Origin: Salipiger sp. CCB-MM3
GTDB lineage: Bacteria > Pseudomonadota > Alphaproteobacteria > Rhodobacterales > Rhodobacteraceae
Assembly: GCF_001687105.1 (NCBI RefSeq)
Contig: NZ_CP014595.1
Location: 2,140,501 to 2,204,500 of the forward strand
Length of the DNA: 64,000 nt
Reading direction: 5' to 3'
In this document: piece after piece, positions 1 through 64,000 of the stretch
Layout of the letters: every line of letters starts with the position of its first letter
Numbering within the stretch: position 1 is the stretch's first letter
Notes under the pieces: model-generated
What the model was told of the DNA's origin: nothing
The model's database searches: none
The model's input: only the letters and a program-made list of their open reading frames with translations
Made by a program: the position numbers and the translations under genes

Positions 1-2
1 TG

Positions 3-503
3 CCAGAGATCAGCGGCCTTCCTGTGCACCTGCAATCCCCGCCGGGCGAGCCGGACCCGGAGCTTACGCGCTATCTCGCGCCCTATGGCGATCTGAGTGG
101 CGGCAATAAGTTCGAGGGTCTGTTCGACGTCTCGCGCCCGTGGGAGCTGCTGCGCGGAGGAATCGCGGCGCTGGGTCCGATCCGCCAAACCACGACGCTG
201 CATTTCAATACCGAGTTCGCCACGGGCGGGATCGTCAATATCCCCTTCATCGTGAGCGAAGCCAATGCCACGGCGATGGAGGCCTTCTTCTGGATCATGG
301 AACTGGAAGAACCGATCAACGGCCGGGGCTGGGCGCTGGCTTATATTCAGAACGTGCTGCTCGACTTCTTCCCGCAGTTCGGTGGGCCAGAAGGCGCGCT
401 GATCCGCTGGCCGCATGTCAGCATCAACATCATGTGCCTCGATGAGGCGCCGGCCCGCGAGCCGCTGCACAAACCCGAGGAGCAGGACGCGAGCAACGGC
501 TGA
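3..503 (+). CDS. Conserved hypothetical protein, 5' end outside the window
   Basis: The frame is open from the left edge to a TGA at 501-503, so the visible 166 codons are probably the C-terminal part of a longer gene; a GTG at 24 is an unlikely internal start. The protein is a soluble mix of hydrophobic and acidic stretches, with a segment reading FNTEFATGGIVNIPFIVSE and no signal peptide or membrane span. I do not recognise the family. It lies 127 bp upstream of pyruvate carboxylase on the same strand, but a strong inverted repeat in between suggests a separate transcription unit. Confidence 0.6.
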   Translation, partial: PEISGLPVHLQSPPGEPDPELTRYLAPYGDLSGGNKFEGLFDVSRPWELLRGGIAALGPIRQTTTLHFNTEFATGGIVNIPFIVSEANATAMEAFFWIMELEEPINGRGWALAYIQNVLLDFFPQFGGPEGALIRWPHVSINIMCLDEAPAREPLHKPEEQDASNG

Positions 504-515
504 CATCGGCGGCAT

Positions 516-553
516 TTTGCAAAGTTGGCGCTCACGGGTGCTAACTTTGCATA
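516..553. promoter_or_regulatory. Candidate RamB/ScfR-type operator (inverted AACTTTGCA pair) before pyc
   Basis: TGCAAAGTT at 518-526 and AACTTTGCA at 543-551 form a perfect 9-bp inverted repeat; pairing continues inward to make a stem of about 14 bp with a 6-nt loop. Read on opposite strands, both arms give AACTTTGCA, and 516-523 is the octamer TTTGCAAA. That matches the site type described for RamB and for PccR-like short-chain acyl-CoA regulators. The position 80-110 bp before the pyc start suits an operator. The same hairpin could instead end the upstream transcript, but no T-run follows it. Confidence 0.5.
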
Positions 554-630
554 GTCATCTTGCGCCGCATCGCAGCATGGCGTTCACTCCACGTCACCCG
601 CAGGCATGGCGGTAGTGACGGAGGAAGATA

Positions 631-3600
631 ATGCCAGAGTTCCAGAAGATTCTCATCGCCAACAGGGGCGAGATCGCGATCCGCATCATGCGCGCCGCGA
701 ACGAGATGGGGAAGAAGACGGTCGCCGTCTATGCCGAAGAAGACAAGCTGGGGCTCCACCGTTTCAAGGCCGACGAGGCCTATCGCATCGGTGAGGGGCT
801 GGGCCCCGTGGCGGCCTATCTGTCGATCCCCGAGATCATCCGCGTTGCCAAGGAATCGGGCGCCGACGCGATCCATCCGGGCTATGGCCTGCTGTCCGAG
901 AATCCCGAGTTCGTCGATGCCTGCGTCGAGGCAGGCATCACCTTCATCGGACCCAAGGCGGAAACCATGCGCGCGCTTGGCGACAAGGCCAGCGCCCGCA
1001 AAGTGGCGGTCGAGGCCGGGGTGCCGGTGATTCCCGCGACCGAGGTGCTGGGCGATGATTTTGCCGCGATCACCAAGGAAGCCGAAGAGATCGGCTATCC
1101 GCTGATGCTCAAGGCCAGCTGGGGCGGCGGCGGGCGCGGCATGCGCCCGATCGAGTCGTCGAAGGAACTGAAAGAGAAGGTGCTCGAAGGGCGGCGCGAG
1201 GCCGAGGCGGCCTTTGGCAACGGCGAGGGCTATCTCGAGAAGATGATCATCCGCGCCCGCCACGTCGAGGTGCAGATCCTCGGCGACAAGCAGGGCAACA
1301 TCTATCACCTCTACGAGCGTGACTGCTCGGTGCAGCGCCGCAACCAGAAGGTCGTGGAGCGCGCACCCGCGCCCTATCTGTCCGAGGCGCAGCGCGAAGA
1401 GCTTTGCGAACTGGGCCGCAAGATCTGCGCTCATGTGAACTATGAATGCGCGGGCACCGTCGAGTTCCTGATGGATATGGACAGCGGCAAGTTTTACTTC
1501 ATCGAGGTGAACCCGCGCGTGCAGGTCGAGCACACCGTCACCGAAGAAGTGACTGGCATCGACATCGTGCAGGCGCAGATCATGATCGCCGAGGGCAAGA
1601 GCCTTGCAGAGGCCACCGGCAAGGCCAGCCAATACGACGTGCGCCTCACCGGCCACGCGCTGCAGACGCGGATCACCACCGAGGATCCGACCAACAACTT
1701 CATCCCCGACTATGGCCGCATCACCGCCTACCGCTCGGCCACCGGCATGGGCATCCGCCTCGATGGCGGCACGGCTTATGCGGGCGGGGTGATCACCCGC
1801 TATTACGACTCGCTGCTGGTGAAGGTGACCGCCAAGGCGCCGACGCCCGAGAAGGCCATCGCCCGCATGGACCGCGCCCTGCGCGAGTTCCGTATTCGCG
1901 GCGTGAGCACGAACATCGACTTCGTGATCAACCTGCTCAAGCACCCGGTGTTCCTGAACAACCAGTACACCACGAAGTTCATCGACACGACGCCCGAGCT
2001 TTTCGATTTCAAGAAGCGCCGGGACCGCGGCACCAAAGTGCTGACCTATCTCGCCGACATCACCGTCAACGGTCACCCCGAGGTGCAGGGACGTCCTAAG
2101 CCGCATGCCGAGCTGAAGCCCGCGCGCGCGCCCGAACTGCGCGCCGAAACGCCGCCGCCGGGCACCCGCACGCTGCTGGAAGAGAAGGGCGCGCAGGCCG
2201 TGGCCGACTGGATGGCGGCGCAGAAGCAGCTGCTGATCACCGACACCACCATGCGCGACGGCCACCAGTCGCTGCTGGCGACCCGGATGCGCTCGCTCGA
2301 CATGATCAAGGTGGCGCCGGCCTATGCGGCGAACCTCTCGAATCTCTTCTCGGTGGAGTGCTGGGGCGGCGCGACCTTCGATGTGGCCTACCGTTTCTTG
2401 CAGGAATGCCCGTGGCAGCGGTTGCGCGACATCCGCGCCAAGATGCCCAACGTCATGACGCAGATGCTGCTGCGCGCCTCCAACGGCGTGGGCTACACCA
2501 ACTACCCCGACAATGTGGTGCAAAGCTTCGTCGCGCAGGCGGCGGAGTCGGGCGTCGATGTGTTCCGCGTCTTCGACTCGCTGAACTGGGTCGAGAACAT
2601 GCGCGTCGCCATGGATGCGGTGATCGACAGCGGCAAGATCTGCGAGGGCACGGTGTGCTACACCGGCGATATCCTCGATCCTGCGCGTGCCAAATATGAC
2701 CTCAAGTACTACGTGGCGATGGGCAAGCAGTTGAAAGAGGCCGGGGCGCATGTGCTGGGTCTCAAGGACATGGCGGGCCTGCTGAAACCCTCGGCGGCTG
2801 GTGCGCTGATCACCGCGCTGAAAGAAGAGGTCGGCCTGCCGATCCACTTCCACACCCATGACACGTCGGGTGCTGCCATCGCCACCATCATGGAGGCGAG
2901 CCGGGCCGGGGTCGACGCGGTGGATGCGGCGATGGATGCGCTCTCGGGCAACACCTCGCAGCCCACGCTCGGCTCTATCGTCGAGGCGCTGCGCCACACC
3001 GAGCGTGACACCGGGCTCGACGTGGACGTGATCCGCGAGGTCTCGAACTACTGGGAGGCGGTGCGCGGCCAATATGCGGCCTTCGAGAGCAGCATGCAGG
3101 CGCCCGCCTCCGAGGTCTATCTGCACGAGATGCCGGGCGGGCAGTTCACCAACCTCAAGGCGCAGGCGCGCTCGCTGGGGTTGGAAGAGCGCTGGCATGA
3201 GGTCGCCAAGACCTATGCCGACGTGAACATGATGTTCGGCGATATCGTGAAGGTGACGCCGTCGTCGAAAGTGGTGGGCGACATGGCGCTGATGATGGTG
3301 AGCCAAGGGCTGACCCGCGCGCAGGTCGAGGACCCCAAGAGCGACGTCAGCTTCCCCGACTCGGTGATCGACATGATGCGCGGCAATCTCGGCCAGCCGC
3401 CGGGCGGCTTCCCCGAAGGCATTCTCAAAAAGGTGCTGAAGGGCGAGAAACCCAACACCGAGCGCCCGGGCAAGCATCTGCCGCCCGCCGATTTCGCCAA
3501 GCTGCGCGCCGAGCTGCAGGAGAAATTCCCCGATGTCGAATTCGACGACGAGGATTTCAACGGCTACCTGATGTACCCCAAGGTCTTCACCGATTACATC

Positions 3601-4077
3601 GCGCGGCACGAGGAATACGGCCCGGTGCGCACCCTGCCGACGCTGGCCTATTTCTACGGCATGGAGCCGGGTGCCGAGATCACCGCCGAGATCGACCCCG
3701 GCAAGACGCTGGAGATCCGCCTGATCACCGTCGGCGAGACGCAAGATGACGGCGAGGTGCGGGTGTTCTTCGAACTCAACGGTCAGCCGCGCGCGGTGCG
3801 CGTGCCCGACCGCAAGGCCAAGGCCGCGAGCGGTGCTAAGCCTAAGGCCGAGTTGGGCAACGCCAACCACATCGGCGCGCCGATGCCGGGCGTTGTCGCC
3901 TCGATCGCGGTGCAGGCGGGCGCCTCGGTCAAGGAGGGCGATCTGCTGCTGACCATCGAGGCGATGAAGATGGAGACCGGGCTGCACGCCGAGCGCGATG
4001 CGGTGATCAAGGCGGTGCATGTGACGCCCGGCAGCCAGATCGACGCCAAGGACCTTCTGATCGAGCTGGAAGAGTAA
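631..4077 (+). CDS. pyc: Pyruvate carboxylase
   Basis: Biotin enzyme carboxylating pyruvate to oxaloacetate (anaplerosis). The 1148-residue length is that of a single-chain PYC. Order: biotin carboxylase N-domain (about 1-120), ATP-grasp with a GGGGRGM loop near 165-171, BC C-domain to about 460, carboxyltransferase TIM barrel starting TDTTMRDGHQS near 537 with GLKDMAG around 710-716 (K712 is the expected carbamylated metal lysine), a PYC/OADA linker, and a C-terminal biotinyl domain with AMKM, biotin on K1113. The ATG at 631 follows GGAGGA at 620-625. Transcribed alone; a hairpin follows the stop. Confidence 0.98.
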   Translation: MPEFQKILIANRGEIAIRIMRAANEMGKKTVAVYAEEDKLGLHRFKADEAYRIGEGLGPVAAYLSIPEIIRVAKESGADAIHPGYGLLSENPEFVDACVEAGITFIGPKAETMRALGDKASARKVAVEAGVPVIPATEVLGDDFAAITKEAEEIGYPLMLKASWGGGGRGMRPIESSKELKEKVLEGRREAEAAFGNGEGYLEKMIIRARHVEVQILGDKQGNIYHLYERDCSVQRRNQKVVERAPAPYLSEAQREELCELGRKICAHVNYECAGTVEFLMDMDSGKFYFIEVNPRVQVEHTVTEEVTGIDIVQAQIMIAEGKSLAEATGKASQYDVRLTGHALQTRITTEDPTNNFIPDYGRITAYRSATGMGIRLDGGTAYAGGVITRYYDSLLVKVTAKAPTPEKAIARMDRALREFRIRGVSTNIDFVINLLKHPVFLNNQYTTKFIDTTPELFDFKKRRDRGTKVLTYLADITVNGHPEVQGRPKPHAELKPARAPELRAETPPPGTRTLLEEKGAQAVADWMAAQKQLLITDTTMRDGHQSLLATRMRSLDMIKVAPAYAANLSNLFSVECWGGATFDVAYRFLQECPWQRLRDIRAKMPNVMTQMLLRASNGVGYTNYPDNVVQSFVAQAAESGVDVFRVFDSLNWVENMRVAMDAVIDSGKICEGTVCYTGDILDPARAKYDLKYYVAMGKQLKEAGAHVLGLKDMAGLLKPSAAGALITALKEEVGLPIHFHTHDTSGAAIATIMEASRAGVDAVDAAMDALSGNTSQPTLGSIVEALRHTERDTGLDVDVIREVSNYWEAVRGQYAAFESSMQAPASEVYLHEMPGGQFTNLKAQARSLGLEERWHEVAKTYADVNMMFGDIVKVTPSSKVVGDMALMMVSQGLTRAQVEDPKSDVSFPDSVIDMMRGNLGQPPGGFPEGILKKVLKGEKPNTERPGKHLPPADFAKLRAELQEKFPDVEFDDEDFNGYLMYPKVFTDYIARHEEYGPVRTLPTLAYFYGMEPGAEITAEIDPGKTLEIRLITVGETQDDGEVRVFFELNGQPRAVRVPDRKAKAASGAKPKAELGNANHIGAPMPGVVASIAVQAGASVKEGDLLLTIEAMKMETGLHAERDAVIKAVHVTPGSQIDAKDLLIELEE

Positions 4078-4106
4078 GGCGCGCGCCGCAGAGCGTTGGA
4101 CGCAAC

Positions 4107-4142
4107 GAAGCGCGGGGCAGGGGTGACCTGAGCCCGCGCTTC
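4107..4142 (+). terminator. Hairpin terminator after pyc
   Basis: GAAGCGCGGG at 4107-4116 pairs perfectly with CCCGCGCTTC at 4133-4142 around a 16-nt loop. Only a weak T-rich stretch (TACTTTG) follows. It lies 30 bp after the pyc stop and 40 bp before the end of the convergent exoD-like gene, so it may serve both directions. Confidence 0.55.
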
Positions 4143-4182
4143 TACTTTGCGCCTACACCGCGTCCGGTTACATCGCCCGTGT

Positions 4183-4761
4183 TTACATTGCCCAAGCCGC
4201 GCCCGCCCAGAGCGCCGGGCCGAGCAGAGCGAAGGCCAGGATGATCAGCAGCCCGTCGCGCAAGGTCAGGCCAAGCCCGAACAGCAGCACCGGCACGGCG
4301 ACGAGGAACGGCAGGCCGGGCACGAAGCCGAGGCCGATCACCGCTGCGCCTGCGAAGATCAGCAGAACGGCGATGACGCGCGAGATGGTGCCGCTGGCCG
4401 CCCATGTCATGCGCGAGCCAAGATAGCGGCGAAGGCTCCGGGCCTTCGGCCAAGCTCTCTTGATGCTGGCGGTGAACTTGTCCGCAGGGAACTCGATGCT
4501 GGCGATCTTCGAAGGCAGCCAGACCCCGGATTTGCCGCGCATCATCTGCGCGCCGCAGAGGATGAACAAAAGGCCGATCAGCGCGGGCACGCCGGGGATC
4601 ATTCCGATCGGCAGCATGAGGAAGGCCGCCAGCACGATGAGCAGTGGCCCAAAGCCCCGCGATTCCAACGTGCGCACCACCTCTTGCACCTCGATGCAGC
4701 CGTCGCTGTCTCCGAGTTCCGAGAGGTCGTGCATAATTCCTTCAAGCGGCCGGTCGGTCAT
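4183..4761 (-). CDS. ExoD family membrane protein
   Basis: 192-residue ExoD-type protein. An acidic N-terminus is followed by GFGPLLIVLAAFLMLPIG and GVPALIGLLFILCGAQMM, a cytoplasmic stretch, then two or three more hydrophobic segments ending in AFALLGPALWAGAAW. ExoD was named from rhizobial exopolysaccharide mutants; its biochemical role is unknown. ATG 4761 is preferred over an in-frame GTG at 4773 because GGGGAA sits just upstream of it. It follows the carbamoylase gene on the same strand, but a hairpin lies between them. Confidence 0.85.
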   Translation of the reverse strand: MTDRPLEGIMHDLSELGDSDGCIEVQEVVRTLESRGFGPLLIVLAAFLMLPIGMIPGVPALIGLLFILCGAQMMRGKSGVWLPSKIASIEFPADKFTASIKRAWPKARSLRRYLGSRMTWAASGTISRVIAVLLIFAGAAVIGLGFVPGLPFLVAVPVLLFGLGLTLRDGLLIILAFALLGPALWAGAAWAM

Positions 4762-4837
4762 ATCGTTCCCCACTAATGTGTAGGGATAAGCGCCTCAGGG
4801 GTGCTTCGGTTCCAGACCGTTTGGCTGCGGTGGTGGT

Positions 4838-4861
4838 CCGGGCGCCTGTCAGCGCGCCCGG
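4838..4861 (-). terminator. Hairpin downstream of the carbamoylase gene
   Basis: CCGGGCGC at 4838-4845 and GCGCCCGG at 4854-4861 form a perfect 8-bp stem with an 8-nt loop directly after the stop of the nitrilase-family gene. No T-run follows, so this may be a transcript-end stabiliser rather than an intrinsic terminator. Confidence 0.4.
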
Positions 4862-4869
4862 GGATGGGC

Positions 4870-5799
4870 TTATTCAGCCGCCTTGCGCTTCGCCTTGGGC
4901 GCGGTGATCGGCAGGTAGTCCTGCGGCTCGCGGTGCTCTTCGAAGTTGAAGACATTTGCGCGGATCTCGGCGCAGCGGTCGAGATCGACCTCTGCCGTGA
5001 TCACCTCGTCGCCGGAGGTGCTGGCCTTGGCGACGATCTCGCCAGTGGGAGCGACGATGATGCTGCCGCCGATCAGCACAGAGCCTTCCTCCAGCCCGGC
5101 CTTGGCCACCGCCACGCCCCATGTGCCGTTCTGGTAGCAGCCTGCCATCACCGACAGTTCGTTGTGGAAATACTGCAGGTGATCATGCTCGGGCGCGGGC
5201 GCAAAGTGGATCGGGGTGTTGTAGCCAAGGCAGACCAGTTCGGCCCCGCCAAGGCCCAGCACGCGCCACGTCTCGGGCCAGCGGCGGTCGTTGCAGATGC
5301 ACATGCCCATCTTGCCACCGAGCATGTCGAACACCGGCCAGCCCAGATCGCCCTTTTCGAAATAGCGCTTCTCGAGGTGCTGGAAGGGGCGCCACTCCTC
5401 GTTCTCCCAATGGCCGGGAAGGTGGATCTTGCGGTATTTGCCCGCAATCTCGCCATCGGGGCCGACGAGGATCGCGGTGTTGTAATGGTGTCCGTCCGGC
5501 GTCAGCTCGGCATAGCCGAGGTGAAAACCGATCTGCAGGTCCTTGGCGAGGGCGAAGAGCGGCGCGGTGGCCTCATTCGGCATCTCGGTCTCGAACCACT
5601 GATCCAGCTCGGGGCCCGCCTCGATGAACCAGCGCGGAAAGAAGGTGGTGAGCGCAAGTTCGGGGAAGACCACGAGGGAGGCACCGCGGGCCTTGGCCTC
5701 CTTCATCATCGCGCAAAGGCGGGCCACGGCAGAACTGCGCGGCTCATCCTTGGCGATGGGGCCAAGCTGGGCAGCGGCGACGGTGAACTTGCGGCTCAT
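4870..5799 (-). CDS. Nitrilase-family hydrolase, N-carbamoyl-amino-acid hydrolase-like
   Basis: 309-residue carbon-nitrogen hydrolase. The catalytic triad is visible: E47 in VVFPELAL, K124 in KYRKIHLPGH and C169 in CICNDRRWPE. The CNDRRWPE block and overall length fit N-carbamoyl-D-amino-acid amidohydrolases, which split a ureido group to amine, CO2 and ammonia. It lies 15 bp after the diaminopropionate ammonia-lyase gene on the same strand, so the two are probably cotranscribed; this suggests a carbamoylated diaminopropionate or similar ureido acid as substrate. Family is firm, exact substrate is inferred. Confidence 0.88.
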   Translation of the reverse strand: MSRKFTVAAAQLGPIAKDEPRSSAVARLCAMMKEAKARGASLVVFPELALTTFFPRWFIEAGPELDQWFETEMPNEATAPLFALAKDLQIGFHLGYAELTPDGHHYNTAILVGPDGEIAGKYRKIHLPGHWENEEWRPFQHLEKRYFEKGDLGWPVFDMLGGKMGMCICNDRRWPETWRVLGLGGAELVCLGYNTPIHFAPAPEHDHLQYFHNELSVMAGCYQNGTWGVAVAKAGLEEGSVLIGGSIIVAPTGEIVAKASTSGDEVITAEVDLDRCAEIRANVFNFEEHREPQDYLPITAPKAKRKAAE

Positions 5800-5814
5800 G
5801 GGGTCGGTCCTTTT

Positions 5815-7044
5815 CTAGAGGCGTATCTGGGAGGCCGGGGCGCCGATGAGCTGCTCATAGAGCTCTGGGTCGGTGTCGCCCTCGGTGCCGAAGGTGAGAA
5901 TGCGGGAGGTGGCGTCGAGGCCGAGCAACTGGCGCGCCTCGGGGTCTTCCATGGCAAGGCGCAGCCCGGCGATGCCCGCGACGGCCGACTCGCCCGCGAC
6001 CAGCGCAGGATCGCCGCCCTCGGGGTAGGCGAGGCGGCGCATGGCGGCGATGGCCGCGGCATCGGTAAGCGCGATCACCGCGTCGCCGTGGTCTTGCAGG
6101 ATCTCCCACGCCAGCGCCGAGACCTCACCGCAGGCGAGCCCCGCCATCAGCGTATCGAGATCGCCATGCACCGCCGTGCGCGCGCCGGTGCGGTAGGAGG
6201 CTAGGAAGCACGCCGCCTGATCGGGATCGCAGAGCACGATCTTCGGCCTGTCCGCGCCGTAGCGGCGCACTGCCTGCGCGGTGACTGCCGCCGCCATGCC
6301 TCCAACGCCGGTTTGCAAAAAGATGTGGGTGGGCGGCTCGGGCAGGGCGTCCAGCGCCTCGGCGGCCATGATCTCATAGCCCTGCATCACGTCGCGCGGC
6401 ACGTCCATATAGCCGGGATACGAGGTGTCGGAGACCACGAACCAGCCTTCCGCGCTCGCCACCTCCTGCGCCTCGCGCACCGAGTCGTCGTAATTGCCCG
6501 GCGTGCGGCGGACCTCGGCGCCAAAGGCCTCGATGGCGGTCTTGCGGCCCTCGGAGACGGTGGCGTGGATGAAGATCACGCAGTTGCAACCAAAGCTCTG
6601 CGCCCCCCAGGCGACCGAGCGGCCATGGTTGCCGTCGGTGGCGCAACAGACGGTGATCTGCGCCGCCTCGGGGATCGCGCGGGCGGTGATCTCGTCCATA
6701 CTCACATCGCGGCCCAGCCGTGCCGACAGTTCCTTCTGCAGCAGCCGCGCCACCGCATAGGCCCCGCCAAGCGCCTTGAAGCTGCCGAGCCCGAAGCGGG
6801 TGCTTTCGTCCTTGTAGTGCAGCGCGGCAACGCCGATCTCAGCGGCGAGCGCGGGAAGGGCAACCAGCGGCGTCTCGGCGTAGCCGGGCCAAGCGCGGAT
6901 GGTGCCCGCAGCGGTGGCAAAGCCTACGTCGCTGAGGATGGCATTCTGCGCTTCGGTCCACTGGGTGCCGGGGGCGGCCTGTGCGTTCAGGGCGAGCGTG
7001 AAGGCCTCTTCCGTGCCTGCGTTGCGGGTGATCTCCTCGGCCAT
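5815..7044 (-). CDS. Diaminopropionate ammonia-lyase
   Basis: PLP fold-type II lyase converting 2,3-diaminopropionate to pyruvate and two ammonia. 409 residues from ATG 7044, which has GGAAGGA upstream; an extra 29 codons are open beyond it but carry no protein-like sequence. Diagnostic block: KDESTRFGLGSFKALGGAY with PLP lysine K90. D137 (ATDGNHGR) and D206 (SDTSYPGY) align with the two E. coli aspartates that deprotonate the D- and L-isomers. Glycine-rich TGVGGMAAA binds phosphate. First gene of an apparent two-gene operon with the carbamoylase. A TTTGCAAA octamer lies upstream at 7093-7100. Confidence 0.93.
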   Translation of the reverse strand: MAEEITRNAGTEEAFTLALNAQAAPGTQWTEAQNAILSDVGFATAAGTIRAWPGYAETPLVALPALAAEIGVAALHYKDESTRFGLGSFKALGGAYAVARLLQKELSARLGRDVSMDEITARAIPEAAQITVCCATDGNHGRSVAWGAQSFGCNCVIFIHATVSEGRKTAIEAFGAEVRRTPGNYDDSVREAQEVASAEGWFVVSDTSYPGYMDVPRDVMQGYEIMAAEALDALPEPPTHIFLQTGVGGMAAAVTAQAVRRYGADRPKIVLCDPDQAACFLASYRTGARTAVHGDLDTLMAGLACGEVSALAWEILQDHGDAVIALTDAAAIAAMRRLAYPEGGDPALVAGESAVAGIAGLRLAMEDPEARQLLGLDATSRILTFGTEGDTDPELYEQLIGAPASQIRL

Positions 7045-7194
7045 GGTGTCCTTCCAATTGATCTGCGTTACTGAAGTAGAAAGTTCGGACTTTTGCAAAG
7101 GCCCGCATGCGGGCAGCGCGCCGCCGCGCAAGCCTGTGCTGAATAATCGGGCAGCTCAAGCGATGTGTTCAGGCCCTGCGTGTGCGCCGCCGCG

Positions 7195-8085
7195 TCAGGC
7201 TGCGATTTCGCGCAAGAGCCAGTCGCGGAACGCCTGCACGCTTTCGCTGTCGGCGCTGCGTTCGGGCTGGATCAGCGCGTAGCTCTCGCCGGTGTCGAAG
7301 CGACGCTGCGCGGCGAGGGCAAGCTGCCCGCTGGCAAGGGCCGGGCGGGCGATGATCTGCGGCACGATGCCGACGCCAAGCCCCGCCATCGCGGCATCGA
7401 GGATCATGTCGAAATGGTCAAAGCGGGCGCCGCGCAGGATGCGCCGCGCGTCGGTGTCGCTGCCGCGGAACCAGTCGAGCCAGAGCGTCGGGCGCGTGGA
7501 TTGCTGCAGCAGCGGCAGGTCGAGCAGTTCCGCGTCCGAAAGCTCGGCGCGCCCCGCAAGCAGGGCAGGGGCGGCGACAACCACCATCTCTTCGCGCGCC
7601 ACCGTCTCGGCGCTGGTGCCGGGGGTTTCATGCTGGCTGCGCATAAGCGCAAGGTCAAAGGGATCGCGGCTGAACTCCACCGGCTGCAGCCGGGCAGAGA
7701 GATCGAGGGTGATTCCGGGGGCGACTTCGGCAAAGCTCGGCAGGCGCGGGATCAGCCATGTGCGGGCAAAGCTTGGCAGCACCGCAAGGCGCAGCACGGC
7801 GGATTGCCCCCCGAACGCCATGACCCCCATGGCGGCGCCGTCAAGCTCGCCCAGCACCTTCTCGGCCTGCAGCAAAAAGGCCTGCCCCGCTGGCGAAAGC
7901 ACCAGCCTCTGGCGAACGCGCAGGAAAAGCGCGACGCCGAGCCGGTCCTCGAGCGCCGCAAGCGAGCGCGAGATCGCGCTCTGCGTAAGGTTCAGACTGT
8001 CGGCGGCCATCGTGGTGGTGCCGCGCCGGGCGCAGGCGACAAAGGCCTCCAGCTCGCCGACGCTGGGCATATAGGGTTTGCGCAT
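7195..8085 (-). CDS. LysR-family regulator of glutarate degradation (GcdR-like)
   Basis: 296-residue LysR-type regulator. The N-terminal winged helix-turn-helix is clear (TTMAADSLNLTQSAISRSL, residues about 20-40), followed by a periplasmic-binding-like effector domain. ATG 8085 is preceded by AGAGGAG. It is divergent from gcdH with a 129-bp shared intergenic region carrying a 19-bp near-perfect palindrome, the usual geometry of a LysR activator and its target. In Pseudomonas the same arrangement gives GcdR, activator of gcdH and its CoA transferase. Effector assignment is by context. Confidence 0.88.
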   Translation of the reverse strand: MRKPYMPSVGELEAFVACARRGTTTMAADSLNLTQSAISRSLAALEDRLGVALFLRVRQRLVLSPAGQAFLLQAEKVLGELDGAAMGVMAFGGQSAVLRLAVLPSFARTWLIPRLPSFAEVAPGITLDLSARLQPVEFSRDPFDLALMRSQHETPGTSAETVAREEMVVVAAPALLAGRAELSDAELLDLPLLQQSTRPTLWLDWFRGSDTDARRILRGARFDHFDMILDAAMAGLGVGIVPQIIARPALASGQLALAAQRRFDTGESYALIQPERSADSESVQAFRDWLLREIAA

Positions 8086-8118
8086 CCGGGACTCCTCTGG
8101 ATGCGCAGATTATGATTT

Positions 8119-8137
8119 TTGATCATGACATGAGCAA
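8119..8137. promoter_or_regulatory. 19-bp palindrome between gcdR-like and gcdH, candidate LysR operator
   Basis: TTGATCATG-A-CATGAGCAA pairs at 8 of 9 positions around a central A. It is the only strong dyad in the 129-bp divergent region, 33 bp from the regulator start and 77 bp from the gcdH start, where an autoregulatory activator site is expected. Confidence 0.55.
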
Positions 8138-8214
8138 TTCAAATCGTTTCCCAGCGGCCCGCCCCGGCGCTAGTCTGCGCGCCAAACGCATGATCCCTCC
8201 GGAGGAGCCTTCCG

Positions 8215-9435
8215 ATGACCGACCTGTCCCACCTCAAGCCCAAGGAACAGCCCGCGCTTGCCTCGTTCAACTGGGAGGACCCGCTGCTGTTCAGCGAGCA
8301 GCTGACCGAGGAAGAGCGGATGATCAGCGACACCGCCCATGCCTTCTCGCAGGAAAAGCTGCTGCCGCGGGTCGAACATGCCTATCTCGACGAGCACACC
8401 GACCCCGAGATCTTCCGCGAGATGGGCGAGTTGGGCCTGCTGGGCTCGACCATCCCCGAGGCCTATGGCGGCATCGGCGCAGGCTATGTGGCCTATGGCC
8501 TCGTCGCGCGCGAGGTTGAGCGCGTGGACAGCGGCTACCGCTCGATGATGTCGGTGCAATCCTCGCTGGTGATGTATCCGATCTACGCCTACGGCTCGGA
8601 AGAGCAGCGCATGAAGTATCTGCCGAAGCTCGCCAGCGGCGAGTGGATCGGCTGCTTTGGCCTGACCGAGCCCGATGCGGGCTCCGATCCCGCAGGCATG
8701 AAGACGCGGGCGGTGAAGACCGAGGGCGGCTATGTGCTCAAGGGCTCCAAGATGTGGATCTCGAACGCGCCGATCGCCGATGTCTTCGTGGTCTGGGCCA
8801 AGTCCGAGGCGCATGGCGGCAAGATCCGCGGTTTCGTGTTGGAAAAGGGCATGAAGGGGCTGAGCGCGCCGAAGATCGGCGGCAAGCTCAGCCTGCGCGC
8901 CAGCATCACCGGCGAGATCGTCATGGATGACGTCGAGGTCGGCGAGGACGCGCTGCTGCCCAATGTCGAGGGCCTCAAGGGGCCGTTCGGCTGTCTCAAC
9001 CGCGCGCGCTACGGCATCGCATGGGGCGTCATGGGTGCCGCCGAGTTCTGCTGGCATCAGGCGCGCAGCTACGGCCTCGACCGCAAGCAGTTCGGCAAGC
9101 CGCTGGCAGGCACACAGCTCTTCCAGAAAAAGCTCGCCGACATGCAGACCGAGATCGCGCTGGGGCTGCAAGCCTGCCTGCGCACCGGTCGGCTGATGGA
9201 CGAGGGCCGCGCCGCGCCCGAGATGGTCTCGCTGATCAAGCGCAACAACTGCGGCAAGGCGCTGGATATCGCGCGTATGGCCCGCGACATGCACGGCGGC
9301 AACGGCATCCAGATCGAATACGGCGTGATGCGCCACGCGGCCAACCTCGAGACGGTGAATACCTATGAGGGCACCCATGACGTGCACGCGCTGATCTTGG
9401 GGCGGGCGCAGACCGGCATTCAGGCGTTCTTCTGA
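8215..9435 (+). CDS. gcdH: Glutaryl-CoA dehydrogenase
   Basis: FAD acyl-CoA dehydrogenase that oxidises and decarboxylates glutaryl-CoA to crotonyl-CoA in lysine/tryptophan/glutarate breakdown. 406 residues with the standard N-terminal helical, middle beta and C-terminal helical domains. Signature [12 protein letters not shown] near residues 150-160; catalytic base E385 in [17 protein letters not shown], the GcdH-specific form of this loop. Strong GGAGGAG Shine-Dalgarno at 8201-8207, 7 bp before ATG 8215. Its TGA overlaps the ATG of the CoA transferase by one base, so the pair is translationally coupled. Confidence 0.97.
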
Positions 9436-10553
9436 TGCAGGTTCCCCCGCTGCCGCCGATGCACGGGGTGCGCGTGATCGAACTGGCGCGCATCCTCGCC
9501 GGGCCTTGGGCCGGGCAGGTGCTGGCCGATCTCGGCGCCGAGGTGATCAAGGTCGAGGCGCCGCAGGGCGATGACACCCGCCGCTGGGGCCCTCCGTTCA
9601 TTGAGCGCGAGGGCGACCGCTCGGCGGCCTATTTCCATGCCACCAACCGCGGCAAGCGCTCGGTGATCGCCGACTTCCGCACGCCCGAAGGGCAGGCGAA
9701 GGTGCGCGAGCTGGTGGCCGAGGCCGATGTGGTGATCGAGAACTTCAAGCTCGGCGGGCTGCGCAAATACGGCCTCGACTATGAGAGCCTGCGCGAGGTG
9801 AACCCCGGGCTGGTCTATTGCTCGATCACCGGCTTTGGGCAGGATGGCCCCTACGCCGAGAGGGCGGGGTATGACTTTCTCATTCAGGGCATGGCGGGCT
9901 GGATGGACCTCACCGGCAGCCCTGAGGGCGAGCCGCAGAAGGTCGGCGTGGCCTTTGCCGATATTTTCACCGGGCTCTATTCGGTGATCGGCATTCAGGC
10001 GGCGCTGGCGGCGCGCGCGCGCACCGGTCGGGGGCAGCTCGTCGATATGGCGCTGCTCGACTGCGCCGTGGGCGTGCTGGCCAACCAGGGGATGAACTAT
10101 CTCGCCACCGGCAAGGCACCGCGGCGCCTCGGCAACGCGCATCCGAATATTGCGCCCTATGAGGTGCTGCCCACCGGTTCGGGAGATATGATCCTCGCGG
10201 TCGGCAATGACGGGCAGTTCGCCCGGCTCTGCGCTGTGCTGGAGCTGGCGCTGGCCGAGGACCCGCGCTTTGCCACCAATGAGGCGCGGGTGGCGCATCG
10301 TGACCTGCTGCGGCCTGCACTGGTAAGCGCGCTGGCGGCATGGGACCGGGCCGAGCTTCTGGCCGCGCTGGAGAAGGCCACCGTGCCCGCCGGGCCGATC
10401 AACTCGGTGGATCAGGTGTTCGACAACCCGCAGGTGATCGCGCGCGGTATGGCGGTGGAGGCGGGCGGGGTGCCCGGCATCCGCACCCCCATCCGCCTGT
10501 CGGAAACGCCCTTGGCCCCGGCACGCCCCTCGCCGAAGCTCGGTCAGGGCTGA
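9435..10553 (+). CDS. Class III CoA transferase, probable glutarate CoA-transferase
   Basis: 372-residue CaiB/BaiF-family CoA transferase. N-terminal VIELARILAGPWAGQVLADLGA is typical; D147 in GYDFLIQG aligns with the catalytic aspartate that forms the acyl-enzyme anhydride. Being coupled to gcdH with a one-base overlap, it most likely activates glutarate with CoA from succinyl-CoA or another donor, like GcoT or human SUGCT. An alternative dicarboxylate substrate cannot be excluded from sequence. Confidence 0.9.
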   Translation: MQVPPLPPMHGVRVIELARILAGPWAGQVLADLGAEVIKVEAPQGDDTRRWGPPFIEREGDRSAAYFHATNRGKRSVIADFRTPEGQAKVRELVAEADVVIENFKLGGLRKYGLDYESLREVNPGLVYCSITGFGQDGPYAERAGYDFLIQGMAGWMDLTGSPEGEPQKVGVAFADIFTGLYSVIGIQAALAARARTGRGQLVDMALLDCAVGVLANQGMNYLATGKAPRRLGNAHPNIAPYEVLPTGSGDMILAVGNDGQFARLCAVLELALAEDPRFATNEARVAHRDLLRPALVSALAAWDRAELLAALEKATVPAGPINSVDQVFDNPQVIARGMAVEAGGVPGIRTPIRLSETPLAPARPSPKLGQG

Positions 10554-10562
10554 ACCGCGGTC

Positions 10563-10641
10563 GAGGGGGCTGCGCCCCCTCGGCGCTGCGCGCCTCACCC
10601 CCAGGCATATTTTTCGGGCGTATTTTTAAAGAGAAGAAGGG
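10563..10641 (+). repeat. Interspersed two-hairpin element, type A, plus orientation
   Basis: Hairpin 1 is GAGGGGGC-TGC-GCCCCCTC (10563-10581). Hairpin 2 is GGCGC-TGC-GCGCC just after it. The tail follows: CCCCC, an extra CATATTTTTCG, then GGGCGTATTTTTAAAGAG-AAGAAGGG to 10641. Related elements lie at 28583, 33235, 41202, 49008 and 59771. This copy starts 10 bp after the CoA-transferase stop. Confidence 0.75.
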
Positions 10642-10647
10642 CGCGAA

Positions 10648-10686
10648 CCCCGGCTTCGTCTCTTTCCAAATACGCCCGCCGGAGGC
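10648..10686 (-). repeat. Second copy of the interspersed tail, inverted
   Basis: On the minus strand this reads CCTCCGGCGGGCGTATTTGG then AAAGAGACGAAGCCG, the same tail as the plus copy ending at 10641 but facing it. The two form a head-to-head pair in the 230-bp gap before the helicase gene. Confidence 0.65.
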
Positions 10687-10783
10687 GGTCCGATGCGCGC
10701 CAGAGGCGCTTTCCGCCGGGAAAAGCGAAACGCGTTCCGCTGTGCTCTGGTGCGCGGCGCGCCGCTTTAGTAGGGTCGCGCGC

Positions 10784-12325
10784 ATGACGGCGCCCGCGAT
10801 CAGTTTTTCCGAGGATCAGGCCGAAGCCTGGGACCGCGTGGCCGAGATGCTGCGCGGCGCTGGCGTCGATCTGGATGAAGGCACCACCGAACCCGCGCGC
10901 GAGGGCCTGTCCAAGGTCATGGCGCTGATGGGCAAGGCCGGATCGGGCAAGACGCTGCTGCTGGCCGAGCTGTGCAAGGCGCTGCAGGAGGCGGGCTGCG
11001 AGGTGGTCTCGGGCGATTTCGAGAGCCGCCGCAAGCGCGACAAGCGCACGCTGGCGATCCTTGCGCCGACCAATAAGGCGGCCTCGGTGCTGCGCATGCG
11101 CGGCGTGCCCGCCACCACCATCCACCGCATTCTCTACACGCCGGTCTATGATCCGGTCTATGAGCGCATCGCCGAATGGCTGATGGGCAACGAGGAGCGC
11201 CCGGAGATCGAGGCGCTGACCGATGAGGCGCTGGACCGGGCCTATGCCGCGTATCAGGGCCACAAGTCGGTGCCGGCGGCGCTGGCCGCGGCGGGGCTGC
11301 GCGGCAGCGATTTCATCACCGGATGGAAACGCCGCGAAGAGCCGCTCGACATCGGCTTCGTCGATGAGGCCTCGATGCTGGATGACCGGCAGTTCGAGGA
11401 TCTGCGCGAGATCTTCCCCAACCTGCTGCTCTTTGGTGATCCGGCGCAGCTGGCACCGGTGAACCAGTCGGGCAAGATGGTGTTCGACGCGGTGCCCGAG
11501 GACCGCAAAATGGAGCTCTCGCGCATCCACCGGCAGGAAGCCTCGAGCCCGATCCTCGATCTGGCCCATGCGCTGGCCGATCCGGAGGTGGATTTCTACC
11601 GTTTCGAGCGGCTGGTCGAGGAGATGGCGGCCAAGGACGATCGGGTGATCTGGGGCCAGCGGGTCGAGGTGGATCTGATGGCGCGCTCGCCGGTGCTGGT
11701 CTGGCGCAACGCCACGCGCATCCGGCTGATCAACGCCTTCCGTGCCGTGCATGGCGCGCCCGAGACCGAGCTTCTGCCCGGCGAGCCGCTGATCTGCGAC
11801 GGTATCGAACTGCCGCTCAAGCACCGCAAGAAACGGCTCGATCTGGAGGCGCGCGGGCTGATCAAGGGCGCGCAGGTGGTCTATCTCGGGCCGGGCAAGA
11901 AACCCGGCTTCTCGCGGCTGCACGTGATGGGCGCGCCCGACCCGCAGGTTTCGGCGGCGTCCATCGTGAAGATCGAGAAGCCCGACGAGGAAGAGCCCTT
12001 CATCCCCTTCGCCGCGCGCATGGGGGCGACCTTCCTGCATGGCGCGGCGGTGACTATCCACAAGGCGCAGGGCTCGCAGTGGGAGAACGTGCAGGTCTTT
12101 GCGCCCGATCTTTACACCGCTGCGCGCATGGGGCGCGTCGAGGCCGGGCAGCCGCTGTGGAAACGTCTTGCCTATGTGGCCATCACCCGCGCCTCCGACC
12201 GGCTGCACTGGGTGGTGCGCAACCGCCTCGCCAAGCCCTCGGGGCCACTGCGGGTGGATGATCTGGCCGCTGCGGCTCCGGCGCCGCTGGAGCTTGAGAT
12301 GCAGGGCGAGGACGCGGCGGGCTGA
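10784..12325 (+). CDS. RecD2-like ATP-dependent DNA helicase
   Basis: 513-residue superfamily 1 helicase from ATG 10784; the same frame is open further upstream but that part runs through the repeat. Walker A GKAGSGKT at 50-57, Walker B/DEAS box VDEASMLDD near 192-200, motif III-like FGDPAQLAP, and C-terminal UvrD-type motifs VTIHKAQGSQWENV and AYVAITRASDR. It lacks the long N-terminal domains of RecD2 and resembles the short AAA_30/UvrD_C_2 helicases common in Alphaproteobacteria. Function is inferred only at DNA-helicase level. Confidence 0.9.
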   Translation: MTAPAISFSEDQAEAWDRVAEMLRGAGVDLDEGTTEPAREGLSKVMALMGKAGSGKTLLLAELCKALQEAGCEVVSGDFESRRKRDKRTLAILAPTNKAASVLRMRGVPATTIHRILYTPVYDPVYERIAEWLMGNEERPEIEALTDEALDRAYAAYQGHKSVPAALAAAGLRGSDFITGWKRREEPLDIGFVDEASMLDDRQFEDLREIFPNLLLFGDPAQLAPVNQSGKMVFDAVPEDRKMELSRIHRQEASSPILDLAHALADPEVDFYRFERLVEEMAAKDDRVIWGQRVEVDLMARSPVLVWRNATRIRLINAFRAVHGAPETELLPGEPLICDGIELPLKHRKKRLDLEARGLIKGAQVVYLGPGKKPGFSRLHVMGAPDPQVSAASIVKIEKPDEEEPFIPFAARMGATFLHGAAVTIHKAQGSQWENVQVFAPDLYTAARMGRVEAGQPLWKRLAYVAITRASDRLHWVVRNRLAKPSGPLRVDDLAAAAPAPLELEMQGEDAAG

Positions 12326-12451
12326 TGCCCTGCGGCTGATCGGGATTTCCTCTTGCCAGCGGCGGGGCCGATCCGCCAATCTGCCTCGGGTTTGGCAATG
12401 CGCAAGGAGAGGCGATGATCCGGGGCAGCAGCAACAGGCAAGCGGGGCACC

Positions 12452-12898
12452 ATGCCAGCTGAGGCGATCCTAGGAATGGAGCCGAAGGTGTCGCGCTGGT
12501 TTCTTCTGGACGCGGAGAAAGTGGCGCAATTTGGCGCAGTGACCGGCGATCTGAAGTTCTTCCACGAGGACGCGGGGGCCTCGGCCGATTTCCTGTTCGG
12601 AGAGCCGGTGGCGCAGGGCTTTCTGACGCTGTCGCTGCTCTCGGCCATGTGCGCCGACGCGGTGCCGCCCTTTCCGGGACAGATCGCCAATGTGAACTAC
12701 GGCTTTGACCGGGTGCGATTTGTCACCCCGGTGCCGGTGGGCTCGCGGGTGCGCGGGCATTTCACCGTCGGCGGGGTGGAGGAAGAGGAAGAGCGGCTCA
12801 CCGTGCATTGGGACGTGGAGATCGAGATCGAGGGGCAGGTGCGCGATCAGCCCGCGCTGGTGGCGCAATGGGTGACCTTCCTCGAACTGCGCGACTGA
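12452..12898 (+). CDS. MaoC-like hotdog dehydratase
   Basis: 148-residue single-hotdog protein. GAVTGDLKFFHED followed by GEPVAQGFLTLSLLSAM fits the hydratase-2 motif, in which an Asp and a His polarise water for addition to enoyl-CoA. Length is that of a stand-alone (R)-specific enoyl-CoA hydratase or MaoC-domain protein. A hotdog thioesterase follows after 80 bp on the same strand. The acyl-CoA substrate cannot be told from the sequence. Confidence 0.82.
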   Translation: MPAEAILGMEPKVSRWFLLDAEKVAQFGAVTGDLKFFHEDAGASADFLFGEPVAQGFLTLSLLSAMCADAVPPFPGQIANVNYGFDRVRFVTPVPVGSRVRGHFTVGGVEEEEERLTVHWDVEIEIEGQVRDQPALVAQWVTFLELRD

Positions 12899-12978
12899 TC
12901 CTCAGCTGACGCAAAGGCCCCGGCTTGACCCTGCGCCGCGCAGCGCCGACACAAGGGGCGCGCAACAGGAGACCCCGC

Positions 12979-13380
12979 ATGACCGAGCCGTTCCTCGAAG
13001 GCCCTTCGCCCTATCTGCAGCACCTCGGCGCTGCGCTGACCGACTGGCGCGCCGATTTCGCCCGGTTCGAACTGGACTTGGGGCCCGAGCATATGAACCG
13101 GCACGAGAACCCGCATGGCGGGGTTCATGCGTCATTGCTCGACACGGCGATGGGATTTGCAGGCTGTTTCACCGGGGATGCGGACGACAAGCTGATGGCG
13201 CTGACGCTGTCTCTCAACGTGCAGTATCTGTCGCGCCCCAAGGGCACGCGGCTGATCGCCGAGGGCACGCGCACCGGCGGCGGCAAGAGCACCTTCTTTG
13301 CCGAGGCGACGATCACCGATGAGACCGGCGAGCTTATCGCGAAGGGCTCGGGCGTGTTCCGCTACCGCCGCCGGGGCTGA
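12979..13380 (+). CDS. PaaI-type hotdog thioesterase
   Basis: 133 residues from ATG 12979, preceded by AGGAG at 12967-12971; an upstream in-frame start at 12925 has no ribosome site. HENPHGGVHASLLDTAMGFA is the PaaI/4HBT motif, the Asp after HASLL being the likely catalytic residue. It should hydrolyse acyl- or aryl-CoA thioesters. It converges on the acetyltransferase gene with a 3-bp gap between stop codons and no visible terminator. Confidence 0.87.
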   Translation: MTEPFLEGPSPYLQHLGAALTDWRADFARFELDLGPEHMNRHENPHGGVHASLLDTAMGFAGCFTGDADDKLMALTLSLNVQYLSRPKGTRLIAEGTRTGGGKSTFFAEATITDETGELIAKGSGVFRYRRRG

Positions 13381-13383
13381 GGC

Positions 13384-14037
13384 TCAGCCCGGGGCCAGCG
13401 CTTCGAGCGCGGTGATATCCGCAGCCTCGAGCGCGCCGCGGGCCGCGGCGATGCGCTCTCCTGGCCAATGCCACCAAGCGAGGCGCAGGAGAAGGTCGAT
13501 GGTCTCGGGATCGAAGCGCATCTTCGCCACGCGTCCGGGGTTGCCGGTCACCACCGCATAGGGCGGCACCTCGCCGCGCACCACGGCACCCGCGCCGATG
13601 ATCGCGCCCGAGCCGATCTTTGCACCCGCCAGAACCATCGCGCCGGTTCCTAGCCAGACGTCATGGCCGATCTCGATGCCTCGGGCGTCGGGCTGCGTGG
13701 CCTGAATGGCCTCGCGGTCGAACACCATGAAGGGGTAGGTGCTGAGCCCCCGCGTCTCATGGTTGGCCGAGCCGCCGATGAAACGCACGCCATGGGCGAT
13801 CTGGCAGAAATTGCCGATCACCAGCCGGTCTTTTGAGAAGGGAAAGAGATAGGGCGCGAGGCGCGCCGCCCAGCCGTCGACCGCGGGCGGATCGAAATCC
13901 GAGGCGTAGGTGAAACGGCCGACCTCGATGCACGGATGGTCGATCACCGCGCGCAGATGCACGGTGCCCGCGTGCGGGGTGCCATCGGGCAGGATGATGG
14001 GGTGAACTTCCTCCGCGGAGGGAAGGGCAAAGGGCAT
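13384..14037 (-). CDS. CatB/Vat-type hexapeptide acetyltransferase
   Basis: 217-residue left-handed beta-helix acetyltransferase. Hexapeptide turns run through IEIGHDVWLGTGAMVLAG and IGSGAIIGAGAVV; the loop GSANHETRGLSTYPF carries the catalytic His of the xenobiotic acetyltransferase class (chloramphenicol CatB, streptogramin Vat). Chromosomal members in marine Alphaproteobacteria usually have no proven drug substrate, so resistance should not be assumed. Acetyl-CoA donor is expected; the acceptor is unknown. Confidence 0.88.
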   Translation of the reverse strand: MPFALPSAEEVHPIILPDGTPHAGTVHLRAVIDHPCIEVGRFTYASDFDPPAVDGWAARLAPYLFPFSKDRLVIGNFCQIAHGVRFIGGSANHETRGLSTYPFMVFDREAIQATQPDARGIEIGHDVWLGTGAMVLAGAKIGSGAIIGAGAVVRGEVPPYAVVTGNPGRVAKMRFDPETIDLLLRLAWWHWPGERIAAARGALEAADITALEALAPG

Positions 14038-14150
14038 GGGAGCCTCCTTTCGAAACGCATTTGTCAGGGTTTCAAAGGTGCTGGTCCATGGCTCCCTCCA
14101 TCGGTGAACAGGGGCACTCTAGCGCGGAAGGGCGGCGCGGGAAAGCGCGC

Positions 14151-14753
14151 TCACTCTCCCGGGCGTTTGAGCGAGAACACCTCGCGGATCACCGCATAGT
14201 CGCGGTAGCCGAGGCGGGTGAGCGGCTGGAAGGTGGTCACATCGAACTGCCCATCCTTGAGGCAGTCATCACGCATGTGAACGCCAGTGACCTCGCCGAA
14301 GACGGCGAAATTCGCCGCGCCTTCCAACGGCACGATCTGGGTCACCTTGCATTCCAGCGAGGCAGGCGCCCCGGCCACGCGCGGGCAGTCGATGGTCTCG
14401 CACTCGGCTTTCTCGATCCCGGCGAGGGTGAACTCATCCTCGCCCGCCGGCCACGGCCCGGAGCTGAGGTTCATCACGTCCCGCGCCGCGTATTCGACGA
14501 TGTTGACGCAGAAGACACCGCTTTCGCGCAGCTGCGCCACGCTGTCCTTGGTGCCGTCGCGGTCGTCCTTGGCCGAGGTCGAGGCGAACATCACCTGCGG
14601 CGGCACATAGGCCACCGCGTTGAAGAAAGAATAGGGCGCGAGGTTGTCGCCCATCGTCCCGCGGGTGGAAATCCAGCCGATAGGGCGGGGGGTGACGATG
14701 GCGTTGAACGGGTTGTGCGGCAGGCCGTGGCCGTCTTCGGGGCGGTAGAACAT
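14151..14753 (-). CDS. Flavin reductase family protein (FMN-binding split barrel)
   Basis: 200-residue flavoprotein. NAIVTPRPIGWISTRG and APYSFFNAVAYVPPQVMF are the classic flavin-reductase-like split-barrel blocks that bind FMN. No fused oxygenase domain. Such proteins supply reduced flavin to partner oxygenases or act as small flavoprotein oxidoreductases; no oxygenase gene is adjacent, so the partner is unknown. It is 113 bp upstream of the hexapeptide acetyltransferase on the same strand. Confidence 0.88.
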   Translation of the reverse strand: MFYRPEDGHGLPHNPFNAIVTPRPIGWISTRGTMGDNLAPYSFFNAVAYVPPQVMFASTSAKDDRDGTKDSVAQLRESGVFCVNIVEYAARDVMNLSSGPWPAGEDEFTLAGIEKAECETIDCPRVAGAPASLECKVTQIVPLEGAANFAVFGEVTGVHMRDDCLKDGQFDVTTFQPLTRLGYRDYAVIREVFSLKRPGE

Positions 14754-14834
14754 GCCTGTCCTCTCAGCTGTTTGCGCGGTCTTTGGACCCGTGATAGGGC
14801 CAATTCAGCCAAAACGCCACGGGAGAGCACACCT

Positions 14835-15320
14835 CTGTACAGCTTGTTTCAGGAACGCCCGGATGATGTCTGGGAGGTCGAGGCCCTCTATGACCTCAGC
14901 TTTGCGCCGGGGCGGACGCTGCTGTCGTCCTACCGCCTGCGCGACGGCGTGGCGCCGGTGGCCGAGCTGTGCCGCGTGGCCAAGGACGAAAGCGGCATCA
15001 TCGGCGGCGCGATCCGTTACTGGCCGGTGCGTGTGGGCGAGGTGCAGGCGCTGCTTCTGGGGCCGGTCGCGGTACACCCCACGGCGCAGGGCGAGGGGCT
15101 GGGCGCGGCGCTGATCCGCGACACGCTGGAGCGGGCACGGGCGCTGGAATGGGGCCGGGTGCTGCTGGTGGGTGATGAGCCCTACTACCGCCGTTTCGGC
15201 TTTTCCAAGATCGACGGGGTCGAGATGCCGCCGCCGACCAACCCCGAGCGCGTGCTGGCGATGGAACTGCGCCCCGGCGCATGGGCCGGTGTGACCGGCG
15301 AGGTCACGCGCAAAGCTTGA
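14835..15320 (+). CDS. GNAT N-acetyltransferase, apparently starting at CTG
   Basis: 161-residue GNAT protein; LLGPVAVHPTAQGEGLGAAL is the acetyl-CoA pyrophosphate loop and YYRRFGF the typical C-terminal strand. The frame is open far upstream but contains no ATG or GTG near the conserved N-terminus. CTG at 14835 lies 7 bp after a GGGAGAG Shine-Dalgarno and gives an N-terminus YSLFQERPDDVWEVEALYD; a TTG at 14844 is the alternative. Substrate unknown. Confidence 0.78.
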   Translation: MYSLFQERPDDVWEVEALYDLSFAPGRTLLSSYRLRDGVAPVAELCRVAKDESGIIGGAIRYWPVRVGEVQALLLGPVAVHPTAQGEGLGAALIRDTLERARALEWGRVLLVGDEPYYRRFGFSKIDGVEMPPPTNPERVLAMELRPGAWAGVTGEVTRKA

Positions 15321-15370
15321 AATTTCGGGGGCGGGGCCGATCTTCTTAGAAAGACCCTAGGAGGCGCAAG

Positions 15371-16126
15371 ATGACCGCAGCAGTCCCCGGAACCGAGCTT
15401 GTTCCCGTCAGCATCGAGGCAGAGATCGCCGCGCTTGCCCGGCGCCACCGCGCCGCGGGCGGGGTCGGGCTGCAGGTGCTCAACCTCATCGGCGGCAAGG
15501 CGGAGAACCTGCTCGAACGGCTGCCCGACTCGGTGAAGAACCGGCTCGAAAGCAGTACGGCGAAGGCGCTGGAGCTTTCCTTGAAGGCGGCCTCGGGCTC
15601 GCGCCGGGCGGTGCCGGATCAGAAGGGGTGGCTCAACACCGCGCTGGCCACCGCCATGGGCGCCGCTGGCGGCGCGGGCGGGCTGCCTACGGCCATGGCC
15701 GAGCTGCCGGTCACTGTCACCGTGCTCCTGCGGGCCATTCAGGGCATCGCGGCGGAATATGGGTTTGACCCCGAGATGCCGGAGATCCGCCGCGAGTGTC
15801 TGGCCGTCTTTGCCTCCGCCGGTCCGCTGGCGACGGATGATGGCGCGGATCTGGGGTTTCTGGCGACGCGGGTCACGCTGACCGGCGCGACGGTGCACGG
15901 GCTGATCGGCAAGGTCGCGCCGCGACTGGCGACGGCGATGGGGCAGAAGCTGGCGGCGCAGACAATCCCCGTGCTGGGCGCGGCCGCTGGGGCCGCGACC
16001 AACTACGCCTACACCAGCTATTATCAGGAAATGGCGCATGTGCAGTTCGGCCTGCTGAAACTGTCGCAGCAGACCGGGCGTCCGCGTGCCGAACTGGTGG
16101 CGGCGCTGCAGAAGCAGATCGGTTAA
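15371..16126 (+). CDS. EcsC family protein
   Basis: 251-residue EcsC-like protein, rich in Ala and Gly with two or three amphipathic or membrane-associated segments (LNTALATAMGAAGGAGGLPTA and IPVLGAAAGAATNYAYTSYY). EcsC was first described next to the Bacillus EcsAB transporter; its activity is unknown. GGAGG at 15360-15364 precedes ATG 15371. Transcribed with or after the GNAT gene, 50 bp downstream of it. Confidence 0.85.
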   Translation: MTAAVPGTELVPVSIEAEIAALARRHRAAGGVGLQVLNLIGGKAENLLERLPDSVKNRLESSTAKALELSLKAASGSRRAVPDQKGWLNTALATAMGAAGGAGGLPTAMAELPVTVTVLLRAIQGIAAEYGFDPEMPEIRRECLAVFASAGPLATDDGADLGFLATRVTLTGATVHGLIGKVAPRLATAMGQKLAAQTIPVLGAAAGAATNYAYTSYYQEMAHVQFGLLKLSQQTGRPRAELVAALQKQIG

Positions 16127-16533
16127 CCGCTTCGAAAGGTTAATGGCCTAGAGACTTGCGTAAGGCGCGGTGAAACCCGCGCCGCAACGCCCGCGCAGAA
16201 GGTGCGGGTTGTGTCCCGTGTCAGAACGGCCGGCGATGCGCGCAACATCCAAATCGCCCGGGGCGCGGGGGACCGATGCGCCGGGCGAGCCACTTTGCAA
16301 CAAATCTAGCCAGTCGCGCAGACGCCCGGAAGCAGGCCGAAGGCGCCGGGCGAGCGCCTGCTCGTCCGGGCGGGCTGGCGCTTTGTGAAACTCGCGCGCC
16401 GCTGACGTGCTGGCCGGACTTGGCTGGCATAAAGCGCAGACCTCATGCGGAGCAGCGCCATCCCACGGGCAGACGCTCATCCGGCGCGCGCCGGACATGC
16501 TTAATCCGTTTCAGATAGCGGCCTTGCCCCGCC
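16127..16533. other. 407-bp gap without a recognisable gene; contains a perfect 16-bp palindrome
   Basis: No frame here looks like protein. Several GC-rich inverted segments occur, the clearest being TCCGGCGC/GCGCCGGA at 16480-16495, a perfect palindrome 39 bp past the ptsP stop on the minus strand. It could mark the ptsP transcript end, although no T-run follows. The rest shows nothing I can name. Confidence 0.4.
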
Positions 16534-18783
16534 TCAGCCCTGCCAGCGCATATATTCCATCACCGCGTCGCGCACCGACTGCTCGCCGCGCTCACGTGCG
16601 TCGCAGATCACGTCATAAAGCGCGTCTAGATCCGTGCGCATGATCAGGCTCTTCACCGGGCCGATCGAGGCCGGGCGCATCGACAGGCGGTGCAGCCCGA
16701 TGGCGGCCAGACAGACCGCCTCGATCGGGCGGCCCGCATCCTCGCCACAGAAGCTCAGCGGCGTGCCGGTGGCCGAGCAACGCTGCACGATCTGTTCGAG
16801 GAAGGTCAGGAAGCTGACGTTGAGCGTGTCATAGCGCCGGCGCACGCGCTCGTTCTCACGGTCGGCGGCAAAGAAGAACTGCTTGAGGTCGTTGCCGCCG
16901 ATCGACAGGAACTCCACGTCCTCGAAAAACTTGTTCGAGGCGTAGGCGAGGCTGGGGGTTTCCAGCATCGTGCCGACCGAGATCTTGTCGGGCACCACAT
17001 GGCCCAGCTTCTTCTCCAAAGCGATGGCCTTATAGACCTCTTCGCGGGCGGCGCTGAATTCTTCCCATTGCGCGACGAAGGGGAACATCAGGGTCAGAGG
17101 GCGGCCCTCGGCGGCACGTAAAAGCGCCTGCAGCTGCATCCGCATCACGCCGGGCCGGTCGAGGCCGACGCGGATCGCCCGCCAGCCGAGCGCCGGGTTG
17201 GGCTCGTCGGTGGGCTTCATGTAGGGCAGCACCTTGTCCGAGCCGATGTCGAGCGTGCGGAACACCACCGGCTTGTTTCCGGCGGCATCTGCTGCGTCGA
17301 GCACGCGCTTGTAGACCGCCGCTAGCTCGGTGCGGTTGGGCATCTTGTTGCGCACGAGGAACTGCAGCTCGGTGCGGAAGAGGCCCACACCCTCGGCGCC
17401 CGAGGTTTCGAGCGACGGGACATCGGCCAGAAGGCCCGCATTCATGTAAAGGCTGATACGCTTACCGCAGAGCGAAATCGCCGGCTTTTGCCGGATCGAG
17501 GCATAGCGTTCCTGCGCCTCGGCCTGCATGGCGATCTTGTCGCGGAAGGCCGACACCACCGTGTCATCGGGGCGCAGGTGCACGAGGCCCTGATCGCCGT
17601 CGACCATGATGTGATCGCCGTTGAGCGCCTCTGTGGTGATGCGCGGCGCGTTGATCACCAGCGGGATCGCCAGCGCGCGGGCAACCACGGCGGCGTGGCT
17701 GCCGACCGAGCCTTCCTCGAGCACGATGCCGCGCAACTGGCGACCGTATTCCAGCAACTCGCCGGGGCCGATGTTGCGGGCCACGAGGATCGGATCATGC
17801 GGCATCGACGCGCCGGTGTCGCTGCCCTGACCGGTGAGGATGCGCAGCAAGCGGTTCGACAGATCGTCGAGATCATGGAGCCGCTCACGCAGGTAGTTGT
17901 CGGCCACTTGGCTCATGCGGGCGCGGGCGGCGGATTGCTCTTTCTCTACAGCCGCTTCGGCGGAGAGGCCGCGCTGAATGTCTTCTTCCATGCGCCGCCG
18001 CCAGCCCTTGGAGTTGGCGAACATCCGGTAGGCTTCGAGCACTTCAAGCTGTTCGGCGTCATGGCCCGCGCCGGCGAGCATCTCGTCGACGCTGACGCGC
18101 AGCCGCTCGATCGCCTCGCTCAGCCGCTCATGCTCGCGCTCGGGATCGTCGGCGACGAAATTGGTGACCATCACCCGCGGCTCATGCAGCCAGACGTGGC
18201 CCTCGGCGGTGCCTTCCTGTCCGGTGCCGCCGCGCAGCAGGGTGGGCTGGGTGTGCCGGGCCGAAAGCGCCGCGCTGTCGCCGACGAAGGCGCCCAGTTC
18301 GGTCATCTCGGCCAGAACCATGGCGACGACTTCCAACGCATAGACCTCGTCAGAGGTGAACTCGCGCTTGGCCCGCGTCTGCACCACCAGCACGCCCAGC
18401 GTCTCGCCGAGGCGCTGGATCGGCACGCCGAGGAAGCTGGAGTAAATCTCCTCGCCGGTCTCGGGCATGTAGCGGAAGCCCTTGGCCGAGGGCGCATCGG
18501 CAGTGTTCACCACCTTGCCGCTGCGCGCGACGCGGCCCACCAGACCCTCGCCCATGCGCATGCGGGTCTGGTGCACGGCCTCTTTCTTGAGGCCCTCGGT
18601 CGCGCAGAGCTCCAGCGTCTCTTCATCGCGGAAGAGGTAGATCGAGCACACTTCGGTGCCCATCGAGTCGGCGGTCAGATGCGTGATCTTGTCGAGGCGC
18701 GCCTGTCCGGCGGCATCCTCGGCCATGGTGTCCCGCAGCCGCCCGAGAAGCTTGCGACTTTCGCTTTCCGTGCCGTCCGGCAT
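16534..18783 (-). CDS. ptsP: Phosphoenolpyruvate-protein phosphotransferase, nitrogen PTS enzyme I
   Basis: 749-residue EI-Ntr. N-terminal GAF domain (about 20-160), then the PTS enzyme I N-domain, the phosphohistidine H363 in GSVGSHAAVVARALAIP, and the PEP-binding TIM barrel with FRTELQFL and C-terminal SFCGEDAGRP carrying the catalytic Cys. It passes phosphate from PEP to NPr and EIIA-Ntr, a regulatory relay for nitrogen, carbon and potassium status; the GAF domain is expected to sense glutamine or alpha-ketoglutarate. It lies 47 bp downstream of lysC in the same direction, probably one operon. Confidence 0.96.
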   Translation of the reverse strand: MPDGTESESRKLLGRLRDTMAEDAAGQARLDKITHLTADSMGTEVCSIYLFRDEETLELCATEGLKKEAVHQTRMRMGEGLVGRVARSGKVVNTADAPSAKGFRYMPETGEEIYSSFLGVPIQRLGETLGVLVVQTRAKREFTSDEVYALEVVAMVLAEMTELGAFVGDSAALSARHTQPTLLRGGTGQEGTAEGHVWLHEPRVMVTNFVADDPEREHERLSEAIERLRVSVDEMLAGAGHDAEQLEVLEAYRMFANSKGWRRRMEEDIQRGLSAEAAVEKEQSAARARMSQVADNYLRERLHDLDDLSNRLLRILTGQGSDTGASMPHDPILVARNIGPGELLEYGRQLRGIVLEEGSVGSHAAVVARALAIPLVINAPRITTEALNGDHIMVDGDQGLVHLRPDDTVVSAFRDKIAMQAEAQERYASIRQKPAISLCGKRISLYMNAGLLADVPSLETSGAEGVGLFRTELQFLVRNKMPNRTELAAVYKRVLDAADAAGNKPVVFRTLDIGSDKVLPYMKPTDEPNPALGWRAIRVGLDRPGVMRMQLQALLRAAEGRPLTLMFPFVAQWEEFSAAREEVYKAIALEKKLGHVVPDKISVGTMLETPSLAYASNKFFEDVEFLSIGGNDLKQFFFAADRENERVRRRYDTLNVSFLTFLEQIVQRCSATGTPLSFCGEDAGRPIEAVCLAAIGLHRLSMRPASIGPVKSLIMRTDLDALYDVICDARERGEQSVRDAVMEYMRWQG

Positions 18784-18830
18784 TCGGCCACCCTGTCCCT
18801 AATTATTTGGAAGGGAGCCCGCGGTGTCTG

Positions 18831-20069
18831 TCAGGCCGCCTTCTCGAGTTCGAAGGCATCATGCAGCGCCTGCACCGCAAGTTCCATGTATTTCCGGTCG
18901 ATAAGCACCGAAATCTTGATCTCTGAGGTTGTAATGACCTTGATGTTGATGCCCTCGTCGGAAAGCACCTTGAACATCTTTGCCGCGACGCCCGGCTGGC
19001 TGCGCATGCCGATGCCAACGACCGAGATTTTGCACACTTCGGTGTCGGCCTTCAGCTCGGCGAAATTGATGCTGCCGGCGTCCTTGCAGTCCTGCAGGGT
19101 CTTCTCGGCGCGCGCCACCTGATTGGTGGGGCACGAGAAGGTCATGTCGGTGCGGCCCTCGTCCGAGATGTTCTGGACGATCATGTCGACATTGATGCCC
19201 GCCTCGGAGAGCGGCGTGAAGATGGCCGCGGCGATACCCGGACGGTCGGCGACCGAAACAAGGGTCATCTTGGCTTCGTCGCGCGAATGGGCGACCCCGG
19301 AAACGACGTTCAGTTCCATGATTTCCTCCTCGTCGCAGACGAGCGTACCGGCTTCGTCGGACTGTTCTTCAAAGCTGGAGAGCACCCGCAGCTTCACGTT
19401 GTAACGCATCGCAAGTTCGACGGAGCGGGTCTGCAGCACCTTGGCGCCGAGCGAGGCCAGTTCGAGCATCTCCTCGAAGGCGATCTTGTCGAGCTTGCGG
19501 GCCTTCTCGCAGATCCGCGGGTCGGTGGTGTAGACGCCATCGACGTCGGTGTAGATGTCGCAGCGCTCGGCCTCGAAGGCGGCGGCAAAGGCGACGGCGG
19601 TGGTGTCCGAGCCGCCACGGCCCAGCGTGGTGATCCGGCCCTCGGCGCTGATGCCCTGGAAGCCCGCGACCACGGCCACTTTCATGCCCTCGCCGAACTT
19701 GCGGTTGATGTTGTCGGTGGGGATGTCGACGATCCGCGCCGCGCTGTGCGACGAGGTGGTCTGCAGCGGCACTTGCCAGCCTTGCCAGCTGCGCGCCGGC
19801 ACGTCCATTTCCTGCAGCGTCAGCGCCATCAGCCCCGCGGTGACATTCTCGCCCGAGGAGACGACGGCGTCATATTCGCGCGCGTCGAACAGCGGCGAGG
19901 TCTCTTCGACGTAGCCGACCAGCTTGTTGGTCTCGCCGGACATGGCCGAGACGATGACGATCACGTCGTAGCCCTTGGCGACCTCAACGCCCACGCGTTT
20001 CGCGGCCCGGCGAATGCGGTCCAGCGTGGCGACGGAGGTGCCGCCGAATTTCATCACGAGCACGGGCAT
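18831..20069 (-). CDS. lysC: Aspartate kinase
   Basis: 412-residue aspartokinase, first step of the aspartate family (Lys, Thr, Met, DAP). KFGGTS at residues 7-12 binds ATP; TLGRGGSDTTA and DIYTDVDGVYTTDPR are the kinase core; two ACT domains at about 265-405 give feedback control by lysine and/or threonine. No lysine riboswitch is visible upstream. Gene order lysC-ptsP suggests that amino-acid supply and the nitrogen PTS are cotranscribed. Confidence 0.97.
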   Translation of the reverse strand: MPVLVMKFGGTSVATLDRIRRAAKRVGVEVAKGYDVIVIVSAMSGETNKLVGYVEETSPLFDAREYDAVVSSGENVTAGLMALTLQEMDVPARSWQGWQVPLQTTSSHSAARIVDIPTDNINRKFGEGMKVAVVAGFQGISAEGRITTLGRGGSDTTAVAFAAAFEAERCDIYTDVDGVYTTDPRICEKARKLDKIAFEEMLELASLGAKVLQTRSVELAMRYNVKLRVLSSFEEQSDEAGTLVCDEEEIMELNVVSGVAHSRDEAKMTLVSVADRPGIAAAIFTPLSEAGINVDMIVQNISDEGRTDMTFSCPTNQVARAEKTLQDCKDAGSINFAELKADTEVCKISVVGIGMRSQPGVAAKMFKVLSDEGINIKVITTSEIKISVLIDRKYMELAVQALHDAFELEKAA

Positions 20070-20183
20070 GGCGTTTTCCCCGGGGTGGCCTTTGAATCAG
20101 CGGTCGTTTACGCGCGGGGGGCGGGCTGCGCAAGAGCCTTACACCGGCGCCGTGAGCGATCACTGCGCGGGCAGGGGGCTTTT

Positions 20184-20206
20184 GAGTATTTTTGGAAAGA
20201 TGAAAG
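20184..20206 (+). repeat. Interspersed tail, type C (GAGTATTTTTGG plus AAAGATGAAAG)
   Basis: A 23-bp unit shared almost exactly with 44858-44880. It lies in the 202-bp gap between the lysC start and the end of the next minus-strand gene, oriented opposite to those genes. It lacks the clear GGGGC hairpins found with types A and B. Confidence 0.6.
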
Positions 20207-20271
20207 CGCCTTCCTGTCCCGGTTCCTTGCGCGCGCTCCGGTCGGGGCGCGGGAAGGGGCTCAGGAGAGGT

Positions 20272-20742
20272 TCATAGCTTGCGGTAATTGGCGGTCGAGA
20301 TCCCGTCCTGTGCCACATAGGTCTCTTGCCCGGGCATGACCTCGGTGTTCTGCGCGGAGACGGCCTGCCATCCCTCCGCCGTGCGCTGCAGGACGAAGAT
20401 CAGGATGGTCTGGCGCGGGCCGGCGGCGCTGCCGTCCGGGGCGCGCTGGCCGGTCATGTGAAAGCGGCAGCGCACCACGGCGTGGTCCTCGCCCAAGTGC
20501 CGGGTGGCGATACGGCCGGGCCGCAGGGTGGTTGAGGCAAAGAAGCTTTTCAGCGCGTAGTCATGCGGGCGGGCGATTGCCGCGCGGCCCTGCCACCACA
20601 GGCCGGTGACATTCACGAACTCGGTGTCCTCGGCAAAGAGCGCGGCGATGGCCGCGCCCTCGCGCGTGGCCCATGCGCGGGCGAAAGCGGCGGGGAAATC
20701 TCCGGGCCGCTGCGGCAGATCAATAGGGGTGGGCGCGGCCAT
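20272..20742 (-). CDS. SgcJ/EcaC-type SnoaL-like protein
   Basis: 156 residues from ATG 20742 (another in-frame ATG at 20769 lacks a ribosome site). NTF2/SnoaL cone fold: FAAAFARAWATREGAAIAALFAEDTEF at the N-terminus and a C-terminal SAQNTEV strand are typical of the SgcJ/EcaC family. Members are small, pocket-bearing proteins of mostly unknown reaction. It overlaps the 3' end of the SDR gene by 23 bp, so the two are cotranscribed. Confidence 0.78.
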   Translation of the reverse strand: MAAPTPIDLPQRPGDFPAAFARAWATREGAAIAALFAEDTEFVNVTGLWWQGRAAIARPHDYALKSFFASTTLRPGRIATRHLGEDHAVVRCRFHMTGQRAPDGSAAGPRQTILIFVLQRTAEGWQAVSAQNTEVMPGQETYVAQDGISTANYRKL

Positions 20743-21364
20743 CCCAGGTCTCAAAACAGCCGGTGCCATCGAGGCTCAGCGCGTCCAGCCGGTCGGCGAG
20801 CCCTTCGGCGGATTGCGCCGGCGTGAGATCGGCGCCCGCGCCGCCCATCTCGGTGCCGACCCAGCCCGGATGGTAGATGCCCACCGCGATGCCGCGGGGC
20901 TTCAGGGCTTCGGCAAGGTTGCTGCCAAGGTTCAGTGCTGCGGCCTTGGAGGCGCGGTAGATCAGCGCGTTGCCCTTGGCGAGCGCGTTGGAGCCCATCT
21001 GCGAGCTGATGATCATGATCTTCGGCGTGGCGGCGCGCTCCAGCAGCGGCAGCATGGCCTGCACCGTCAGGAAGACGCCGGTGACATTGACCGCGAACAT
21101 ATCGGCCCACATCTGCGCCGGGTAACCGGTGTCGAGCGTCTCGGGTTTGTCGAAGTAGATCCCGGCGTTGCAGATCAGCGCATCGAGCGGCGCCTCGCCA
21201 AGCTGGCCCGCCAGCGCGGGCGGCGAGGCCGGGTCGGCCACGTCGAGCTTCAGCAGGCCTTCGGTGTTGCGGGCGGTGCCCAGCACCTCATTGCCGCGGG
21301 CGCGCAGCGTATCGGCCAGCGCGGCGCCGATGCCGCGGTTGGCGCCGGTGATGAGCAGTCGCAT
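20720..21364 (-). CDS. Short-chain dehydrogenase/reductase
   Basis: 214-residue classical SDR: TGANRGIG at residues 6-13 for NAD(P), ICNAGIY, a catalytic Ser in IIISSQMGS and Y-x3-K in YRASKAA. The short length and RGIG loop resemble the C-factor/CsgA-like SDR group. It overlaps the SnoaL-like gene downstream and follows the DUF1178 gene by 9 bp, forming a three-gene minus-strand run. Substrate unknown. Confidence 0.87.
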   Translation of the reverse strand: MRLLITGANRGIGAALADTLRARGNEVLGTARNTEGLLKLDVADPASPPALAGQLGEAPLDALICNAGIYFDKPETLDTGYPAQMWADMFAVNVTGVFLTVQAMLPLLERAATPKIMIISSQMGSNALAKGNALIYRASKAAALNLGSNLAEALKPRGIAVGIYHPGWVGTEMGGAGADLTPAQSAEGLADRLDALSLDGTGCFETWDGRAHPY

Positions 21365-21373
21365 GGGAATGTC

Positions 21374-21805
21374 CTAGTTCGATTTCCGGGTCGGCATAAA
21401 AGGCAGGGGAGCCACGGGCACGCCGTCTTCGATCAGCGCCTTGGCCTCGTCGCCGCGGGTCTCGCCCCAGATCGCCCGTTGCGGCGCGTCACCGCTGTGC
21501 ATGGCGCGTGCTTCGCGGGCAAAGTCGCGGCCCACGTAATCCGAGGTTTTCTCCACACGCTCGCGCAGGGCGCGCAGCGCCTGTTCGGCGGGGTTGGCCG
21601 GTTCGGAGAGGCTTGGCGCTTCGGGCTTGGGGTCGGCGGCGCCATTGTTCACGCGCGGCGCCATGGGCACCTTTTCCACCTTGGTGGAGCCGCAGGTGGC
21701 ACAGGCCACCATGCCCGCGGCCTGCAGCTTGTCGAAGGCGCTGGCCGATTGGAACCAGCTGTCGAAGCGGTGGTCTTCCGCGCATTTTAGAGAGTATTGG
21801 ATCAT
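21374..21805 (-). CDS. DUF1178 family protein
   Basis: 143-residue protein starting MIQYSLKCAEDHRFDSWFQS, with a CATCG knuckle and KVPMAPRV after it, the DUF1178 signature. The fold is a small zinc-ribbon-like N-terminus with a helical C-terminus; function is unknown. It is conserved across Alpha- and Betaproteobacteria. It is the first gene of the run with the SDR and SnoaL-like genes. Confidence 0.86.
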   Translation of the reverse strand: MIQYSLKCAEDHRFDSWFQSASAFDKLQAAGMVACATCGSTKVEKVPMAPRVNNGAADPKPEAPSLSEPANPAEQALRALRERVEKTSDYVGRDFAREARAMHSGDAPQRAIWGETRGDEAKALIEDGVPVAPLPFMPTRKSN

Positions 21806-21844
21806 GCGGCAGTTTCCGAAATGATCCCTGATACGTAATGTTTT

Positions 21845-22333
21845 TTACGCGGAGATCAAGCGTATCTGGCCACCGTCGCAGGCGGGCCTGATGTTGCGCA
21901 GCAGCCGGGCCAGTTCGGGATGCTCGACCAGATGCGCCGCGCGCTTAGGGCTGACCCAGCGCAGTTTGCGTTCGCCGCGCTCGGGAAACTTGCGGTCGCG
22001 CGAGGCGGCTTCGAGCGGGTAGACCAGCGCCAGATGAGGATGCGGGGAGTTGCGCTTGCGATAGGTGTAGGAGCCGACGCAGACCTCATGCGCGCGTCCG
22101 CGGATGCCGGCCTCTTCCCAGGCTTCGCGCGCGGCGGCCCCGGCCGGGCTGTGACCGGGCATCGGCCAGCCTTTGGGTAGTGTCCAGCGACCACGGCCCC
22201 GGCTGGTGATCAGCAGCACCTTGAGCTTGCCGTTGCGGACGCGAAAGCACAGCGCGGCGTATTGCACTTGGGTCTTCCGGGGCAGCCGTCCTTGGCCGAG
22301 GCTTTGGACGGCGAGGGCCGGCAACGCTTTCAT
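21845..22333 (-). CDS. NUDIX hydrolase, diphosphoinositol-polyphosphate phosphohydrolase-like
   Basis: 162-residue Nudix protein. The Nudix box reads GWPMPGHSPAGAAAREAW then EEAGI: the REAWEEAG core that binds metal is intact, but the first Glu of the consensus is His. A TLPKGWPMPG start to the box is typical of the DIPP-like subgroup. It should cleave a nucleoside or inositol diphosphate-linked compound. It lies 40 bp downstream of the Kdo-transferase gene, same strand. Confidence 0.85.
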   Translation of the reverse strand: MKALPALAVQSLGQGRLPRKTQVQYAALCFRVRNGKLKVLLITSRGRGRWTLPKGWPMPGHSPAGAAAREAWEEAGIRGRAHEVCVGSYTYRKRNSPHPHLALVYPLEAASRDRKFPERGERKLRWVSPKRAAHLVEHPELARLLRNIRPACDGGQIRLISA

Positions 22334-22373
22334 CCTGGATCCCTGCTCGTGGTCTTTTTCCGGAATCTTGCGC

Positions 22374-23606
22374 CTATTTTTCGGCTGCGTCTACATATTG
22401 TGTAAGCAGGGAGACGAGGTCGTGCGCCGACGCCTCGGGTTCGAGCAGGCTGCGGGCGGCACCTCCGGCGGCGTTCTGCGCGCTAGGGGTGCGCAGCCTT
22501 TGCAGCGCAGCGGCGAGTTCGGCGGAATCCTTGATCTGCAGCGCCGCGCCCGAGGCATCGAGCAGGCCAAAGGGCGCGTGGAAGTTGCGCAGGTCCGGGC
22601 CGTGGATCAGCGCCGCGCCGAAAGCGGCGGGCTCATAGGGCGTGTGACCGCCGCGGTCGGTGAGCGTTCCGGCGATGAACACGCGCCCCGCCAGCCGGTA
22701 GAAGAGCGCCATCTCTCCAAGCGTGTCGGCAAGGTATACGTCGGCGCCCTGCGGCGGCTCGCCCAAGCTGCGACGGGCGCAGCTCAGGCCCTGCGCGGCG
22801 ATGAGGCGGGTGATCTGCTCGGCCCGGCGCGGGTGGCGCGGGGCGAGGATCAGCCGCAGGCCCGGCTCGTGTTTTCGGGCTTCGGCATGGGCGGCGAGGA
22901 CGATCTCATCCTCACCTTCATGGGTCGAGGCCGCCAGCCAAGTGGAGCCGCGGGGAAATTCGGCTTCCAGCGCCGGGTCGCGCTGCTGAGGCGGGATGTA
23001 GAGCGCCTTGAGGTCAACCACGGGGCCAAGCGTTTCGGGGCGCAGCCCGGCGGCGAGGAAGCGATCGCGCGAGCCGGAATCCTGCGCCGAAAGAAACGCG
23101 ATGCGCCGCAGTACCCGCGCCTGCAGGCCGCCAAAGATGCGCCAGCCGCGGGCGGTGCCCTCGGACAGCCGCCCGCCCAGCACCAGCACCGGGCCGGGGC
23201 AGGTGAGCAGCCGGTTCGGCCATAGCTCGGATTCCATGGTGATATGGGTGCGCACGTTCCAGCGCCGGTGCATGCGCCGCGAGGCGCGTGCGAGGTCGAG
23301 CGGTGCCAGACGTGCCACCAACCCCCAGCTTTCGGCAAGGCTGACACCGGAGGCGGAGTTGCAGGTGACCAGCAACTTTAAATCCGGGCGGGCGGCGCGC
23401 AGCGCTTCGATCACCGGTTTGGCCGAGGCCAACTCGCCGTTCGACGCGGCATGCAGCCAGACGTGGGCACCGGGGTTGCCGGGGCCCAGTGCCAGCCGCG
23501 CACGCAGCGTGTCGCCGTCGCGCCGGAGTGCGGCGCGGCCAAGAATCGCGATGGCAAAGATCGACAGAAGCAGGCGGTACAAAAACATCGGGTTCGGCGC
23601 ATCCAA
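22374..23606 (-). CDS. waaA: 3-deoxy-D-manno-octulosonic acid (Kdo) transferase family protein
   Basis: 410-residue GT30 glycosyltransferase that adds Kdo to lipid A precursor at the inner membrane. An N-terminal hydrophobic anchor (FLYRLLLSIFAIAIL) precedes WLHAASNGELAS, the catalytic Glu motif (family usual: HAASVGE). The middle ITMESELWPN and C-terminal GHTPYEPAAFGAALIHGP are family blocks. An alternative start is Met7 (23588). Divergence at the active-site motif suggests a second, specialised copy rather than the housekeeping one; this is inference. Confidence 0.82.
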   Translation of the reverse strand: MDAPNPMFLYRLLLSIFAIAILGRAALRRDGDTLRARLALGPGNPGAHVWLHAASNGELASAKPVIEALRAARPDLKLLVTCNSASGVSLAESWGLVARLAPLDLARASRRMHRRWNVRTHITMESELWPNRLLTCPGPVLVLGGRLSEGTARGWRIFGGLQARVLRRIAFLSAQDSGSRDRFLAAGLRPETLGPVVDLKALYIPPQQRDPALEAEFPRGSTWLAASTHEGEDEIVLAAHAEARKHEPGLRLILAPRHPRRAEQITRLIAAQGLSCARRSLGEPPQGADVYLADTLGEMALFYRLAGRVFIAGTLTDRGGHTPYEPAAFGAALIHGPDLRNFHAPFGLLDASGAALQIKDSAELAAALQRLRTPSAQNAAGGAARSLLEPEASAHDLVSLLTQYVDAAEK

Positions 23607-23662
23607 GTGGCATAGGGCAGCCGCCGGGCCACCGGTGCCGCAGTGTAACCGCCTCTTCTATA

Positions 23663-23698
23663 TAAAAAGCCGGCGAAGGAGGCGACCTCCTATCGCCG
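23663..23698 (-). terminator. Intrinsic terminator of the cation transporter gene
   Basis: On the minus strand, GGCGA-T-AGGAGG pairs with CCTCCT-TCGCC around TCG (one bulged base), followed by GGCTTTTTATA. It begins 33 bp after the stop of the cation diffusion facilitator gene and separates it from the Kdo transferase gene. Confidence 0.75.
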
Positions 23699-23730
23699 AT
23701 GCCCCAAGGATGCCAGACGGTCGCCCCCGC

Positions 23731-24669
23731 TCAGGCCGCTTGCGCGCCCGGCCGCCGCATGGCTTCGATTTCGAAGAAGATACGCCGCACCTCGGGGTGC
23801 GCTTCCTGAATGCGGGCCTGCACCCGCTCGACGGTTTCAAAGATGTCGGCGGCGCTCAGGTCGGTGCGGAACCGCGCCTCCATGTTCAGCAGCACCTGCT
23901 TGGGGCCGAAGTGCATGGTGAGCAGGCTCGACACTTCGGAGATTGCGGGCTCCTCCAGCGCGATGTTTCGGACCGAGCGCGTCACTTCGCTGTCGGCGCT
24001 TTCACCCATGATCAGCGAACGGGTCTCGGACACCAGCAGGCAGGCCACGGCGATGAGGATGACGCCGATCACGATCGAAGCGATGCCGTCAAAAATCGGC
24101 GCGTCGAAGGTCACCGACAGATAGACGCCAAGCGCGGCGGCGATGATGCCAAGAAGTGCGGCGGTGTCCTCGGCGACGACGGTGAACACCGACGGGTCCT
24201 TGCTGCGCCGGAAGGTCTGCAGCGCGCTCTCCCCCTCTTTGCGGGTCTTGAGCATGGCGCGCAGGGCGATGATCCACGAGGCGCCCTCGGCCAGAAAGGC
24301 GATTCCCAGAACGGCGTAGTTCCACATCGGCTCTTCGATCGGTTCGGGGTTCATCGCGTGGACGATTCCCTCATAGACCGAGAGCCCGCCGCCGATGGCA
24401 AAGAGCAGCATCGCGACGATCAGCGACCAGAAGTAAAGTTCCTTGCCGTAGCCGAATGGGTGTTTGGCGTCGGGCTTTTTGCGGCTGCGGGCGAGGCCGA
24501 GCAGCAGCAGCCCCTCATTTCCGGTGTCGACCACAGAGTGAAATGCCTCGGACAGCATCGAAGAGCTGCCGGTAAAGAGCGCGGCGGCGAATTTGGCGAC
24601 GGCGATCAAAAGATTGGCTGCGAGCGCCCCGTAGACTGCAATGGGGCTTTCTCCCGATGATTCTGCCAT
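23731..24669 (-). CDS. Cation diffusion facilitator, SLC30A9-like
   Basis: 312-residue CDF transporter with six predicted membrane spans and a C-terminal cytoplasmic domain. TM2 keeps H44 and D48 (EAFHSVVDTGNE), but the TM5 site carries E167-D168 (VVAEDTAALLG) rather than HxxxD, the ZnT9/SLC30A9 variant. Divalent cation export or redistribution (Zn, possibly Mn) is expected, though metal choice is uncertain because of the altered site. Single gene with its own terminator. Confidence 0.9.
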   Translation of the reverse strand: MAESSGESPIAVYGALAANLLIAVAKFAAALFTGSSSMLSEAFHSVVDTGNEGLLLLGLARSRKKPDAKHPFGYGKELYFWSLIVAMLLFAIGGGLSVYEGIVHAMNPEPIEEPMWNYAVLGIAFLAEGASWIIALRAMLKTRKEGESALQTFRRSKDPSVFTVVAEDTAALLGIIAAALGVYLSVTFDAPIFDGIASIVIGVILIAVACLLVSETRSLIMGESADSEVTRSVRNIALEEPAISEVSSLLTMHFGPKQVLLNMEARFRTDLSAADIFETVERVQARIQEAHPEVRRIFFEIEAMRRPGAQAA

Positions 24670-24938
24670 GGGTGTCCTGCTTTTTCTGATTCTCTGGATG
24701 CGCCGGTCGGCTTGCCGGAGGTGGAAAAGTCAGGCCAGTCGCAGGACATTAACAGGTGCCAGCGCTGCGGGTTCCCGCATGTGCTTCATCTGATAGAAAT
24801 TTCTCGTGATGAGAGAGGGGGCGCTGCGCTCAGACAGAAGGGTGCGGGATGCGGTGAGGCACGCGCGAAACGCGAAAACCCACGGCTGGACATGCCGCAG
24901 AAAGCTGCCACTTTGGTCTCTGATTTGAAGAGGGAAAG

Positions 24939-25022
24939 TGGTGGGCGACCTTGGAATCGAACCAAGCGTGCGTCTCCGCGAGGGAGTTACAGTCCCCTGC
25001 CACACCTTGCGGCCTGTCGCCC
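24939..25022 (-). tRNA. tRNA-Tyr (GTA)
   Basis: Read on the minus strand: acceptor GGGCGAC/GTCGCCC, anticodon stem GGGGA/TCCCT with loop CTGTAAC (anticodon GTA), a long class II variable arm (GCG-GAGA-CGC), T-arm CTTGG/CCAAG with loop TTCGATT, discriminator A, and an encoded CCA at 24939-24941. Position 8 reads A rather than the near-universal T, and position 14 does not look like A. The 270 bp between this gene and the transporter start hold nothing else I recognise. Confidence 0.92.
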
Positions 25023-25174
25023 ACTTTCCACCGTCTGGCGGTGTCCTCCGCCGGCTGCCCGGCGTCGTGGGGCGCTGACTACAATCAGTGAAAACTGCCG
25101 TCAACAGGAAAATCTCTTGCAGCGCGTCACAGGGCGATGCAGAGACCGAAGCTCAGGAAAAAGGGACGCGTGCC

Positions 25175-25954
25175 ATGGTCAAGAAACCGAAATGGGTGGT
25201 CGAGAAAGAACAGTCGAAAAAGGCCAAGGCGGCCGAGACCGTCTGGCTGTTCGGCCTGCATGCGGTGCGCGACGCGCTGATGAACCCCAAGCGCGAGAAG
25301 CTGCGGCTGATCCTGACCCTGAATGCCAAGGCAAAACTGGAGGATGCGCTGGAAGCGGGGGGAATCGAGCCCGAGATCCACGACCCGCGCAAATTCGGCG
25401 CGCCGCTCGATCCGCAGTCGGTGCATCAGGGCGCGGCTCTGGAAGTGAAGCCGCTGGATTGGGGGCGACTGGATGATGTGGCGCTGGGAGATGGCACACT
25501 GCCGCCGCGCCTGGTGCTGCTCGACCGGGTGACCGATCCGCATAACGTCGGGGCAATCCTGCGCTCTGCCGAGGTCTTCGGCGCGCAGGCGGTGATCGGC
25601 ACGCTGCACCATTCGGCGCCCGAGACCGGCGCACTGGCCAAGACCGCTTCGGGCGCGCTGGAACGCCAGCCCTACCTGCGCGAGCGCAACCTTGCGGACA
25701 CGATCATTGCGCTGCAGGGCATGGGCTATCTGGTGCTGGGCCTCGACGGCGAGGCGGAGGCCTCCATCGAAGAGGCGCTCGAGGGCAAGCGCGACCGTGC
25801 CGTGGCTCTGGTGCTGGGCGCCGAGGGACCGGGGCTGCGCCAGCGCACCAAGGAGACGGTGGATCAACTGGTGAAGATCGACTTTGCCCGCGGCTTCGGC
25901 TCGCTCAACGTCTCGAACGCGGCGGCGGTGGCGCTGTACGCGGCCAAGCCCTGA
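25175..25954 (+). CDS. rlmB: 23S rRNA (guanosine-2'-O-)-methyltransferase, TrmH/RlmB family
   Basis: 259-residue SpoU-type methyltransferase from ATG 25175; the frame is open 29 codons upstream but that segment is not protein-like. N-terminal L30e-like substrate domain (WLFGLHAVRDAL), then the knotted SPOUT domain with DRVTDPHNVGAILRSAEVFGA, LVLGAEGPGL and GSLNVSNAAAVALY. Expected to methylate 2'-O of G2251 in 23S rRNA P-loop; family paralogs act on tRNA. First gene right of tRNA-Tyr. Confidence 0.92.
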   Translation: MVKKPKWVVEKEQSKKAKAAETVWLFGLHAVRDALMNPKREKLRLILTLNAKAKLEDALEAGGIEPEIHDPRKFGAPLDPQSVHQGAALEVKPLDWGRLDDVALGDGTLPPRLVLLDRVTDPHNVGAILRSAEVFGAQAVIGTLHHSAPETGALAKTASGALERQPYLRERNLADTIIALQGMGYLVLGLDGEAEASIEEALEGKRDRAVALVLGAEGPGLRQRTKETVDQLVKIDFARGFGSLNVSNAAAVALYAAKP

Positions 25955-25982
25955 GCTTGCGGGGCGCGCCCGCCGCGCCCAT

Positions 25983-26303
25983 ATGCTGCTGATGGCCCAA
26001 ACGATTGCGACCTGTTGTTACTGCGGCGCCCGCGCCGCGCTTGTGCTGGACGGGACGTCCCGTCACGAACTCAGCTGCGCCTCCTGCGGGGCACCGCTGT
26101 GGCAGTTGAAGAACCTGAAAACCGAAACATCGCGGGCCGGGGTCATCCCACACCCCAAGCTGCATCCGGACCGGGACATCCTTCGCAAGGCCGAGAAGGC
26201 GGCGCGCAAGGCCGCCAAGAAGGCGAAGAAGCGCAAGCGCAAGTCGCCGGCGAAAAAAGCGCTGTCGGGCATGTTCGACCTTCTGGACGATATTTTCGAC
26301 TGA
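25983..26303 (+). CDS. Small zinc-ribbon protein with Lys-rich tail
   Basis: 106 residues (or 103 from the next ATG at 25992; neither has a clear ribosome site). CCYCGARA and CASCGAPLW supply two CxxC knuckles of a zinc ribbon, followed by a linker and a strongly basic stretch (KAARKAAKKAKKRKRKSPAKK), ending in an acidic amphipathic GMFDLLDDIFD. The pattern suggests a nucleic-acid or ribosome-bound factor, but no family function is known to me. It follows rlmB by 28 bp. Confidence 0.75.
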   Translation: MLLMAQTIATCCYCGARAALVLDGTSRHELSCASCGAPLWQLKNLKTETSRAGVIPHPKLHPDRDILRKAEKAARKAAKKAKKRKRKSPAKKALSGMFDLLDDIFD

Positions 26304-26308
26304 CCGCC

Positions 26309-26323
26309 TTGCACAGGGTGCAA
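26309..26323. promoter_or_regulatory. 15-bp inverted repeat upstream of ribB
   Basis: TTGCAC-AGG-GTGCAA is a perfect 6+3+6 palindrome, 6 bp after the zinc-ribbon stop and 78 bp before the ribB start. It could be an operator for the riboflavin operon or a weak hairpin; no FMN riboswitch fits in the 97-bp gap. Confidence 0.35.
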
Positions 26324-26400
26324 TACAGCCACGCACAAAAACCGGCCTAGTCTTTCGCGCCCGCCTGTCTTATTTGGCGGGTGCAGAATTGAGAGGCGAC

Positions 26401-27525
26401 ATGGCGGATTACGAAAACCCGGGTCCGGTTGAAGAGAACTGGAAAGACGCGATTTCCTCGGTCGAGGAGATTATCGAGGATGCCCGCAACGGGCGGATGT
26501 TCATTCTCGTCGACCACGAGGACCGCGAGAACGAGGGTGATCTCGTGATCCCCGCGCAATGGGCGACCCCCGACGCGATCAACTTCATGGCCACCCATGG
26601 CCGCGGTCTGATCTGCCTGTCGATGACCTCCAAGCGGATCGACGAGCTGGGCCTGCATCTGATGTCGGTCAACAATTCCTCGCGCCACGAGACGGCCTTC
26701 ACCATCTCGATCGAAGCGCGCGAAGGGGTGACCACGGGCATCTCTGCTGCCGACCGTGCCAAGACCGTCGCCGTTGCCATCGACGCCTCGAAGGGGGCCG
26801 CCGACATCGCCACACCGGGCCACGTCTTCCCGCTGCGCGCCAAGGATGGTGGCGTTCTGGTGCGGGCCGGTCATACCGAGGCCGCCGTCGACGTCTCGCG
26901 CCTTGCCGGGCTCAACCCCGCGGGCGTGATCTGCGAGATCATGAACGAAGACGGCACCATGTCGCGCCTGCCCGAGCTGGTCGCCTTCGCGCAGCGCCAC
27001 GGGCTGAAGATCGGCACGATCTCCGACCTCATCGCCTACCGCCGCCGCCACGACAACCTCGTGCGCGTGCGCTCCGAAGAGGTGATCCACTCGGAGTTCG
27101 GCGGCGACTGGAACATGCGCATCTACACCGACCAGTCCCATGGCGACGAGCATATCGTGCTGACCAAGGGCGACATCTCCGGCGATGAGCCGGTGCTGGT
27201 GCGGATGCATGCGCTCGATCCGATGCTCGACATCATCGGCACCGGCCACGGTGGCCGCTCGGACGAGTTCCGCGATTCGATGAAGGAAGTCGCCGAAGAG
27301 GGCCGCGGCGTGGTCGTGCTGCTGCGCGACACCTCGATGAAACTGGAGTTGCATGACGACGTTTCGCCGCGCACCCTGCGGCAGTACGGTCTGGGCGCGC
27401 AGATCCTGTCGTCGCTCGGCCTGTCGAAGATGGTGCTGCTGACCAACTCGCCCACCCCGCGCGTCGTCGGGCTCGAGGCCTACGGGCTCGAGATCGTCGG
27501 CACCCGCAAGATCGGAGAGAAGTGA
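26401..27525 (+). CDS. ribB: 3,4-dihydroxy-2-butanone 4-phosphate synthase with degenerate GTP cyclohydrolase II domain
   Basis: 374 residues. The N-terminal DHBP synthase (about 1-215) is intact, with RENEGDLV near residue 42 and ATPGHVFPLRA, HTEAAVD. The C-terminal half has the length and fold pattern of GCHII but lacks the zinc-binding cysteines and catalytic residues: where RibA has a Cys-rich CHSxCxTGD..RCDCG region, this reads MHALDPMLDIIGTGHGG. It should make DHBP only; a separate RibA is needed. Met at 26401 follows GAGAGG. Operon with ribH and nusB. Confidence 0.93.
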   Translation: MADYENPGPVEENWKDAISSVEEIIEDARNGRMFILVDHEDRENEGDLVIPAQWATPDAINFMATHGRGLICLSMTSKRIDELGLHLMSVNNSSRHETAFTISIEAREGVTTGISAADRAKTVAVAIDASKGAADIATPGHVFPLRAKDGGVLVRAGHTEAAVDVSRLAGLNPAGVICEIMNEDGTMSRLPELVAFAQRHGLKIGTISDLIAYRRRHDNLVRVRSEEVIHSEFGGDWNMRIYTDQSHGDEHIVLTKGDISGDEPVLVRMHALDPMLDIIGTGHGGRSDEFRDSMKEVAEEGRGVVVLLRDTSMKLELHDDVSPRTLRQYGLGAQILSSLGLSKMVLLTNSPTPRVVGLEAYGLEIVGTRKIGEK

Positions 27526-28076
27526 TGGCCTCGAACGAAACCCATTACAGCCTGCCGCGCGCCGAGTTCGACAAGCCGGTGAAAATCCTCATCGTCGTCG
27601 CGCCTTACTACAAGGAAATCGCCGACGAGCAGATCGCCGGTGCCATCGCCGAGATCGAGGCCGTGGGCGGCTTCCACGAGATCGTCGAAGTGCCGGGCGC
27701 GCTGGAAGTGCCCACCGCCATCGGCATCGCCGAGCGCATGTCGAACTTCGACGGCTATGTGGCGCTTGGCTGCGTGATCCGCGGCGAGACCACCCATTAC
27801 GACACCGTCTGCAACGACAGCTCGCGCGGGCTGACGCTGCTGGGCCTGCAGGGCCTGTGCATCGGCAATGGCATCCTCACCGTCGAGAACTACGAGCAGG
27901 CGCGGGTGCGCGCCGAGGCGAAAGGCCAGAACAAGGGCGGCGGCGCGGCTGCTGCGGCCTTGCATCTTATCGCGCTCGAACGTAGGTGGGGCGGCGCCCG
28001 CAAGGGGGTGGGATTCGTTCCTGCCCAGGACGAGTACCAGATCGCGGGCGCTTCCAAAGGAAAGCATAGCGCATGA
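27525..28076 (+). CDS. ribH: 6,7-dimethyl-8-ribityllumazine synthase
   Basis: 183-residue lumazine synthase, the penultimate riboflavin step. H91 in GETTHYDTV is the catalytic His; EVPGALEVPTAI and LQGLCIGNGILT are core blocks. The ATG overlaps the ribB TGA by one base (27525), with GGAGAG just upstream, so the two are translationally coupled. The protein is somewhat longer than most RibH, with an extra C-terminal tail after about residue 150. It overlaps nusB by 4 bp. Confidence 0.95.
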   Translation: MASNETHYSLPRAEFDKPVKILIVVAPYYKEIADEQIAGAIAEIEAVGGFHEIVEVPGALEVPTAIGIAERMSNFDGYVALGCVIRGETTHYDTVCNDSSRGLTLLGLQGLCIGNGILTVENYEQARVRAEAKGQNKGGGAAAAALHLIALERRWGGARKGVGFVPAQDEYQIAGASKGKHSA

Positions 28077-28555
28077 CGACCCCGGTCCCCCCCTCCGGCA
28101 ATCAGAAACGCCGTATGAAATCCGCATCGCGGCTCTATGCCGTGCAGGCGCTCTATCAGATGGAGCTCTCGGGCACGACGGCCGAGAAGACCATGCAGGA
28201 GTTCTACGACTACCGCTTCGGCGCGGAGGTCGAAGAGGGCGTGGAGCTGGTCGAGGGTGACATTGATCTTTTCGGCAAGCTGGTCGGCGAGGCGGTGAAC
28301 TGGCAGGCGAAGATCGACCAGATGACCGACCGCGCGCTGGTGGCGAAATGGCCGATCGACCGCATTGATCCGATCCTGCGCGCGCTGTTCCGCGCCGCCG
28401 GGGCCGAGATGGTGGCGCTCGACACGCCGCCGAAAGTGGTGATCACCGAGTTCCTCGACGTGGCGCGGGCGTTTTTCCCCGAGGGCCGCGAAGTGCAATT
28501 CGTCAACGCGATCCTCGACCACATGGCGCGCGAGGCCAAGCCCGAGGCGTTCTGA
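28073..28555 (+). CDS. nusB: Transcription antitermination factor NusB
   Basis: 160-residue NusB. Helical fold; SASRLYAVQALYQMELSG, DPILRALFRAAGAEM and VVITEFLDVARAFF are family blocks. Binds boxA RNA with NusE during rRNA antitermination. ATGA overlap with ribH. The ribB-ribH-nusB order is widespread. Confidence 0.95.
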   Translation: MTTPVPPSGNQKRRMKSASRLYAVQALYQMELSGTTAEKTMQEFYDYRFGAEVEEGVELVEGDIDLFGKLVGEAVNWQAKIDQMTDRALVAKWPIDRIDPILRALFRAAGAEMVALDTPPKVVITEFLDVARAFFPEGREVQFVNAILDHMAREAKPEAF

Positions 28556-28582
28556 GGCGTTCTGGGGCGTCAAAGGGAGAGA

Positions 28583-28648
28583 GGGGGCGCTGCCCCCGCC
28601 GCGGCTGCGCCGCGACTCCCCCGGCGTATTTTTAAAGAGAAGAAGGGG
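28583..28648 (+). repeat. Interspersed two-hairpin element, type A
   Basis: Hairpin 1 GGGGGC-GCT-GCCCCC (28583-28597), hairpin 2 CGCGGC-TGC-GCCGCG right after it, then ACTCCCCCGGCGTATTTTTA and AAGAGAAGAAGGGG to 28648. It starts 27 bp after the nusB stop; the tail leads straight into a terminator stem. Confidence 0.78.
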
Positions 28649-28675
28649 CCGGGGTCGGGGGACGCCGGCCTTTTT
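28643..28675 (+). terminator. Terminator of the ribB-ribH-nusB operon
   Basis: GGCCGG (28647-28652) pairs with CCGGCC (28665-28670) around a 12-nt loop and is followed by TTTTT. Its upstream edge uses the AAGAAGG of the interspersed element. Confidence 0.75.
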
Positions 28676-28874
28676 GCGTGTGAGCGACTTGCGTGTGATC
28701 TAGCGGGCGTGGCTGGGCGGGACTTGGCTGGGCGGCGCTTTCGTCGCGGCGGGATTGCTTGCGTTTCGTAAAAGTATCCCTACATTTGAATGTGACGGAG
28801 CGGAATCTTGCAAGAGACTTGAGCTTTGCAGAGGTTACGTTACGCTCTGTCGACCTGATGAAGGAGAGAGTCAT

Positions 28875-29189
28875 ATGCCGAAACTCGTCCGCCTCTACAT
28901 CACCCAATGCGCGATTGGCTTTGGCCTGTCGGCGGGCTTCGTGGCTCTGCTGCTGTGGCAGAACGTCGCCAACCTGCAGCATTTGGTAACCCATTCCGAC
29001 ATGGGTGGTCTGGCGGTGTTTCTTCTGTGGCTTTTCAACGGTCTGGTCTTTGCCAGCGTGCAATTTGCGATGACCGTGATGCGCATGGGCGACGACGCGC
29101 TTCCGCCGGCTGGTGGCAAGCGCATGGCGCTTGAGCCGATGCCGATCCGCGTGCCGGTGGATGAACCGCGCAAGCGCCGCCATCTCTGA
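28875..29189 (+). CDS. Small two-span membrane protein, hypothetical
   Basis: 104 residues from ATG 28875 with AAGGAGAGAG at 28861-28870. Two hydrophobic segments (QCAIGFGLSAGFVALLLW and GGLAVFLLWLFNGLVFASV) flank a short loop, and the C-terminal 25 residues are polar and basic (EPRKRRHL), so the tail is probably cytoplasmic. No motif beyond the spans. The 200 bp upstream after the nusB terminator look like a promoter region, lower in GC than the surroundings. Function unknown. Confidence 0.8.
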   Translation: MPKLVRLYITQCAIGFGLSAGFVALLLWQNVANLQHLVTHSDMGGLAVFLLWLFNGLVFASVQFAMTVMRMGDDALPPAGGKRMALEPMPIRVPVDEPRKRRHL

Positions 29190-29215
29190 TCGCCTCAGGT
29201 CTGTTTGCCGAATCG

Positions 29216-29243
29216 AAGCGCCTCCTTGTGGGGCGCTTTTTTC
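29216..29243 (+). terminator. Intrinsic terminator
   Basis: AAGCGCC at 29216-29222 pairs with GGCGCTT at 29232-29238, followed by TTTTTTC. It lies 26 bp after the stop of the small membrane protein and isolates it from the candidate ncRNA region. Confidence 0.85.
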
Positions 29244-29311
29244 GTTTCCGGGGGGCGGGAAGAGGGGAGCTTGAATAGGAACGGCAGATTTCCGCGCCCT
29301 AGCCTGAGCCG

Positions 29312-29489
29312 TGACCGGAAATCTTGAGGGGGGAGAAGTGGCGGGAACCGGTCCTTCCGTGGGGTTATCTCATTCCCGAGGACCTGTATATACAGGTGGG
29401 CGTCAGGTAACCGGACCAGGGCCCGGACAGAGCCAACTCCCTCGGAATTGCTTAAGGCCACCGGAATGCAACCATGCACGCAAAGGTCA
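29312..29489. ncRNA. Candidate structured RNA, long interrupted hairpin (6S-like shape)
   Basis: The gap 29244-29566 has no convincing gene but nests: TGACC 29312-29316 with GGTCA 29485-29489; CCGGTCC 29348-29354 with GG(CC)ACCGG 29456-29464; TTCCGtGGGG 29355-29364 with TCCCtCGGAA 29438-29447; CTC/GAG; CCC/GGG; and an apical 16-nt palindrome ACCTGTATATACAGGT at 29382-29397. A separate CGCAGA-TAGTC-TCTGCG hairpin follows at 29504-29520. The length of about 180 nt and the central loops recall 6S RNA, but I see no diagnostic sequence, and the strand is undecided. Confidence 0.4.
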
Positions 29490-29566
29490 GAACCCGCCTG
29501 AGCCGCAGATAGTCTCTGCGTGGCCTCGCGGCAAGGGGCAGGGCGCAAATCCTCGGCGCGGCACCG

Positions 29567-30298
29567 TCATGATCCGGTCACGAAGTTGTAACGGGTCAGC
29601 TCCTCGGGCAGCAGCACGTAGATCTGATCGGAAGGTGTGGCGAGCGCGGGGCGCAGCAGCATCGGGTCGATGCCCATCTCGTCGAGATATTCCATCACCT
29701 CGCCCTGACCGCGCTGGATCTGCTCGACCGCGACAAAGGCGGGCAGGATCGTGCTTTCGCCAAAGTAATGCTGGTGCACGCCGACCGAGGCGCCCTCGGG
29801 GATGTCGCGGGTGACGCCGGAGGCGAGCAGATAGGGGCAGGCGGAATAGCAGAACTCGCCCTCCAGCATGCGCGTGCCGAGGCCCATCTCGCGGATGTGG
29901 CGCCCGATGGCCAGCGCATCGGGGACCGAGCCACCGGGGCTTTGTAGGATCACCGTCTCTGGCTGCGACTCGTCGAGGACTTTGATGACGCGCTCGGCGT
30001 CCCCGTCGGCGATCGTACCTTCCAGCCGCCACGTGGCGCCCTCGGTCTGGGTCAGCGTCAGCCGCTCCGGCAGATCGCCCGGATCACGCAGCGGAGAGAG
30101 CGGCGGCAGATCGCGGTTCGGAGCGAAGGTGCGGCGCTGATCGCCGGGCTGCACCGGCTGTGACAGCCGCGGCGCGGAGGGGCCGAAGCGGGGCAGGGAG
30201 AAATCCGAGGTTCCGAGATCGCCAACGACCAGAAAGGCCCCCAGAGCGATCTGCAGCACCAGCGCGCCGGTCAGCGCGCGCGAGACGCTGAGTTTCAT
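29567..30298 (-). CDS. Membrane-anchored ClpP-like protease fold protein (COG3904 type)
   Basis: 243 residues. An N-terminal hydrophobic anchor or signal (ALTGALVLQIALGAFLVV, about 8-26) is followed by a Pro-rich linker and a ClpP/crotonase domain. LQSPGGSVPDALAIG forms the oxyanion loop; the nucleophile is probably S152 in CYSACPYLLASG and the His is H175 or H177 in VGVHQHY. It may be a periplasmic serine peptidase. The start overlaps the stop of the upstream coiled-coil membrane protein by 4 bp, so the two are made together. Confidence 0.8.
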   Translation of the reverse strand: MKLSVSRALTGALVLQIALGAFLVVGDLGTSDFSLPRFGPSAPRLSQPVQPGDQRRTFAPNRDLPPLSPLRDPGDLPERLTLTQTEGATWRLEGTIADGDAERVIKVLDESQPETVILQSPGGSVPDALAIGRHIREMGLGTRMLEGEFCYSACPYLLASGVTRDIPEGASVGVHQHYFGESTILPAFVAVEQIQRGQGEVMEYLDEMGIDPMLLRPALATPSDQIYVLLPEELTRYNFVTGS

Positions 30299-31665
30299 GT
30301 GCTGCGTCCCGGCAGGCGCGAGACCTCAGGGTGATCTGCGGGGGGATCTGCAGCGTCGCGCTCTGTGGTGCCCTCGGGCGCGATCGGCGCGGCTTCGGCG
30401 GCAGCGGGCGTGCGGGCCATGGTGGCCTCGACGTCGCGCATGGCGTGCAGCGCGGCGCGCAGCTCGGCGAGGGTCAGCGTGTCTTCGATCTCGGCGCCTT
30501 CGCGGCCATGGCGGATGGCGCCATGGGTGACCGCGAGGATCAGCACCAGCACCGCGGGCAGCAGGTCGATGGCGATCGCCCCGGCCCAGGATGGCACGAA
30601 GTTGCGAGCGTACATGATCACCGCGTCTGCGGCAGAGACCGGCGTATAGGTGACCTCGGCGGCGGGCTGCAGCGCCAGCACGTTCTGCGCGGCGCGTTCC
30701 AGCGTGGTGGCGCGCTGCGCCAGAACATCCAGCACCGAAGTGATGGTGGCGGCCTGATTGCCGCGGTCGGCGTCGCTCTGGCCGTCAAGCTCGGGCAGCA
30801 CCACCGAGGCGGCGAGATCCTGCGCCGCGCGTTCCACCAGCGGCGCGACCGAGAGCTGGCGCAGCTGCGCGATCAGCCCCTGCAGCTCCACCGCGGCCTC
30901 GGAAAACTCCACCGAGCGCGGCTCCACCGGGCCGGGCTCGACGGTCAGCGCGCGCATCCGCGACAGAATGGCGTTGCCCTGCGCGAAGGCGCTGTCGACC
31001 AGCGGTGTCTGCTCGGCGATCTGTGCCTCGAGCGCCGACAGTTCGGCGGCCTTCTGGCGCAGCACCCGGAACACCGCGCCGCGCCCGGCGAGGCCCGACA
31101 GCGAGCCCTGCGCCTCCTGTTCCGACAGATCCTCGAAGCTCTGCCGGACGCGGGCCACGTCGCGTTCGAGGGATTGTCCGGTGAGGGCGATCTCATGGGT
31201 GCGCTCCAGCGCGCCCTGGTATTGCTGCACGGTTGTGGCGAGATGCTGTTCAACCGCCGCCGAGCCCGCCAGCGCCGCCGCGTTGAGCCAGGACGACATG
31301 GCGATGATCGCCAGCGAGCCAAGCCCCATGGCCCCCAGCAGCCCCATGCGTGCACGTGTCGAGCGCATCGCCGGGAAAAGGCGCATCAGGTAGGACCAGA
31401 AGACGAAGATCCCGACCGAGACCGCGACCGAATAGGCGACGGCGGCAAAGACGGTGAAGGCGCCGCCTTCTTCGAGCAGCGAGGACACGCCGAGATAGGT
31501 GTAAATGCCGGAGGCGACCGACAGAACCCCGAGCGCGGTGCCGGAAAACGTGTCGAGCCAGCCGAGGTGCGATTCCAGCTCGCGCGCGTGCCGCAGCCCG
31601 CGTGTCTTGGACTGGCCGGAGCGGATATCGTCGGTCCTGTCGGCGTCGTCAGTCGTGGCGGTCAT
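30295..31665 (-). CDS. Coiled-coil membrane protein, function unknown
   Basis: 456 residues from ATG 31665, which has AGGAGG 8 bp upstream; an earlier in-frame Met at 31683 is not preferred. Three hydrophobic segments lie near residues 45-130 (LGVLSVASGIYTYLG, TVFAAVAYSVAVSVGIFVFW, AMGLGSLAIIAMSS) and one near 380 (AIDLLPAVLVLILAV). Between them lies a roughly 240-residue helical region with coiled-coil character, likely periplasmic. The C-tail is acidic and Pro-rich. Coupled to the ClpP-like protein by a 4-bp overlap. No named family recognised. Confidence 0.8.
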   Translation of the reverse strand: MTATTDDADRTDDIRSGQSKTRGLRHARELESHLGWLDTFSGTALGVLSVASGIYTYLGVSSLLEEGGAFTVFAAVAYSVAVSVGIFVFWSYLMRLFPAMRSTRARMGLLGAMGLGSLAIIAMSSWLNAAALAGSAAVEQHLATTVQQYQGALERTHEIALTGQSLERDVARVRQSFEDLSEQEAQGSLSGLAGRGAVFRVLRQKAAELSALEAQIAEQTPLVDSAFAQGNAILSRMRALTVEPGPVEPRSVEFSEAAVELQGLIAQLRQLSVAPLVERAAQDLAASVVLPELDGQSDADRGNQAATITSVLDVLAQRATTLERAAQNVLALQPAAEVTYTPVSAADAVIMYARNFVPSWAGAIAIDLLPAVLVLILAVTHGAIRHGREGAEIEDTLTLAELRAALHAMRDVEATMARTPAAAEAAPIAPEGTTERDAADPPADHPEVSRLPGRST

Positions 31666-31748
31666 GCGTGTGGCCTCCTGCAACCATTTGACAAGAAATA
31701 GGCGCGCAGGCGGCGCAAAAAAGAGTGAGCGGCTCTCTGCTTGCTTTT

Positions 31749-31763
31749 GTTCACGTATTGTTC
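31749..31763 (+). promoter_or_regulatory. LexA (SOS) box before mmcB
   Basis: GTTC-ACGTATT-GTTC is an exact match to the alphaproteobacterial LexA consensus GTTC-N7-GTTC. It ends 12 bp before the mmcB ATG, where LexA would block transcription. Confidence 0.85.
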
Positions 31764-31774
31764 ATATTGGGGCC

Positions 31775-32236
31775 ATGATCCCGCAGACCGATACCCCACT
31801 GATGCCCGGCCAGCTTCTGGCGCGGGGCGTGTGCCGTCATCTTGCCAGCCTCGGCTTTGCTGTCGTCGAGGAGTTCACCCCCGAGCGCGGCAAGCGCGTC
31901 GACGTCATGGCGCTGGGGCCGAAGGGTGAGATCTGGGTTGTGGAGTGCAAGAGCAGCCGCGCCGATTTCATGTCGGACGGCAAATGGGAGGGCTATCTTG
32001 ACTGGTGCGACCGCTATTTCTGGGCGGTGGATGAGGCTTTCCCGACCGATCTGCTGCCGGAAGGGACGGGGCTGATCATCGCCGATGCCTATGATGCGGA
32101 AGTGCTGCGGATGGCGCCGGAGGTGAAGCTCAGCGGCGCGCGGCGCAATGCGCTGATCCGGCGCTTCGCCATCCATGCGGCGCGGCGCCTGCAGGCGCTG
32201 CGCGACCCCGAGGCGCGACTCGACGCCTGGGGGTGA
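31775..32236 (+). CDS. mmcB: MmcB-family DNA repair protein
   Basis: 153-residue protein of the MmcB (DUF1052-like) family. A PD-(D/E)xK nuclease core is visible: D43 in KRVDVMALG, then E57-C58-K59 in WVVECKSS, with FMSDGKWEGYLDWCDRYFWAV after it. In Caulobacter MmcB is SOS-induced and protects against mitomycin C. The perfect LexA box just upstream supports the same regulation here. ATG 31775 is close to the box, so the leader is short. Confidence 0.93.
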   Translation: MIPQTDTPLMPGQLLARGVCRHLASLGFAVVEEFTPERGKRVDVMALGPKGEIWVVECKSSRADFMSDGKWEGYLDWCDRYFWAVDEAFPTDLLPEGTGLIIADAYDAEVLRMAPEVKLSGARRNALIRRFAIHAARRLQALRDPEARLDAWG

Positions 32237-32255
32237 GGTTAGCTGCGGCGCTGGC

Positions 32256-32444
32256 TCAGCGCTTTACCTTGCGCGCGGTGGCGGCTGCAGCGCGCAGTTC
32301 TTCGGCGATTTCCTCGGCCTCTTCGGGATCGAAATCCATCGGGATCTCGAGGTCGCCGGCAAAGACGTAAAGGCGCACCATACCCTGGTCGGTCGGGCCG
32401 ATCTGCAGGTTGGCCTCGATGTCGCGTTCGCTGTTGATCCCCAT
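32256..32444 (-). CDS. Small acidic conserved protein (DUF6324-like)
   Basis: 62 residues from ATG 32444 preceded by GAGGGTG. Sequence MGINSERDIEANLQIGPTD then VRLYVFAGDLEIPMDFDPEE with an acidic amphipathic helix (EEAEEIAEELRAAAAT) and basic end. The pattern resembles the short alphaproteobacterial DUF6324 proteins; function unknown. It sits between mmcB (convergent) and a divergent GNAT gene whose start is 76 bp away. Confidence 0.75.
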   Translation of the reverse strand: MGINSERDIEANLQIGPTDQGMVRLYVFAGDLEIPMDFDPEEAEEIAEELRAAAATARKVKR

Positions 32445-32520
32445 GATCACCCTCATCAGAATGGAATTGCGCGGACTTAGTCCCGCACCGATCATAATGC
32501 AAGCGCGGGGGCGGAAGTCC

Positions 32521-33015
32521 ATGAATCAGGTAAGCGATCAGGTCACGTTGAAGCCCTATGAGCCCGCCGATCGCGGCTGGCTGGTGGCGCAGCACGCCCA
32601 GCTTTACGCCAAGGCCGAGGGGTTCGACGACAGCTTCGGCGTGCTGGTGGAGAGCATCCTGAAGGAGTTTGAGGCCGCGCATGATCCTGCCTGCGAGCGC
32701 GGCTGGGTTGCATGGGCGGGCGGGCAGCGACTCGGCAGCATCTTTTGCGTGCGCGCGGGCGAGGGGCTGGCGAAGCTGCGGCTCTTTCTGCTGGTGCCCG
32801 ACGCGCGGGGGCTTGGTCTGGGGCAGCGCTTGCTCGACGCCTGCATGGGATTCGCGCGCGAGGCGGGCTACGGGCGCATGACGCTCTGGACTCATGAAAG
32901 CCATGAGGCCGCCTGCGCGCTCTATGCCAAGAACGGGTTTTCCCTTGTCTCGTCGACACCTGTGACCAGCTTCGGGCAGGCGCTGGTCGAACAGCATTGG
33001 GAGCGGCAAATTTAG
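32521..33015 (+). CDS. GNAT N-acetyltransferase (MarR-fusion-like GNAT domain)
   Basis: 164-residue GNAT protein. LRLFLLVPDARGLGLGQRLLD contains the acetyl-CoA loop and HESHEAACALYAKNGFSLV the C-terminal half. This form is best known as the GNAT half of MarR-GNAT fusions, but the HTH is absent here. ATG 32521 is preferred by similarity of the N-terminus (VTLKPYEPADRGWLVAQH). Acceptor unknown. Confidence 0.85.
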   Translation: MNQVSDQVTLKPYEPADRGWLVAQHAQLYAKAEGFDDSFGVLVESILKEFEAAHDPACERGWVAWAGGQRLGSIFCVRAGEGLAKLRLFLLVPDARGLGLGQRLLDACMGFAREAGYGRMTLWTHESHEAACALYAKNGFSLVSSTPVTSFGQALVEQHWERQI

Positions 33016-33068
33016 TGCCGGATTTCTGCTTGCATTCGAAAATGGAGGGCGTTATTCCCCCCGAGCGT

Positions 33069-33145
33069 GCCGCCTTAGCTCAGTAGGTTAGAGCGCTTGA
33101 TTGTGGATCAAGAGGTCTCCCGTTCGAACCGGGAAGGCGGTACCA
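33069..33145 (+). tRNA. tRNA-His (GTG)
   Basis: Acceptor GCCGCCT/AGGCGGT, D-arm GCTC/GAGC, anticodon stem CTTGA/TCAAG with loop TTGTGGA (anticodon GTG), T-arm TCCCG/CGGGA, discriminator A and encoded CCA. G1-T72 is a wobble. A73 instead of C73, and a T instead of G at position -1, match the derived alphaproteobacterial tRNA-His lacking G-1. Confidence 0.96.
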
Positions 33146-33234
33146 TCTCCCCCCTTCGGAAAATCGCTTGTCGCGCTGCAGGACAGATGTCGCTCGTCTG
33201 GCCGCTCGTCTGGTGTGTGGATGCGGGTGTTTTT

Positions 33235-33295
33235 GGGGCGCTGCCCCGTCCGCGCTGATGCGCGGACTCCCCGGGATATTTTTGTCTAGACGAAG
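33235..33295 (+). repeat. Interspersed two-hairpin element, type B
   Basis: Hairpin 1 GGGGC-GCT-GCCCC (33235-33247); hairpin 2 GTCCGCG-CTGATG-CGCGGAC (33248-33267); tail CCCCGGGATATTTTTG then TCTAGACGAAG to 33295. It ends 2 bp before the stop codon of the minus-strand gene that follows, so it is also its immediate 3' region in reverse. Confidence 0.78.
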
Positions 33296-33297
33296 GT

Positions 33298-33612
33298 CTA
33301 TTCGTTGGTCTTGACCGCGATGGTCTGGCGCAACTGATGGTCTTCGCGGTTGAAGATGAGGATCTCATCGTCCGCTGTCACCACCGCGTACCAATCCGAG
33401 CCTTGGGTGAAGGCCGTTGCCTTGGTGCCGGAGGGCAGGGTGATCTCGTCGGGAAGCGGCGCGCGGGCGTTCGTGAAGCGGATGACAATCAGCGACAGGA
33501 TCGCTACAAGCCCTGCGATCATCACCGCCGTCAGCAACGTCACCAGCCGGCGCAGGAAGCGCAGGTTGGCGGGTTCGGGCAAATCCTCAGGGTTTTCGGG
33601 AGTATTGGACAT
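33298..33612 (-). CDS. Single-span membrane protein (DUF6476-like)
   Basis: 104 residues from ATG 33612. A polar N-terminus is followed by one membrane span (LVTLLTAVMIAGLVAILSLIVI, about 23-44), then an outside domain of short beta strands (ITLPSGTKATAFTQGSDWYAVVT). It matches the short roseobacter protein that sits head-to-head with rluD; function unknown. Its start codon shares two bases with the rluD start. Confidence 0.8.
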   Translation of the reverse strand: MSNTPENPEDLPEPANLRFLRRLVTLLTAVMIAGLVAILSLIVIRFTNARAPLPDEITLPSGTKATAFTQGSDWYAVVTADDEILIFNREDHQLRQTIAVKTNE

Positions 33613-34639
33613 GGAGCAGCCTCTGCGCATCGTCATCGGGGAAGCCCCGCCGCCGCGCCTTGATAAGGCGCTGGCGCGCGATGTGCCAGAGGAAGCGGCC
33701 CTCTCGCGCACCCGGCTGGCCCGGCTCATCGCCGAGGGCGCGGTGACCCGTGGCGGCGAGGTGCTGTCGGACCCCAAGGCCAAAGTGGCCGAGGGCGATG
33801 TGCTGGAGATCTCTGTGCCGCAAGCCGAAGAGAGCCACATCGGCCCCGAGGACATCCCGCTCGACATCATCTGGGAGGATGCCGACCTCGTGGTGGTGAA
33901 CAAGCCCGCGGGCATGGTGGTGCATCCCGCGCCGGGCACGCCCTCGGGCACGCTGGTCAACGCGCTGCTGTTCCATTTCGGCGACGATCTGTCTGGGGTC
34001 GGCGGCATGAAGCGACCGGGCATCGTGCACCGGATCGACAAGGACACCTCCGGCCTGCTGGTCGTGGCCAAATCCGACCGCGCGCACCACGGGCTGGCGG
34101 CACAATTCGAGAAGCACAGCGCCGAGCGCGCCTATCTGGCGGTGGTGCATGGCCTGCCCTCGACCGCCGATCCGCGGCTGCGCGGTGTGCGCGGCGTGTC
34201 TGTCGAGCCCGGCGAGGTGATCTGCATTCAATCGGGGCTGGCGCGGCACAAGACCGACCGGCAGCGGCAGGCGGTCTATTTCGACGGGCAGGGACGCCAC
34301 GCCACCACCCGCGCGCGGGTGCTGGAAAGCTTTGGCACGCCGCCGTCGCTGGCGCTGGTCGAATGCCGGCTGGAGACCGGGCGCACCCATCAAATCCGCG
34401 TGCATATGGCCCATGCCGGTCACGGGCTGATCGGCGATCCGGTCTATGGCGGCAAGCGCAAGCTCTCGCCGAAAGCGCTGTCGCCCGAGGCATTGGCGGC
34501 GGCGACCAGCTTTGACCGGCAGGCGCTGCACGCGGCTCTGCTGGGCTTTGAGCATCCGGTCACCGGCGAGCATCTGCGCTTCGAGGCGGAGCTTCCCGCA
34601 GACATGGCCGATCTTTTGCAGGTGCTGCGCGGGGAATGA
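33611..34639 (+). CDS. rluD: 23S rRNA pseudouridine synthase, RluD family
   Basis: 342 residues: N-terminal S4 RNA-binding domain (about 1-80) and pseudouridine synthase domain. D143 in HRIDKDTSGLLVVAK is the catalytic Asp; ETGRTHQIRVHMAHAGHGLIGDP is the second motif. Expected to modify 23S rRNA helix 69. CGGGAG at 33597-33602 lies before ATG 33611, inside the complement of the divergent gene, because the two start codons overlap in one CATG. Confidence 0.93.
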   Translation: MEQPLRIVIGEAPPPRLDKALARDVPEEAALSRTRLARLIAEGAVTRGGEVLSDPKAKVAEGDVLEISVPQAEESHIGPEDIPLDIIWEDADLVVVNKPAGMVVHPAPGTPSGTLVNALLFHFGDDLSGVGGMKRPGIVHRIDKDTSGLLVVAKSDRAHHGLAAQFEKHSAERAYLAVVHGLPSTADPRLRGVRGVSVEPGEVICIQSGLARHKTDRQRQAVYFDGQGRHATTRARVLESFGTPPSLALVECRLETGRTHQIRVHMAHAGHGLIGDPVYGGKRKLSPKALSPEALAAATSFDRQALHAALLGFEHPVTGEHLRFEAELPADMADLLQVLRGE

Positions 34640-34740
34640 CATAAGCTTCCCATCTGCGTGAAAGCGGCGAAATACGGATCCGCGCGACGGATCCATGCGT
34701 TAGAAACGTGAAACCTTCGTAAGACCGCTAACATCGCGGC

Positions 34741-34769
34741 CTTGAAATGATCCGGGGGCCTGCCCATAT
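34741..34769 (+). promoter_or_regulatory. RpoH-type (sigma-32) promoter of rpoH
   Basis: CTTGAAA at 34741-34747 and CCCATAT at 34763-34769, 15 bp apart, match the heat-shock promoter consensus on both boxes. It lies 38 bp before the GTG start of rpoH, pointing to autoactivation or control by a second RpoH. Confidence 0.8.
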
Positions 34770-34806
34770 GGCATGTTAACCCCCATAACATTGGAGGAAC
34801 GGACAC

Positions 34807-35703
34807 GTGAGCAACTACGCCAATCTGCCGGCGCCGTCGCCGGAAGCCGGCCTCAGCCGGTACCTGCAAGAAATCCGGAAGTTCCCGCTTCTGGAGCCGG
34901 AAGAAGAATACATGCTGGCCAAGCGCTGGGTCGAAGAGCAGGACGCCGAGTCGGCCCATAAGATGGTCACCAGCCACCTGCGTCTCGCGGCCAAGATCGC
35001 CATGGGCTATCGGGGCTACGGTCTGCCGCAGGCCGAGGTCATCTCGGAGGCCAACGTCGGCCTGATGCAGGCGGTGAAGCGCTTTGACCCCGAGAAGGGC
35101 TTTCGCCTTGCGACCTACGCCATGTGGTGGATCCGCGCCTCGATCCAGGAATACATCCTGCGGTCGTGGAGCCTGGTGAAGCTGGGCACCACCTCGGCGC
35201 AGAAGAAGCTGTTCTTCAACCTGCGCAAGGCCAAGAACCGCATTGGCGCGCTGGAGGACGGCGATCTGCGTCCCGAGCACGTCGAGCGTATCGCCACCGA
35301 TCTCGGCGTGTCCGAGGATGAGGTGATCTCGATGAACCGGCGCATGTCGGGCAGCGACGCCTCACTCAACGCCACGGTCGGCGCGGAGGGCGAAGGCTCG
35401 ATGCAGTGGCAGGACTGGCTCGAAGACGAGGACGCCGATCAGGCCGCCGACTATGCCGAGCGCGACGAGATGGATGCGCGCCGAGCGATGCTGGCGCAGG
35501 CCATGGACGTGCTCAATGACCGCGAGAAGGACATTCTCACCCAGCGCCGTCTTGCTGAACAGGCGGTGACGCTGGAGGAACTGTCGAGCGTCTATGACGT
35601 CAGCCGCGAGCGGATCCGTCAGATCGAGGTGCGCGCCTTCGAGAAACTGCAGAAGCGCATGCGAGAGCTTGCGCAGGAACAGGGAATGCTGAGCGACGCC
35701 TGA
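34807..35703 (+). CDS. rpoH: RNA polymerase sigma factor RpoH
   Basis: 298-residue heat-shock sigma. Region 2 (SHLRLAAKIAMGYRGYGLP, ANVGLMQAVKRFDPEKGFR, YAMWWIRASIQEYILRSW), the RpoH box QKKLFFNLRKAKNRI, and region 4.2 (SVYDVSRERIRQIEVRAF) are all present. GTG start at 34807 has GGAGGAA at 34793-34799, spacing 7. Many Rhodobacteraceae carry two RpoH factors (heat shock and oxidative stress); which one this is cannot be told. Sigma-32 promoter upstream, hairpin terminator downstream. Confidence 0.96.
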   Translation: MSNYANLPAPSPEAGLSRYLQEIRKFPLLEPEEEYMLAKRWVEEQDAESAHKMVTSHLRLAAKIAMGYRGYGLPQAEVISEANVGLMQAVKRFDPEKGFRLATYAMWWIRASIQEYILRSWSLVKLGTTSAQKKLFFNLRKAKNRIGALEDGDLRPEHVERIATDLGVSEDEVISMNRRMSGSDASLNATVGAEGEGSMQWQDWLEDEDADQAADYAERDEMDARRAMLAQAMDVLNDREKDILTQRRLAEQAVTLEELSSVYDVSRERIRQIEVRAFEKLQKRMRELAQEQGMLSDA

Positions 35704-35728
35704 CGTCGCGCCTCCCGAACGTGTCCCC

Positions 35729-35758
35729 GAACGCCCGTCGCACCTGCGGCGGGCGTTC
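35729..35758 (+). terminator. Hairpin terminator of rpoH
   Basis: GAACGCCCG at 35729-35737 pairs with CGGGCGTTC at 35750-35758, with an inner CGC/GCG extension. Followed by TGCTTGC, a weak T-tract. Confidence 0.6.
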
Positions 35759-35816
35759 TGCTTGCAGCCCCCTGCGGCGACGCTACCATCTGCGCAAAGG
35801 CTGAAAGGATTTGAGC

Positions 35817-36791
35817 ATGGGTGATTACGTCAGATGGGGCATTCTGGGCGCTGCGAATTTCGCAAAGAACCACATGGGGCCAGCGATCCATGCGGCGCGG
35901 GGCGGGGCGCTGACCGCGCTGGCGAGCTCCAAGCCCGAGAAGGCCGAGCCCTTCGCCGCCTTTGCTCCCGGCTTGCGGGTGCATGACAGCTACGACGCGC
36001 TTTTGGCCGATCCCGAGATCGACGCGGTCTACATCCCACTACCCAACGCGCTGCACGTGGAATGGAGCCGGAAGGCCGCGGAGGCGGGCAAACATGTGCT
36101 CTGCGAAAAACCCATCGCCATGCAGGCCGAAGAGATCGACGATCTGGTGGCGGTGCGGCAGAAGACCGGCAAGCTGATCGCCGAGGCCTGGATGGTGGCG
36201 CATCACCCGCAGTTCGCCAAGGCGCGCGAATTGCTGCAGGCCGGAGAGATCGGCGATCTGCTGCGCGTCGACTCGACCCACAGCTTCTACAACGACGACA
36301 TGCAGAACATCCGCAATCAGGCCGATGTCGGCGGCGGCGCGATGCGCGACATCGGGGTCTATGCCTTCGGGTCGATCCGGCTGATCACCGGGCAGGAGCC
36401 CGGCGAGATCCTCGCGGCCCAGATCGACTGGCAGAACGGTGTGGATGCCTCGGCGCATGTGATGGCGCAGTTTCCGGGGTTTCTCTACACCGGGCGGGTC
36501 TCGACGCGGGCGGCGCTTTGGCAGGAGATCGTGCTGCATGGCACCAAGGCGGTGATGCGCTTGCCGGTGCCCTTCAACGTGCAGGTCTTTGGCGAAGCGC
36601 GCGTCGAGGTTCACGGGCCGGGGCTGGAGACGCGCACATGGCGCTGGCCCGCCGAGAATCATTACGTGCTGCAGGTGGAAGCGTTCAACAGGGCGGTGAA
36701 GGGCGAGGCCGACTATCCGCTGCCGCTGGAGTTCTGCCGCGGCACGCAGGAATTCATCGACCGTATCTTCGCCGCAGCGCCGCAGGGCTAA
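35817..36791 (+). CDS. Gfo/Idh/MocA family oxidoreductase
   Basis: 324 residues from ATG 35817 with AAGGA 7 bp upstream. N-terminal Rossmann fold (WGILGAANFAK at about 6-16) and VLCEKPIAM, the EKP motif whose Lys acts in catalysis; C-terminal alpha/beta domain with GGGAMRDIGVYAFG. Typically oxidises or reduces a sugar or polyol with NAD(P); substrate unknown. Its stop codon abuts the first TGC-rich palindrome before phaR. Confidence 0.88.
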   Translation: MGDYVRWGILGAANFAKNHMGPAIHAARGGALTALASSKPEKAEPFAAFAPGLRVHDSYDALLADPEIDAVYIPLPNALHVEWSRKAAEAGKHVLCEKPIAMQAEEIDDLVAVRQKTGKLIAEAWMVAHHPQFAKARELLQAGEIGDLLRVDSTHSFYNDDMQNIRNQADVGGGAMRDIGVYAFGSIRLITGQEPGEILAAQIDWQNGVDASAHVMAQFPGFLYTGRVSTRAALWQEIVLHGTKAVMRLPVPFNVQVFGEARVEVHGPGLETRTWRWPAENHYVLQVEAFNRAVKGEADYPLPLEFCRGTQEFIDRIFAAAPQG

Positions 36792-36842
36792 TGCTGCGCA
36801 GCATTTTTAAGGCCGCGATGCAGCATGTTGCAGCATCGCGGC
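36791..36842. promoter_or_regulatory. TGC-rich palindromes, candidate PhaR operator
   Basis: ATGCTGCGCAGCAT at 36791-36804 is a perfect 14-bp palindrome containing CTGC-GCAG. A second dyad, GCCGCGATGC (36812-36821) with GCATCGCGGC (36833-36842), encloses CAGCATGTTGCAG. PhaR of Paracoccus and Rhodobacter binds TGC-rich CTGC/GCAG sites before phaP and its own gene. Location 100-150 bp before phaR fits autoregulation; the second dyad could also end the upstream transcript. Confidence 0.55.
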
Positions 36843-36940
36843 GGTGAGCCGTCCGGCAAGTGTCGGTGAAACTGGTGCTTTTCTTTTTTTCTGCGCTCGC
36901 ATAGGCTTTTCCTCAACTCTGCGTGGAGGGAGGGTCCAAC

Positions 36941-37501
36941 GTGGCTGACACCGAAAAACCGCTGCTCATCAAGCGCTATGCGAGCCGGCGGCTCTACAAC
37001 ACCGAGACCAGCGATTATGTGACGCTCGAGGACATCTCGGGTTTCATCCGCGACGGTCGCGACGTGCAGATCGTCGACCTGAAATCGGGCGATGACCTGA
37101 CGCGTCAATATCTGCTGCAGATCGTCGCCGAGCATGAAAGCCGCGGCGAGAGCGTGCTGCCGATCAACGTGCTGACCGACCTCGTGCGCAGCTATACGAC
37201 GCAGGCCACCTCGGCGGTGCCGCAGTTCCTTGCGGCCAGCTTCGAGATGTTCCGCGACAGCCAGAGCAAATGGGCCGAGGGCATGGCGCAGGTCAATCCT
37301 ATGATGCCGAAGATCCCCGGCCTCGAGGCGATGCAGGCGCAGCAAGAAGCCTTCCTGAAAGCCATGTCTGGCCAGATGGGCGGCAATTGGTCCGGCCCCT
37401 CGAAAGAAGACGAGAGCGGCGGCGAGAGCGAGGAAGACCTCGCGGCGATCAAGAAACAACTCGCCGAGCTGCAGCAGAAGCTCTCCAAGATGGACAAATG
37501 A
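36941..37501 (+). CDS. phaR: Polyhydroxyalkanoate synthesis repressor
   Basis: 186 residues from GTG 36941, with GGAGGGAGGG just upstream. N-terminal PHB/PHA accumulation regulator domain: IKRYASRRLYNTETSDYVTLE binds DNA, and the following PHB_acc segment covers VLTDLVRSYTTQATSAVPQFL. C-terminal acidic, then helical coiled-coil end. PhaR represses phasin and its own synthesis and is released by PHA granules. No other pha gene is in the window. Confidence 0.93.
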   Translation: MADTEKPLLIKRYASRRLYNTETSDYVTLEDISGFIRDGRDVQIVDLKSGDDLTRQYLLQIVAEHESRGESVLPINVLTDLVRSYTTQATSAVPQFLAASFEMFRDSQSKWAEGMAQVNPMMPKIPGLEAMQAQQEAFLKAMSGQMGGNWSGPSKEDESGGESEEDLAAIKKQLAELQQKLSKMDK

Positions 37502-37622
37502 TCAAGACACCCAAGTGATCCAGGGCCCTTCGGGGCCCGATCTGCTTTTTGGCGCCCCGCCACCCGGCGCATTGCGCAGGATCCGGATTTCCCCGCCGCC
37601 CCGGATCGGGCAAAGCGGGGGC

Positions 37623-38573
37623 ATGGATCACGCAGCTTCCCCCCGTATCGACCGTACCGCCGCCCTGCTGCTGCTCGCCCTCGCGGCGCTTTGGGGCAGC
37701 ACGTTCCTCTTTGCCGAGATCGCCCTGCGCGCGCTCAGCCCGATGCAGGTGACGCTGCACCGCGTGGCGCTGGCGCTGCCGGCGCTCTGGCTGGTGCTGC
37801 GCTGGCGCGGGCTTGCCTTGCCGCGCAGCGCGCGTGTCTGGAGTGCCTATCTGGTGATGGGCGCGCTCAACAACGCCATCCCCTTCACGCTGATCTTCTG
37901 GGGGCAGACCTATATCGAAAGCGGGCTGGCCGCCATCCTCAATGCCTCGACCGGGGTGCTGGGCGCGGTGGTCGCCGGGCTGCTGCTGCGCGACGAGCGG
38001 CTGAGCTGGCACAAGCTGGCGGGCGCGGCGTTGGGGCTTTGCGGGGTGGCGGTGGTGATCGGACCCGAGCGGCTGACGACGCTGGACCCGCGCAACCTCG
38101 GGCAGGGGGCGGTGCTGCTGGCGGCGCTGAGCTATTCGCTCGCCAGCGTCTGGGCCAAGCTGCGCCTCGCGGGGCAGCCGCCGCTGGTCAACGCCTTTGG
38201 GATGCTGGCCGGAAGCACGGCGCTGCTGCTGCCGCTGGTGATCTGGCGCGAGGGTGTGCCGAGCCTCGACTATCCGGCCGGGGTCTGGGGCGCGCTGCTG
38301 GGGCTGTCGCTGCTGGCCACGGCACTGGCCTTCATCCTCTATTTCGCCATTCTCGCGCGGGCTGGCGCGGCGAACCTGATGCTGGTGACGCTGCTGATCC
38401 CGCCTTTCGCGATCCTTCTGGGCGCGCTCTTCCTTGGCGAGCGTCTGTCGCCGGGGGTCTACCTTGGGCTTGGGGTGATCGCGCTGGGGCTCTTGGTGAC
38501 CGACGGGCGGCTGACGGCGCGACTGCGCCGTCGGCCCAAGCGCCGGTCAAAAGGCAGCACTCAGGTGCCGTAG
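37623..38573 (+). CDS. EamA/DMT-family transporter
   Basis: 316 residues from ATG 37623; ten hydrophobic segments in two EamA repeats, starting LLLLALAALWGSTFLFAEIAL and ending AGLY-like LGLGVIALGLLVTDGRL, then a basic cytoplasmic tail. The family exports metabolites or amino acids; substrate unknown. Its 3' end overlaps the convergent aminotransferase by 13 bp. The upstream gap after phaR (about 120 bp) has no clear ribosome site. Confidence 0.87.
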   Translation: MDHAASPRIDRTAALLLLALAALWGSTFLFAEIALRALSPMQVTLHRVALALPALWLVLRWRGLALPRSARVWSAYLVMGALNNAIPFTLIFWGQTYIESGLAAILNASTGVLGAVVAGLLLRDERLSWHKLAGAALGLCGVAVVIGPERLTTLDPRNLGQGAVLLAALSYSLASVWAKLRLAGQPPLVNAFGMLAGSTALLLPLVIWREGVPSLDYPAGVWGALLGLSLLATALAFILYFAILARAGAANLMLVTLLIPPFAILLGALFLGERLSPGVYLGLGVIALGLLVTDGRLTARLRRRPKRRSKGSTQVP

Positions 38574-39772
38574 GCGCGCAGCGGCCCCATCACGCTTTCC
38601 GCCGCGCTGACCAGAACCTCGGCCACCGCAGAGCATTCCTCCAGCGTCAGCCGCGCCGGCAGCCGCGTGTCGCAGGCGCGCTCGAGCATGGCGCGGGTGC
38701 GCGGCAGCTCGGGGATCTCGGTGAGGAACTGCCAGTTCCAAAAGGCGCGGGCGTTGTCGGTCGACAGGCCAAAGAGCTGCACTTTCACGCCGCCCTCCGC
38801 CGCGGCCTCGATGAAGGCGCGCATCTCGGCAGCATCCATGCCGACAAGGTTGAACTGCAGCGAATCCGGCGCGCGCTCTTCGGGGCCAAGCTTTTCCGGC
38901 ACCTCGATCCACGGCGAGCGGTTCAGGATGGCGGCCACATGATCGTGGTTGCGGCGCCCGTCGCGCACCCGGCGCGCGACCTGCGGCAACTGCGGGCGGA
39001 TCACTGCGGCGGCAAGGTTCGACAGGCGCAGGTTATAAAGCGGCAGCCGGTTCTGCCAGCGGGCAAAAGCCTCTTCCAACTCAGCCGAATTGTCGCCCGG
39101 CGTCATATGCTTTTTCCAGTTATGCTCGTAAGCGCCCGAGAGGATCACCGCCCGCGCCACCAGATCGGCATCATCGGTGATCAGGATGCCGCCCTCGCCA
39201 GCGTTGACCAGCTTGTAGCTCTGGAAGCTGAAGCAGCCGACCTTGCCCAGCGTGCCGATGTTGCGGCCCGCCCAAGTGGTGCCCAGCGAATGCGCCGCGT
39301 CTTCGATCACCGGCACAGCGCGCGCGTCGCAGAGCGACAGGATCGCGTCCATGTCCGAGGTGTGGCCGCGCATATGGCTGATGATCACCGCCTGCACGTC
39401 GCCGAGCTTGGCCTCGAAGTCGCTCAGGTCAATGCGGTAGTTCTCGCCCACCTCGCAAAGCACCGGCACGCAATCGGCATGGACGATCGACGAGGGCACG
39501 GCGGCGAAGGTGAAGCCGGGGATCATCACCTTAGCGCCGCGCGGCAGGCCGAGCGCCTTCAGCGACAGGAACAGCGCCGCCGAGCAACTCGACACCGCCA
39601 GCGCGTATTTGCTGCCCAGCATCGCCGCGAATTCGCGTTCCAGCAGCGCGACGGGCGCATCCTCGGCGGCGGTGTAGCGGAAAAGGTCGCCCGATTGCAG
39701 CAGACGCTCGATCCCGGCCCGCGCTTCCTCGGGGATCGGCTCGGCGTCATGCATGTTGGGAAGGCTGCTCAT
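38561..39772 (-). CDS. DegT/DnrJ/EryC1/StrS aminotransferase
   Basis: 403-residue PLP enzyme of the sugar aminotransferase family. The Schiff-base Lys lies in CFSFQSYKLVNAGEGG; VIEDAAHSLGTTWAG holds the cofactor Asp. The family aminates keto-sugars, but a place at the end of an amine-catabolic cluster suggests a different amino group acceptor here. It has its own upstream region with a short palindrome and is separated from the oxidase by a terminator, so it may be independently controlled. Confidence 0.87.
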   Translation of the reverse strand: MSSLPNMHDAEPIPEEARAGIERLLQSGDLFRYTAAEDAPVALLEREFAAMLGSKYALAVSSCSAALFLSLKALGLPRGAKVMIPGFTFAAVPSSIVHADCVPVLCEVGENYRIDLSDFEAKLGDVQAVIISHMRGHTSDMDAILSLCDARAVPVIEDAAHSLGTTWAGRNIGTLGKVGCFSFQSYKLVNAGEGGILITDDADLVARAVILSGAYEHNWKKHMTPGDNSAELEEAFARWQNRLPLYNLRLSNLAAAVIRPQLPQVARRVRDGRRNHDHVAAILNRSPWIEVPEKLGPEERAPDSLQFNLVGMDAAEMRAFIEAAAEGGVKVQLFGLSTDNARAFWNWQFLTEIPELPRTRAMLERACDTRLPARLTLEECSAVAEVLVSAAESVMGPLRAYGT

Positions 39773-39807
39773 TTCACAAATCCCGAATTGTCTCTTTCGA
39801 AAACCTT

Positions 39808-39820
39808 AAACACCGTGTTT
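39808..39820. promoter_or_regulatory. Palindrome AAACAC-C-GTGTTT upstream of the aminotransferase
   Basis: A perfect 6+1+6 inverted repeat 36 bp before the DegT gene start, inside a locally AT-richer segment (39784-39838). Fits a dimeric regulator site. Confidence 0.4.
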
Positions 39821-39838
39821 GTGACAGCCAAGTATAAA

Positions 39839-39859
39839 GCCCCCGCAAAATACGGGGGC
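39839..39859 (-). terminator. Terminator of the PuuB-like oxidase gene
   Basis: GCCCCCG (39839-39845) and CGGGGGC (39853-39859) with a 7-nt loop. Read on the minus strand the stem is followed by TTTATACTT. It lies 26 bp past the oxidase stop. Confidence 0.75.
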
Positions 39860-39884
39860 CTTGCAGGGGTCGGCGGATTTTTTC

Positions 39885-41186
39885 TTAGATTCCGAGGCGG
39901 TCGCGCAGCGCGTACCAGCTCATCGCCAGCACCAGCAGCGGCGAGCGCAGCGCCGCGCCGCCGGGGAAGCTGGGGACCGGCAGCGCCGCCATGGCGTCGA
40001 AGCCAGCAGACTGGCCGCGCACCGCCTCGGCCAGCAGCCGCCCGGCATGAACCGCGGTGCCGACGCCGTGGCCCGAATAGCCCGAGGCCGACAGCACGTT
40101 GGGACCCAGCCGCGCCAGCAGCGGCAGGCGCTTCATGGTGATCGCCAGCGTGCCGCCCCAGGCGTAGTCGATCTTCACATCCTCAAGCTGCGGGAAAATC
40201 TCCAGCATCGGCTTGCGCACCAGCGCGCGGATGTCCGCGGGGAAACGGTAGCCGTAGCTCTCACCGCCGCCGAACAGCAGCCGCCCGTCGTGGCTGAGGC
40301 GGAAGTAGTTCACCACGAATTTGCTGTCGGCCACGGCCACGTCGCGGGTCAGCACTTCACGGGTGCGCTCCCCCAACGGCTCGGTGGCGACGACGAAATT
40401 GTTGATCGGCATAACGCGCGCCGCGACCTTGGGCTGCAGATCGCCAAGATAGCCGTTGCAGGCATAGATCACATGGCCCGCGCGCAGACGGCCCTTGCCC
40501 GTGTGGATGACCGCCTCGGGGCCCTGATCGACCTTTGAGACATGGCTGGTCTCATAGATGCGCGCCCCGGCGCCTGCCGCCGCTTTCGCCAGCCCTTGGG
40601 CAAAGCGCAGCGGGTGCAGATGCGCAGCGCCCATGTCGAGCACGCCGCCACAATAGTCGGGCGAGGGGCAGAGCTCATGGAAGGCCCCGGCGTCGAGCTG
40701 CTCGATCTCGTAGCCATAGCGCGTGCCCATATGATCGGCATACTCATGCAGATGCTGCACGTCGCCCTTGCTGGAGCCGCACCATGCCACGCCGTCGCGC
40801 AGATAACAGTCGATGCCATGCTTTGCGATGAGGCTGCGGCAGAGATCCTTGGCTTCCTCGCCAAGATCCCAAAGCACCCGAGCGTCGGCCTCACCAACCA
40901 TCTTCTCGAGGCTCAGCTGATCCTGCCGCTGTCCCGACCCAAGCTGCCCGCCGTTGCGCCCCGAAGCGCCAAATCCGACGCGATGCGCCTCCAGCAGCGC
41001 CACATCGAGCCCGGCTTCGGCCAGATGCAGCGCCGCCGACAGCCCGGTATAGCCGCCGCCGATGATGCAGACATCTGCCCGCGCCTCGCCTTCGAGCGCG
41101 GGGAAGGGGGGCAGCGCATCGGCAGTCGCCGCGTACCAGCTTTGCGGGTATTCCCCGCGCCGGTCGTTGGAAAACAGCAGGTCCAT
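39885..41186 (-). CDS. puuB: FAD-dependent oxidoreductase, gamma-glutamylputrescine oxidase-like
   Basis: 433-residue DAO-family flavoenzyme. N-terminal dinucleotide fold VCIIGGGYTGLSAALHLAE (about 38-57), ASGRNGGQLGSGQ typical of PuuB, and a C-terminal ASGYSGHGVGTAVHAGRLLAE FAD segment. PuuB oxidises the gamma-glutamylated amine to an aldehyde, releasing H2O2 and ammonia. Clustering with glutamine-synthetase-like and amidotransferase genes supports this. Exact amine unproven. Confidence 0.85.
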   Translation of the reverse strand: MDLLFSNDRRGEYPQSWYAATADALPPFPALEGEARADVCIIGGGYTGLSAALHLAEAGLDVALLEAHRVGFGASGRNGGQLGSGQRQDQLSLEKMVGEADARVLWDLGEEAKDLCRSLIAKHGIDCYLRDGVAWCGSSKGDVQHLHEYADHMGTRYGYEIEQLDAGAFHELCPSPDYCGGVLDMGAAHLHPLRFAQGLAKAAAGAGARIYETSHVSKVDQGPEAVIHTGKGRLRAGHVIYACNGYLGDLQPKVAARVMPINNFVVATEPLGERTREVLTRDVAVADSKFVVNYFRLSHDGRLLFGGGESYGYRFPADIRALVRKPMLEIFPQLEDVKIDYAWGGTLAITMKRLPLLARLGPNVLSASGYSGHGVGTAVHAGRLLAEAVRGQSAGFDAMAALPVPSFPGGAALRSPLLVLAMSWYALRDRLGI

Positions 41187-41201
41187 GAAACACCGCCTCC
41201 G

Positions 41202-41249
41202 CTTCGTCTAGATGCAAATATCCCGGGGGTCCGGGGGCAGCGCCCCCGG
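41202..41249 (-). repeat. Interspersed hairpin element, type B, minus orientation
   Basis: On the minus strand: CCGGGGGC-GCT-GCCCCCGG hairpin, then ACCCCCGGGATATTTG and CATCTAGACGAAG. Only one hairpin is present. It lies between the PuuA-like stop and the oxidase start. Confidence 0.75.
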
Positions 41250-41271
41250 CCTGTTCGCGCCCGTTCCCGGC

Positions 41272-42636
41272 TCAGACGTTGAGCAGCAGGTGCTCGCGTT
41301 CCCACGGCGAGATCACCGCGAGAAATTCTTCGTACTCGGTGCGCTTCACGATCGAGTAGACGCGGGCAAAGTCCGGCCCCAGCACCTCGTGCAGCTTGGT
41401 CGCCTCGTCGAAGATATCCAGCGCCTGTCCCAGCACGCGCGGGATGTCGCCCTCCCCCTCATAGGCGTCGCCGCGGAACTGCTTCGACGGGCGCCGCTCT
41501 TCCATCAGGCCGAGGTAGCCGCAGGCCAGCGAGGCGGCGATGCCGAGGTAGGGGTTGCAGTCCATCCCCGCGAGGCGGTTCTCGACGCGCCGCGACGACG
41601 GACCCGAGATCGGGATGCGGATGCCGGTGGTGCGGTTGTCGCGGCCCCATTCGAGGTTGATCGGTGCGGCGCTGTCGCGCACGTAGCGGCGGTAGCTGTT
41701 CACATAGGGTGCCAGCACGGCGATCGCCGCCGGAAGATGCGCCTGCAGCCCGCCGATGAAGTGATAGAAGGCGTCGGTCTCGCCGCCGGCGGGGCCGGAG
41801 AAGATGTTGCGCCCGGTCTCGATCTCCATCACCGAATGGTGGATGTGCATGGCCGAGCCCGGCTCATCGGCGATCGGCTTGGCCATGAAGGTGGCAAAGC
41901 AGTCGTGGCGCAGCGCCGCCTCGCGGATCAGCCGCTTGAAGTAGAAGATCTCGTCGGCCAGCTTCACCGGATCGCCGTGCTGCAGGTTGATCTCGAGCTG
42001 ACCGGCGCCGCCTTCCTGCGTGATGCCGTCGATCTCGAAGCCCTGCGCTTCGGCGAAGTCGTAAATGTCGTCGATCACCGGGCCGAACTCGTCCACGGCG
42101 GTCATCGAATAGGCCTGCCGGGCGGCGGCGGGGCGGCCCGAGCGACCCATCATCGGCTTGATGTCGATCGCCGGATCGACGTTGCGCGCCACAAGGAAGA
42201 ATTCCATCTCCGGCGCCACAACCGGCTCCCAACCCTGCGCGCGGTAAAGCTCGACCACCCGCTTCAGCACGTTGCGCGGGGCGTAGGGGATCGGCTCGCC
42301 CTTGCGGTCAAAGGCGTCGTGGATCACCTGCAGCGTCCAGTCGGCCGTCCACGGCGCGGCGGTGGCGGTGGTCATGTCCGGGCGCAGGATCATGTCGCGC
42401 TCGATGAAACCTTCGTTTTCGTCCGCCGCCTCGCCCCAGTCGCCGGTGATCGTCTGGTAGAAGATCGACTCTGGCAGGTGGAAATAATCCTGCCGGGCAA
42501 ATTTCGACGCAGGCACCGCCTTGCCGCGGGCAATGCCGGGCAGGTCGGCGATCACGCATTCGACCTCGTCGAGCCGCCGCCCTTCGAGATAGGCGGTGGC
42601 GGGTTGCGGAAGCTGGTTGGTCCAGTCTTCGGTCAT
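41272..42636 (-). CDS. puuA: Glutamine synthetase family protein, gamma-glutamyl-amine ligase-like
   Basis: 454 residues from ATG 42636. GS catalytic domain: PEMEFFLVARN (metal Glu), GGAGQLEINLQHGDP, MHIHHSV and DNRTTGIRIPISGPSSRRVENRL, with the adenylylation-type Tyr block absent. The N-terminal half lacks the ammonia-site aspartate context of GlnA, as in PuuA, which glutamylates putrescine. It overlaps the amidotransferase gene by 4 bp. The second GS-like gene lies 800 bp upstream. Substrate could be putrescine, another polyamine or a monoamine. Confidence 0.85.
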   Translation of the reverse strand: MTEDWTNQLPQPATAYLEGRRLDEVECVIADLPGIARGKAVPASKFARQDYFHLPESIFYQTITGDWGEAADENEGFIERDMILRPDMTTATAAPWTADWTLQVIHDAFDRKGEPIPYAPRNVLKRVVELYRAQGWEPVVAPEMEFFLVARNVDPAIDIKPMMGRSGRPAAARQAYSMTAVDEFGPVIDDIYDFAEAQGFEIDGITQEGGAGQLEINLQHGDPVKLADEIFYFKRLIREAALRHDCFATFMAKPIADEPGSAMHIHHSVMEIETGRNIFSGPAGGETDAFYHFIGGLQAHLPAAIAVLAPYVNSYRRYVRDSAAPINLEWGRDNRTTGIRIPISGPSSRRVENRLAGMDCNPYLGIAASLACGYLGLMEERRPSKQFRGDAYEGEGDIPRVLGQALDIFDEATKLHEVLGPDFARVYSIVKRTEYEEFLAVISPWEREHLLLNV

Positions 42637-43316
42637 GCGAGAGCCTTTTGCTTGAAGAAATGCGCGAATTGATCGGCGAGGGCGCGCTGGTCGAGCGGCG
42701 TGCCAAGCGCCTTGTCGGCGGCGTCGAGCTTGTCCTGCGGCACCACGCCGGGGCCGCGGGTGTCGATCAGCGCGCGGGTGAAACTGTCGTCGAACTCGGG
42801 GTGCGGCTGCACCGTGTAGGCGTGGCCGGGATAGAGCAGCGCGGCATAGTCGCAATAGTCCGAACTGGCGATCACCTCGGCGCCGGGCGGCAATTGGGTG
42901 ACTTGGTCCTGATGCCACGCGTTGATGATCTTGTCGCCACTCGCGAAGTGATAGGCGGTGGGGCCGATGATCCAGCCGCCGGGGTGCTTCTCGACCTTGC
43001 CGCCAAGCGCCTGCGCGATGATCTGATGGCCGAAGCAGACGCCGATCAGCGGTTTGCCAGCGGCGTAGATGTCGCGGATCAGTTGCTCGAGCGGCGGGAT
43101 CCAATCGTGCTCTTCATAGGCGCCGTGGCGCGAGCCGGTGATCAGCCAGCCATCGGCGGCTTCGGGGTCTTCGGGAAACTGCCCCTCGACCACGGACCAA
43201 CTGGCGAAGTCGAAGCCGTAGCCATCGAGAAGACGGGCGAAGAAGGCGGGATATTCACCGGTCTCTGCCGCGAGTTCCGCGGGGACGAGGCCGGTTTGCA
43301 GGATGCCGATTTTCAT
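42633..43316 (-). CDS. Class I glutamine amidotransferase-like hydrolase
   Basis: 227-residue triad GATase: nucleophile Cys in GVCFGHQIIAQALGG, His-Glu in QPHPEF. It is not the PuuD peptidase-C26 type but probably replaces it, hydrolysing the gamma-glutamyl bond after oxidation of the glutamylated amine. GMP-synthase-like stand-alone GATases are often found beside GS-like ligases in Rhodobacteraceae. ATGA overlap with the PuuA-like gene shows coupling. Confidence 0.85.
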   Translation of the reverse strand: MKIGILQTGLVPAELAAETGEYPAFFARLLDGYGFDFASWSVVEGQFPEDPEAADGWLITGSRHGAYEEHDWIPPLEQLIRDIYAAGKPLIGVCFGHQIIAQALGGKVEKHPGGWIIGPTAYHFASGDKIINAWHQDQVTQLPPGAEVIASSDYCDYAALLYPGHAYTVQPHPEFDDSFTRALIDTRGPGVVPQDKLDAADKALGTPLDQRALADQFAHFFKQKALA

Positions 43317-43435
43317 GGATCACACGTTGGTTTCGCTGGCGCGGTTTATGTGGCGCGGTTTGTCTGGCGCGTCTTTCAGGCCAGGGCGTTCTGCGCCGAA
43401 GGTAGCCTTGCCGCCCGAGGGCGGCAAGGTGGTGC

Positions 43436-44779
43436 TCAGACCGTATCGAGATAGATTTCTACCTGCTCCTGCGGCGAGAGTTCGGCCATGTAGAGCTGCT
43501 CTTGCCGTTTGGTCAGCAGCAGGTTGCGGATCAGTTCGGGCGGCAGGATGCGCGGCATGATTGGGCTGGCCTCGAAGGCGTCCATCGCCGATTCCCAGTC
43601 GGTGGGGATCGTCGGCAGGTCCTGCGCGTAGGCGTTGCCGGTAATCGGTGCGGGCGGCTCCATCTCGTCCTCGATCCCGGCCAGCGCCGCGCCGAGGATG
43701 GTGGCCATCAGCAGATAGGGGTTCACGTCGCCGCCCGCCACGCGATGCTCGATGCGCCGCGCCGCCGGGCTGCCCGAGGGCACGCGGATCGCCGCGGTGC
43801 GGTTCTCATAGGCCCAAGAGATGCCGCAGGGCGCGTGGTTCTCGGGGATCAGCCGGTCGTAGGAGTTGAGATGCGGCGCAAAGATCAGCGTGCTGTCGCT
43901 CATGGCGTTGACGCAGCCGCCAATGGCGTGGCGCAGCACGTCGGTGCCTTTGGGGCCACCGTCGTCGAAGATGTTGTTGCCGTCCTCGTCGAGCACCGAG
44001 AAATGCATATGCATCCCCGAGCCGGCGTAATCCTCGTAGGGTTTGGCCATGAAGGAGGCGGCAAAGCCGTGGCGGCGCGCCAGCCCCTTCAGCAGCATCT
44101 TGAACAGCCACGCATCGTCGGCGGCGCGCAGCGCATCGTCCTGATGCATCATATTGATCTCGAACTGACCCAGACCCGCCTCGGAGATGGCGGTGTCGGC
44201 GGGGATGTCCATGTCCTCGCAGGCGTCGTAGAGATCGGTGAAGAAGATGTCGAACGCGTCGAGCGCGCGGATCGAGAGCACCTCGGCGGCTTTGCGGCGC
44301 TTGCCCGAGCGGGGCGAGACCGGCACCTGCAGCTTGCGGGTGCTGTCGTCGATCAGGAAGAACTCCATCTCCAGCGCCACCACGGGGGTCAGCCCGTGTT
44401 TCTTGTAGCGGCGGACCACCTGCGCCAGCGCGTGGCGCGGATCGCCCTCATAGGGTTTGCCGCCCTCGTGGAACATCCAGATCGGCAAAAGCGCGGTGGG
44501 GGCCTCGAGCCACGGCATCGGCACAAAGCCACGCTCAGTGGGCTTGAGTACGCCATCGCGGTCGCCGCTTTCAAACACCAGCGGGCTGTCGTCGATGTCC
44601 TCGCCCCAAATGTCGAGGTTGAGGGCCGAGAAGGGGAAGCGGGTGCCATCCTCGACGACCTTATGGGCGAAACGGGAGGGCACGCGCTTGCCGCGTGGCT
44701 GGCCGTTGAGATCGCAGGCGGCGACGCGGATGGTGCGGACCTGGGGGTTCTTGCGGAGCCAGGTTTTCGGGTCTGTCAT
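43436..44779 (-). CDS. Second glutamine synthetase family protein
   Basis: 447 residues, clearly paralogous in role to the 454-residue gene downstream but with low identity. GS blocks: LEMEFFLID, GLGQFEINMMHQDD, SGMHMHFSVLDEDG, ENRTAAIRVPSGSPAARRIEHRV. N-terminal DLNGQPRGKRVP matches the PuuA-like group. Two different ligases in one cluster imply two amine substrates or two steps. It follows the ABC permease genes after a 234-bp gap that includes a type C repeat. Confidence 0.87.
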   Translation of the reverse strand: MTDPKTWLRKNPQVRTIRVAACDLNGQPRGKRVPSRFAHKVVEDGTRFPFSALNLDIWGEDIDDSPLVFESGDRDGVLKPTERGFVPMPWLEAPTALLPIWMFHEGGKPYEGDPRHALAQVVRRYKKHGLTPVVALEMEFFLIDDSTRKLQVPVSPRSGKRRKAAEVLSIRALDAFDIFFTDLYDACEDMDIPADTAISEAGLGQFEINMMHQDDALRAADDAWLFKMLLKGLARRHGFAASFMAKPYEDYAGSGMHMHFSVLDEDGNNIFDDGGPKGTDVLRHAIGGCVNAMSDSTLIFAPHLNSYDRLIPENHAPCGISWAYENRTAAIRVPSGSPAARRIEHRVAGGDVNPYLLMATILGAALAGIEDEMEPPAPITGNAYAQDLPTIPTDWESAMDAFEASPIMPRILPPELIRNLLLTKRQEQLYMAELSPQEQVEIYLDTV

Positions 44780-44857
44780 GGTCTATCCGGAAATTTGATC
44801 AAATTAAGCGTAGCGACTCGGATGCACGCTGGCAAGCGGGGGGGTGGCGGGAAGAGA

Positions 44858-44880
44858 GGAGTATTTTTGGAAAGATGAAA
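44858..44880 (+). repeat. Interspersed tail, type C
   Basis: GGAGTATTTTTGG then AAAGATGAAA, the same unit as at 20184-20206, in the gap between a permease stop and the second GS-like gene and oriented opposite to both. A GGCCGGGCGCCCGG palindromic stretch lies 40 bp further on. Confidence 0.6.
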
Positions 44881-45013
44881 GAGCGGGCGCGCAGAGAAGC
44901 CGCCTGCCACGCGAAATATGGCCGGGCGCCCGGACTCCGGGGCTGACAGGTGCCAGGGTATGGTGGGGGCCTTGGGTAAGGGCGCTCAGGCGGCGCGCCT
45001 TGCGTCCGCTCCG

Positions 45014-45823
45014 TCAGCGCAGCAAGAGCCGCGGACGCATCCGCATCTTCTGGCGACGCTCTTTGGGCAGATGCCGGTTCAGCCGCTTGTTGATCAGCCC
45101 GAAGACGCCGACCACGCAGAGTGTCAGCAGGATGAAATAGCCCGCAAGGATCGGGTAGGGGATGAACGGGTTGAAGGTCTTGTCGGCGAAGTAATTCGCG
45201 TAATAGAGCGCGTCGCCCCGCTGCTGCCACGCCGGAAAGCCCGAGAAGAACACCAGCGTGGTGGCGTGGAAGAGGAAGATCGCCTCGTTGGTGTAGGCGG
45301 GCCACGCGAGGCGCAGCATGGTCGGCCAGACGATGCGGCGGAAGCGCGGGAGCCCCGAGAAACCGTAGGCGTCAGCCGCCTCCACATCGCCCTTGGGCAC
45401 CGAAAGCAGCGCGCCGTAGAAGATCTCGCCCGAATAGGCGGCGGTGTTGAAGAACAGCACGATCGCCGCGCCCAGCCACGCCGAGGTCAGCGGATCGAAG
45501 ACCGGCGAGACGCTCTTGAGGCTGAGGAACAGGAAGTAGGCAAAGAAGAACTGGATGAAGAGCGGCGAGCCGCGGAACACGAAGATCACCCATTCCGCCA
45601 GCTTGCGCAGCGGGGTGATCTTCGATGCCTTGCCCATGGCCAGCGCCGTGGCGAGGCAGAAACCGGTGATCAGGCTGACGATGCCGAAGTAGATGTTCCA
45701 CAGCATGCCCGAGCCGATCAGTGTGAACTGCTGGCACAGGGTGAAATTGTCGCGCGGCAGCAGCCGCTCGCCGATGCCGATCGAGCGCAGCCCGTAGTCC
45801 GCGATGGTTTCCCAGCAGCTCAT
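45014..45823 (-). CDS. ABC transporter permease, polar amino acid (HisM) type
   Basis: 269-residue inner-membrane permease with five to six spans; SVPKGDVEAADAYGFS is the EAA loop that contacts the ATPase. It belongs to the amino-acid/opine 3-TM-like family (HisM/ArtM). Overlaps the partner permease by 4 bp. The basic C-tail (LNRHLPKERRQKMRMRPRLLLR) is longer than usual. Confidence 0.9.
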   Translation of the reverse strand: MSCWETIADYGLRSIGIGERLLPRDNFTLCQQFTLIGSGMLWNIYFGIVSLITGFCLATALAMGKASKITPLRKLAEWVIFVFRGSPLFIQFFFAYFLFLSLKSVSPVFDPLTSAWLGAAIVLFFNTAAYSGEIFYGALLSVPKGDVEAADAYGFSGLPRFRRIVWPTMLRLAWPAYTNEAIFLFHATTLVFFSGFPAWQQRGDALYYANYFADKTFNPFIPYPILAGYFILLTLCVVGVFGLINKRLNRHLPKERRQKMRMRPRLLLR

Positions 45824-46701
45824 GAGGCCTTCCTCTGCGCTTCGCCGCCCATGGTCGCCTGACCGTGGGTGAGGCGCTTCATGATGCGGTCAAGGACGAT
45901 CTCCGACACGCGGGTGAAGACCAGATAGAAGACCAGCAGCGCCGCGAAATACCACACCCGCCAGTCGGGGTGCGGATAGTCGGTGAAGCGCGCGGTCTTC
46001 GAGCCGCCGAGTTCGCGCGCCCAATAGACGATGTCCTCGACCCCCAGCAGGAACAGCAGCGGCGTCGCCTTGATCAGCACCATCCACAGGTTCGACAGGC
46101 CGGGCAGCGCATAGACCCACATCTGCGGCACGAGGATGCGCCAGAAGGTCTGGCGCCGGGTCATGCCATAGGCCTCGGCGGTCTCGAGCTGGGCGTGTGG
46201 CACGGCGCGCATGGCGCCAAAGAGCACATTGCCCGCGAAAGCCCCGAAGACGATGGCGAAGGTCAGCACCGCCAGCGAGAAGCCATAGGTCTCATGCACC
46301 CATTGTGCCGCGGTCGACAGCGGCAGCTTGGCCTCGGCGCAGACCACGAAGTCATTGCCCTGCCGGATCGGCTGATCCCAGTCGGGGCATTTCACTTCGT
46401 GGCGGATCCACTCGAAGAACTGGTCTAGGGCGATGACAAAGAACAGGAAAAAGGCGATGTCCGGCACGCCGCGCACGATGGCGATATAGCCCTTGCCCAG
46501 CCACGACAGCGGCGGGAAGGGGGAGCGGGCCGCCATGGCGCCGCCGAAACCGAAGGCCAGCGCCACCGGCGCGGTGATCGCCAGCAGCAGCAGCACGGTG
46601 CCGACCGAGACATAGATCGACATGTGCTTGCCCGTGGTCAGGTAGCAGCTCAGCCAGCTCAGGCCAGAGATCGCGTCGGGGTCGGTACACCAAGAGAACA
46701 T
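45820..46701 (-). CDS. ABC transporter permease, polar amino acid (HisQ) type
   Basis: 293-residue permease; spans at both ends with a long loop carrying two Cys residues (VKCPDWD and VVCAEAK) at about residues 120-150, uncommon in HisQ and perhaps a disulfide-closed periplasmic hairpin. EAA loop: AVPHAQLETAEAYGMTRRQTF. Pairs with the 45014 permease as a heterodimer. Confidence 0.9.
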   Translation of the reverse strand: MFSWCTDPDAISGLSWLSCYLTTGKHMSIYVSVGTVLLLLAITAPVALAFGFGGAMAARSPFPPLSWLGKGYIAIVRGVPDIAFFLFFVIALDQFFEWIRHEVKCPDWDQPIRQGNDFVVCAEAKLPLSTAAQWVHETYGFSLAVLTFAIVFGAFAGNVLFGAMRAVPHAQLETAEAYGMTRRQTFWRILVPQMWVYALPGLSNLWMVLIKATPLLFLLGVEDIVYWARELGGSKTARFTDYPHPDWRVWYFAALLVFYLVFTRVSEIVLDRIMKRLTHGQATMGGEAQRKAS

Positions 46702-46716
46702 GTCGGATCAGCCGTC

Positions 46717-46739
46717 GAGGGGGCCGGACAGGCCCCCTC
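46717..46739 (-). terminator. Intercistronic hairpin between binding-protein and permease genes
   Basis: GAGGGGGCC (46717-46725) and GGCCCCCTC (46731-46739), perfect 9 bp with a 5-nt loop. No T-run. In ABC operons such hairpins stabilise the binding-protein mRNA or attenuate the permeases, giving excess binding protein. Confidence 0.6.
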
Positions 46740-46751
46740 GTCTTGGGGCGC

Positions 46752-47474
46752 TCAGAACGGAGCGCCGATTTCCCATTTCACGAGCAGCTCGTTGAGCGAG
46801 CCATCGTCCTTCATGGACTGGATCGCCGCGTCGAACTTCTCTTTCAGCTCGGCGTCGCTCTGGCGCAGGCCCATGCCGACGCCGCCACCGATCAGCTCTT
46901 CCTGTTCGAGCAGCACCACGTCGTCGCTCTCGTCGGCGACCGGCGCGAGATAGCTCTTGTCGGCCAGAACCGCGTCGGCTTCGCCGCTGCGCACGGCGGC
47001 GACGGTCTCGTCCGGGGTGGCGTATTCCACGAGGGTTGCGCCCATTTCAGCGACGAAGGCGGCCTGAATGGTGCCGGTCTGCGCGGCGATCACCGCGCCC
47101 TTCAGATCGACGTCTTCCATGCCCGAAAGCACGAGGTAGGCCGAAGGGTCTGGCTGGGTGTAGTTCTGGGTGAAGGCGATGACTTCGGCCCGCTCGGGGG
47201 TGATCGACATGCCAGCCATGATCGTGTCGTAGTTGCCCGACACGAGGTTGGGGATGATCGAATCCCAATCGTTGGTCACCCACTCGCAGGTCACTTCGGC
47301 GCGGGTGCAGAGCTCGTCGCCCAGTTCGCGCTCGAAGCCGTCCACTTCACCGCTGTCGTTGATGAAGTTGTACGGAGGGTAGGCGCCCTCGGTGCCCATG
47401 CGCACCACGTCCTGTGCCAGCGCGACGCTGGCGGTCATCGCCAGCGCGGCGGTGCCGAGAAGGATGGATTTCAT
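46752..47474 (-). CDS. ABC transporter substrate-binding protein, amino-acid type
   Basis: 240 residues from ATG 47474, preceded by GGGAG; the frame upstream is not coding. Signal peptide MKSILLGTAALAMTASVALA with cleavage before QDV. SBP_bac_3 fold: GTEGAYPPYNFINDSGEVDG, YDTIMAGMSITPERA, and C-terminal NELLVKWEIG. A CTRAEVTCEW pair may form the usual N-lobe disulfide. HisJ/LAO-like family: arginine, ornithine, octopine or a related cationic ligand would fit an amine cluster, but ligand is inferred. Confidence 0.92.
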   Translation of the reverse strand: MKSILLGTAALAMTASVALAQDVVRMGTEGAYPPYNFINDSGEVDGFERELGDELCTRAEVTCEWVTNDWDSIIPNLVSGNYDTIMAGMSITPERAEVIAFTQNYTQPDPSAYLVLSGMEDVDLKGAVIAAQTGTIQAAFVAEMGATLVEYATPDETVAAVRSGEADAVLADKSYLAPVADESDDVVLLEQEELIGGGVGMGLRQSDAELKEKFDAAIQSMKDDGSLNELLVKWEIGAPF

Positions 47475-47523
47475 GTAACTTGCTCCCTGGTTTACGCGTC
47501 CGATTGCGGTTCTTGGCCGCTTG

Positions 47524-48336
47524 TCAGACATGGCTGGTCGACCGCAGGAAGCCCTGCAGTCGTTCCGATTTCGGCGCGCCGAACAGCTCGGCCGGGGCGC
47601 CTTCTTCCTCGATGCGCCCCTTGTGCAGGAACACCACGTGATCGCTCACGTCATGGGCCATCTTCATGTCGTGGGTGACGATGATCATGGTGCGGCCTTC
47701 GGCGGCCAGATCCTTGATCACCTTGACCACTTCCTGCTCCAGCTCGGGATCGAGCGCCGAGGTCGGCTCGTCAAAGAGCAGCGCCTCGGGCTCCATGCAT
47801 AGCCCGCGCGCGATCGCCGCGCGCTGTTGTTGGCCGCCGGAAAGCTGCGCCGGGAAGACGTCGGCCTTGTCGCCGATGCCGACCTTGTCGAGATAGCGCC
47901 GCGCGGCGGCCTCGACCTCGGCGCGCGGACGGCCGAGCACGGTGAGCGGCGCTTCCATCACGTTCTGCAGGATGGTCATATGGGCCCAGAGATTGAACTG
48001 CTGGAACACCATGGAAAGATTGGTGCGCATGCGCAGCACCTGCTTGGGGTCCGCCGGGCGGCGATTGTGCCCGGAGCCGTGCCAGCGCACCGGCTCGCCC
48101 TTGAACAGGATCTCGCCTTGCTGGCTGTCTTCAAGCAGGTTGCAGCAGCGCAGCAGAGTGGATTTGCCCGAGCCCGAAGATCCGATCAGCGAGACGACGT
48201 CGCCGCGCTTGGCGGTGATGCTGACGCCCTTGAGGACTTCAAGCTCGCCATAGGCCTTGTGCAGATCGCGGATCTCGATGACGGGATCGAGGGTCTTTGC
48301 GTTGGCTGGGGCGTTGGCAGGAGCGGGATCGGTCAA
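47524..48336 (-). CDS. ABC transporter ATP-binding protein, amino-acid type
   Basis: 270-residue HisP-like ATPase. Walker A GSSGSGKSTLLR, Q-loop VFQQFNLWAHM, signature LSGGQQQRAAIARGLC, Walker B ALLFDEPTSALDPE, H-loop VTHDMKMAH. First gene of the apparent transport operon ATPase, binding protein, permease, permease. Start at 48336 leaves a 30-residue N-terminal extension with Ala-Asn-Pro bias; an internal Met start is possible. Confidence 0.93.
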   Translation of the reverse strand: MTDPAPANAPANAKTLDPVIEIRDLHKAYGELEVLKGVSITAKRGDVVSLIGSSGSGKSTLLRCCNLLEDSQQGEILFKGEPVRWHGSGHNRRPADPKQVLRMRTNLSMVFQQFNLWAHMTILQNVMEAPLTVLGRPRAEVEAAARRYLDKVGIGDKADVFPAQLSGGQQQRAAIARGLCMEPEALLFDEPTSALDPELEQEVVKVIKDLAAEGRTMIIVTHDMKMAHDVSDHVVFLHKGRIEEEGAPAELFGAPKSERLQGFLRSTSHV

Positions 48337-48482
48337 GCCTCACCTTCTTGGGCAGTTGCTGAATCTGGCGGCGAGAATGGGCGAAAAGCAGCCCCGATGT
48401 CCATGCGCAAAACAGCAGGCTCTGCCGGGTTTGCGCGGCGTAAATGGGCAATTGCCCGGAAATCAGCCGGATGGACGGAGTC

Positions 48483-48923
48483 TCAGCCCGCGGCTTCGAC
48501 CCTTTGCCGGGCCAGCGCCGAATCTCTGTCGTTGATGCCGAGCAGGTTCGACACCAGCCGCAGCAGCGCGTCTTCCTCGTCGTCGCGGCTGCCGTCGGCC
48601 AGCGCCACCTGCCACAAGGCCTCGATCACCGCGATGCGATCCTCATAGGCTACGGCGTCCTTGATCGCGCGGGTGAAACGCACGGTATCGGGGGCCTCGG
48701 CCTCCAGCGCCTCGGCCTCGCGGCGCAGCTTGCTGGCCTCGAAGGGCGACAGGCCATAGCGCGTCGCGGCGATGCGGTCGATCCGGTCCTGTTCGGACTG
48801 GTCGTAGGTTTCATCGGCCCGTGCCACACGCACGAGCAAAGCGCAGAGCGCCAGCCGCGCATCGGCGTCGGGCAGGAGCTCGGGGCCGGGATCGACCAGC
48901 CGTTTCAGGAAATCCGCAAACAT
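48483..48923 (-). CDS. TerB family protein
   Basis: 146 residues from ATG 48923; no clear ribosome site. All-helical TerB fold: ARADETYDQSEQDRIDRI and ALADGSRDDEEDALLR are the two pseudo-repeats whose acidic residues bind metal in TerB. Tellurite resistance is the historical name; other ter genes are absent, so a role in metal or envelope stress is only suggested. A diverged paralog lies 168 bp upstream. Confidence 0.85.
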   Translation of the reverse strand: MFADFLKRLVDPGPELLPDADARLALCALLVRVARADETYDQSEQDRIDRIAATRYGLSPFEASKLRREAEALEAEAPDTVRFTRAIKDAVAYEDRIAVIEALWQVALADGSRDDEEDALLRLVSNLLGINDRDSALARQRVEAAG

Positions 48924-49007
48924 AGGCAAGATATAGCCGCCTCTTGCCGCCGCGCCAACGGCAGAGCGTGACGGGCGTCGCACGAAGCTGTGTGCGACGG
49001 TTTCCGC

Positions 49008-49068
49008 CTTCGTCTAGAGGCAAATATCCCGGGGGAAATCCGCGCCAGCGGATTGGGGCAGAGCCCCC
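49008..49068 (-). repeat. Interspersed two-hairpin element, type B, minus orientation
   Basis: On the minus strand: GGGGC-TCT-GCCCC hairpin 1, AATCCGC-TGGC-GCGGATT hairpin 2, then TCCCCCGGGATATTTGCC and TCTAGACGAAG. Hairpin 2 differs in sequence from the copies at 28598 and 33248 while keeping full pairing. Between the two TerB genes. Confidence 0.78.
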
Positions 49069-49090
49069 AGCTACGGCCAGCTACAGTTGG

Positions 49091-49498
49091 TCAATTCGCG
49101 CGATTGGGCGCGGCAAGATCCTGCGGCGTCACGAAAAGCAGATGTTCCGACAGCCATAGCGCGCTCTGCAGCGAGGCGGCGGGCGCTTCGGCGTCGGCCA
49201 TGACTTCATAGAGACAATGCGCCAGCGCCAGCCGCTCGCGATAGCCGACCGCGCGGGCCAAAAGCGCGGCGAAACAGGCGGTGTCGGGGGCTGCCGCCGC
49301 GACGGCCTGACAGGAGATGCGCATCTCGGCGGCCTCGCGCGGGGTCAATTCGTGGCGGCGGGCCAGAACCGCATCGACCACCGACACGCGCAGCAATGGC
49401 GGCTGGCCTTGGGCTTCGGCGGCGGCGCGCAGCAAAAGCGCCCCGAGCGCCAGCGGCACATCGCAGGGTTCGAGCGGCGTTGCCTCGGGGGCTGCCAT
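49091..49498 (-). CDS. Diverged TerB-like paralog
   Basis: 135 residues from ATG 49498 (a TTG at 49522 is an alternative). It aligns along its length with the neighbouring TerB: TPREAAEMR with SPFEASKLR, DTACFAALLARAVGYRERLALAHCLYEVM with DTVRFTRAIKDAVAYEDRIAVIEALWQVA. The acidic metal positions are lost (AEAQGQPPL for ADETYDQSE; ADAEAPAAS for ADGSRDDEE). Either subfunctionalised after tandem duplication or decaying; the frame is intact. Confidence 0.7.
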   Translation of the reverse strand: MAAPEATPLEPCDVPLALGALLLRAAAEAQGQPPLLRVSVVDAVLARRHELTPREAAEMRISCQAVAAAAPDTACFAALLARAVGYRERLALAHCLYEVMADAEAPAASLQSALWLSEHLLFVTPQDLAAPNRAN

Positions 49499-49645
49499 CC
49501 AGAATTTCAGACCGCGCGGCAAAGTCTTAGCCTAGGTGCGCGCGGCTGCGCATATGCGTGAACCGTGTCATTTCGGCCCTGTTCGCTGAGTGTCGTCTGA
49601 CTTACTTTGCGTCAGGTTCCGGCGGCGGGCAATGGTCTTGCGCGG

Positions 49646-50434
49646 TCAGCGCGCGGCCTTGGCACGGCGCAGCCGATCGGTGAGGGCGCTTGCCGCCTCG
49701 GACAGACCCCACGGCGGGTTCACCACGAACATGCCCGAGCCGATCATCCGATGATTTTCGCGCACGGGGGGAAAGCGGATCTCGTGGCAGAGCGCGTCGG
49801 GGAAATCCTCGGTCAGCGCCGCCAGCATCGGCACATGCGCGGCGGAACTGAGGATCGGATACCAGAGCGCAAGCACGCCGACGTTCCACTTCTTGTTGAT
49901 CTGGCGAAAGAATTTCGGGATCTCGACGTAGTCCTGCTTGAGCTCATAGGGCGGATCGACGAGCAGCACGCCGCGCCGGGGCTCTGGCGGGCAGAGGCTG
50001 TGGGCGAGGGCGAATCCATCCTGCCGGTGCAGCGTCACATTGGGCGCGCGCAGTGCCAGCGTCAGCGCCTGATGCTCTTGCGGGTGAAGCTCGGCGAGGT
50101 GGATTTTATCGTTCGGGCGCAGCAGCTTGGAGGCGATGAGCGGCGAGCCCGGATAGGCGTTCGGCCCATGTTCGCGGCGCACCGCATCCAGCGCGGCGAG
50201 ATAGGGATGATCCTGCCCGAAGATGCCCGCATGGGCGCCGATGCCCTGCGCCGCCTCGCCGGTTTTTACCGCCTCGTCGGAGGTCAGATCATAGAGCCCG
50301 CGACCGGCATGCGTCTCGATATAGGTGAGCGGTTTGTCCTTCTTCGTGAGGTAGGACAGCAGCTCTGCAAGCAGCGCGTGCTTTTGCAGATCGGCGAGGT
50401 TCCCGGCGTGGAAGGCGTGTTGGTAGGAAAGCAT
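49646..50434 (-). CDS. rlmJ: 23S rRNA (adenine2030-N6)-methyltransferase
   Basis: 262 residues from ATG 50434, beginning MLSYQHAFHAGNLADLQKH as in E. coli RlmJ. SAM motif I region ETHAGRGLYDL, catalytic motif IV DPPYELK, and IGSGMFVVNPPWGL near the C-terminus. Methylates A2030 of 23S rRNA and is needed for use of extracellular DNA in E. coli. Three phased ATGCA repeats lie just upstream at 50464. Confidence 0.93.
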   Translation of the reverse strand: MLSYQHAFHAGNLADLQKHALLAELLSYLTKKDKPLTYIETHAGRGLYDLTSDEAVKTGEAAQGIGAHAGIFGQDHPYLAALDAVRREHGPNAYPGSPLIASKLLRPNDKIHLAELHPQEHQALTLALRAPNVTLHRQDGFALAHSLCPPEPRRGVLLVDPPYELKQDYVEIPKFFRQINKKWNVGVLALWYPILSSAAHVPMLAALTEDFPDALCHEIRFPPVRENHRMIGSGMFVVNPPWGLSEAASALTDRLRRAKAAR

Positions 50435-50762
50435 CTGGGCCTCGGAGCAGGGGGGCACAAGCGATGCACAAAGCATGCACAACCCATGCATATGCCGCAG
50501 CAGATAGCCCTTGCGGCGCGCCCTGTCGAGCCAGTGGCCTTTGGCGCGCGCTTTCGGCCTGCCGCTGCGGCGGGCAGGGCAAGAGCGCGGCGGCGCAAAT
50601 GCGAGCAACAGAGCGCCCACATCGGCGGAGCGGGTGGTTCGGCCTTGCGGGGCCCTGAAGCGCGCGCGATGCTGCCCCAATTGACGGAAGAAATTTTTGA
50701 AAATTTTTACGCGCGGCTGCGAGAGGACGGGACGCCCCTCTGCCGCGCCGAGGAGCGAAACC
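50435..50762. other. 328-bp divergent gap between rlmJ and an acyltransferase gene
   Basis: Holds the phased repeats at 50464-50496, a long GC-rich stretch with no protein-like frame, and an AT-rich direct repeat (AAATTTTTG AAAATTTTTA, 50691-50710) 50 bp before the acyltransferase start, likely its promoter region. No tRNA or known riboswitch. Confidence 0.45.
50464..50496. repeat. Three 11-bp phased ATGCA repeats
   Basis: ATGCACAAAGC, ATGCACAACCC and ATGCATATGCC start at 50464, 50475 and 50486, exactly one helical turn apart, 30 bp upstream of the rlmJ start. Suggests a cooperative protein site on one DNA face. Confidence 0.5.
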
Positions 50763-51890
50763 GTGACAATCGAGGACTTCATGACGGCGGCCGAGGGCCG
50801 CCCGAGCGGCTTTGACTATATGCGACTGCTGCTCTCGGTTCTGGTTCTGGCAATTCACAGCGTGCAGATCGCCTATGGGCAGCAATTCTACATGGAGGTG
50901 ATCTGGAGCCATTTCCCCAGCGACGGGCTGGCGATGACCGTGCTGCCGATGTTCTTTGCCCTGTCGGGCTTTCTGGTGGCGGGCAGCCTTTATCGCTGCC
51001 GCACGCTGTTTTCCTTCATGGGGCTGAGGTTCATCCGCATCTATCCGGCGCTGGCGGTGGAAGTGGTGCTGTCGGCGGTGGTGCTGGGGCCGCTGGTGAC
51101 CTCGCTGGCGTGGCCCGAGTATTTCGCCGCCGAGGAGTTTGCCCGCTATCTGCTCAACGCCACTGGCCATGTGAGCAACGAGTCGATGTATCTGCCGGGG
51201 GTCTTCGCGGGCAACCCGCAGGAAGGCTTGGCGAACGGCCAGCTGTGGACCGTGCCCTATGAGCTTTATTGCTACATCGGCCTTGGCCTTCTGACGCTGC
51301 TTGGCGCGCGGCGCGACCGGCGCGTGCTGCTGCTGGGTCTGCTGGCCTTCCTGACGCTGTCGGTGGTGAAGATGGGGCTGAACACCGGCTGGCATTTCGA
51401 CCCTTGGGTCGGCACGGTCACCGGACGGGCGCTGGTGCTGGCCTTCGTCTGCGGTGTCTGCCTGCATGCGTGGCGCGAGGTGATCGCCGTGCGGTTTGGA
51501 TTCGTGCTGGCAGGCGCGGTGATCGCGGTGATCGCGTTCAGCCTCAGCGGGCTGGGCCAATACGTGGGGATTTTCGCGATCTCTTACGTGACGGTGGGGC
51601 TGGGGTTGATGAATGCGCCGCGGCTTGGCGTGCTGAAGCGGGCCGATCTCAGCTATGGCATCTTTCTTTATCACTTCATCATCGAGCAGCTGGTGGCCTA
51701 TCTGCTGCCCGGTCTGCGCGAATGGTATTGGATCACGCTGGTGTCGCTGCCGGTGACGGCGCTGGTGGCGCATCTGTCGTGGGTGCTGATCGAGCGCCCG
51801 GCGCTGCGGCTGCGGCGGCATGTCTTTGCGCTGGAAGGCTGGGCGGTGGGCGCGATGCCCGCGCTGGCCGGGCGCGGCGCGCTGCGGTGA
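50763..51890 (+). CDS. Acyltransferase 3 family membrane protein (OafA-like)
   Basis: 375 residues from GTG 50763 with AGGAG at 50751-50755. About ten membrane spans; FDYMRLLLSVLVLAIHSVQ carries the family His near the first span, MFFALSGFLVAGSLYR and RFIRIYPALAVEV are signature blocks. Adds acyl (usually acetyl) groups to cell-surface sugars. No polysaccharide genes are adjacent. Bidirectional terminator follows. Confidence 0.88.
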   Translation: MTIEDFMTAAEGRPSGFDYMRLLLSVLVLAIHSVQIAYGQQFYMEVIWSHFPSDGLAMTVLPMFFALSGFLVAGSLYRCRTLFSFMGLRFIRIYPALAVEVVLSAVVLGPLVTSLAWPEYFAAEEFARYLLNATGHVSNESMYLPGVFAGNPQEGLANGQLWTVPYELYCYIGLGLLTLLGARRDRRVLLLGLLAFLTLSVVKMGLNTGWHFDPWVGTVTGRALVLAFVCGVCLHAWREVIAVRFGFVLAGAVIAVIAFSLSGLGQYVGIFAISYVTVGLGLMNAPRLGVLKRADLSYGIFLYHFIIEQLVAYLLPGLREWYWITLVSLPVTALVAHLSWVLIERPALRLRRHVFALEGWAVGAMPALAGRGALR

Positions 51891-51914
51891 TCCGCGGGCG
51901 CAGGCCCTATCGCA

Positions 51915-51944
51915 AAAAGGCCCGGACGTATGCCCGGGCCTTTT
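51915..51944. terminator. Bidirectional terminator between acyltransferase and pyrG
   Basis: AAAAGGCCCGG (51915-51925) and CCGGGCCTTTT (51934-51944): an 11-bp perfect stem with an 8-nt loop and A/T runs built into both sides. Ends the plus-strand acyltransferase and minus-strand pyrG. Confidence 0.9.
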
Positions 51945-51965
51945 CGAATTCTGTGAGGGTGGCGC

Positions 51966-53609
<1,644 letters not shown>

Positions 53610-53779
53610 TGGCAGCGCGACCCCGTGATTTGCGTCAAAATGGAGGACACCCACGGCCCAACGAGCCGCAGCATCACGGGAGTCCACGTATAAAGGATTC
53701 GGGCCGCACTGTCTAGCCAACCGCAAGATGCTGTTGCGGCTGACAGGCGGCCCTCAAGCTGTTGTTAGTCTGGCGGATA

Positions 53780-54169
53780 TTAGTCCGCGCTGGGAACCAT
53801 CGGCGCATCTGCGCCAGAATCGGTGCCCGTCTCGCCCGACGGCGGCGGCAGCAGGCCATCCGTGTCGAGCGTTGCCGGAGCGGAGCCGTCGCTCTCTTCG
53901 GCGGAGCTGCCGCCGGTGAGCCGGTCCATGACCGAGGTGCCGCTTGCATCGCTCGCCGCGAGCACCGTCAGGGTGATCGAGGTGATGATGAAGGCGATGG
54001 CGAGCCCCCAGGTGATCTTGCCCAGTGCCGTGGCTGCTGCGCGTTGGCTCATGGCGCCACCGCCGCCGCCGCCCATCCCAAGGCCGCCGCCTTCGGATCG
54101 CTGCAGAAGCACCACGCCGATAAGCGCGAGCGCAAGGAGGAGGTGCACGATGAGGATCACGTTTTCCAT
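53780..54169 (-). CDS. secG: Preprotein translocase subunit SecG
   Basis: 129 residues: two membrane spans (NVILIVHLLLALALIGVVLL and LGKITWGLAIAFIITSITLTVL) around the Gly-rich loop GGGLGMGGGGGGAMSQRAAAT, the SecG hallmark. An acidic, low-complexity C-tail of about 50 residues follows (GGSSAEESDGSAPATLDTDG), longer than in E. coli. Part of SecYEG. Confidence 0.94.
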   Translation of the reverse strand: MENVILIVHLLLALALIGVVLLQRSEGGGLGMGGGGGGAMSQRAAATALGKITWGLAIAFIITSITLTVLAASDASGTSVMDRLTGGSSAEESDGSAPATLDTDGLLPPPSGETGTDSGADAPMVPSAD

Positions 54170-54423
54170 GGGGCGTCTCAGGCATTCCGGCTGTGTTGAA
54201 CGGGCGCTGTGTAGGGCAAGGCGACTGCACACGCAACCCGGCTCTTGGCGGCAATGCGGCGGCACCCGCCCGTTGCGGCATGTAAGTCAGGATGGAACTC
54301 AGGCGCGGGGCGCCAAAACAACCGCAGCATCACCCGCCGCCCCCGCTTCATTGTTCCACAAATACGCACTCTTGGGCGCAGCGGCCGGGCGGCCCTCGAT
54401 GGGCTGAGAGCGGGGGATTTTCG

Positions 54424-54464
54424 CTCAGACCCGGTGCGGCACATGACAGAAATTCTTGTCTGAG
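54424..54464. promoter_or_regulatory. Inverted repeat CTCAGAC...GTCTGAG upstream of a transporter
   Basis: CTCAGAC at 54424-54430 and GTCTGAG at 54458-54464 are a perfect 7-bp dyad with 27 bp between, ending 28 bp before the transporter ATG at 54492. The rest of the 322-bp divergent gap (54170-54491) shows nothing I can name. Confidence 0.35.
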
Positions 54465-54491
54465 TGAAAGGGTGCGGCTACCGTTCGCCTC

Positions 54492-55433
54492 ATGGTTGGT
54501 GATCGTCCTCTTCTTGGTGTCCTTTTGATGCTTGGCTTCTGCATCGTCGCCCCGATGGGCGACGCGACGGCCAAGCTGCTTGGGGACAAGGTCACGATCG
54601 GCCAGCTGCTGCTTTTGCGCTTTGCCATTCAGGCGCTGGTGCTGGCACCGCTGGTGATCGCTACCCATCGGGTCTGGCGGATGCGGCGGCGAATCTTCGC
54701 CCTGACCGCGCTGCGCACGCTGCTGCATATGCTGGGCATTGGGCTGATGTTCGCCGCGCTGCGCCATTTGCCGCTGGCCGATGCGGTGGCCATCGCCTTT
54801 GTCATGCCGTTCTTCATGCTGCTGCTCGGCCATTACGTGCTGGGCGAGGAGGTGGGCTGGCGGCGGCTTGCGGCCTGCGGCGTCGGGTTTGTCGGCACGC
54901 TGCTGGTGGTGCAGCCCGCCTTTGCCGAGGTCGGCTGGCCGGCGCTGCTGCCGTTGGGCGTGGCGCTGAACTTCTCGCTCTTCATGCTGGTTACGCGGCA
55001 GATCGCGCGCGAAACCGATGCGATCTCGCTGCAGGCGATCTCGGGCGGGATGGCGGTGCTGATCCTCGTGCCGGTGCTGGCGCTGCTGCCGGGGGCCATG
55101 CTGCCCGCGCTGGAGTGGAGCGGCGAGGGGGCCGAGGTCTGGGGGCTGATCCTTGGCATTGGCCTGCTGGGGACGCTGGCGCATCTGCTGATGACATGGT
55201 CGCTGCGCTTTGCGCCCGGCGCGACGCTGGCGCCGATGCAATATCTGGAGATTCCCTTCGCCACGCTGTTCGGCTTTCTGGTCTGGAGCGACCTGCCGGA
55301 CGGGCTGGCGACGGTGGGCATCTGCATCACCGTCGCCTCGGGGCTTTATATCCTCATGCGCGAGCGGGCCATCGCGCGTCGGCTTGCTGCAGCGCCTGCG
55401 CCAGTGGCGCCAGATGCTGCGCCGGCAGAATGA
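54492..55433 (+). CDS. EamA/DMT-family transporter
   Basis: 313 residues, ten spans in two repeats; LGFCIVAPMGDATAKLLGD at the N-terminus and MQYLEIPFATLFGFLVWSDLP in the second repeat match the S-adenosylmethionine/metabolite DMT exporters annotated in roseobacters. An Ala-Pro tail ends the protein. Its last 80 bp overlap the thiN gene antisense. Confidence 0.87.
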   Translation: MVGDRPLLGVLLMLGFCIVAPMGDATAKLLGDKVTIGQLLLLRFAIQALVLAPLVIATHRVWRMRRRIFALTALRTLLHMLGIGLMFAALRHLPLADAVAIAFVMPFFMLLLGHYVLGEEVGWRRLAACGVGFVGTLLVVQPAFAEVGWPALLPLGVALNFSLFMLVTRQIARETDAISLQAISGGMAVLILVPVLALLPGAMLPALEWSGEGAEVWGLILGIGLLGTLAHLLMTWSLRFAPGATLAPMQYLEIPFATLFGFLVWSDLPDGLATVGICITVASGLYILMRERAIARRLAAAPAPVAPDAAPAE

Positions 55434-56052
55434 TCAGCATCTTCGGGGCATCAAAGCTCAGGTCCACACGCGGTGCATCGGTCTGGTTCGACGTGCCGGT
55501 GATCCCATCGGGGCGGAAACGCAGCCCGTCGATCGGCCAGCGCAGCCCGGAACTGGTGCCGCCACAGTCCGCCATCGGATAAAGCGAAAAGCGGCAGCCG
55601 ATGGGCAGCTCGAGCGAGATCCGCGGCGGGCAGAGCGCCACCACGTCATCGCGGCCCACCAGCAGGCAGCGGCGGTCGGGGTGACGCGCCAGAACCGTCA
55701 TCGCCGCCAGTTGGTGATCAAGCCGTGCGCCAAGAAAGCCCGCCGCATAGACCAGAGGTGCCGCGATGTTGCGCAGACACTTGTCGAAATCGGTGCTGTC
55801 CTGTTCCGTGATAAGATGGATTCGCTCTGGCGGGATTGCGGCGCGGGCGTCGTCTGTCAGGGAATCGAGATCGCCGATCACCGCATCGGGGATCACCCCG
55901 GCTGCCAGCAGCGCATCTGCGCCGCCATCGGCCGCCACGCGCAGCTGGGCCTTGTCCAGCAGCGGCGACAAGAGGTCGGGCGGGCAGTCTCCGCCGCCCG
56001 CCAGCAAGACGGGTCCGTCGGACCTGAGACGTTCGGAAGCTCCGGGATTCAT
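55354..56052 (-). CDS. thiN: Thiamine diphosphokinase
   Basis: 232 residues. LAADGGADALLAAGVIPDAVIGDLDSL (shown in part as VAADGGADALL and VIGDLDSL) is the TPK active-site region; QDSTDFDKCL is the second motif. Makes thiamine pyrophosphate from thiamine and ATP. C-terminal B1-binding domain is somewhat divergent. Convergent with the DMT transporter, overlapping by 80 bp. Confidence 0.9.
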   Translation of the reverse strand: MNPGASERLRSDGPVLLAGGGDCPPDLLSPLLDKAQLRVAADGGADALLAAGVIPDAVIGDLDSLTDDARAAIPPERIHLITEQDSTDFDKCLRNIAAPLVYAAGFLGARLDHQLAAMTVLARHPDRRCLLVGRDDVVALCPPRISLELPIGCRFSLYPMADCGGTSSGLRWPIDGLRFRPDGITGTSNQTDAPRVDLSFDAPKMLIILPAQHLAPLAQALQQADARWPARA

Positions 56053-56192
56053 GGCTTTTTAGTGGCTTTTCGCGAAAACGACCACAATTTGGTCATGAAA
56101 TGATACGGTGAAAACCTCAGATTCGGTCAGCTTTGGTCTCCTGGTAGATGGTAAACAGTTTGTTGCAGATCGAGTGAAAGAGTGAGCGGCAC

Positions 56193-58664
56193 ATGGTGAG
56201 TTCCAGCAAGATATTGACGGTCTCCTACGGCACCTTCTCCTGTACGGCAGAAGGGTTCGAGGATCCCCTCGCGGTGGTCAAGGAGAGCACGAATTTCTTC
56301 CGTGGTGTGGTGCGGGAAGATCGCTTCTTCGGTGCCGAGCCGCCGCAGTTTGATCCCGAGCTTGCCGCGCAGCTTATGCAGGCGCAGGTCAGTGCCGACG
56401 CGCAGAGCGGCCGTCTGGTGCTGCGCGGGCCGCTGGCCGATGCGGCGATGCCCGCGGCAGCGCAGGCCGGTGCCGATGTGGTCGGCCCCGACGCCGAGCG
56501 CGGCATGGAAAAGGCACTGAGCGAGGCCGCCGAGCGCGCTGCCGCCGAGGCCGCCGCCGAGGAAGCTGAGCTGCAGCGCGACGCGGAGGCTGCTGCCAAA
56601 GCCGCCGCCGAATCCGCGCAGATCGAGGCGCAGGCCGAGATTCTGGCCGAAGGCGATGACAGCCTCTCCGCCGAGGCGGCGTTCTTTGCGGCGGAAAGCG
56701 CCGTGCCCGCCCATGACGCCTTTGACGATGATTACGACGACGAGCCGGTTGCCGCTGCTGCGGCGCCCGCCGCGCCGGTTGCAGGCATCGTTCCGGCCTC
56801 CGACGACAGCGTGGCCGCCAAACTGCGCCGCATTCGCGCCGTTGTGTCGGGCGGGGCCGTTGCCGCGACCGCGCCGGACGTGAGCGAAGACGCCGATCAG
56901 GACGGTGAAGACACGGTTGCCGCCGTCTCCGCCATGCTCGGCACGCTCGATGTGGATGCGCCCGAGGTCCGTGATGTGGCCCTTGATGAGAGCGCTGAAG
57001 ACGCGGACGACGCGCAGGACATGCAGATCGACCTGTCGGTGCTGCAGGGCGAAGATTGGGACGACGAAGAGGATGCCGCCGAGGATGCCACGGATGCGGA
57101 CCTTGAGGGAGAGCTCGAGGCAGAGCTCGACGCGCCCGTCGCGGACGCCCCCTTTGCGCTGACCAAGGCTTTTGCCGCCGCGCCGGACCATGCTGAAGAG
57201 GCAGAGATCGAGGCGGCTGAGCCCGAAGCTGCGGCCCCCGCGAAAGTGGTCCGGGTTGCACCTGAGGCTTCCGCAGAAGCCGCCACCGACACCAACACCG
57301 CGCCGGAGGCCGCAAAGCCGTCCAAACCGCGCCGGGTGCGCGTGGTGAAGGTGAGCCGCGCCGCCTTTGACGCCGCCGTGGCGACGGGTGCGCTGGAAGA
57401 AGTGCGCCAAGAGCCTGCCAAGAGCAGCCTCAGCGCCGATGACGAGGCCGACCTTGCCCGCGAGCTTGAAGCGGTGAAGGCCGAACTGGCCGCCGGTCTC
57501 GAAGATGAATGGGACGAGGTCGACGATCTCGACCAGATCAGCGCGGCGGCGGAAGAGGCCGAGGCGGACACGCCGGTGCCCGCCGAGACGCTGCTTGCCG
57601 AGCTTGAAGCCGAGACCGAGGAAGAGAGCGCTTGGGACGACGAAGACCTCGAGGATGAGGATTTCGACGACGAAGCATGGGGCGACGACGATTGGGACGA
57701 TGAGGATGACGACGAGGAAGACCTCGCCGCCTCCGCAGCCGCCCGCGATGCCCTGCTCGACGATGAGGATGACGAAGACGACGATCTGGCCGAGGAATTC
57801 ACCGAAGCATTCGACGCGCCGCTGGATGAGGCCGATCAGGACGGTGATGATCAGGACTGGGACGATCAAGACGGTGACGATCAAGACGGTGACATCGAAG
57901 AGATGATCCGCGCCGCGCAGCAGGACGTGCGCAAGGCGGTGAAGCTCTCGAGCCCGGCGCGCATGATGCTGACCGAGACCAGCGTCGAGGACAATGACAC
58001 CTCGCGTATCCTGAACGAGACCAACACCCAGCTTGAAGAGCCCGAGGGCAACCGCCGCCGCAGCGCCATCGCGCATCTCCGCGCCGCCGTGGCCGCAACC
58101 CGCGCCGACCGTCTGCTGGGCCGCAAGAAGGACGCCGAAGAGCAGGCGCAGCCCTACCGCGAGGATCTGGCGGATGTGGTGCGTCCGCGCCGCCCCGCGC
58201 CGGCTCCGCAGGAGGCCGCCACCGAGCGCCCCGCCGCCGAAGCTCCGCTGCGCCCCGCGCCGCTGAAGCTGGTCGCCGAGCAGCGCGTGAACGAAACCGC
58301 GGATGCGCCCGAAGCGCCGCTGCGTCCGCGCCGGGTGACGCTGGCCGATCTGGAAGAGCAAGCCCCCGCAGGCGTTCAGGGCGATTTCGCCAGCTACGCC
58401 GAAAGCGTCGGCGCGCACGACCTGCCGGATCTTCTTGAGGCCGCAGCCTCCTACCTGTCGTATATCGAGGGCCGCGCCCAGTTCTCGCGCCCGCAGCTGA
58501 TGACCAAAGTGCGTCAGGTGGAAGGCGAGGACTCGAGCCGCGAGGATCGCCTGCGCAGCTTCGGCCAGCTTCTGCGCGACGGTAAGATCGAGAAGACCGG
58601 CGGCGGGCGGTTCACCGTCTCCGACCGGATCAGCTTCAAGCCCTCGGCCCGCGCCGCAGGCTGA
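56193..58664 (+). CDS. Large acidic, low-complexity protein with conserved ends
   Basis: 823 residues. N-terminus (VSSSKILTVSYGTFSCTAEG, to about residue 60) and C-terminus (about 735-823, with YLSYIEGRAQFSRPQLM and RLRSFGQLLRDGKIEK, looking like a winged helix) appear ordered; the middle 600 residues are Ala/Glu/Asp-rich and probably disordered. Residues about 475-570 are a run of Asp/Glu broken by Trp and Phe (WDDEDLEDEDFDDEAWGDDD). A 15-bp in-frame tandem repeat lies inside. Shine-Dalgarno is weak (GAGTGAG). No family function known to me; transcript ends at the terminator at 58688. Confidence 0.85.
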   Translation: MVSSSKILTVSYGTFSCTAEGFEDPLAVVKESTNFFRGVVREDRFFGAEPPQFDPELAAQLMQAQVSADAQSGRLVLRGPLADAAMPAAAQAGADVVGPDAERGMEKALSEAAERAAAEAAAEEAELQRDAEAAAKAAAESAQIEAQAEILAEGDDSLSAEAAFFAAESAVPAHDAFDDDYDDEPVAAAAAPAAPVAGIVPASDDSVAAKLRRIRAVVSGGAVAATAPDVSEDADQDGEDTVAAVSAMLGTLDVDAPEVRDVALDESAEDADDAQDMQIDLSVLQGEDWDDEEDAAEDATDADLEGELEAELDAPVADAPFALTKAFAAAPDHAEEAEIEAAEPEAAAPAKVVRVAPEASAEAATDTNTAPEAAKPSKPRRVRVVKVSRAAFDAAVATGALEEVRQEPAKSSLSADDEADLARELEAVKAELAAGLEDEWDEVDDLDQISAAAEEAEADTPVPAETLLAELEAETEEESAWDDEDLEDEDFDDEAWGDDDWDDEDDDEEDLAASAAARDALLDDEDDEDDDLAEEFTEAFDAPLDEADQDGDDQDWDDQDGDDQDGDIEEMIRAAQQDVRKAVKLSSPARMMLTETSVEDNDTSRILNETNTQLEEPEGNRRRSAIAHLRAAVAATRADRLLGRKKDAEEQAQPYREDLADVVRPRRPAPAPQEAATERPAAEAPLRPAPLKLVAEQRVNETADAPEAPLRPRRVTLADLEEQAPAGVQGDFASYAESVGAHDLPDLLEAAASYLSYIEGRAQFSRPQLMTKVRQVEGEDSSREDRLRSFGQLLRDGKIEKTGGGRFTVSDRISFKPSARAAG
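57834..57893 (+). repeat. Four in-frame 15-bp tandem repeats
   Basis: GATCAGGACGGTGAT, GATCAGGACTGGGAC, GATCAAGACGGTGAC, GATCAAGACGGTGAC: four units coding DQDGD, DQDWD, DQDGD, DQDGD within the acidic region. A related GATCAGGACGGTGAAG occurs at 56896. Copy number is likely to vary between strains. Confidence 0.85.
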
Positions 58665-58687
58665 CCCGGCGGCCAAGACCCCGCCAT

Positions 58688-58723
58688 CAAAGCGCCCCTG
58701 CGAGCCATCGCGGGGGCGCTTTG
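58688..58723. terminator. Terminator after the acidic protein gene
   Basis: CAAAGCGCCCC (58688-58698) and GGGGCGCTTTG (58713-58723), an 11-bp perfect stem with a 14-nt loop that can pair further. Symmetric enough to work both ways; a short T-tract (CGTTTC) follows. Confidence 0.8.
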
Positions 58724-58881
58724 CGTTTCACCGGGCCGGACGGGTCACCGGGCCGGGCGGACGCCTCGTTCACGGCGATGTGCCTCGCGCTGCGGGAACA
58801 GGGCAGGGGGGACCGCTCGTTTGATCCGTGACCCGCAGCGCCGAAGCGCGGCGCGCCGGAACGGACCAAACGGAGATTGAG

Positions 58882-59697
58882 ATGAAAGATATTGTTGCAG
58901 ACCCCGCCATCGCCCCGCAGCCCTATGAGAGCCTCGACCGTTTCGAGGGCGCCACGGTGATCGTCACCGGTGCCAGCACCGGCATTGGCCGCGCCACCGC
59001 CCGCCGCTTCGTGCTGGAAGGCGCCAATGTCGCCATGGTGGCGCGCAGCGAAGACGACCTTGCAGAGGCGGCAGAGGGGCTGCCCGAGGCGCGGGTGCTG
59101 AAGATCAGCGCCGATGTGTCGAAGGAAGAGGACGCCAAGCGCATCGCGGCGGAGACGCTGGCGCATTTCGGCGCCATCGACGTGCTGGTGAACAACGCCG
59201 GGACCGCCGTCATGGGCAGCATTGAGGAGGTGGACCGCGAAAGCTGGGACAAGGTGATCGATACCGATCTCACCGGGCTTTACATGGTCACCCGTGCGGC
59301 TTGGCCCGCGCTGCGCACGGCGCGCGGCAATGTGGTCAACACCTCTTCGGTTTCGGGCACAGGGGGCGACTGGAACATGTTCGCCTATAATGCCGCCAAG
59401 GGCGGGGTCACCAATCTGACTCACGCGCTGGCGCTGGACGCGCGCGAAAGCGGCGTGCGGGTAAATGCGGTGAACCCCTCGATCACCCGCTCGGCGCTGA
59501 CCGAGGATATGTTCGAGAACGAAGATCTGCTGCAGAAATTCATGGAGCGCCTGCCGCTGGGCCGCCCCGGCGAGCCCGAAGATGTGGCCGCGGCGATCTG
59601 CTTTCTGGCCTCGCGCGATGCCTGTTTCATCAATGGTGTGAACCTTGCGGTTGACGGCGGGCTGTCGGCCTCGAACGGCCAGCCGCCGCAGGCTTAA
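58882..59697 (+). CDS. Short-chain dehydrogenase/reductase
   Basis: 271 residues from ATG 58882 with CGGAGA at 58871-58876. TGASTGIG cofactor loop, NNAGTAVMG, Ser in NTSSVSGTGG and Y-x3-K in FAYNAAKGG; C-terminal INGVNLAVDGGLSASNG is typical of classical SDRs. A 20-residue N-terminal extension precedes the Rossmann fold. Substrate unknown. It stands alone between two terminators. Confidence 0.9.
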   Translation: MKDIVADPAIAPQPYESLDRFEGATVIVTGASTGIGRATARRFVLEGANVAMVARSEDDLAEAAEGLPEARVLKISADVSKEEDAKRIAAETLAHFGAIDVLVNNAGTAVMGSIEEVDRESWDKVIDTDLTGLYMVTRAAWPALRTARGNVVNTSSVSGTGGDWNMFAYNAAKGGVTNLTHALALDARESGVRVNAVNPSITRSALTEDMFENEDLLQKFMERLPLGRPGEPEDVAAAICFLASRDACFINGVNLAVDGGLSASNGQPPQA

Positions 59698-59770
59698 GCT
59701 GCAAGCCTAAGAAGCGGGTCTTGGGGGTTGGCGGTATGCGCCGGACCCGAGGCTGCGCGCGTGGAAGGCT

Positions 59771-59824
59771 GCGTATTTGGAAAAGAGAAGAAGGGCAGGG
59801 CGTGGGTGCGCTCTGCCCTTTTCT
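59771..59824 (+). repeat. Interspersed tail, type A, merged with an intrinsic terminator
   Basis: GCGTATTTGGAAAAGAGAAG and AAGGGCAG; the last part pairs with CTGCCCTT at 59813-59820, followed by TTTTCT. This shows the tail serving as the 5' arm of a terminator. It ends the SDR transcript 73 bp after its stop; the remaining 177 bp to the next gene hold no other feature I can support. Confidence 0.75.
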
Positions 59825-60001
59825 GTGCCGTCCGGCGATCGGGCGGGATGGCGGCGGCAGTTCTGCGCTGGGCGCGGCAAATGACGGAATTTGGTCGGCA
59901 TATTCGGCAAATGCCCGCGCTTTGCGCGACGCGCTGCATCACTTGAGAGTTCTTTTGCGCCCCGCCTTGTCGTCACGCGGGGGCGTGTCTACATCACCGG
60001 G

Positions 60002-60799
60002 ATGAAAAGCCCGATCCCCTTCCTGAAAAGCAAACCCACCGTCTCGGTCGTGCGCCTGCAGGGCGCCATCGGCATGGCGGGACGCGGCAGTCTCAACGAC
60101 ACCACGCTGGCGCCGGTGCTGGAACGCGCCTTCCGGCGCGGCAAGCCCAAGGCGGTGGCGCTGGAGATCAATTCGCCCGGCGGCTCGCCGGTGCAGAGCT
60201 CGCTCATCGGCGCGCGCATCCGGCGGCTGTCGGAAGAGACCAAAGTGCCGGTCTATGCCTTCGTCGAGGATGTGGCGGCCTCGGGCGGCTATTGGATCGC
60301 CTCGGCGGCGGATGAGATCTTTGCCGACGAAAGCTCGATCCTCGGCTCGATCGGGGTGATCTCGGCGGGCTTCGGCGCGCATGTCTTTCTCAGCCGGCAG
60401 GGGATCGAGCGGCGGGTGCATACCGCGGGGAAATCCAAGAGCATGCTGGACCCGTTCCGTCCCGAGAGCGAAGAGGATGTGGCGCGGCTCGAGCGCATCC
60501 TCGGCCAGTTGCACGAGACCTTCATCACGCAGATCAAGGAGCGGCGGGGCAGCAAGCTTGCCAATGATCCCGATCTCTTTACCGGCGAGATCTGGATCGG
60601 GCGCTCCGCGGTGGAGGTCGGGCTGGCCGATGGCACCGCGCATCTGGTGCCGGGGATGAAGGCGCGGTTCGGCGACAAGGTGAAGTTCCGCCGCTATGGC
60701 GTGAAGAAGCGGCTGATCCCGAAGCTGGGCCTGAGCCTTGCCGAAGAGACGATGGGGCTGATCGAGGAACGCGCGGGCTTCGCGCGCTTCGGGCTCTGA
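60002..60799 (+). CDS. S49 family peptidase (SppA/SohB-like)
   Basis: 265 residues from ATG 60002. ClpP-fold serine peptidase with a Ser-Lys dyad: S94 in VAASGGYWIASAADE and K146 in GKSKSMLDPFRP. EINSPGGSPVQ is the oxyanion loop. The N-terminus has no clear signal peptide or anchor, so this is a short, possibly cytoplasmic or peripherally bound member of the signal-peptide-peptidase family. Followed at once by the 59-residue zinc-ribbon gene. Confidence 0.9.
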   Translation: MKSPIPFLKSKPTVSVVRLQGAIGMAGRGSLNDTTLAPVLERAFRRGKPKAVALEINSPGGSPVQSSLIGARIRRLSEETKVPVYAFVEDVAASGGYWIASAADEIFADESSILGSIGVISAGFGAHVFLSRQGIERRVHTAGKSKSMLDPFRPESEEDVARLERILGQLHETFITQIKERRGSKLANDPDLFTGEIWIGRSAVEVGLADGTAHLVPGMKARFGDKVKFRRYGVKKRLIPKLGLSLAEETMGLIEERAGFARFGL

Positions 60800-60800
60800 C

Positions 60801-60980
60801 ATGCTTGCAAAGATTGTCGCCCTCTTCCTTGTGGTCATCGCGGTGCTGGGGATCTTCGGCAAGCTGCGCATGCCGGGAGTGGGGCGGTTGAGCCGCCGAG
60901 AGGCGGGAAAGAAATGTCCGCGCTGCGGTCGGCACAAGATCGGCAAGGGACCCTGTCCCTGCGGCGAACGAAAGGTCTGA
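60801..60980 (+). CDS. 59-residue membrane-anchored zinc-ribbon protein
   Basis: ATG 60801 is one base after the S49 stop; TGA at 60978-60980 is one base before the antiporter ATG. One membrane span (IVALFLVVIAVLGIFG, about 5-20), a short basic linker, then KKCPRCGRHKIGKGPCPCGE with four Cys in CxxC...CxC form, a zinc ribbon. Tight spacing supports a three-gene operon. Function unknown; small ribbon proteins of this kind often sit with membrane proteases or transporters. Confidence 0.8.
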   Translation: MLAKIVALFLVVIAVLGIFGKLRMPGVGRLSRREAGKKCPRCGRHKIGKGPCPCGERKV

Positions 60981-60981
60981 A

Positions 60982-61938
60982 ATGGTTTTTGTCTACGCGG
61001 CCCTCGGCCTTGTGATCCTGCTTTTGGCGGGGGATGCGCTGGTCAAGGGGGCGGTGAACCTATCTTTGCGCATGGGGATCCCGGCGCTGATCGTTAGCCT
61101 CACCATCGTGGCCTTCGGCACATCCGCGCCCGAGTTGCTGATCTCGATACAGGCCGCGCTCGACGGCGTTCCGGGGATCGCGCTGGGCAATGTGGTGGGC
61201 TCGAACACCGCCAACGTGCTGCTGGTGCTGGGCGTTCCGGCACTGATCACCGTGCTGCACACCTCCGGCCACGACACGCGCAAGAGCTATGCGATCATGA
61301 TCGGCGCCTCGCTGCTTTTCATCGCGCTGGCCTTCCGCGGCACCTTCGACTGGATCGCGGGGCTGGTGATGCTGGGCGTCATGGCGCTGATCTTGTGGGA
61401 TTCGGTGCGCGACGCGCTGAGCCACCGCAAGAACGGCAAGGCCGATGCCGAGCTTGAGGACCTGGAAGATCCCGAGGGTGCGGATCCCGACATGCCGGGC
61501 TGGAAAATCGCGGTCTATCTGGTGCTGGGCCTCGTCGGCCTGCCGGTGGGCGCCAACCTGCTGATCGACAGCGCCACCGAGATCGCCGCCATGTTCGGCG
61601 TGCCCGACACGGTGATCGGCCTGACGCTGGTGGCGCTTGGTACCTCGCTGCCCGAGCTTGCGACCACGGTGATGGCGGCGATCCGGCGGCAGGCGGATGT
61701 GGCGCTTGGCAACGTCATCGGCTCGAACGTCTTCAACCTGCTGGCGATCATCGGCGTCGCGGCGCTGATCAAGCCGATGCCGGTGGATCCGCAATTCCTG
61801 AGCTTCGATCTGTGGGTGATGCTGGCGGCCTCGCTGATCCTCGTGCCCTTCGTCTTCATGAAGCGCGACATCGGACGCGTCTGGGGGGTGGTGCTCTCGG
61901 CGCTTTACATCGGATATGTCAGCTACGTTCTGATCTGA
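60982..61938 (+). CDS. Calcium/sodium antiporter (CaCA family)
   Basis: 318 residues, about ten spans. The two alpha repeats are FGTSAPELLISIQAALDG with GNVVGSNTANVLLVLG and LGTSLPELATTVMAAI with GNVIGSNVFNLLAIIG; the acidic residues in them bind Ca and Na. A negatively charged loop (LEDLEDPEGADPD) lies between. YrbG-like exchanger of the inner membrane. Probably cotranscribed with the S49 and zinc-ribbon genes. Confidence 0.94.
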   Translation: MVFVYAALGLVILLLAGDALVKGAVNLSLRMGIPALIVSLTIVAFGTSAPELLISIQAALDGVPGIALGNVVGSNTANVLLVLGVPALITVLHTSGHDTRKSYAIMIGASLLFIALAFRGTFDWIAGLVMLGVMALILWDSVRDALSHRKNGKADAELEDLEDPEGADPDMPGWKIAVYLVLGLVGLPVGANLLIDSATEIAAMFGVPDTVIGLTLVALGTSLPELATTVMAAIRRQADVALGNVIGSNVFNLLAIIGVAALIKPMPVDPQFLSFDLWVMLAASLILVPFVFMKRDIGRVWGVVLSALYIGYVSYVLI

Positions 61939-61959
61939 TCGGTTTCGGGGGGAAGAAAT

Positions 61960-62748
61960 ATGGGTATCGAGAAACGCGCGCTGGTGACCGGCGCGGGCAA
62001 GCGGCTGGGCCGGGCGATGGCGCTGTATCTGGCGGAGCGCGGCTTTGACGTGGCGGTGCATTACGGCGGCTCGGCGGAGGCGGCCGAAGAGGTCGCGGCG
62101 CTGGTGCGCGAGAAGGGCGGCCGGGCGGTCACGCTGCAGGCCGATCTGCTGGACGAGCGGCAAGTGACCCCGCTGGTGGGGCGCGCTGCCGAGGCGCTTG
62201 GCGGGCCGCTCGGCCTGCTGATCAACAACGCTTCGATCTTCGAGCATGACGACATGGAGACAGCGACGCGCGACAGCTGGGACCGGGCGATGGAATCGAA
62301 CCTGCGCGCGCCCTTTGTGCTGCTGCAGAGCTTCGCGGCGCAGGCGCCCGAGGCCGAAACCGACGAGCGCGGCGAGCCGCGGGCCCGCGCGCTTTGCGTC
62401 AACATGCTTGACCAGCGGCTGCGCAAGCTGACGCCGGAGTTCATCAGCTATACGCTGGCCAAATCGGCGCTCTGGACGCTGACCCAGACCGGGGCGCGGG
62501 CGCTGGCGCCGAACGTGCGGATCAATGCCATCGGGCCGGGGCCGACATTGCAGGGCGCCGATCAGAGCGCCGAGGGCTTCGCCACGCAGCGCGCGGCGAC
62601 GGTTCTGCAGCGCGGATCGAACCCCGAGGACATCTGCGGCGCGCTGGGATATTTCCTCGATGCGCCGGGGGTGACCGGGCAGTTCCTCTGCACCGATGGC
62701 GGCCAGCATCTGGCATGGCAGACGCCCGACACCTGCGACCGCGACTAA
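61960..62748 (+). CDS. SDR, pteridine reductase (FolM)-like
   Basis: 262 residues from ATG 61960. The cofactor loop is TGAGKRLG, the TGxxxR form seen in PTR1 and FolM rather than the usual TGxxxGIG; NNASIFEHD and Y-x3-K in SYTLAKSALW complete the active site, and GPGPTLQG is the C-terminal motif. This suggests reduction of a dihydropterin or dihydrofolate-like substrate, but fol genes are not adjacent, so the role remains inferred. Confidence 0.82.
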   Translation: MGIEKRALVTGAGKRLGRAMALYLAERGFDVAVHYGGSAEAAEEVAALVREKGGRAVTLQADLLDERQVTPLVGRAAEALGGPLGLLINNASIFEHDDMETATRDSWDRAMESNLRAPFVLLQSFAAQAPEAETDERGEPRARALCVNMLDQRLRKLTPEFISYTLAKSALWTLTQTGARALAPNVRINAIGPGPTLQGADQSAEGFATQRAATVLQRGSNPEDICGALGYFLDAPGVTGQFLCTDGGQHLAWQTPDTCDRD

Positions 62749-63066
62749 GGTCGCGGCGGGCAGGCTGCGACAAGTTGTGCACCTGTCACGGGCGCGTTAC
62801 CCAAGTGTTAGGAAAGCATCAAGCTTTCAAGGGTTTGCGCAAAGCTGCGTAAATCTTTTAAGCTAAATCAATACGTTATGTTTTGGCACAATTTTTGTGC
62901 AAATCGACGAAACGGCAAGGATTCAAGGGAAAAACGCAGAACCCCGGAATTCCCCCTCAGGGTTATCCACAGGAACAGTGGATGTATTCTTTCTTGATCT
63001 CAGGGGGCCGGCATTGCAGCGAGATGCAGAATCAAGGCAAGCGGTGAACAGACCGGAAACGACGTG
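62749..63066. other. 318-bp AT-richer intergenic region upstream of uvrC
   Basis: A marked drop in GC between about 62800 and 62940 with TTTTAAGCTAAATCAATACG, the dyad GCACAA-TTT-TTGTGC (62886-62900), a perfect DnaA box at 62963 and two GANTC sites (near 62923 and 63021). No gene. It probably carries the uvrC promoter and regulatory sites; one DnaA box is not enough for an origin call. Confidence 0.5.
62963..62971 (+). promoter_or_regulatory. Perfect DnaA box upstream of uvrC
   Basis: TTATCCACA is the strict DnaA consensus, 96 bp before the uvrC ATG and beside the AT-rich tract. Could tie uvrC expression to DnaA or be a titration site. No clustered second perfect box is visible. Confidence 0.5.
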
Positions 63067-64000
63067 ATGAACGACGAAGCAGACATTCCGAAAGTCGCGC
63101 CGAAACGCGGCTACGAGGTCATCCACGGCTACCTCAAGACGCTCGACTCCAGTCCGGGCGTCTATCGCATGCTGGATGACCAGAGCCGGGTGCTCTACGT
63201 CGGCAAGGCGCGCAATCTGAAGGCGCGGGTGTCGAGCTATTCGCGGTCTTCGGCGCAGCACTCGCGGCGGATCAGCCGGATGATCTCGGAAACCGCGTCG
63301 ATGATGTTCCTGACCACGCGCACCGAGACCGAGGCGCTGCTGCTGGAACAGAACCTGATCAAGCAGCTCAAGCCGAAGTTCAACGTGCTGCTGCGCGACG
63401 ACAAGAGCTTTCCGAACATCCTCGTCACCACCGAACATGACTTTCCGCAGATCAAGAAGCACCGCGGCGCGAAGAGCGAGAAGGGGGCTTACTACGGTCC
63501 CTTCGCCAGCGCCGGGGCGGTGAACCGCACGCTGACGCAGCTGCAGCGGGTGTTCTTGCTGCGCAACTGCTCGGACTCGATGTTCGACAGCCGCACGCGG
63601 CCCTGTCTGCTGTTTCAGATCCGCCGCTGTTCGGGGCCCTGCACGGGTGAGATCAGCGCCGAGGATTACGCGGAATCGGTGCGCGACGCGCAGCGCTTCC
63701 TGTCGGGCAAATCCACCGAGATGCAGGCGCGGCTGGCCGATCAGATGATGGCGGCCTCCGAGGCGATGGAGTTCGAGCGCGCCGCGGCATTGCGCGACCG
63801 TATTCGCGCGCTGACGCAGGTGCAGTCGGTGCAGGGCATCAACCCGCAGGGCGTGGAAGAGGCCGACGTCGTGGCGCTGCATATGGAGCATGGGCAGGCC
63901 TGCGTGCAGGTGTTCTTCATCCGCTCGGGGCAGAACTGGGGCAACCGCGACTTTTATCCGCGCGTCGGCGATGACGTGGAGGAGGCGGAGGTGCTCGAAG
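63067..64000 (+). CDS. uvrC: Excinuclease ABC subunit C, 3' end outside the window
   Basis: The visible 311 codons from ATG 63067 cover the GIY-YIG nuclease domain ([20 protein letters not shown], residues about 29-48), the Cys-rich middle ([17 protein letters not shown]), the UVR domain ([14 protein letters not shown]) and the start of the RNase H-like part. UvrC makes both incisions in nucleotide excision repair with UvrAB. A GTG at 63064 is an alternative start. Confidence 0.96.

Follow-up and report, generated by a model that had tools for sequence, protein, structure and literature searches.

Extragenic palindromes are usually regarded as products of transposition or as terminators. Rho-independent terminators consist of a GC hairpin followed by a T-rich stretch and lie downstream of genes. 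REP/BIME sequences, which are associated with RAYT, are described in the cited sections as extragenic palindromes that number more than 100, fall into several types within a genome and alternate in orientation (PMC2817692, PMC3733652), and REP are defined there by a GTAG or CGTC tag (PMC3733652). The uptake sequences of Neisseriaceae, as far as the cited sections cover them, form lineage dialects, two of which can share one genome, and include inverted pairs linked to terminators; intragenic copies are described as common (PMC3630211). According to the portion cited, the HRC-8-4 RNA motif is restricted to the order Rhodobacterales, has a terminator-like stem with a conserved loop, and lies mainly between cco operons (PMC8632094). 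In the cited part of an R. sphaeroides 3'-end study, pnp-enriched ends are reported to have no recurring motif ahead of them (PMC7866481).

The element analyzed here, from Salipiger sp. CCB-MM3, differs from each of these systems. Unlike REP/BIME, it has neither a Y1 transposase in its genome nor a GTAG/CGTC tag, and its tail is rewritten at shared sites. Unlike a Rho-independent terminator, this element carries a constant, sequence-specific tail beyond the T-rich stretch, and part of its unpaired copies are antisense. In contrast to HRC-8-4, it is found at dispersed sites, and its conserved part comes after the stem. Compared with neisserial uptake sequences, it is bipartite and mostly attached to a hairpin, and its full tail is scarcely found in genes. 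It is classed here as a previously unreported variant of extragenic palindromic repeats. Searches of an open-access library listed no description of it.

Element loci in the 64-kb window

The window is the whole 64-kb stretch of DNA that was analyzed. In the element, one or often two GC hairpins precede TATTT, which is followed by some ten bases and then GAAG, or GAAA in type D; the GC-rich hairpin or hairpin pair typically lies shortly 3' of a stop codon. The core consensus is G-N-R-TATTT, ten bases, and then GAAG or GAAA; two to three positions beside TATTT vary freely, and each type has its own fixed tail. In 95/104 copies, TATTT through GAAR spans 19 nt. A sequence-only reading had listed eight loci with related sequence, and inspection of each locus found a core and a tail at all of them. 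Its description of copies with two hairpins applies to part of the loci: 41202(-) has hairpin 1 only, and 20187, 44862, and 59774 are cores without the hairpin pair. The proposed fixed tail types A, B, and C were recovered, together with a fourth type, D (GGAAAGATGAAAG), at 20187 and 44862. Nine matches to CCGGNRTATTT with at most one mismatch were present in the window, versus 2.9 expected, and 0/100 shuffles reached nine (largest, eight).

The full type A copy at 10563..10639 (+) starts 10 nt past the end of a CoA-transferase gene (9435-10553). Hairpin 1, GAGGGGGCTGCGCCCCCTC (10563-10581), and hairpin 2 are followed by GGCATATTTTTC (10604-10615), which has no tail, and by a second core, GGGCGTATTTTTAAAGAGAAGAAG (10616-10639; TATTT to tail end, 10621-10639). 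Its inverted tail-to-tail partner at 10654..10688 (-; TATTT to tail end, 10654-10672) is a type A variant with a short hairpin, CCGCC-TCC-GGCGG, and GCGTATTTGGAAAGAGACGAAG. Tandem old and new cores as insertion footprints were rejected, because a second TATTT lies upstream in just 2/105 copies, one of which (10604-10639) is clearly a complete core preceded by one without a tail.

Another full type A copy, at 28583..28645 (+; TATTT to tail end, 28627-28645), lies 3' of nusB (28115-28555). It has hairpin 1 at 28583-28597, hairpin 2 CGCGGC-TGC-GCCGCG at 28600-28614, and core CGTATTTTTAAAGAGAAGAAG, and past the tail there is a further hairpin with a T-run. The full type C copy at 33235..33295 (+; TATTT to tail end, 33277-33295), downstream of a tRNA (33069-33142), consists of hairpin 1 GGGGCGCTGCCCC (33235-33247), hairpin 2 GTCCGCG...CGCGGAC (33248-33267), and core GATATTTTTGTCTAGACGAAG. 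A second one, at 49008..49068 (-; TATTT to tail end, 49008-49026), contains GGGGGCTCTGCCCC, hairpin 2 AATCCGC...GCGGATT, and core GATATTTGCCTCTAGACGAAG, and lies 3' of a gene call at 49091-49498(-) whose TerB match is below the cut-off. The hairpin 2 sequences quoted earlier for 28598, 33248, and 49037 were all exact.

The hairpin-1-only copy of type C, CCGGGGGCGCTGCCCCCGGACCCCCGGGATATTTGCATCTAGACGAAG, at 41202..41249 (-; TATTT to tail end, 41202-41220), is flanked by a glutamine-synthetase-like gene (41272-42636, -) and an FAD-oxidoreductase-like gene (39885-41186, -). Among the cores without a hairpin pair, the type D core GAGTATTTTTGGAAAGATGAAAG at 20184..20206 (+; TATTT to tail end, 20187-20206) is antisense between two minus-strand gene calls, and the type A core TGCGTATTTGGAAAAGAGAAGAAG at 59770..59793 (+; TATTT to tail end, 59774-59793) is followed by a terminator-like hairpin and a T-run. 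The type D core at 44859..44881 (+; TATTT to tail end, 44862-44881) is antisense and precedes both a second glutamine-synthetase-like gene and a sequence that by eye is promoter-like. A D-like core was found at this site in eight congeners, with changes in two of these (G153 and G154); among 72 longer named loci, type D was seen once, in Alloyangia pacifica. Many named genera have no element in the glutamine-synthetase gap, and the site there is therefore not essential.

Constraint on core and hairpins

Constancy is greatest in TATTT-N10-GAAR, and this sequence is also present in hairpin-less copies. TATTT preceded 20/20 full tails of types B, C, and D in a 464-kb sample, and for type A it lay within 12 nt of the tail in 14/16 and within 9 nt in 11/16. 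Hairpin 2 forms a stem of at least 5 bp in 54/63 segments (mean 5.5, versus 3.2 in shuffled segments). The earlier observation that its pairing is kept while its bases differ extends to 30 distinct 5' arms, and the hairpin covaries: in an alignment of 25 copies hand-chosen out of 82, double-sided changes occur at three pairs, in 5, 10, and 11 sequences. The selection on structure suggested at that time is borne out insofar as hairpin 2 is maintained. Structure is nevertheless not the main constraint: the constant sequence TATTT-N10-GAAR is found with and without hairpins, and tails follow dialects that hold across a genome and are respelled at positions shared with congeners. Fold z-scores were -4.4 for the pair region (10560-10700) and -4.5 for the 33235 copy, and only -0.4 for the 28583 copy. 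With Rfam 15 covariance models at gathering score, no match to the element was obtained in the window (tRNA only) or in six loci, in agreement with the earlier statement that no named family fits; two matches seen were both far below gathering scores.

Copy number and taxonomic range

Strict tail patterns matched 106 and 30 copies in the 5.5-Mb genome, and a loose pattern matched 261; the reversed-pattern controls gave 0 throughout. Copies are thus not few elsewhere in the genome, the outcome that would have counted against the original proposal. Relatives are common in Rhodobacteraceae, as had been supposed for similar tails, and outside this family the loose pattern fell close to control level. 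Pattern counts, tails outside genes, and hairpin stems together identify a high-copy extragenic palindrome. Chance similarity or a sequencing artefact is a negligible explanation for 261 matches against 0 reversed-pattern matches, and the element was recovered from independently sequenced genomes.

Tail dialects and their change at shared sites

Across 20 genomes of the genus, tail dialects are all-or-none, with a reversed control of 0 in every genome. Dialect B (CCAAGAGG) has 66 copies in this genome and 0 in the other 19. Dialect C' (CCTAGAAG) has 143, 85, 30, and 2 copies in four genomes and 0 in 16, and dialect F (CATRTGG) has 41 and 38 copies in two genomes (G157 and G164) and 0 in 18. 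The tails thus form genome-wide lineage dialects, and four or five types co-exist in a single genome.

A 400-kb stretch contains seven B loci, five of which could be mapped to congeners, giving 30 site-genome cells that were read by eye. None of the 30 cells held B; the element was present with a different tail in 29/30 (degenerate in some of them), and 1/30 was decayed. Site 347585 has the same 21-nt hairpin, CCGGGGGTTTCACACCCCCGG, in 7/8 genomes (degenerate in G158) and tails that differ. Both arms of the inverted pair 362810/362839 are in one shared other dialect in G157, G164, G153, G154, and G155; two dialects are mixed in G159, and the pair is decayed in G158. The tails have been rewritten in place. 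Since shared sites carry different, genome-consistent tails, something in the cell must read, select, or write the tail at 30 to 140 places per genome.

The types themselves are not simply stable. Type A sites, read by eye, hold A in 13/25 arm-genome cells, C' in 5/25, and no or a decayed element in 7/25. Some switches to C' (333585) are accompanied by a different hairpin 2 and therefore need copying or recombination. Both mapped congeners lack the D/D pair 283618/283655, and all six lack D 325492.

Such presence/absence differences (283618, 325492) could be produced by a REP/BIME-like mobile palindrome, in which an enzyme spreads hairpin and core and types A-D are subfamilies. The more than 100 extragenic copies, the subfamilies, and the tail-to-tail orientation of 11/11 close B-B pairs on contig C1 would be accounted for as well, as would 22-nt hairpin segments common to several loci (8 segments, 18/105 copies). 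However, the Y1 (RAYT) transposase domain PF01797 had 0 matches in this genome (5/14 control genomes were positive), and RAYT-driven spread was rejected on that basis; the tails finish in GAAG or GAAAG, with no GTAG or CGTC end tag; and the private dialect B stands at sites that are occupied in congeners (29/30 mapped cells, the other decayed). We consider such mobility fairly unlikely. A search for strain-level insertion on Alloyangia pacifica plasmids, made with a regular expression, found no core in two stretches, and when one locus each from C2 and C6 was searched against plasmids, no record covered 80% of the query.

Placement and orientation

Placement was assessed with our own crude gene calls, based on codon usage. 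In the 464-kb sample, 1/36 full tails lay inside a called gene (A 0/16, B 1/9, C 0/5, and D 0/6), though about 87% of its 400-kb part was called coding; chance alone gives less than one (permuted means of 0.03-0.47 for each type), and the count therefore represents a lack of enrichment rather than proven depletion. Shorter strings are common in genes (AGAAGAAG, 27 versus 5.9 permuted; AAGAGGAAG, 7 versus 2.9 permuted).

These counts bear on the possibility that a route of DNA import or recombination favours the core as a tag, so that preferential import of like-tagged DNA rewrites sites in place. Such drive would yield both in-place rewriting and all-or-none dialects, and the neisserial parallels extend, in the sections cited, to co-existing dialects and inverted pairs (PMC3630211). 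A ComEC-family gene is present here, as it is in 10/14 control genomes including E. coli. By contrast with the intragenic uptake sequences described as common in that source, full tails are not frequent within coding sequence, which led us to reject an uptake-sequence-like tail within genes despite the frequent sub-strings; moreover, four or five types co-exist, and the core is mostly hairpin-attached. An import tag appears fairly unlikely.

Copies are placed preferentially at the 3' ends of genes and are scarce in divergent gaps. Among gaps of at least 60 nt, a core is held by 6/36 convergent, 20/146 co-directional, and 2/76 divergent ones, and the 5' gene reads into the element in 47/67 unpaired copies (p = 0.001). 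The remaining 20/67 are antisense to their called 5' gene; these copies, and the D core at 44859-44881, do not fit a pure RNA role, and the RNA or single-stranded DNA suggested by the sequence-only reading would be a candidate acting form. Inverted same-type pairs (the B-B pairs on C1) occur alongside mixed ones, namely a C/D pair in this genome (179422/179463), C facing A on C1 (2126540/2126603), and C'/C in G159.

The 3'-end position, the sense bias, the hairpin ahead of TATTT, and the avoidance of divergent gaps would all be expected of ordinary intrinsic terminators, with a GC hairpin, a short U-tract, and the tail as a by-product. A canonical terminator is also rare after the tail of sense B and C copies (1/34), but it follows 6/24 sense type A copies. 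The tail lies past the T-stretch and, within one type, is as constant as TATTT, whereas the bases after TATTT are free and not T by rule; GTTTA replaces TATTT in some congeners, and hairpin-less cores exist. Simple terminators are a rather unlikely explanation. Canonical terminators are equally frequent at gene ends with a core (5/23) and without one (35/157).

Candidate tail-reading factors

We tentatively propose that the element is a gene-end family of Rhodobacteraceae whose cores are read by candidate sequence-specific trans-acting factors with drifting specificity, a reading to which we give somewhat less than even weight. A cell would have several factors, with types A, B, C, and D each read by a different one; the co-existence of types, and the presence of type A at shared sites in several congeners, fit several factors better than one. 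As the specificity of a factor drifted, selection or drive would respell its sites genome-wide, leaving hairpin and position untouched. The effect of a site would probably be on transcript ends, through termination, 3'-end stabilisation, or insulation, and tail-to-tail pairs would act in both directions. The antisense copies count against this proposal, as do the D core upstream of promoter-like sequence, the limited stability of types A and D between congeners, the lack of an element in the glutamine-synthetase gap of many genera, and the equal frequency of canonical terminators at gene ends with and without a core. The dialect spelling at common positions hints at a candidate tail-reading system.

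More broadly, and with distinctly less confidence, Rhodobacteraceae may have a family of paralogous recognition systems. Each would serve a separate set of gene-end sites across the genome, and as its specificity shifted between close species, dozens to more than 100 sites would be rewritten in place. Such systems would be a bacterial counterpart of co-evolving reader-and-site systems, possibly with templated or guided tail writing. Once identified, the reader or writer of the tail would bring to light a novel gene-end factor, a tag of a new kind for uptake or recombination, or a homogenising mechanism not described before; the congeners constitute a ready-made experiment. Kinship of G157, G159, G158, G153, G154, and G164 is weakly supported (55-81 in a tree from 10 proteins), so that dialect F in G157 and G164 may be shared, parallel, or exchanged. 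At site 351595, G157 and G164 agree in every base from the core to 52 nt beyond the tail, which hints at exchange of dialect F between these two genomes.

Structure of the element

All eight intergenic loci that the sequence-only reading had listed as copies of a two-hairpin element were found to exist as stated, subject to minor corrections. Each unit comprises a GC-rich hairpin cassette and, 3' of it, a core; cores lacking a hairpin pair were also present. We sampled 104 copies from this genome, drawn from the window, 400 kb of contiguous sequence, the first 30 loci in the A/B pattern list and every one of the 30 strict C pattern loci. With rare exceptions, the core consisted of G-N-R-TATTT, two to three free bases and one of four tails: type A, AAAGAGAAGAAG (35 copies); type B, CCAAGAGGAAG (26); type C, TCTAGACGAAG (33); and type D, GGAAAGATGAAAG (10). 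Measured from TATTT through GAAG (GAAA in type D), the length was 19 nt in 95 of the 104 copies, indicating that two fixed blocks keep a spacing of 10 bp, roughly one turn of the helix. Beyond these four types, a fifth core, type E (GCGTATTTNNNGAACAATGAA), was found near 313980 and 325440 of the 400-kb stretch (loci L133 and L134) and in the congener G154. At window positions 10604-10639, a tail-less TATTT runs straight into a complete core of type A, an arrangement that looks like the addition of a new core to an old one. On contig C6, a B core and a C core are no more than about 300 nt apart (L060), adjoined by ParB-like and AAA-ATPase genes (similarity to plasmid records).

Of 63 hairpin 2 segments, 54 had a stem of at least 5 bp; the mean was 5.5, versus 3.2 in shuffled sequences, and 30 different arms occurred. 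In an alignment of 25 hand-chosen copies out of 82, three hairpin 2 pairs had both bases changed, in 5, 10 and 11 sequences. All five hairpin 1 pairs were invariant in this alignment and are thus uninformative on covariation. Selection on structure, as originally proposed, accounts for the two-sided changes in hairpin 2 but leaves the tail unexplained. Three runs, the G-run and C-run of hairpin 1 and another C-run just ahead of the core, matched in length in 62 of 77 copies (5,5,5 in 49 and 4,4,4 in 13). Either C-run could thus be the partner of the G-run, giving two possible pairings that exclude each other, for example in the window copies at 28583-28623 and 33235-33273. Folding better than shuffles was not general: four single window copies gave z scores of -0.4, -4.5, -1.8 and -1.1, and the pair at 10560-10700 gave -4.4. 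Tandem hairpin 1 units with spacers occur just upstream of some cores (L008, L013, L014 and L056).

Copy number and phylogenetic range

In the 5.52-Mb genome, strict patterns detected 106 and 30 copies and a loose pattern 261; reversed patterns gave 0. Across the order, 136 of 149 genomes had at least one loose match; many counts were close to the genome's own control, and about four dozen genomes had 20 to 110. Elsewhere in the class, 140 genomes from outside the family had at most 17 loose matches each, with controls of like size. Since the class scan stayed at control level, the element as defined by the loose pattern is restricted to Rhodobacteraceae (GTDB family f1); differently spelled versions may exist elsewhere. 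Among the matches listed, other genera of the family carried different tails (CCAAGATGAAG, AACAGAAGAAG and GCCAGAAGAAG). No Rfam family matched at gathering score, and the listings from literature searches of an open-access library contained no description of the element. We rate it as a variant of the known extragenic palindromic repeats that shows dialects, a behaviour known elsewhere from uptake sequences.

Position relative to genes and terminators

By our own crude gene calls, on which all gap and orientation counts depend, cores occupied, among gaps of at least 60 nt, 6 of 36 between convergent genes, 20 of 146 between co-directional genes and 2 of 76 between divergent genes (convergent versus divergent, p = 0.013). 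For 67 unpaired copies a 5' gene was called; it reads into the element in 47 (p = 0.001), and the other 20 copies are antisense to it. TATTT lies a median of 64 nt past the stop codon. A 464-kb sample contained 36 full tails, of which 1 fell inside a called gene, where chance would place less than one per type and shorter sub-strings are common.

A canonical terminator followed the tail in 6 of 24 sense copies of type A versus 1 of 34 of type B or C (p = 0.016). At gene ends, such terminators were equally frequent with a core (5/23) and without (35/157). Plain termination does not explain the element in full, as it leaves unaccounted for the tail past the T-stretch, the variants with GTTTA and the antisense copies.

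Tails differ between congeners at shared sites

We counted dialects in 20 genus genomes using exact patterns with GGGATATTT, which leave out altered copies. B occurred 66 times in this genome and 0 times in the other 19. C' (CCTAGAAGAA) was found in the congeners G153 (143), G154 (85), G159 (30) and G158 (2), and in none of the other 16, including this genome; dialect F (CATRTGGAA) had 41 copies in G157, 38 in G164 and 0 in the other 18. The reversed-pattern control gave 0 throughout, and a small local census agreed with these counts.

In the gap 3' of a glutamine-synthetase-like gene, the element was recognized by eye in all 19 readable genus genomes, with at least eight different tails; the twentieth (G039) stops at a contig end. 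Among 80 named genomes, this gap held the element in several genera (Salipiger, Mameliella, Marivita, Roseovarius, some Leisingera and others) and no element in some (six Ruegeria, three Sulfitobacter). In Roseovarius (L206 and L217), a hairpin-less tail, AAGAAGAAG, immediately precedes the next start codon here and may serve as that gene's ribosome-binding site.

Five of the seven own B loci in the 400-kb stretch (277979, 317992, 347585, 351595 and 362810/362839) could be placed on syntenic stretches of seven congeners; 106515 and 125035/125065 gave no mapping. The resulting 30 site-genome cells contained no B tail: 29 had the element with another tail, some degenerate, and one was decayed. 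The hairpin at 347585, CCGGGGGTTTCACACCCCCGG, shows no difference between this genome and six congeners. The tail does differ: this genome has B, G157 and G159 have C, G153 and G154 have a C'-like tail, G164 has F and G155 has GCAAGATGAAG. Both arms of the inverted pair 362810/362839 share one other dialect in each of G157, G164, G153, G154 and G155 (GTTTA replacing TATTT in the last), C' and C are mixed in G159, and the pair is decayed in G158. Occupied congener sites and the same hairpin under differing tails rule out fresh insertion into empty sites as the explanation; as read by eye from these stretches, tails are rewritten beneath a standing hairpin.

We tentatively favour, at somewhat less than even likelihood, a set of drifting sequence-specific trans-acting factors, inferred and none found; it is put first because its rivals each leave features unexplained or fit less well. 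Transposition of the RAYT type ranks behind it: this mobility predicts empty congener sites for a private dialect, and its enzyme was not found in this genome. An uptake-type drive, for which a parallel has been published (PMC3630211), accounts for dialects and in-place rewriting but also ranks behind, fitting less well with the hairpins, with how seldom full tails fall in genes and with the presence of four or five types side by side.

Whole-element exchange, loss and cassette copying

At type A sites, 25 arm-genome cells scored by eye in congeners held A in 13, C' in 5 and nothing recognizable in 7. The switch to C' at 333585 was accompanied by a different hairpin 2, showing that whole-element exchange occurs too. 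The D/D pair at 283618/283655 was missing from both mapped congeners, and the D copy at 325492 from all six; the D copy at window 44859-44881 was kept in eight congeners and changed in two of those. The element at window 49008 was absent or decayed in several congeners. In G158, the A-type tail was retained while TATTT decayed at three of four type A sites, making this genome a candidate case of trans-factor loss under the factor reading. Few intact copies were seen in G158 (L218-L237). Hairpin segments were shared among 18 of 105 copies, showing that cassettes are copied.
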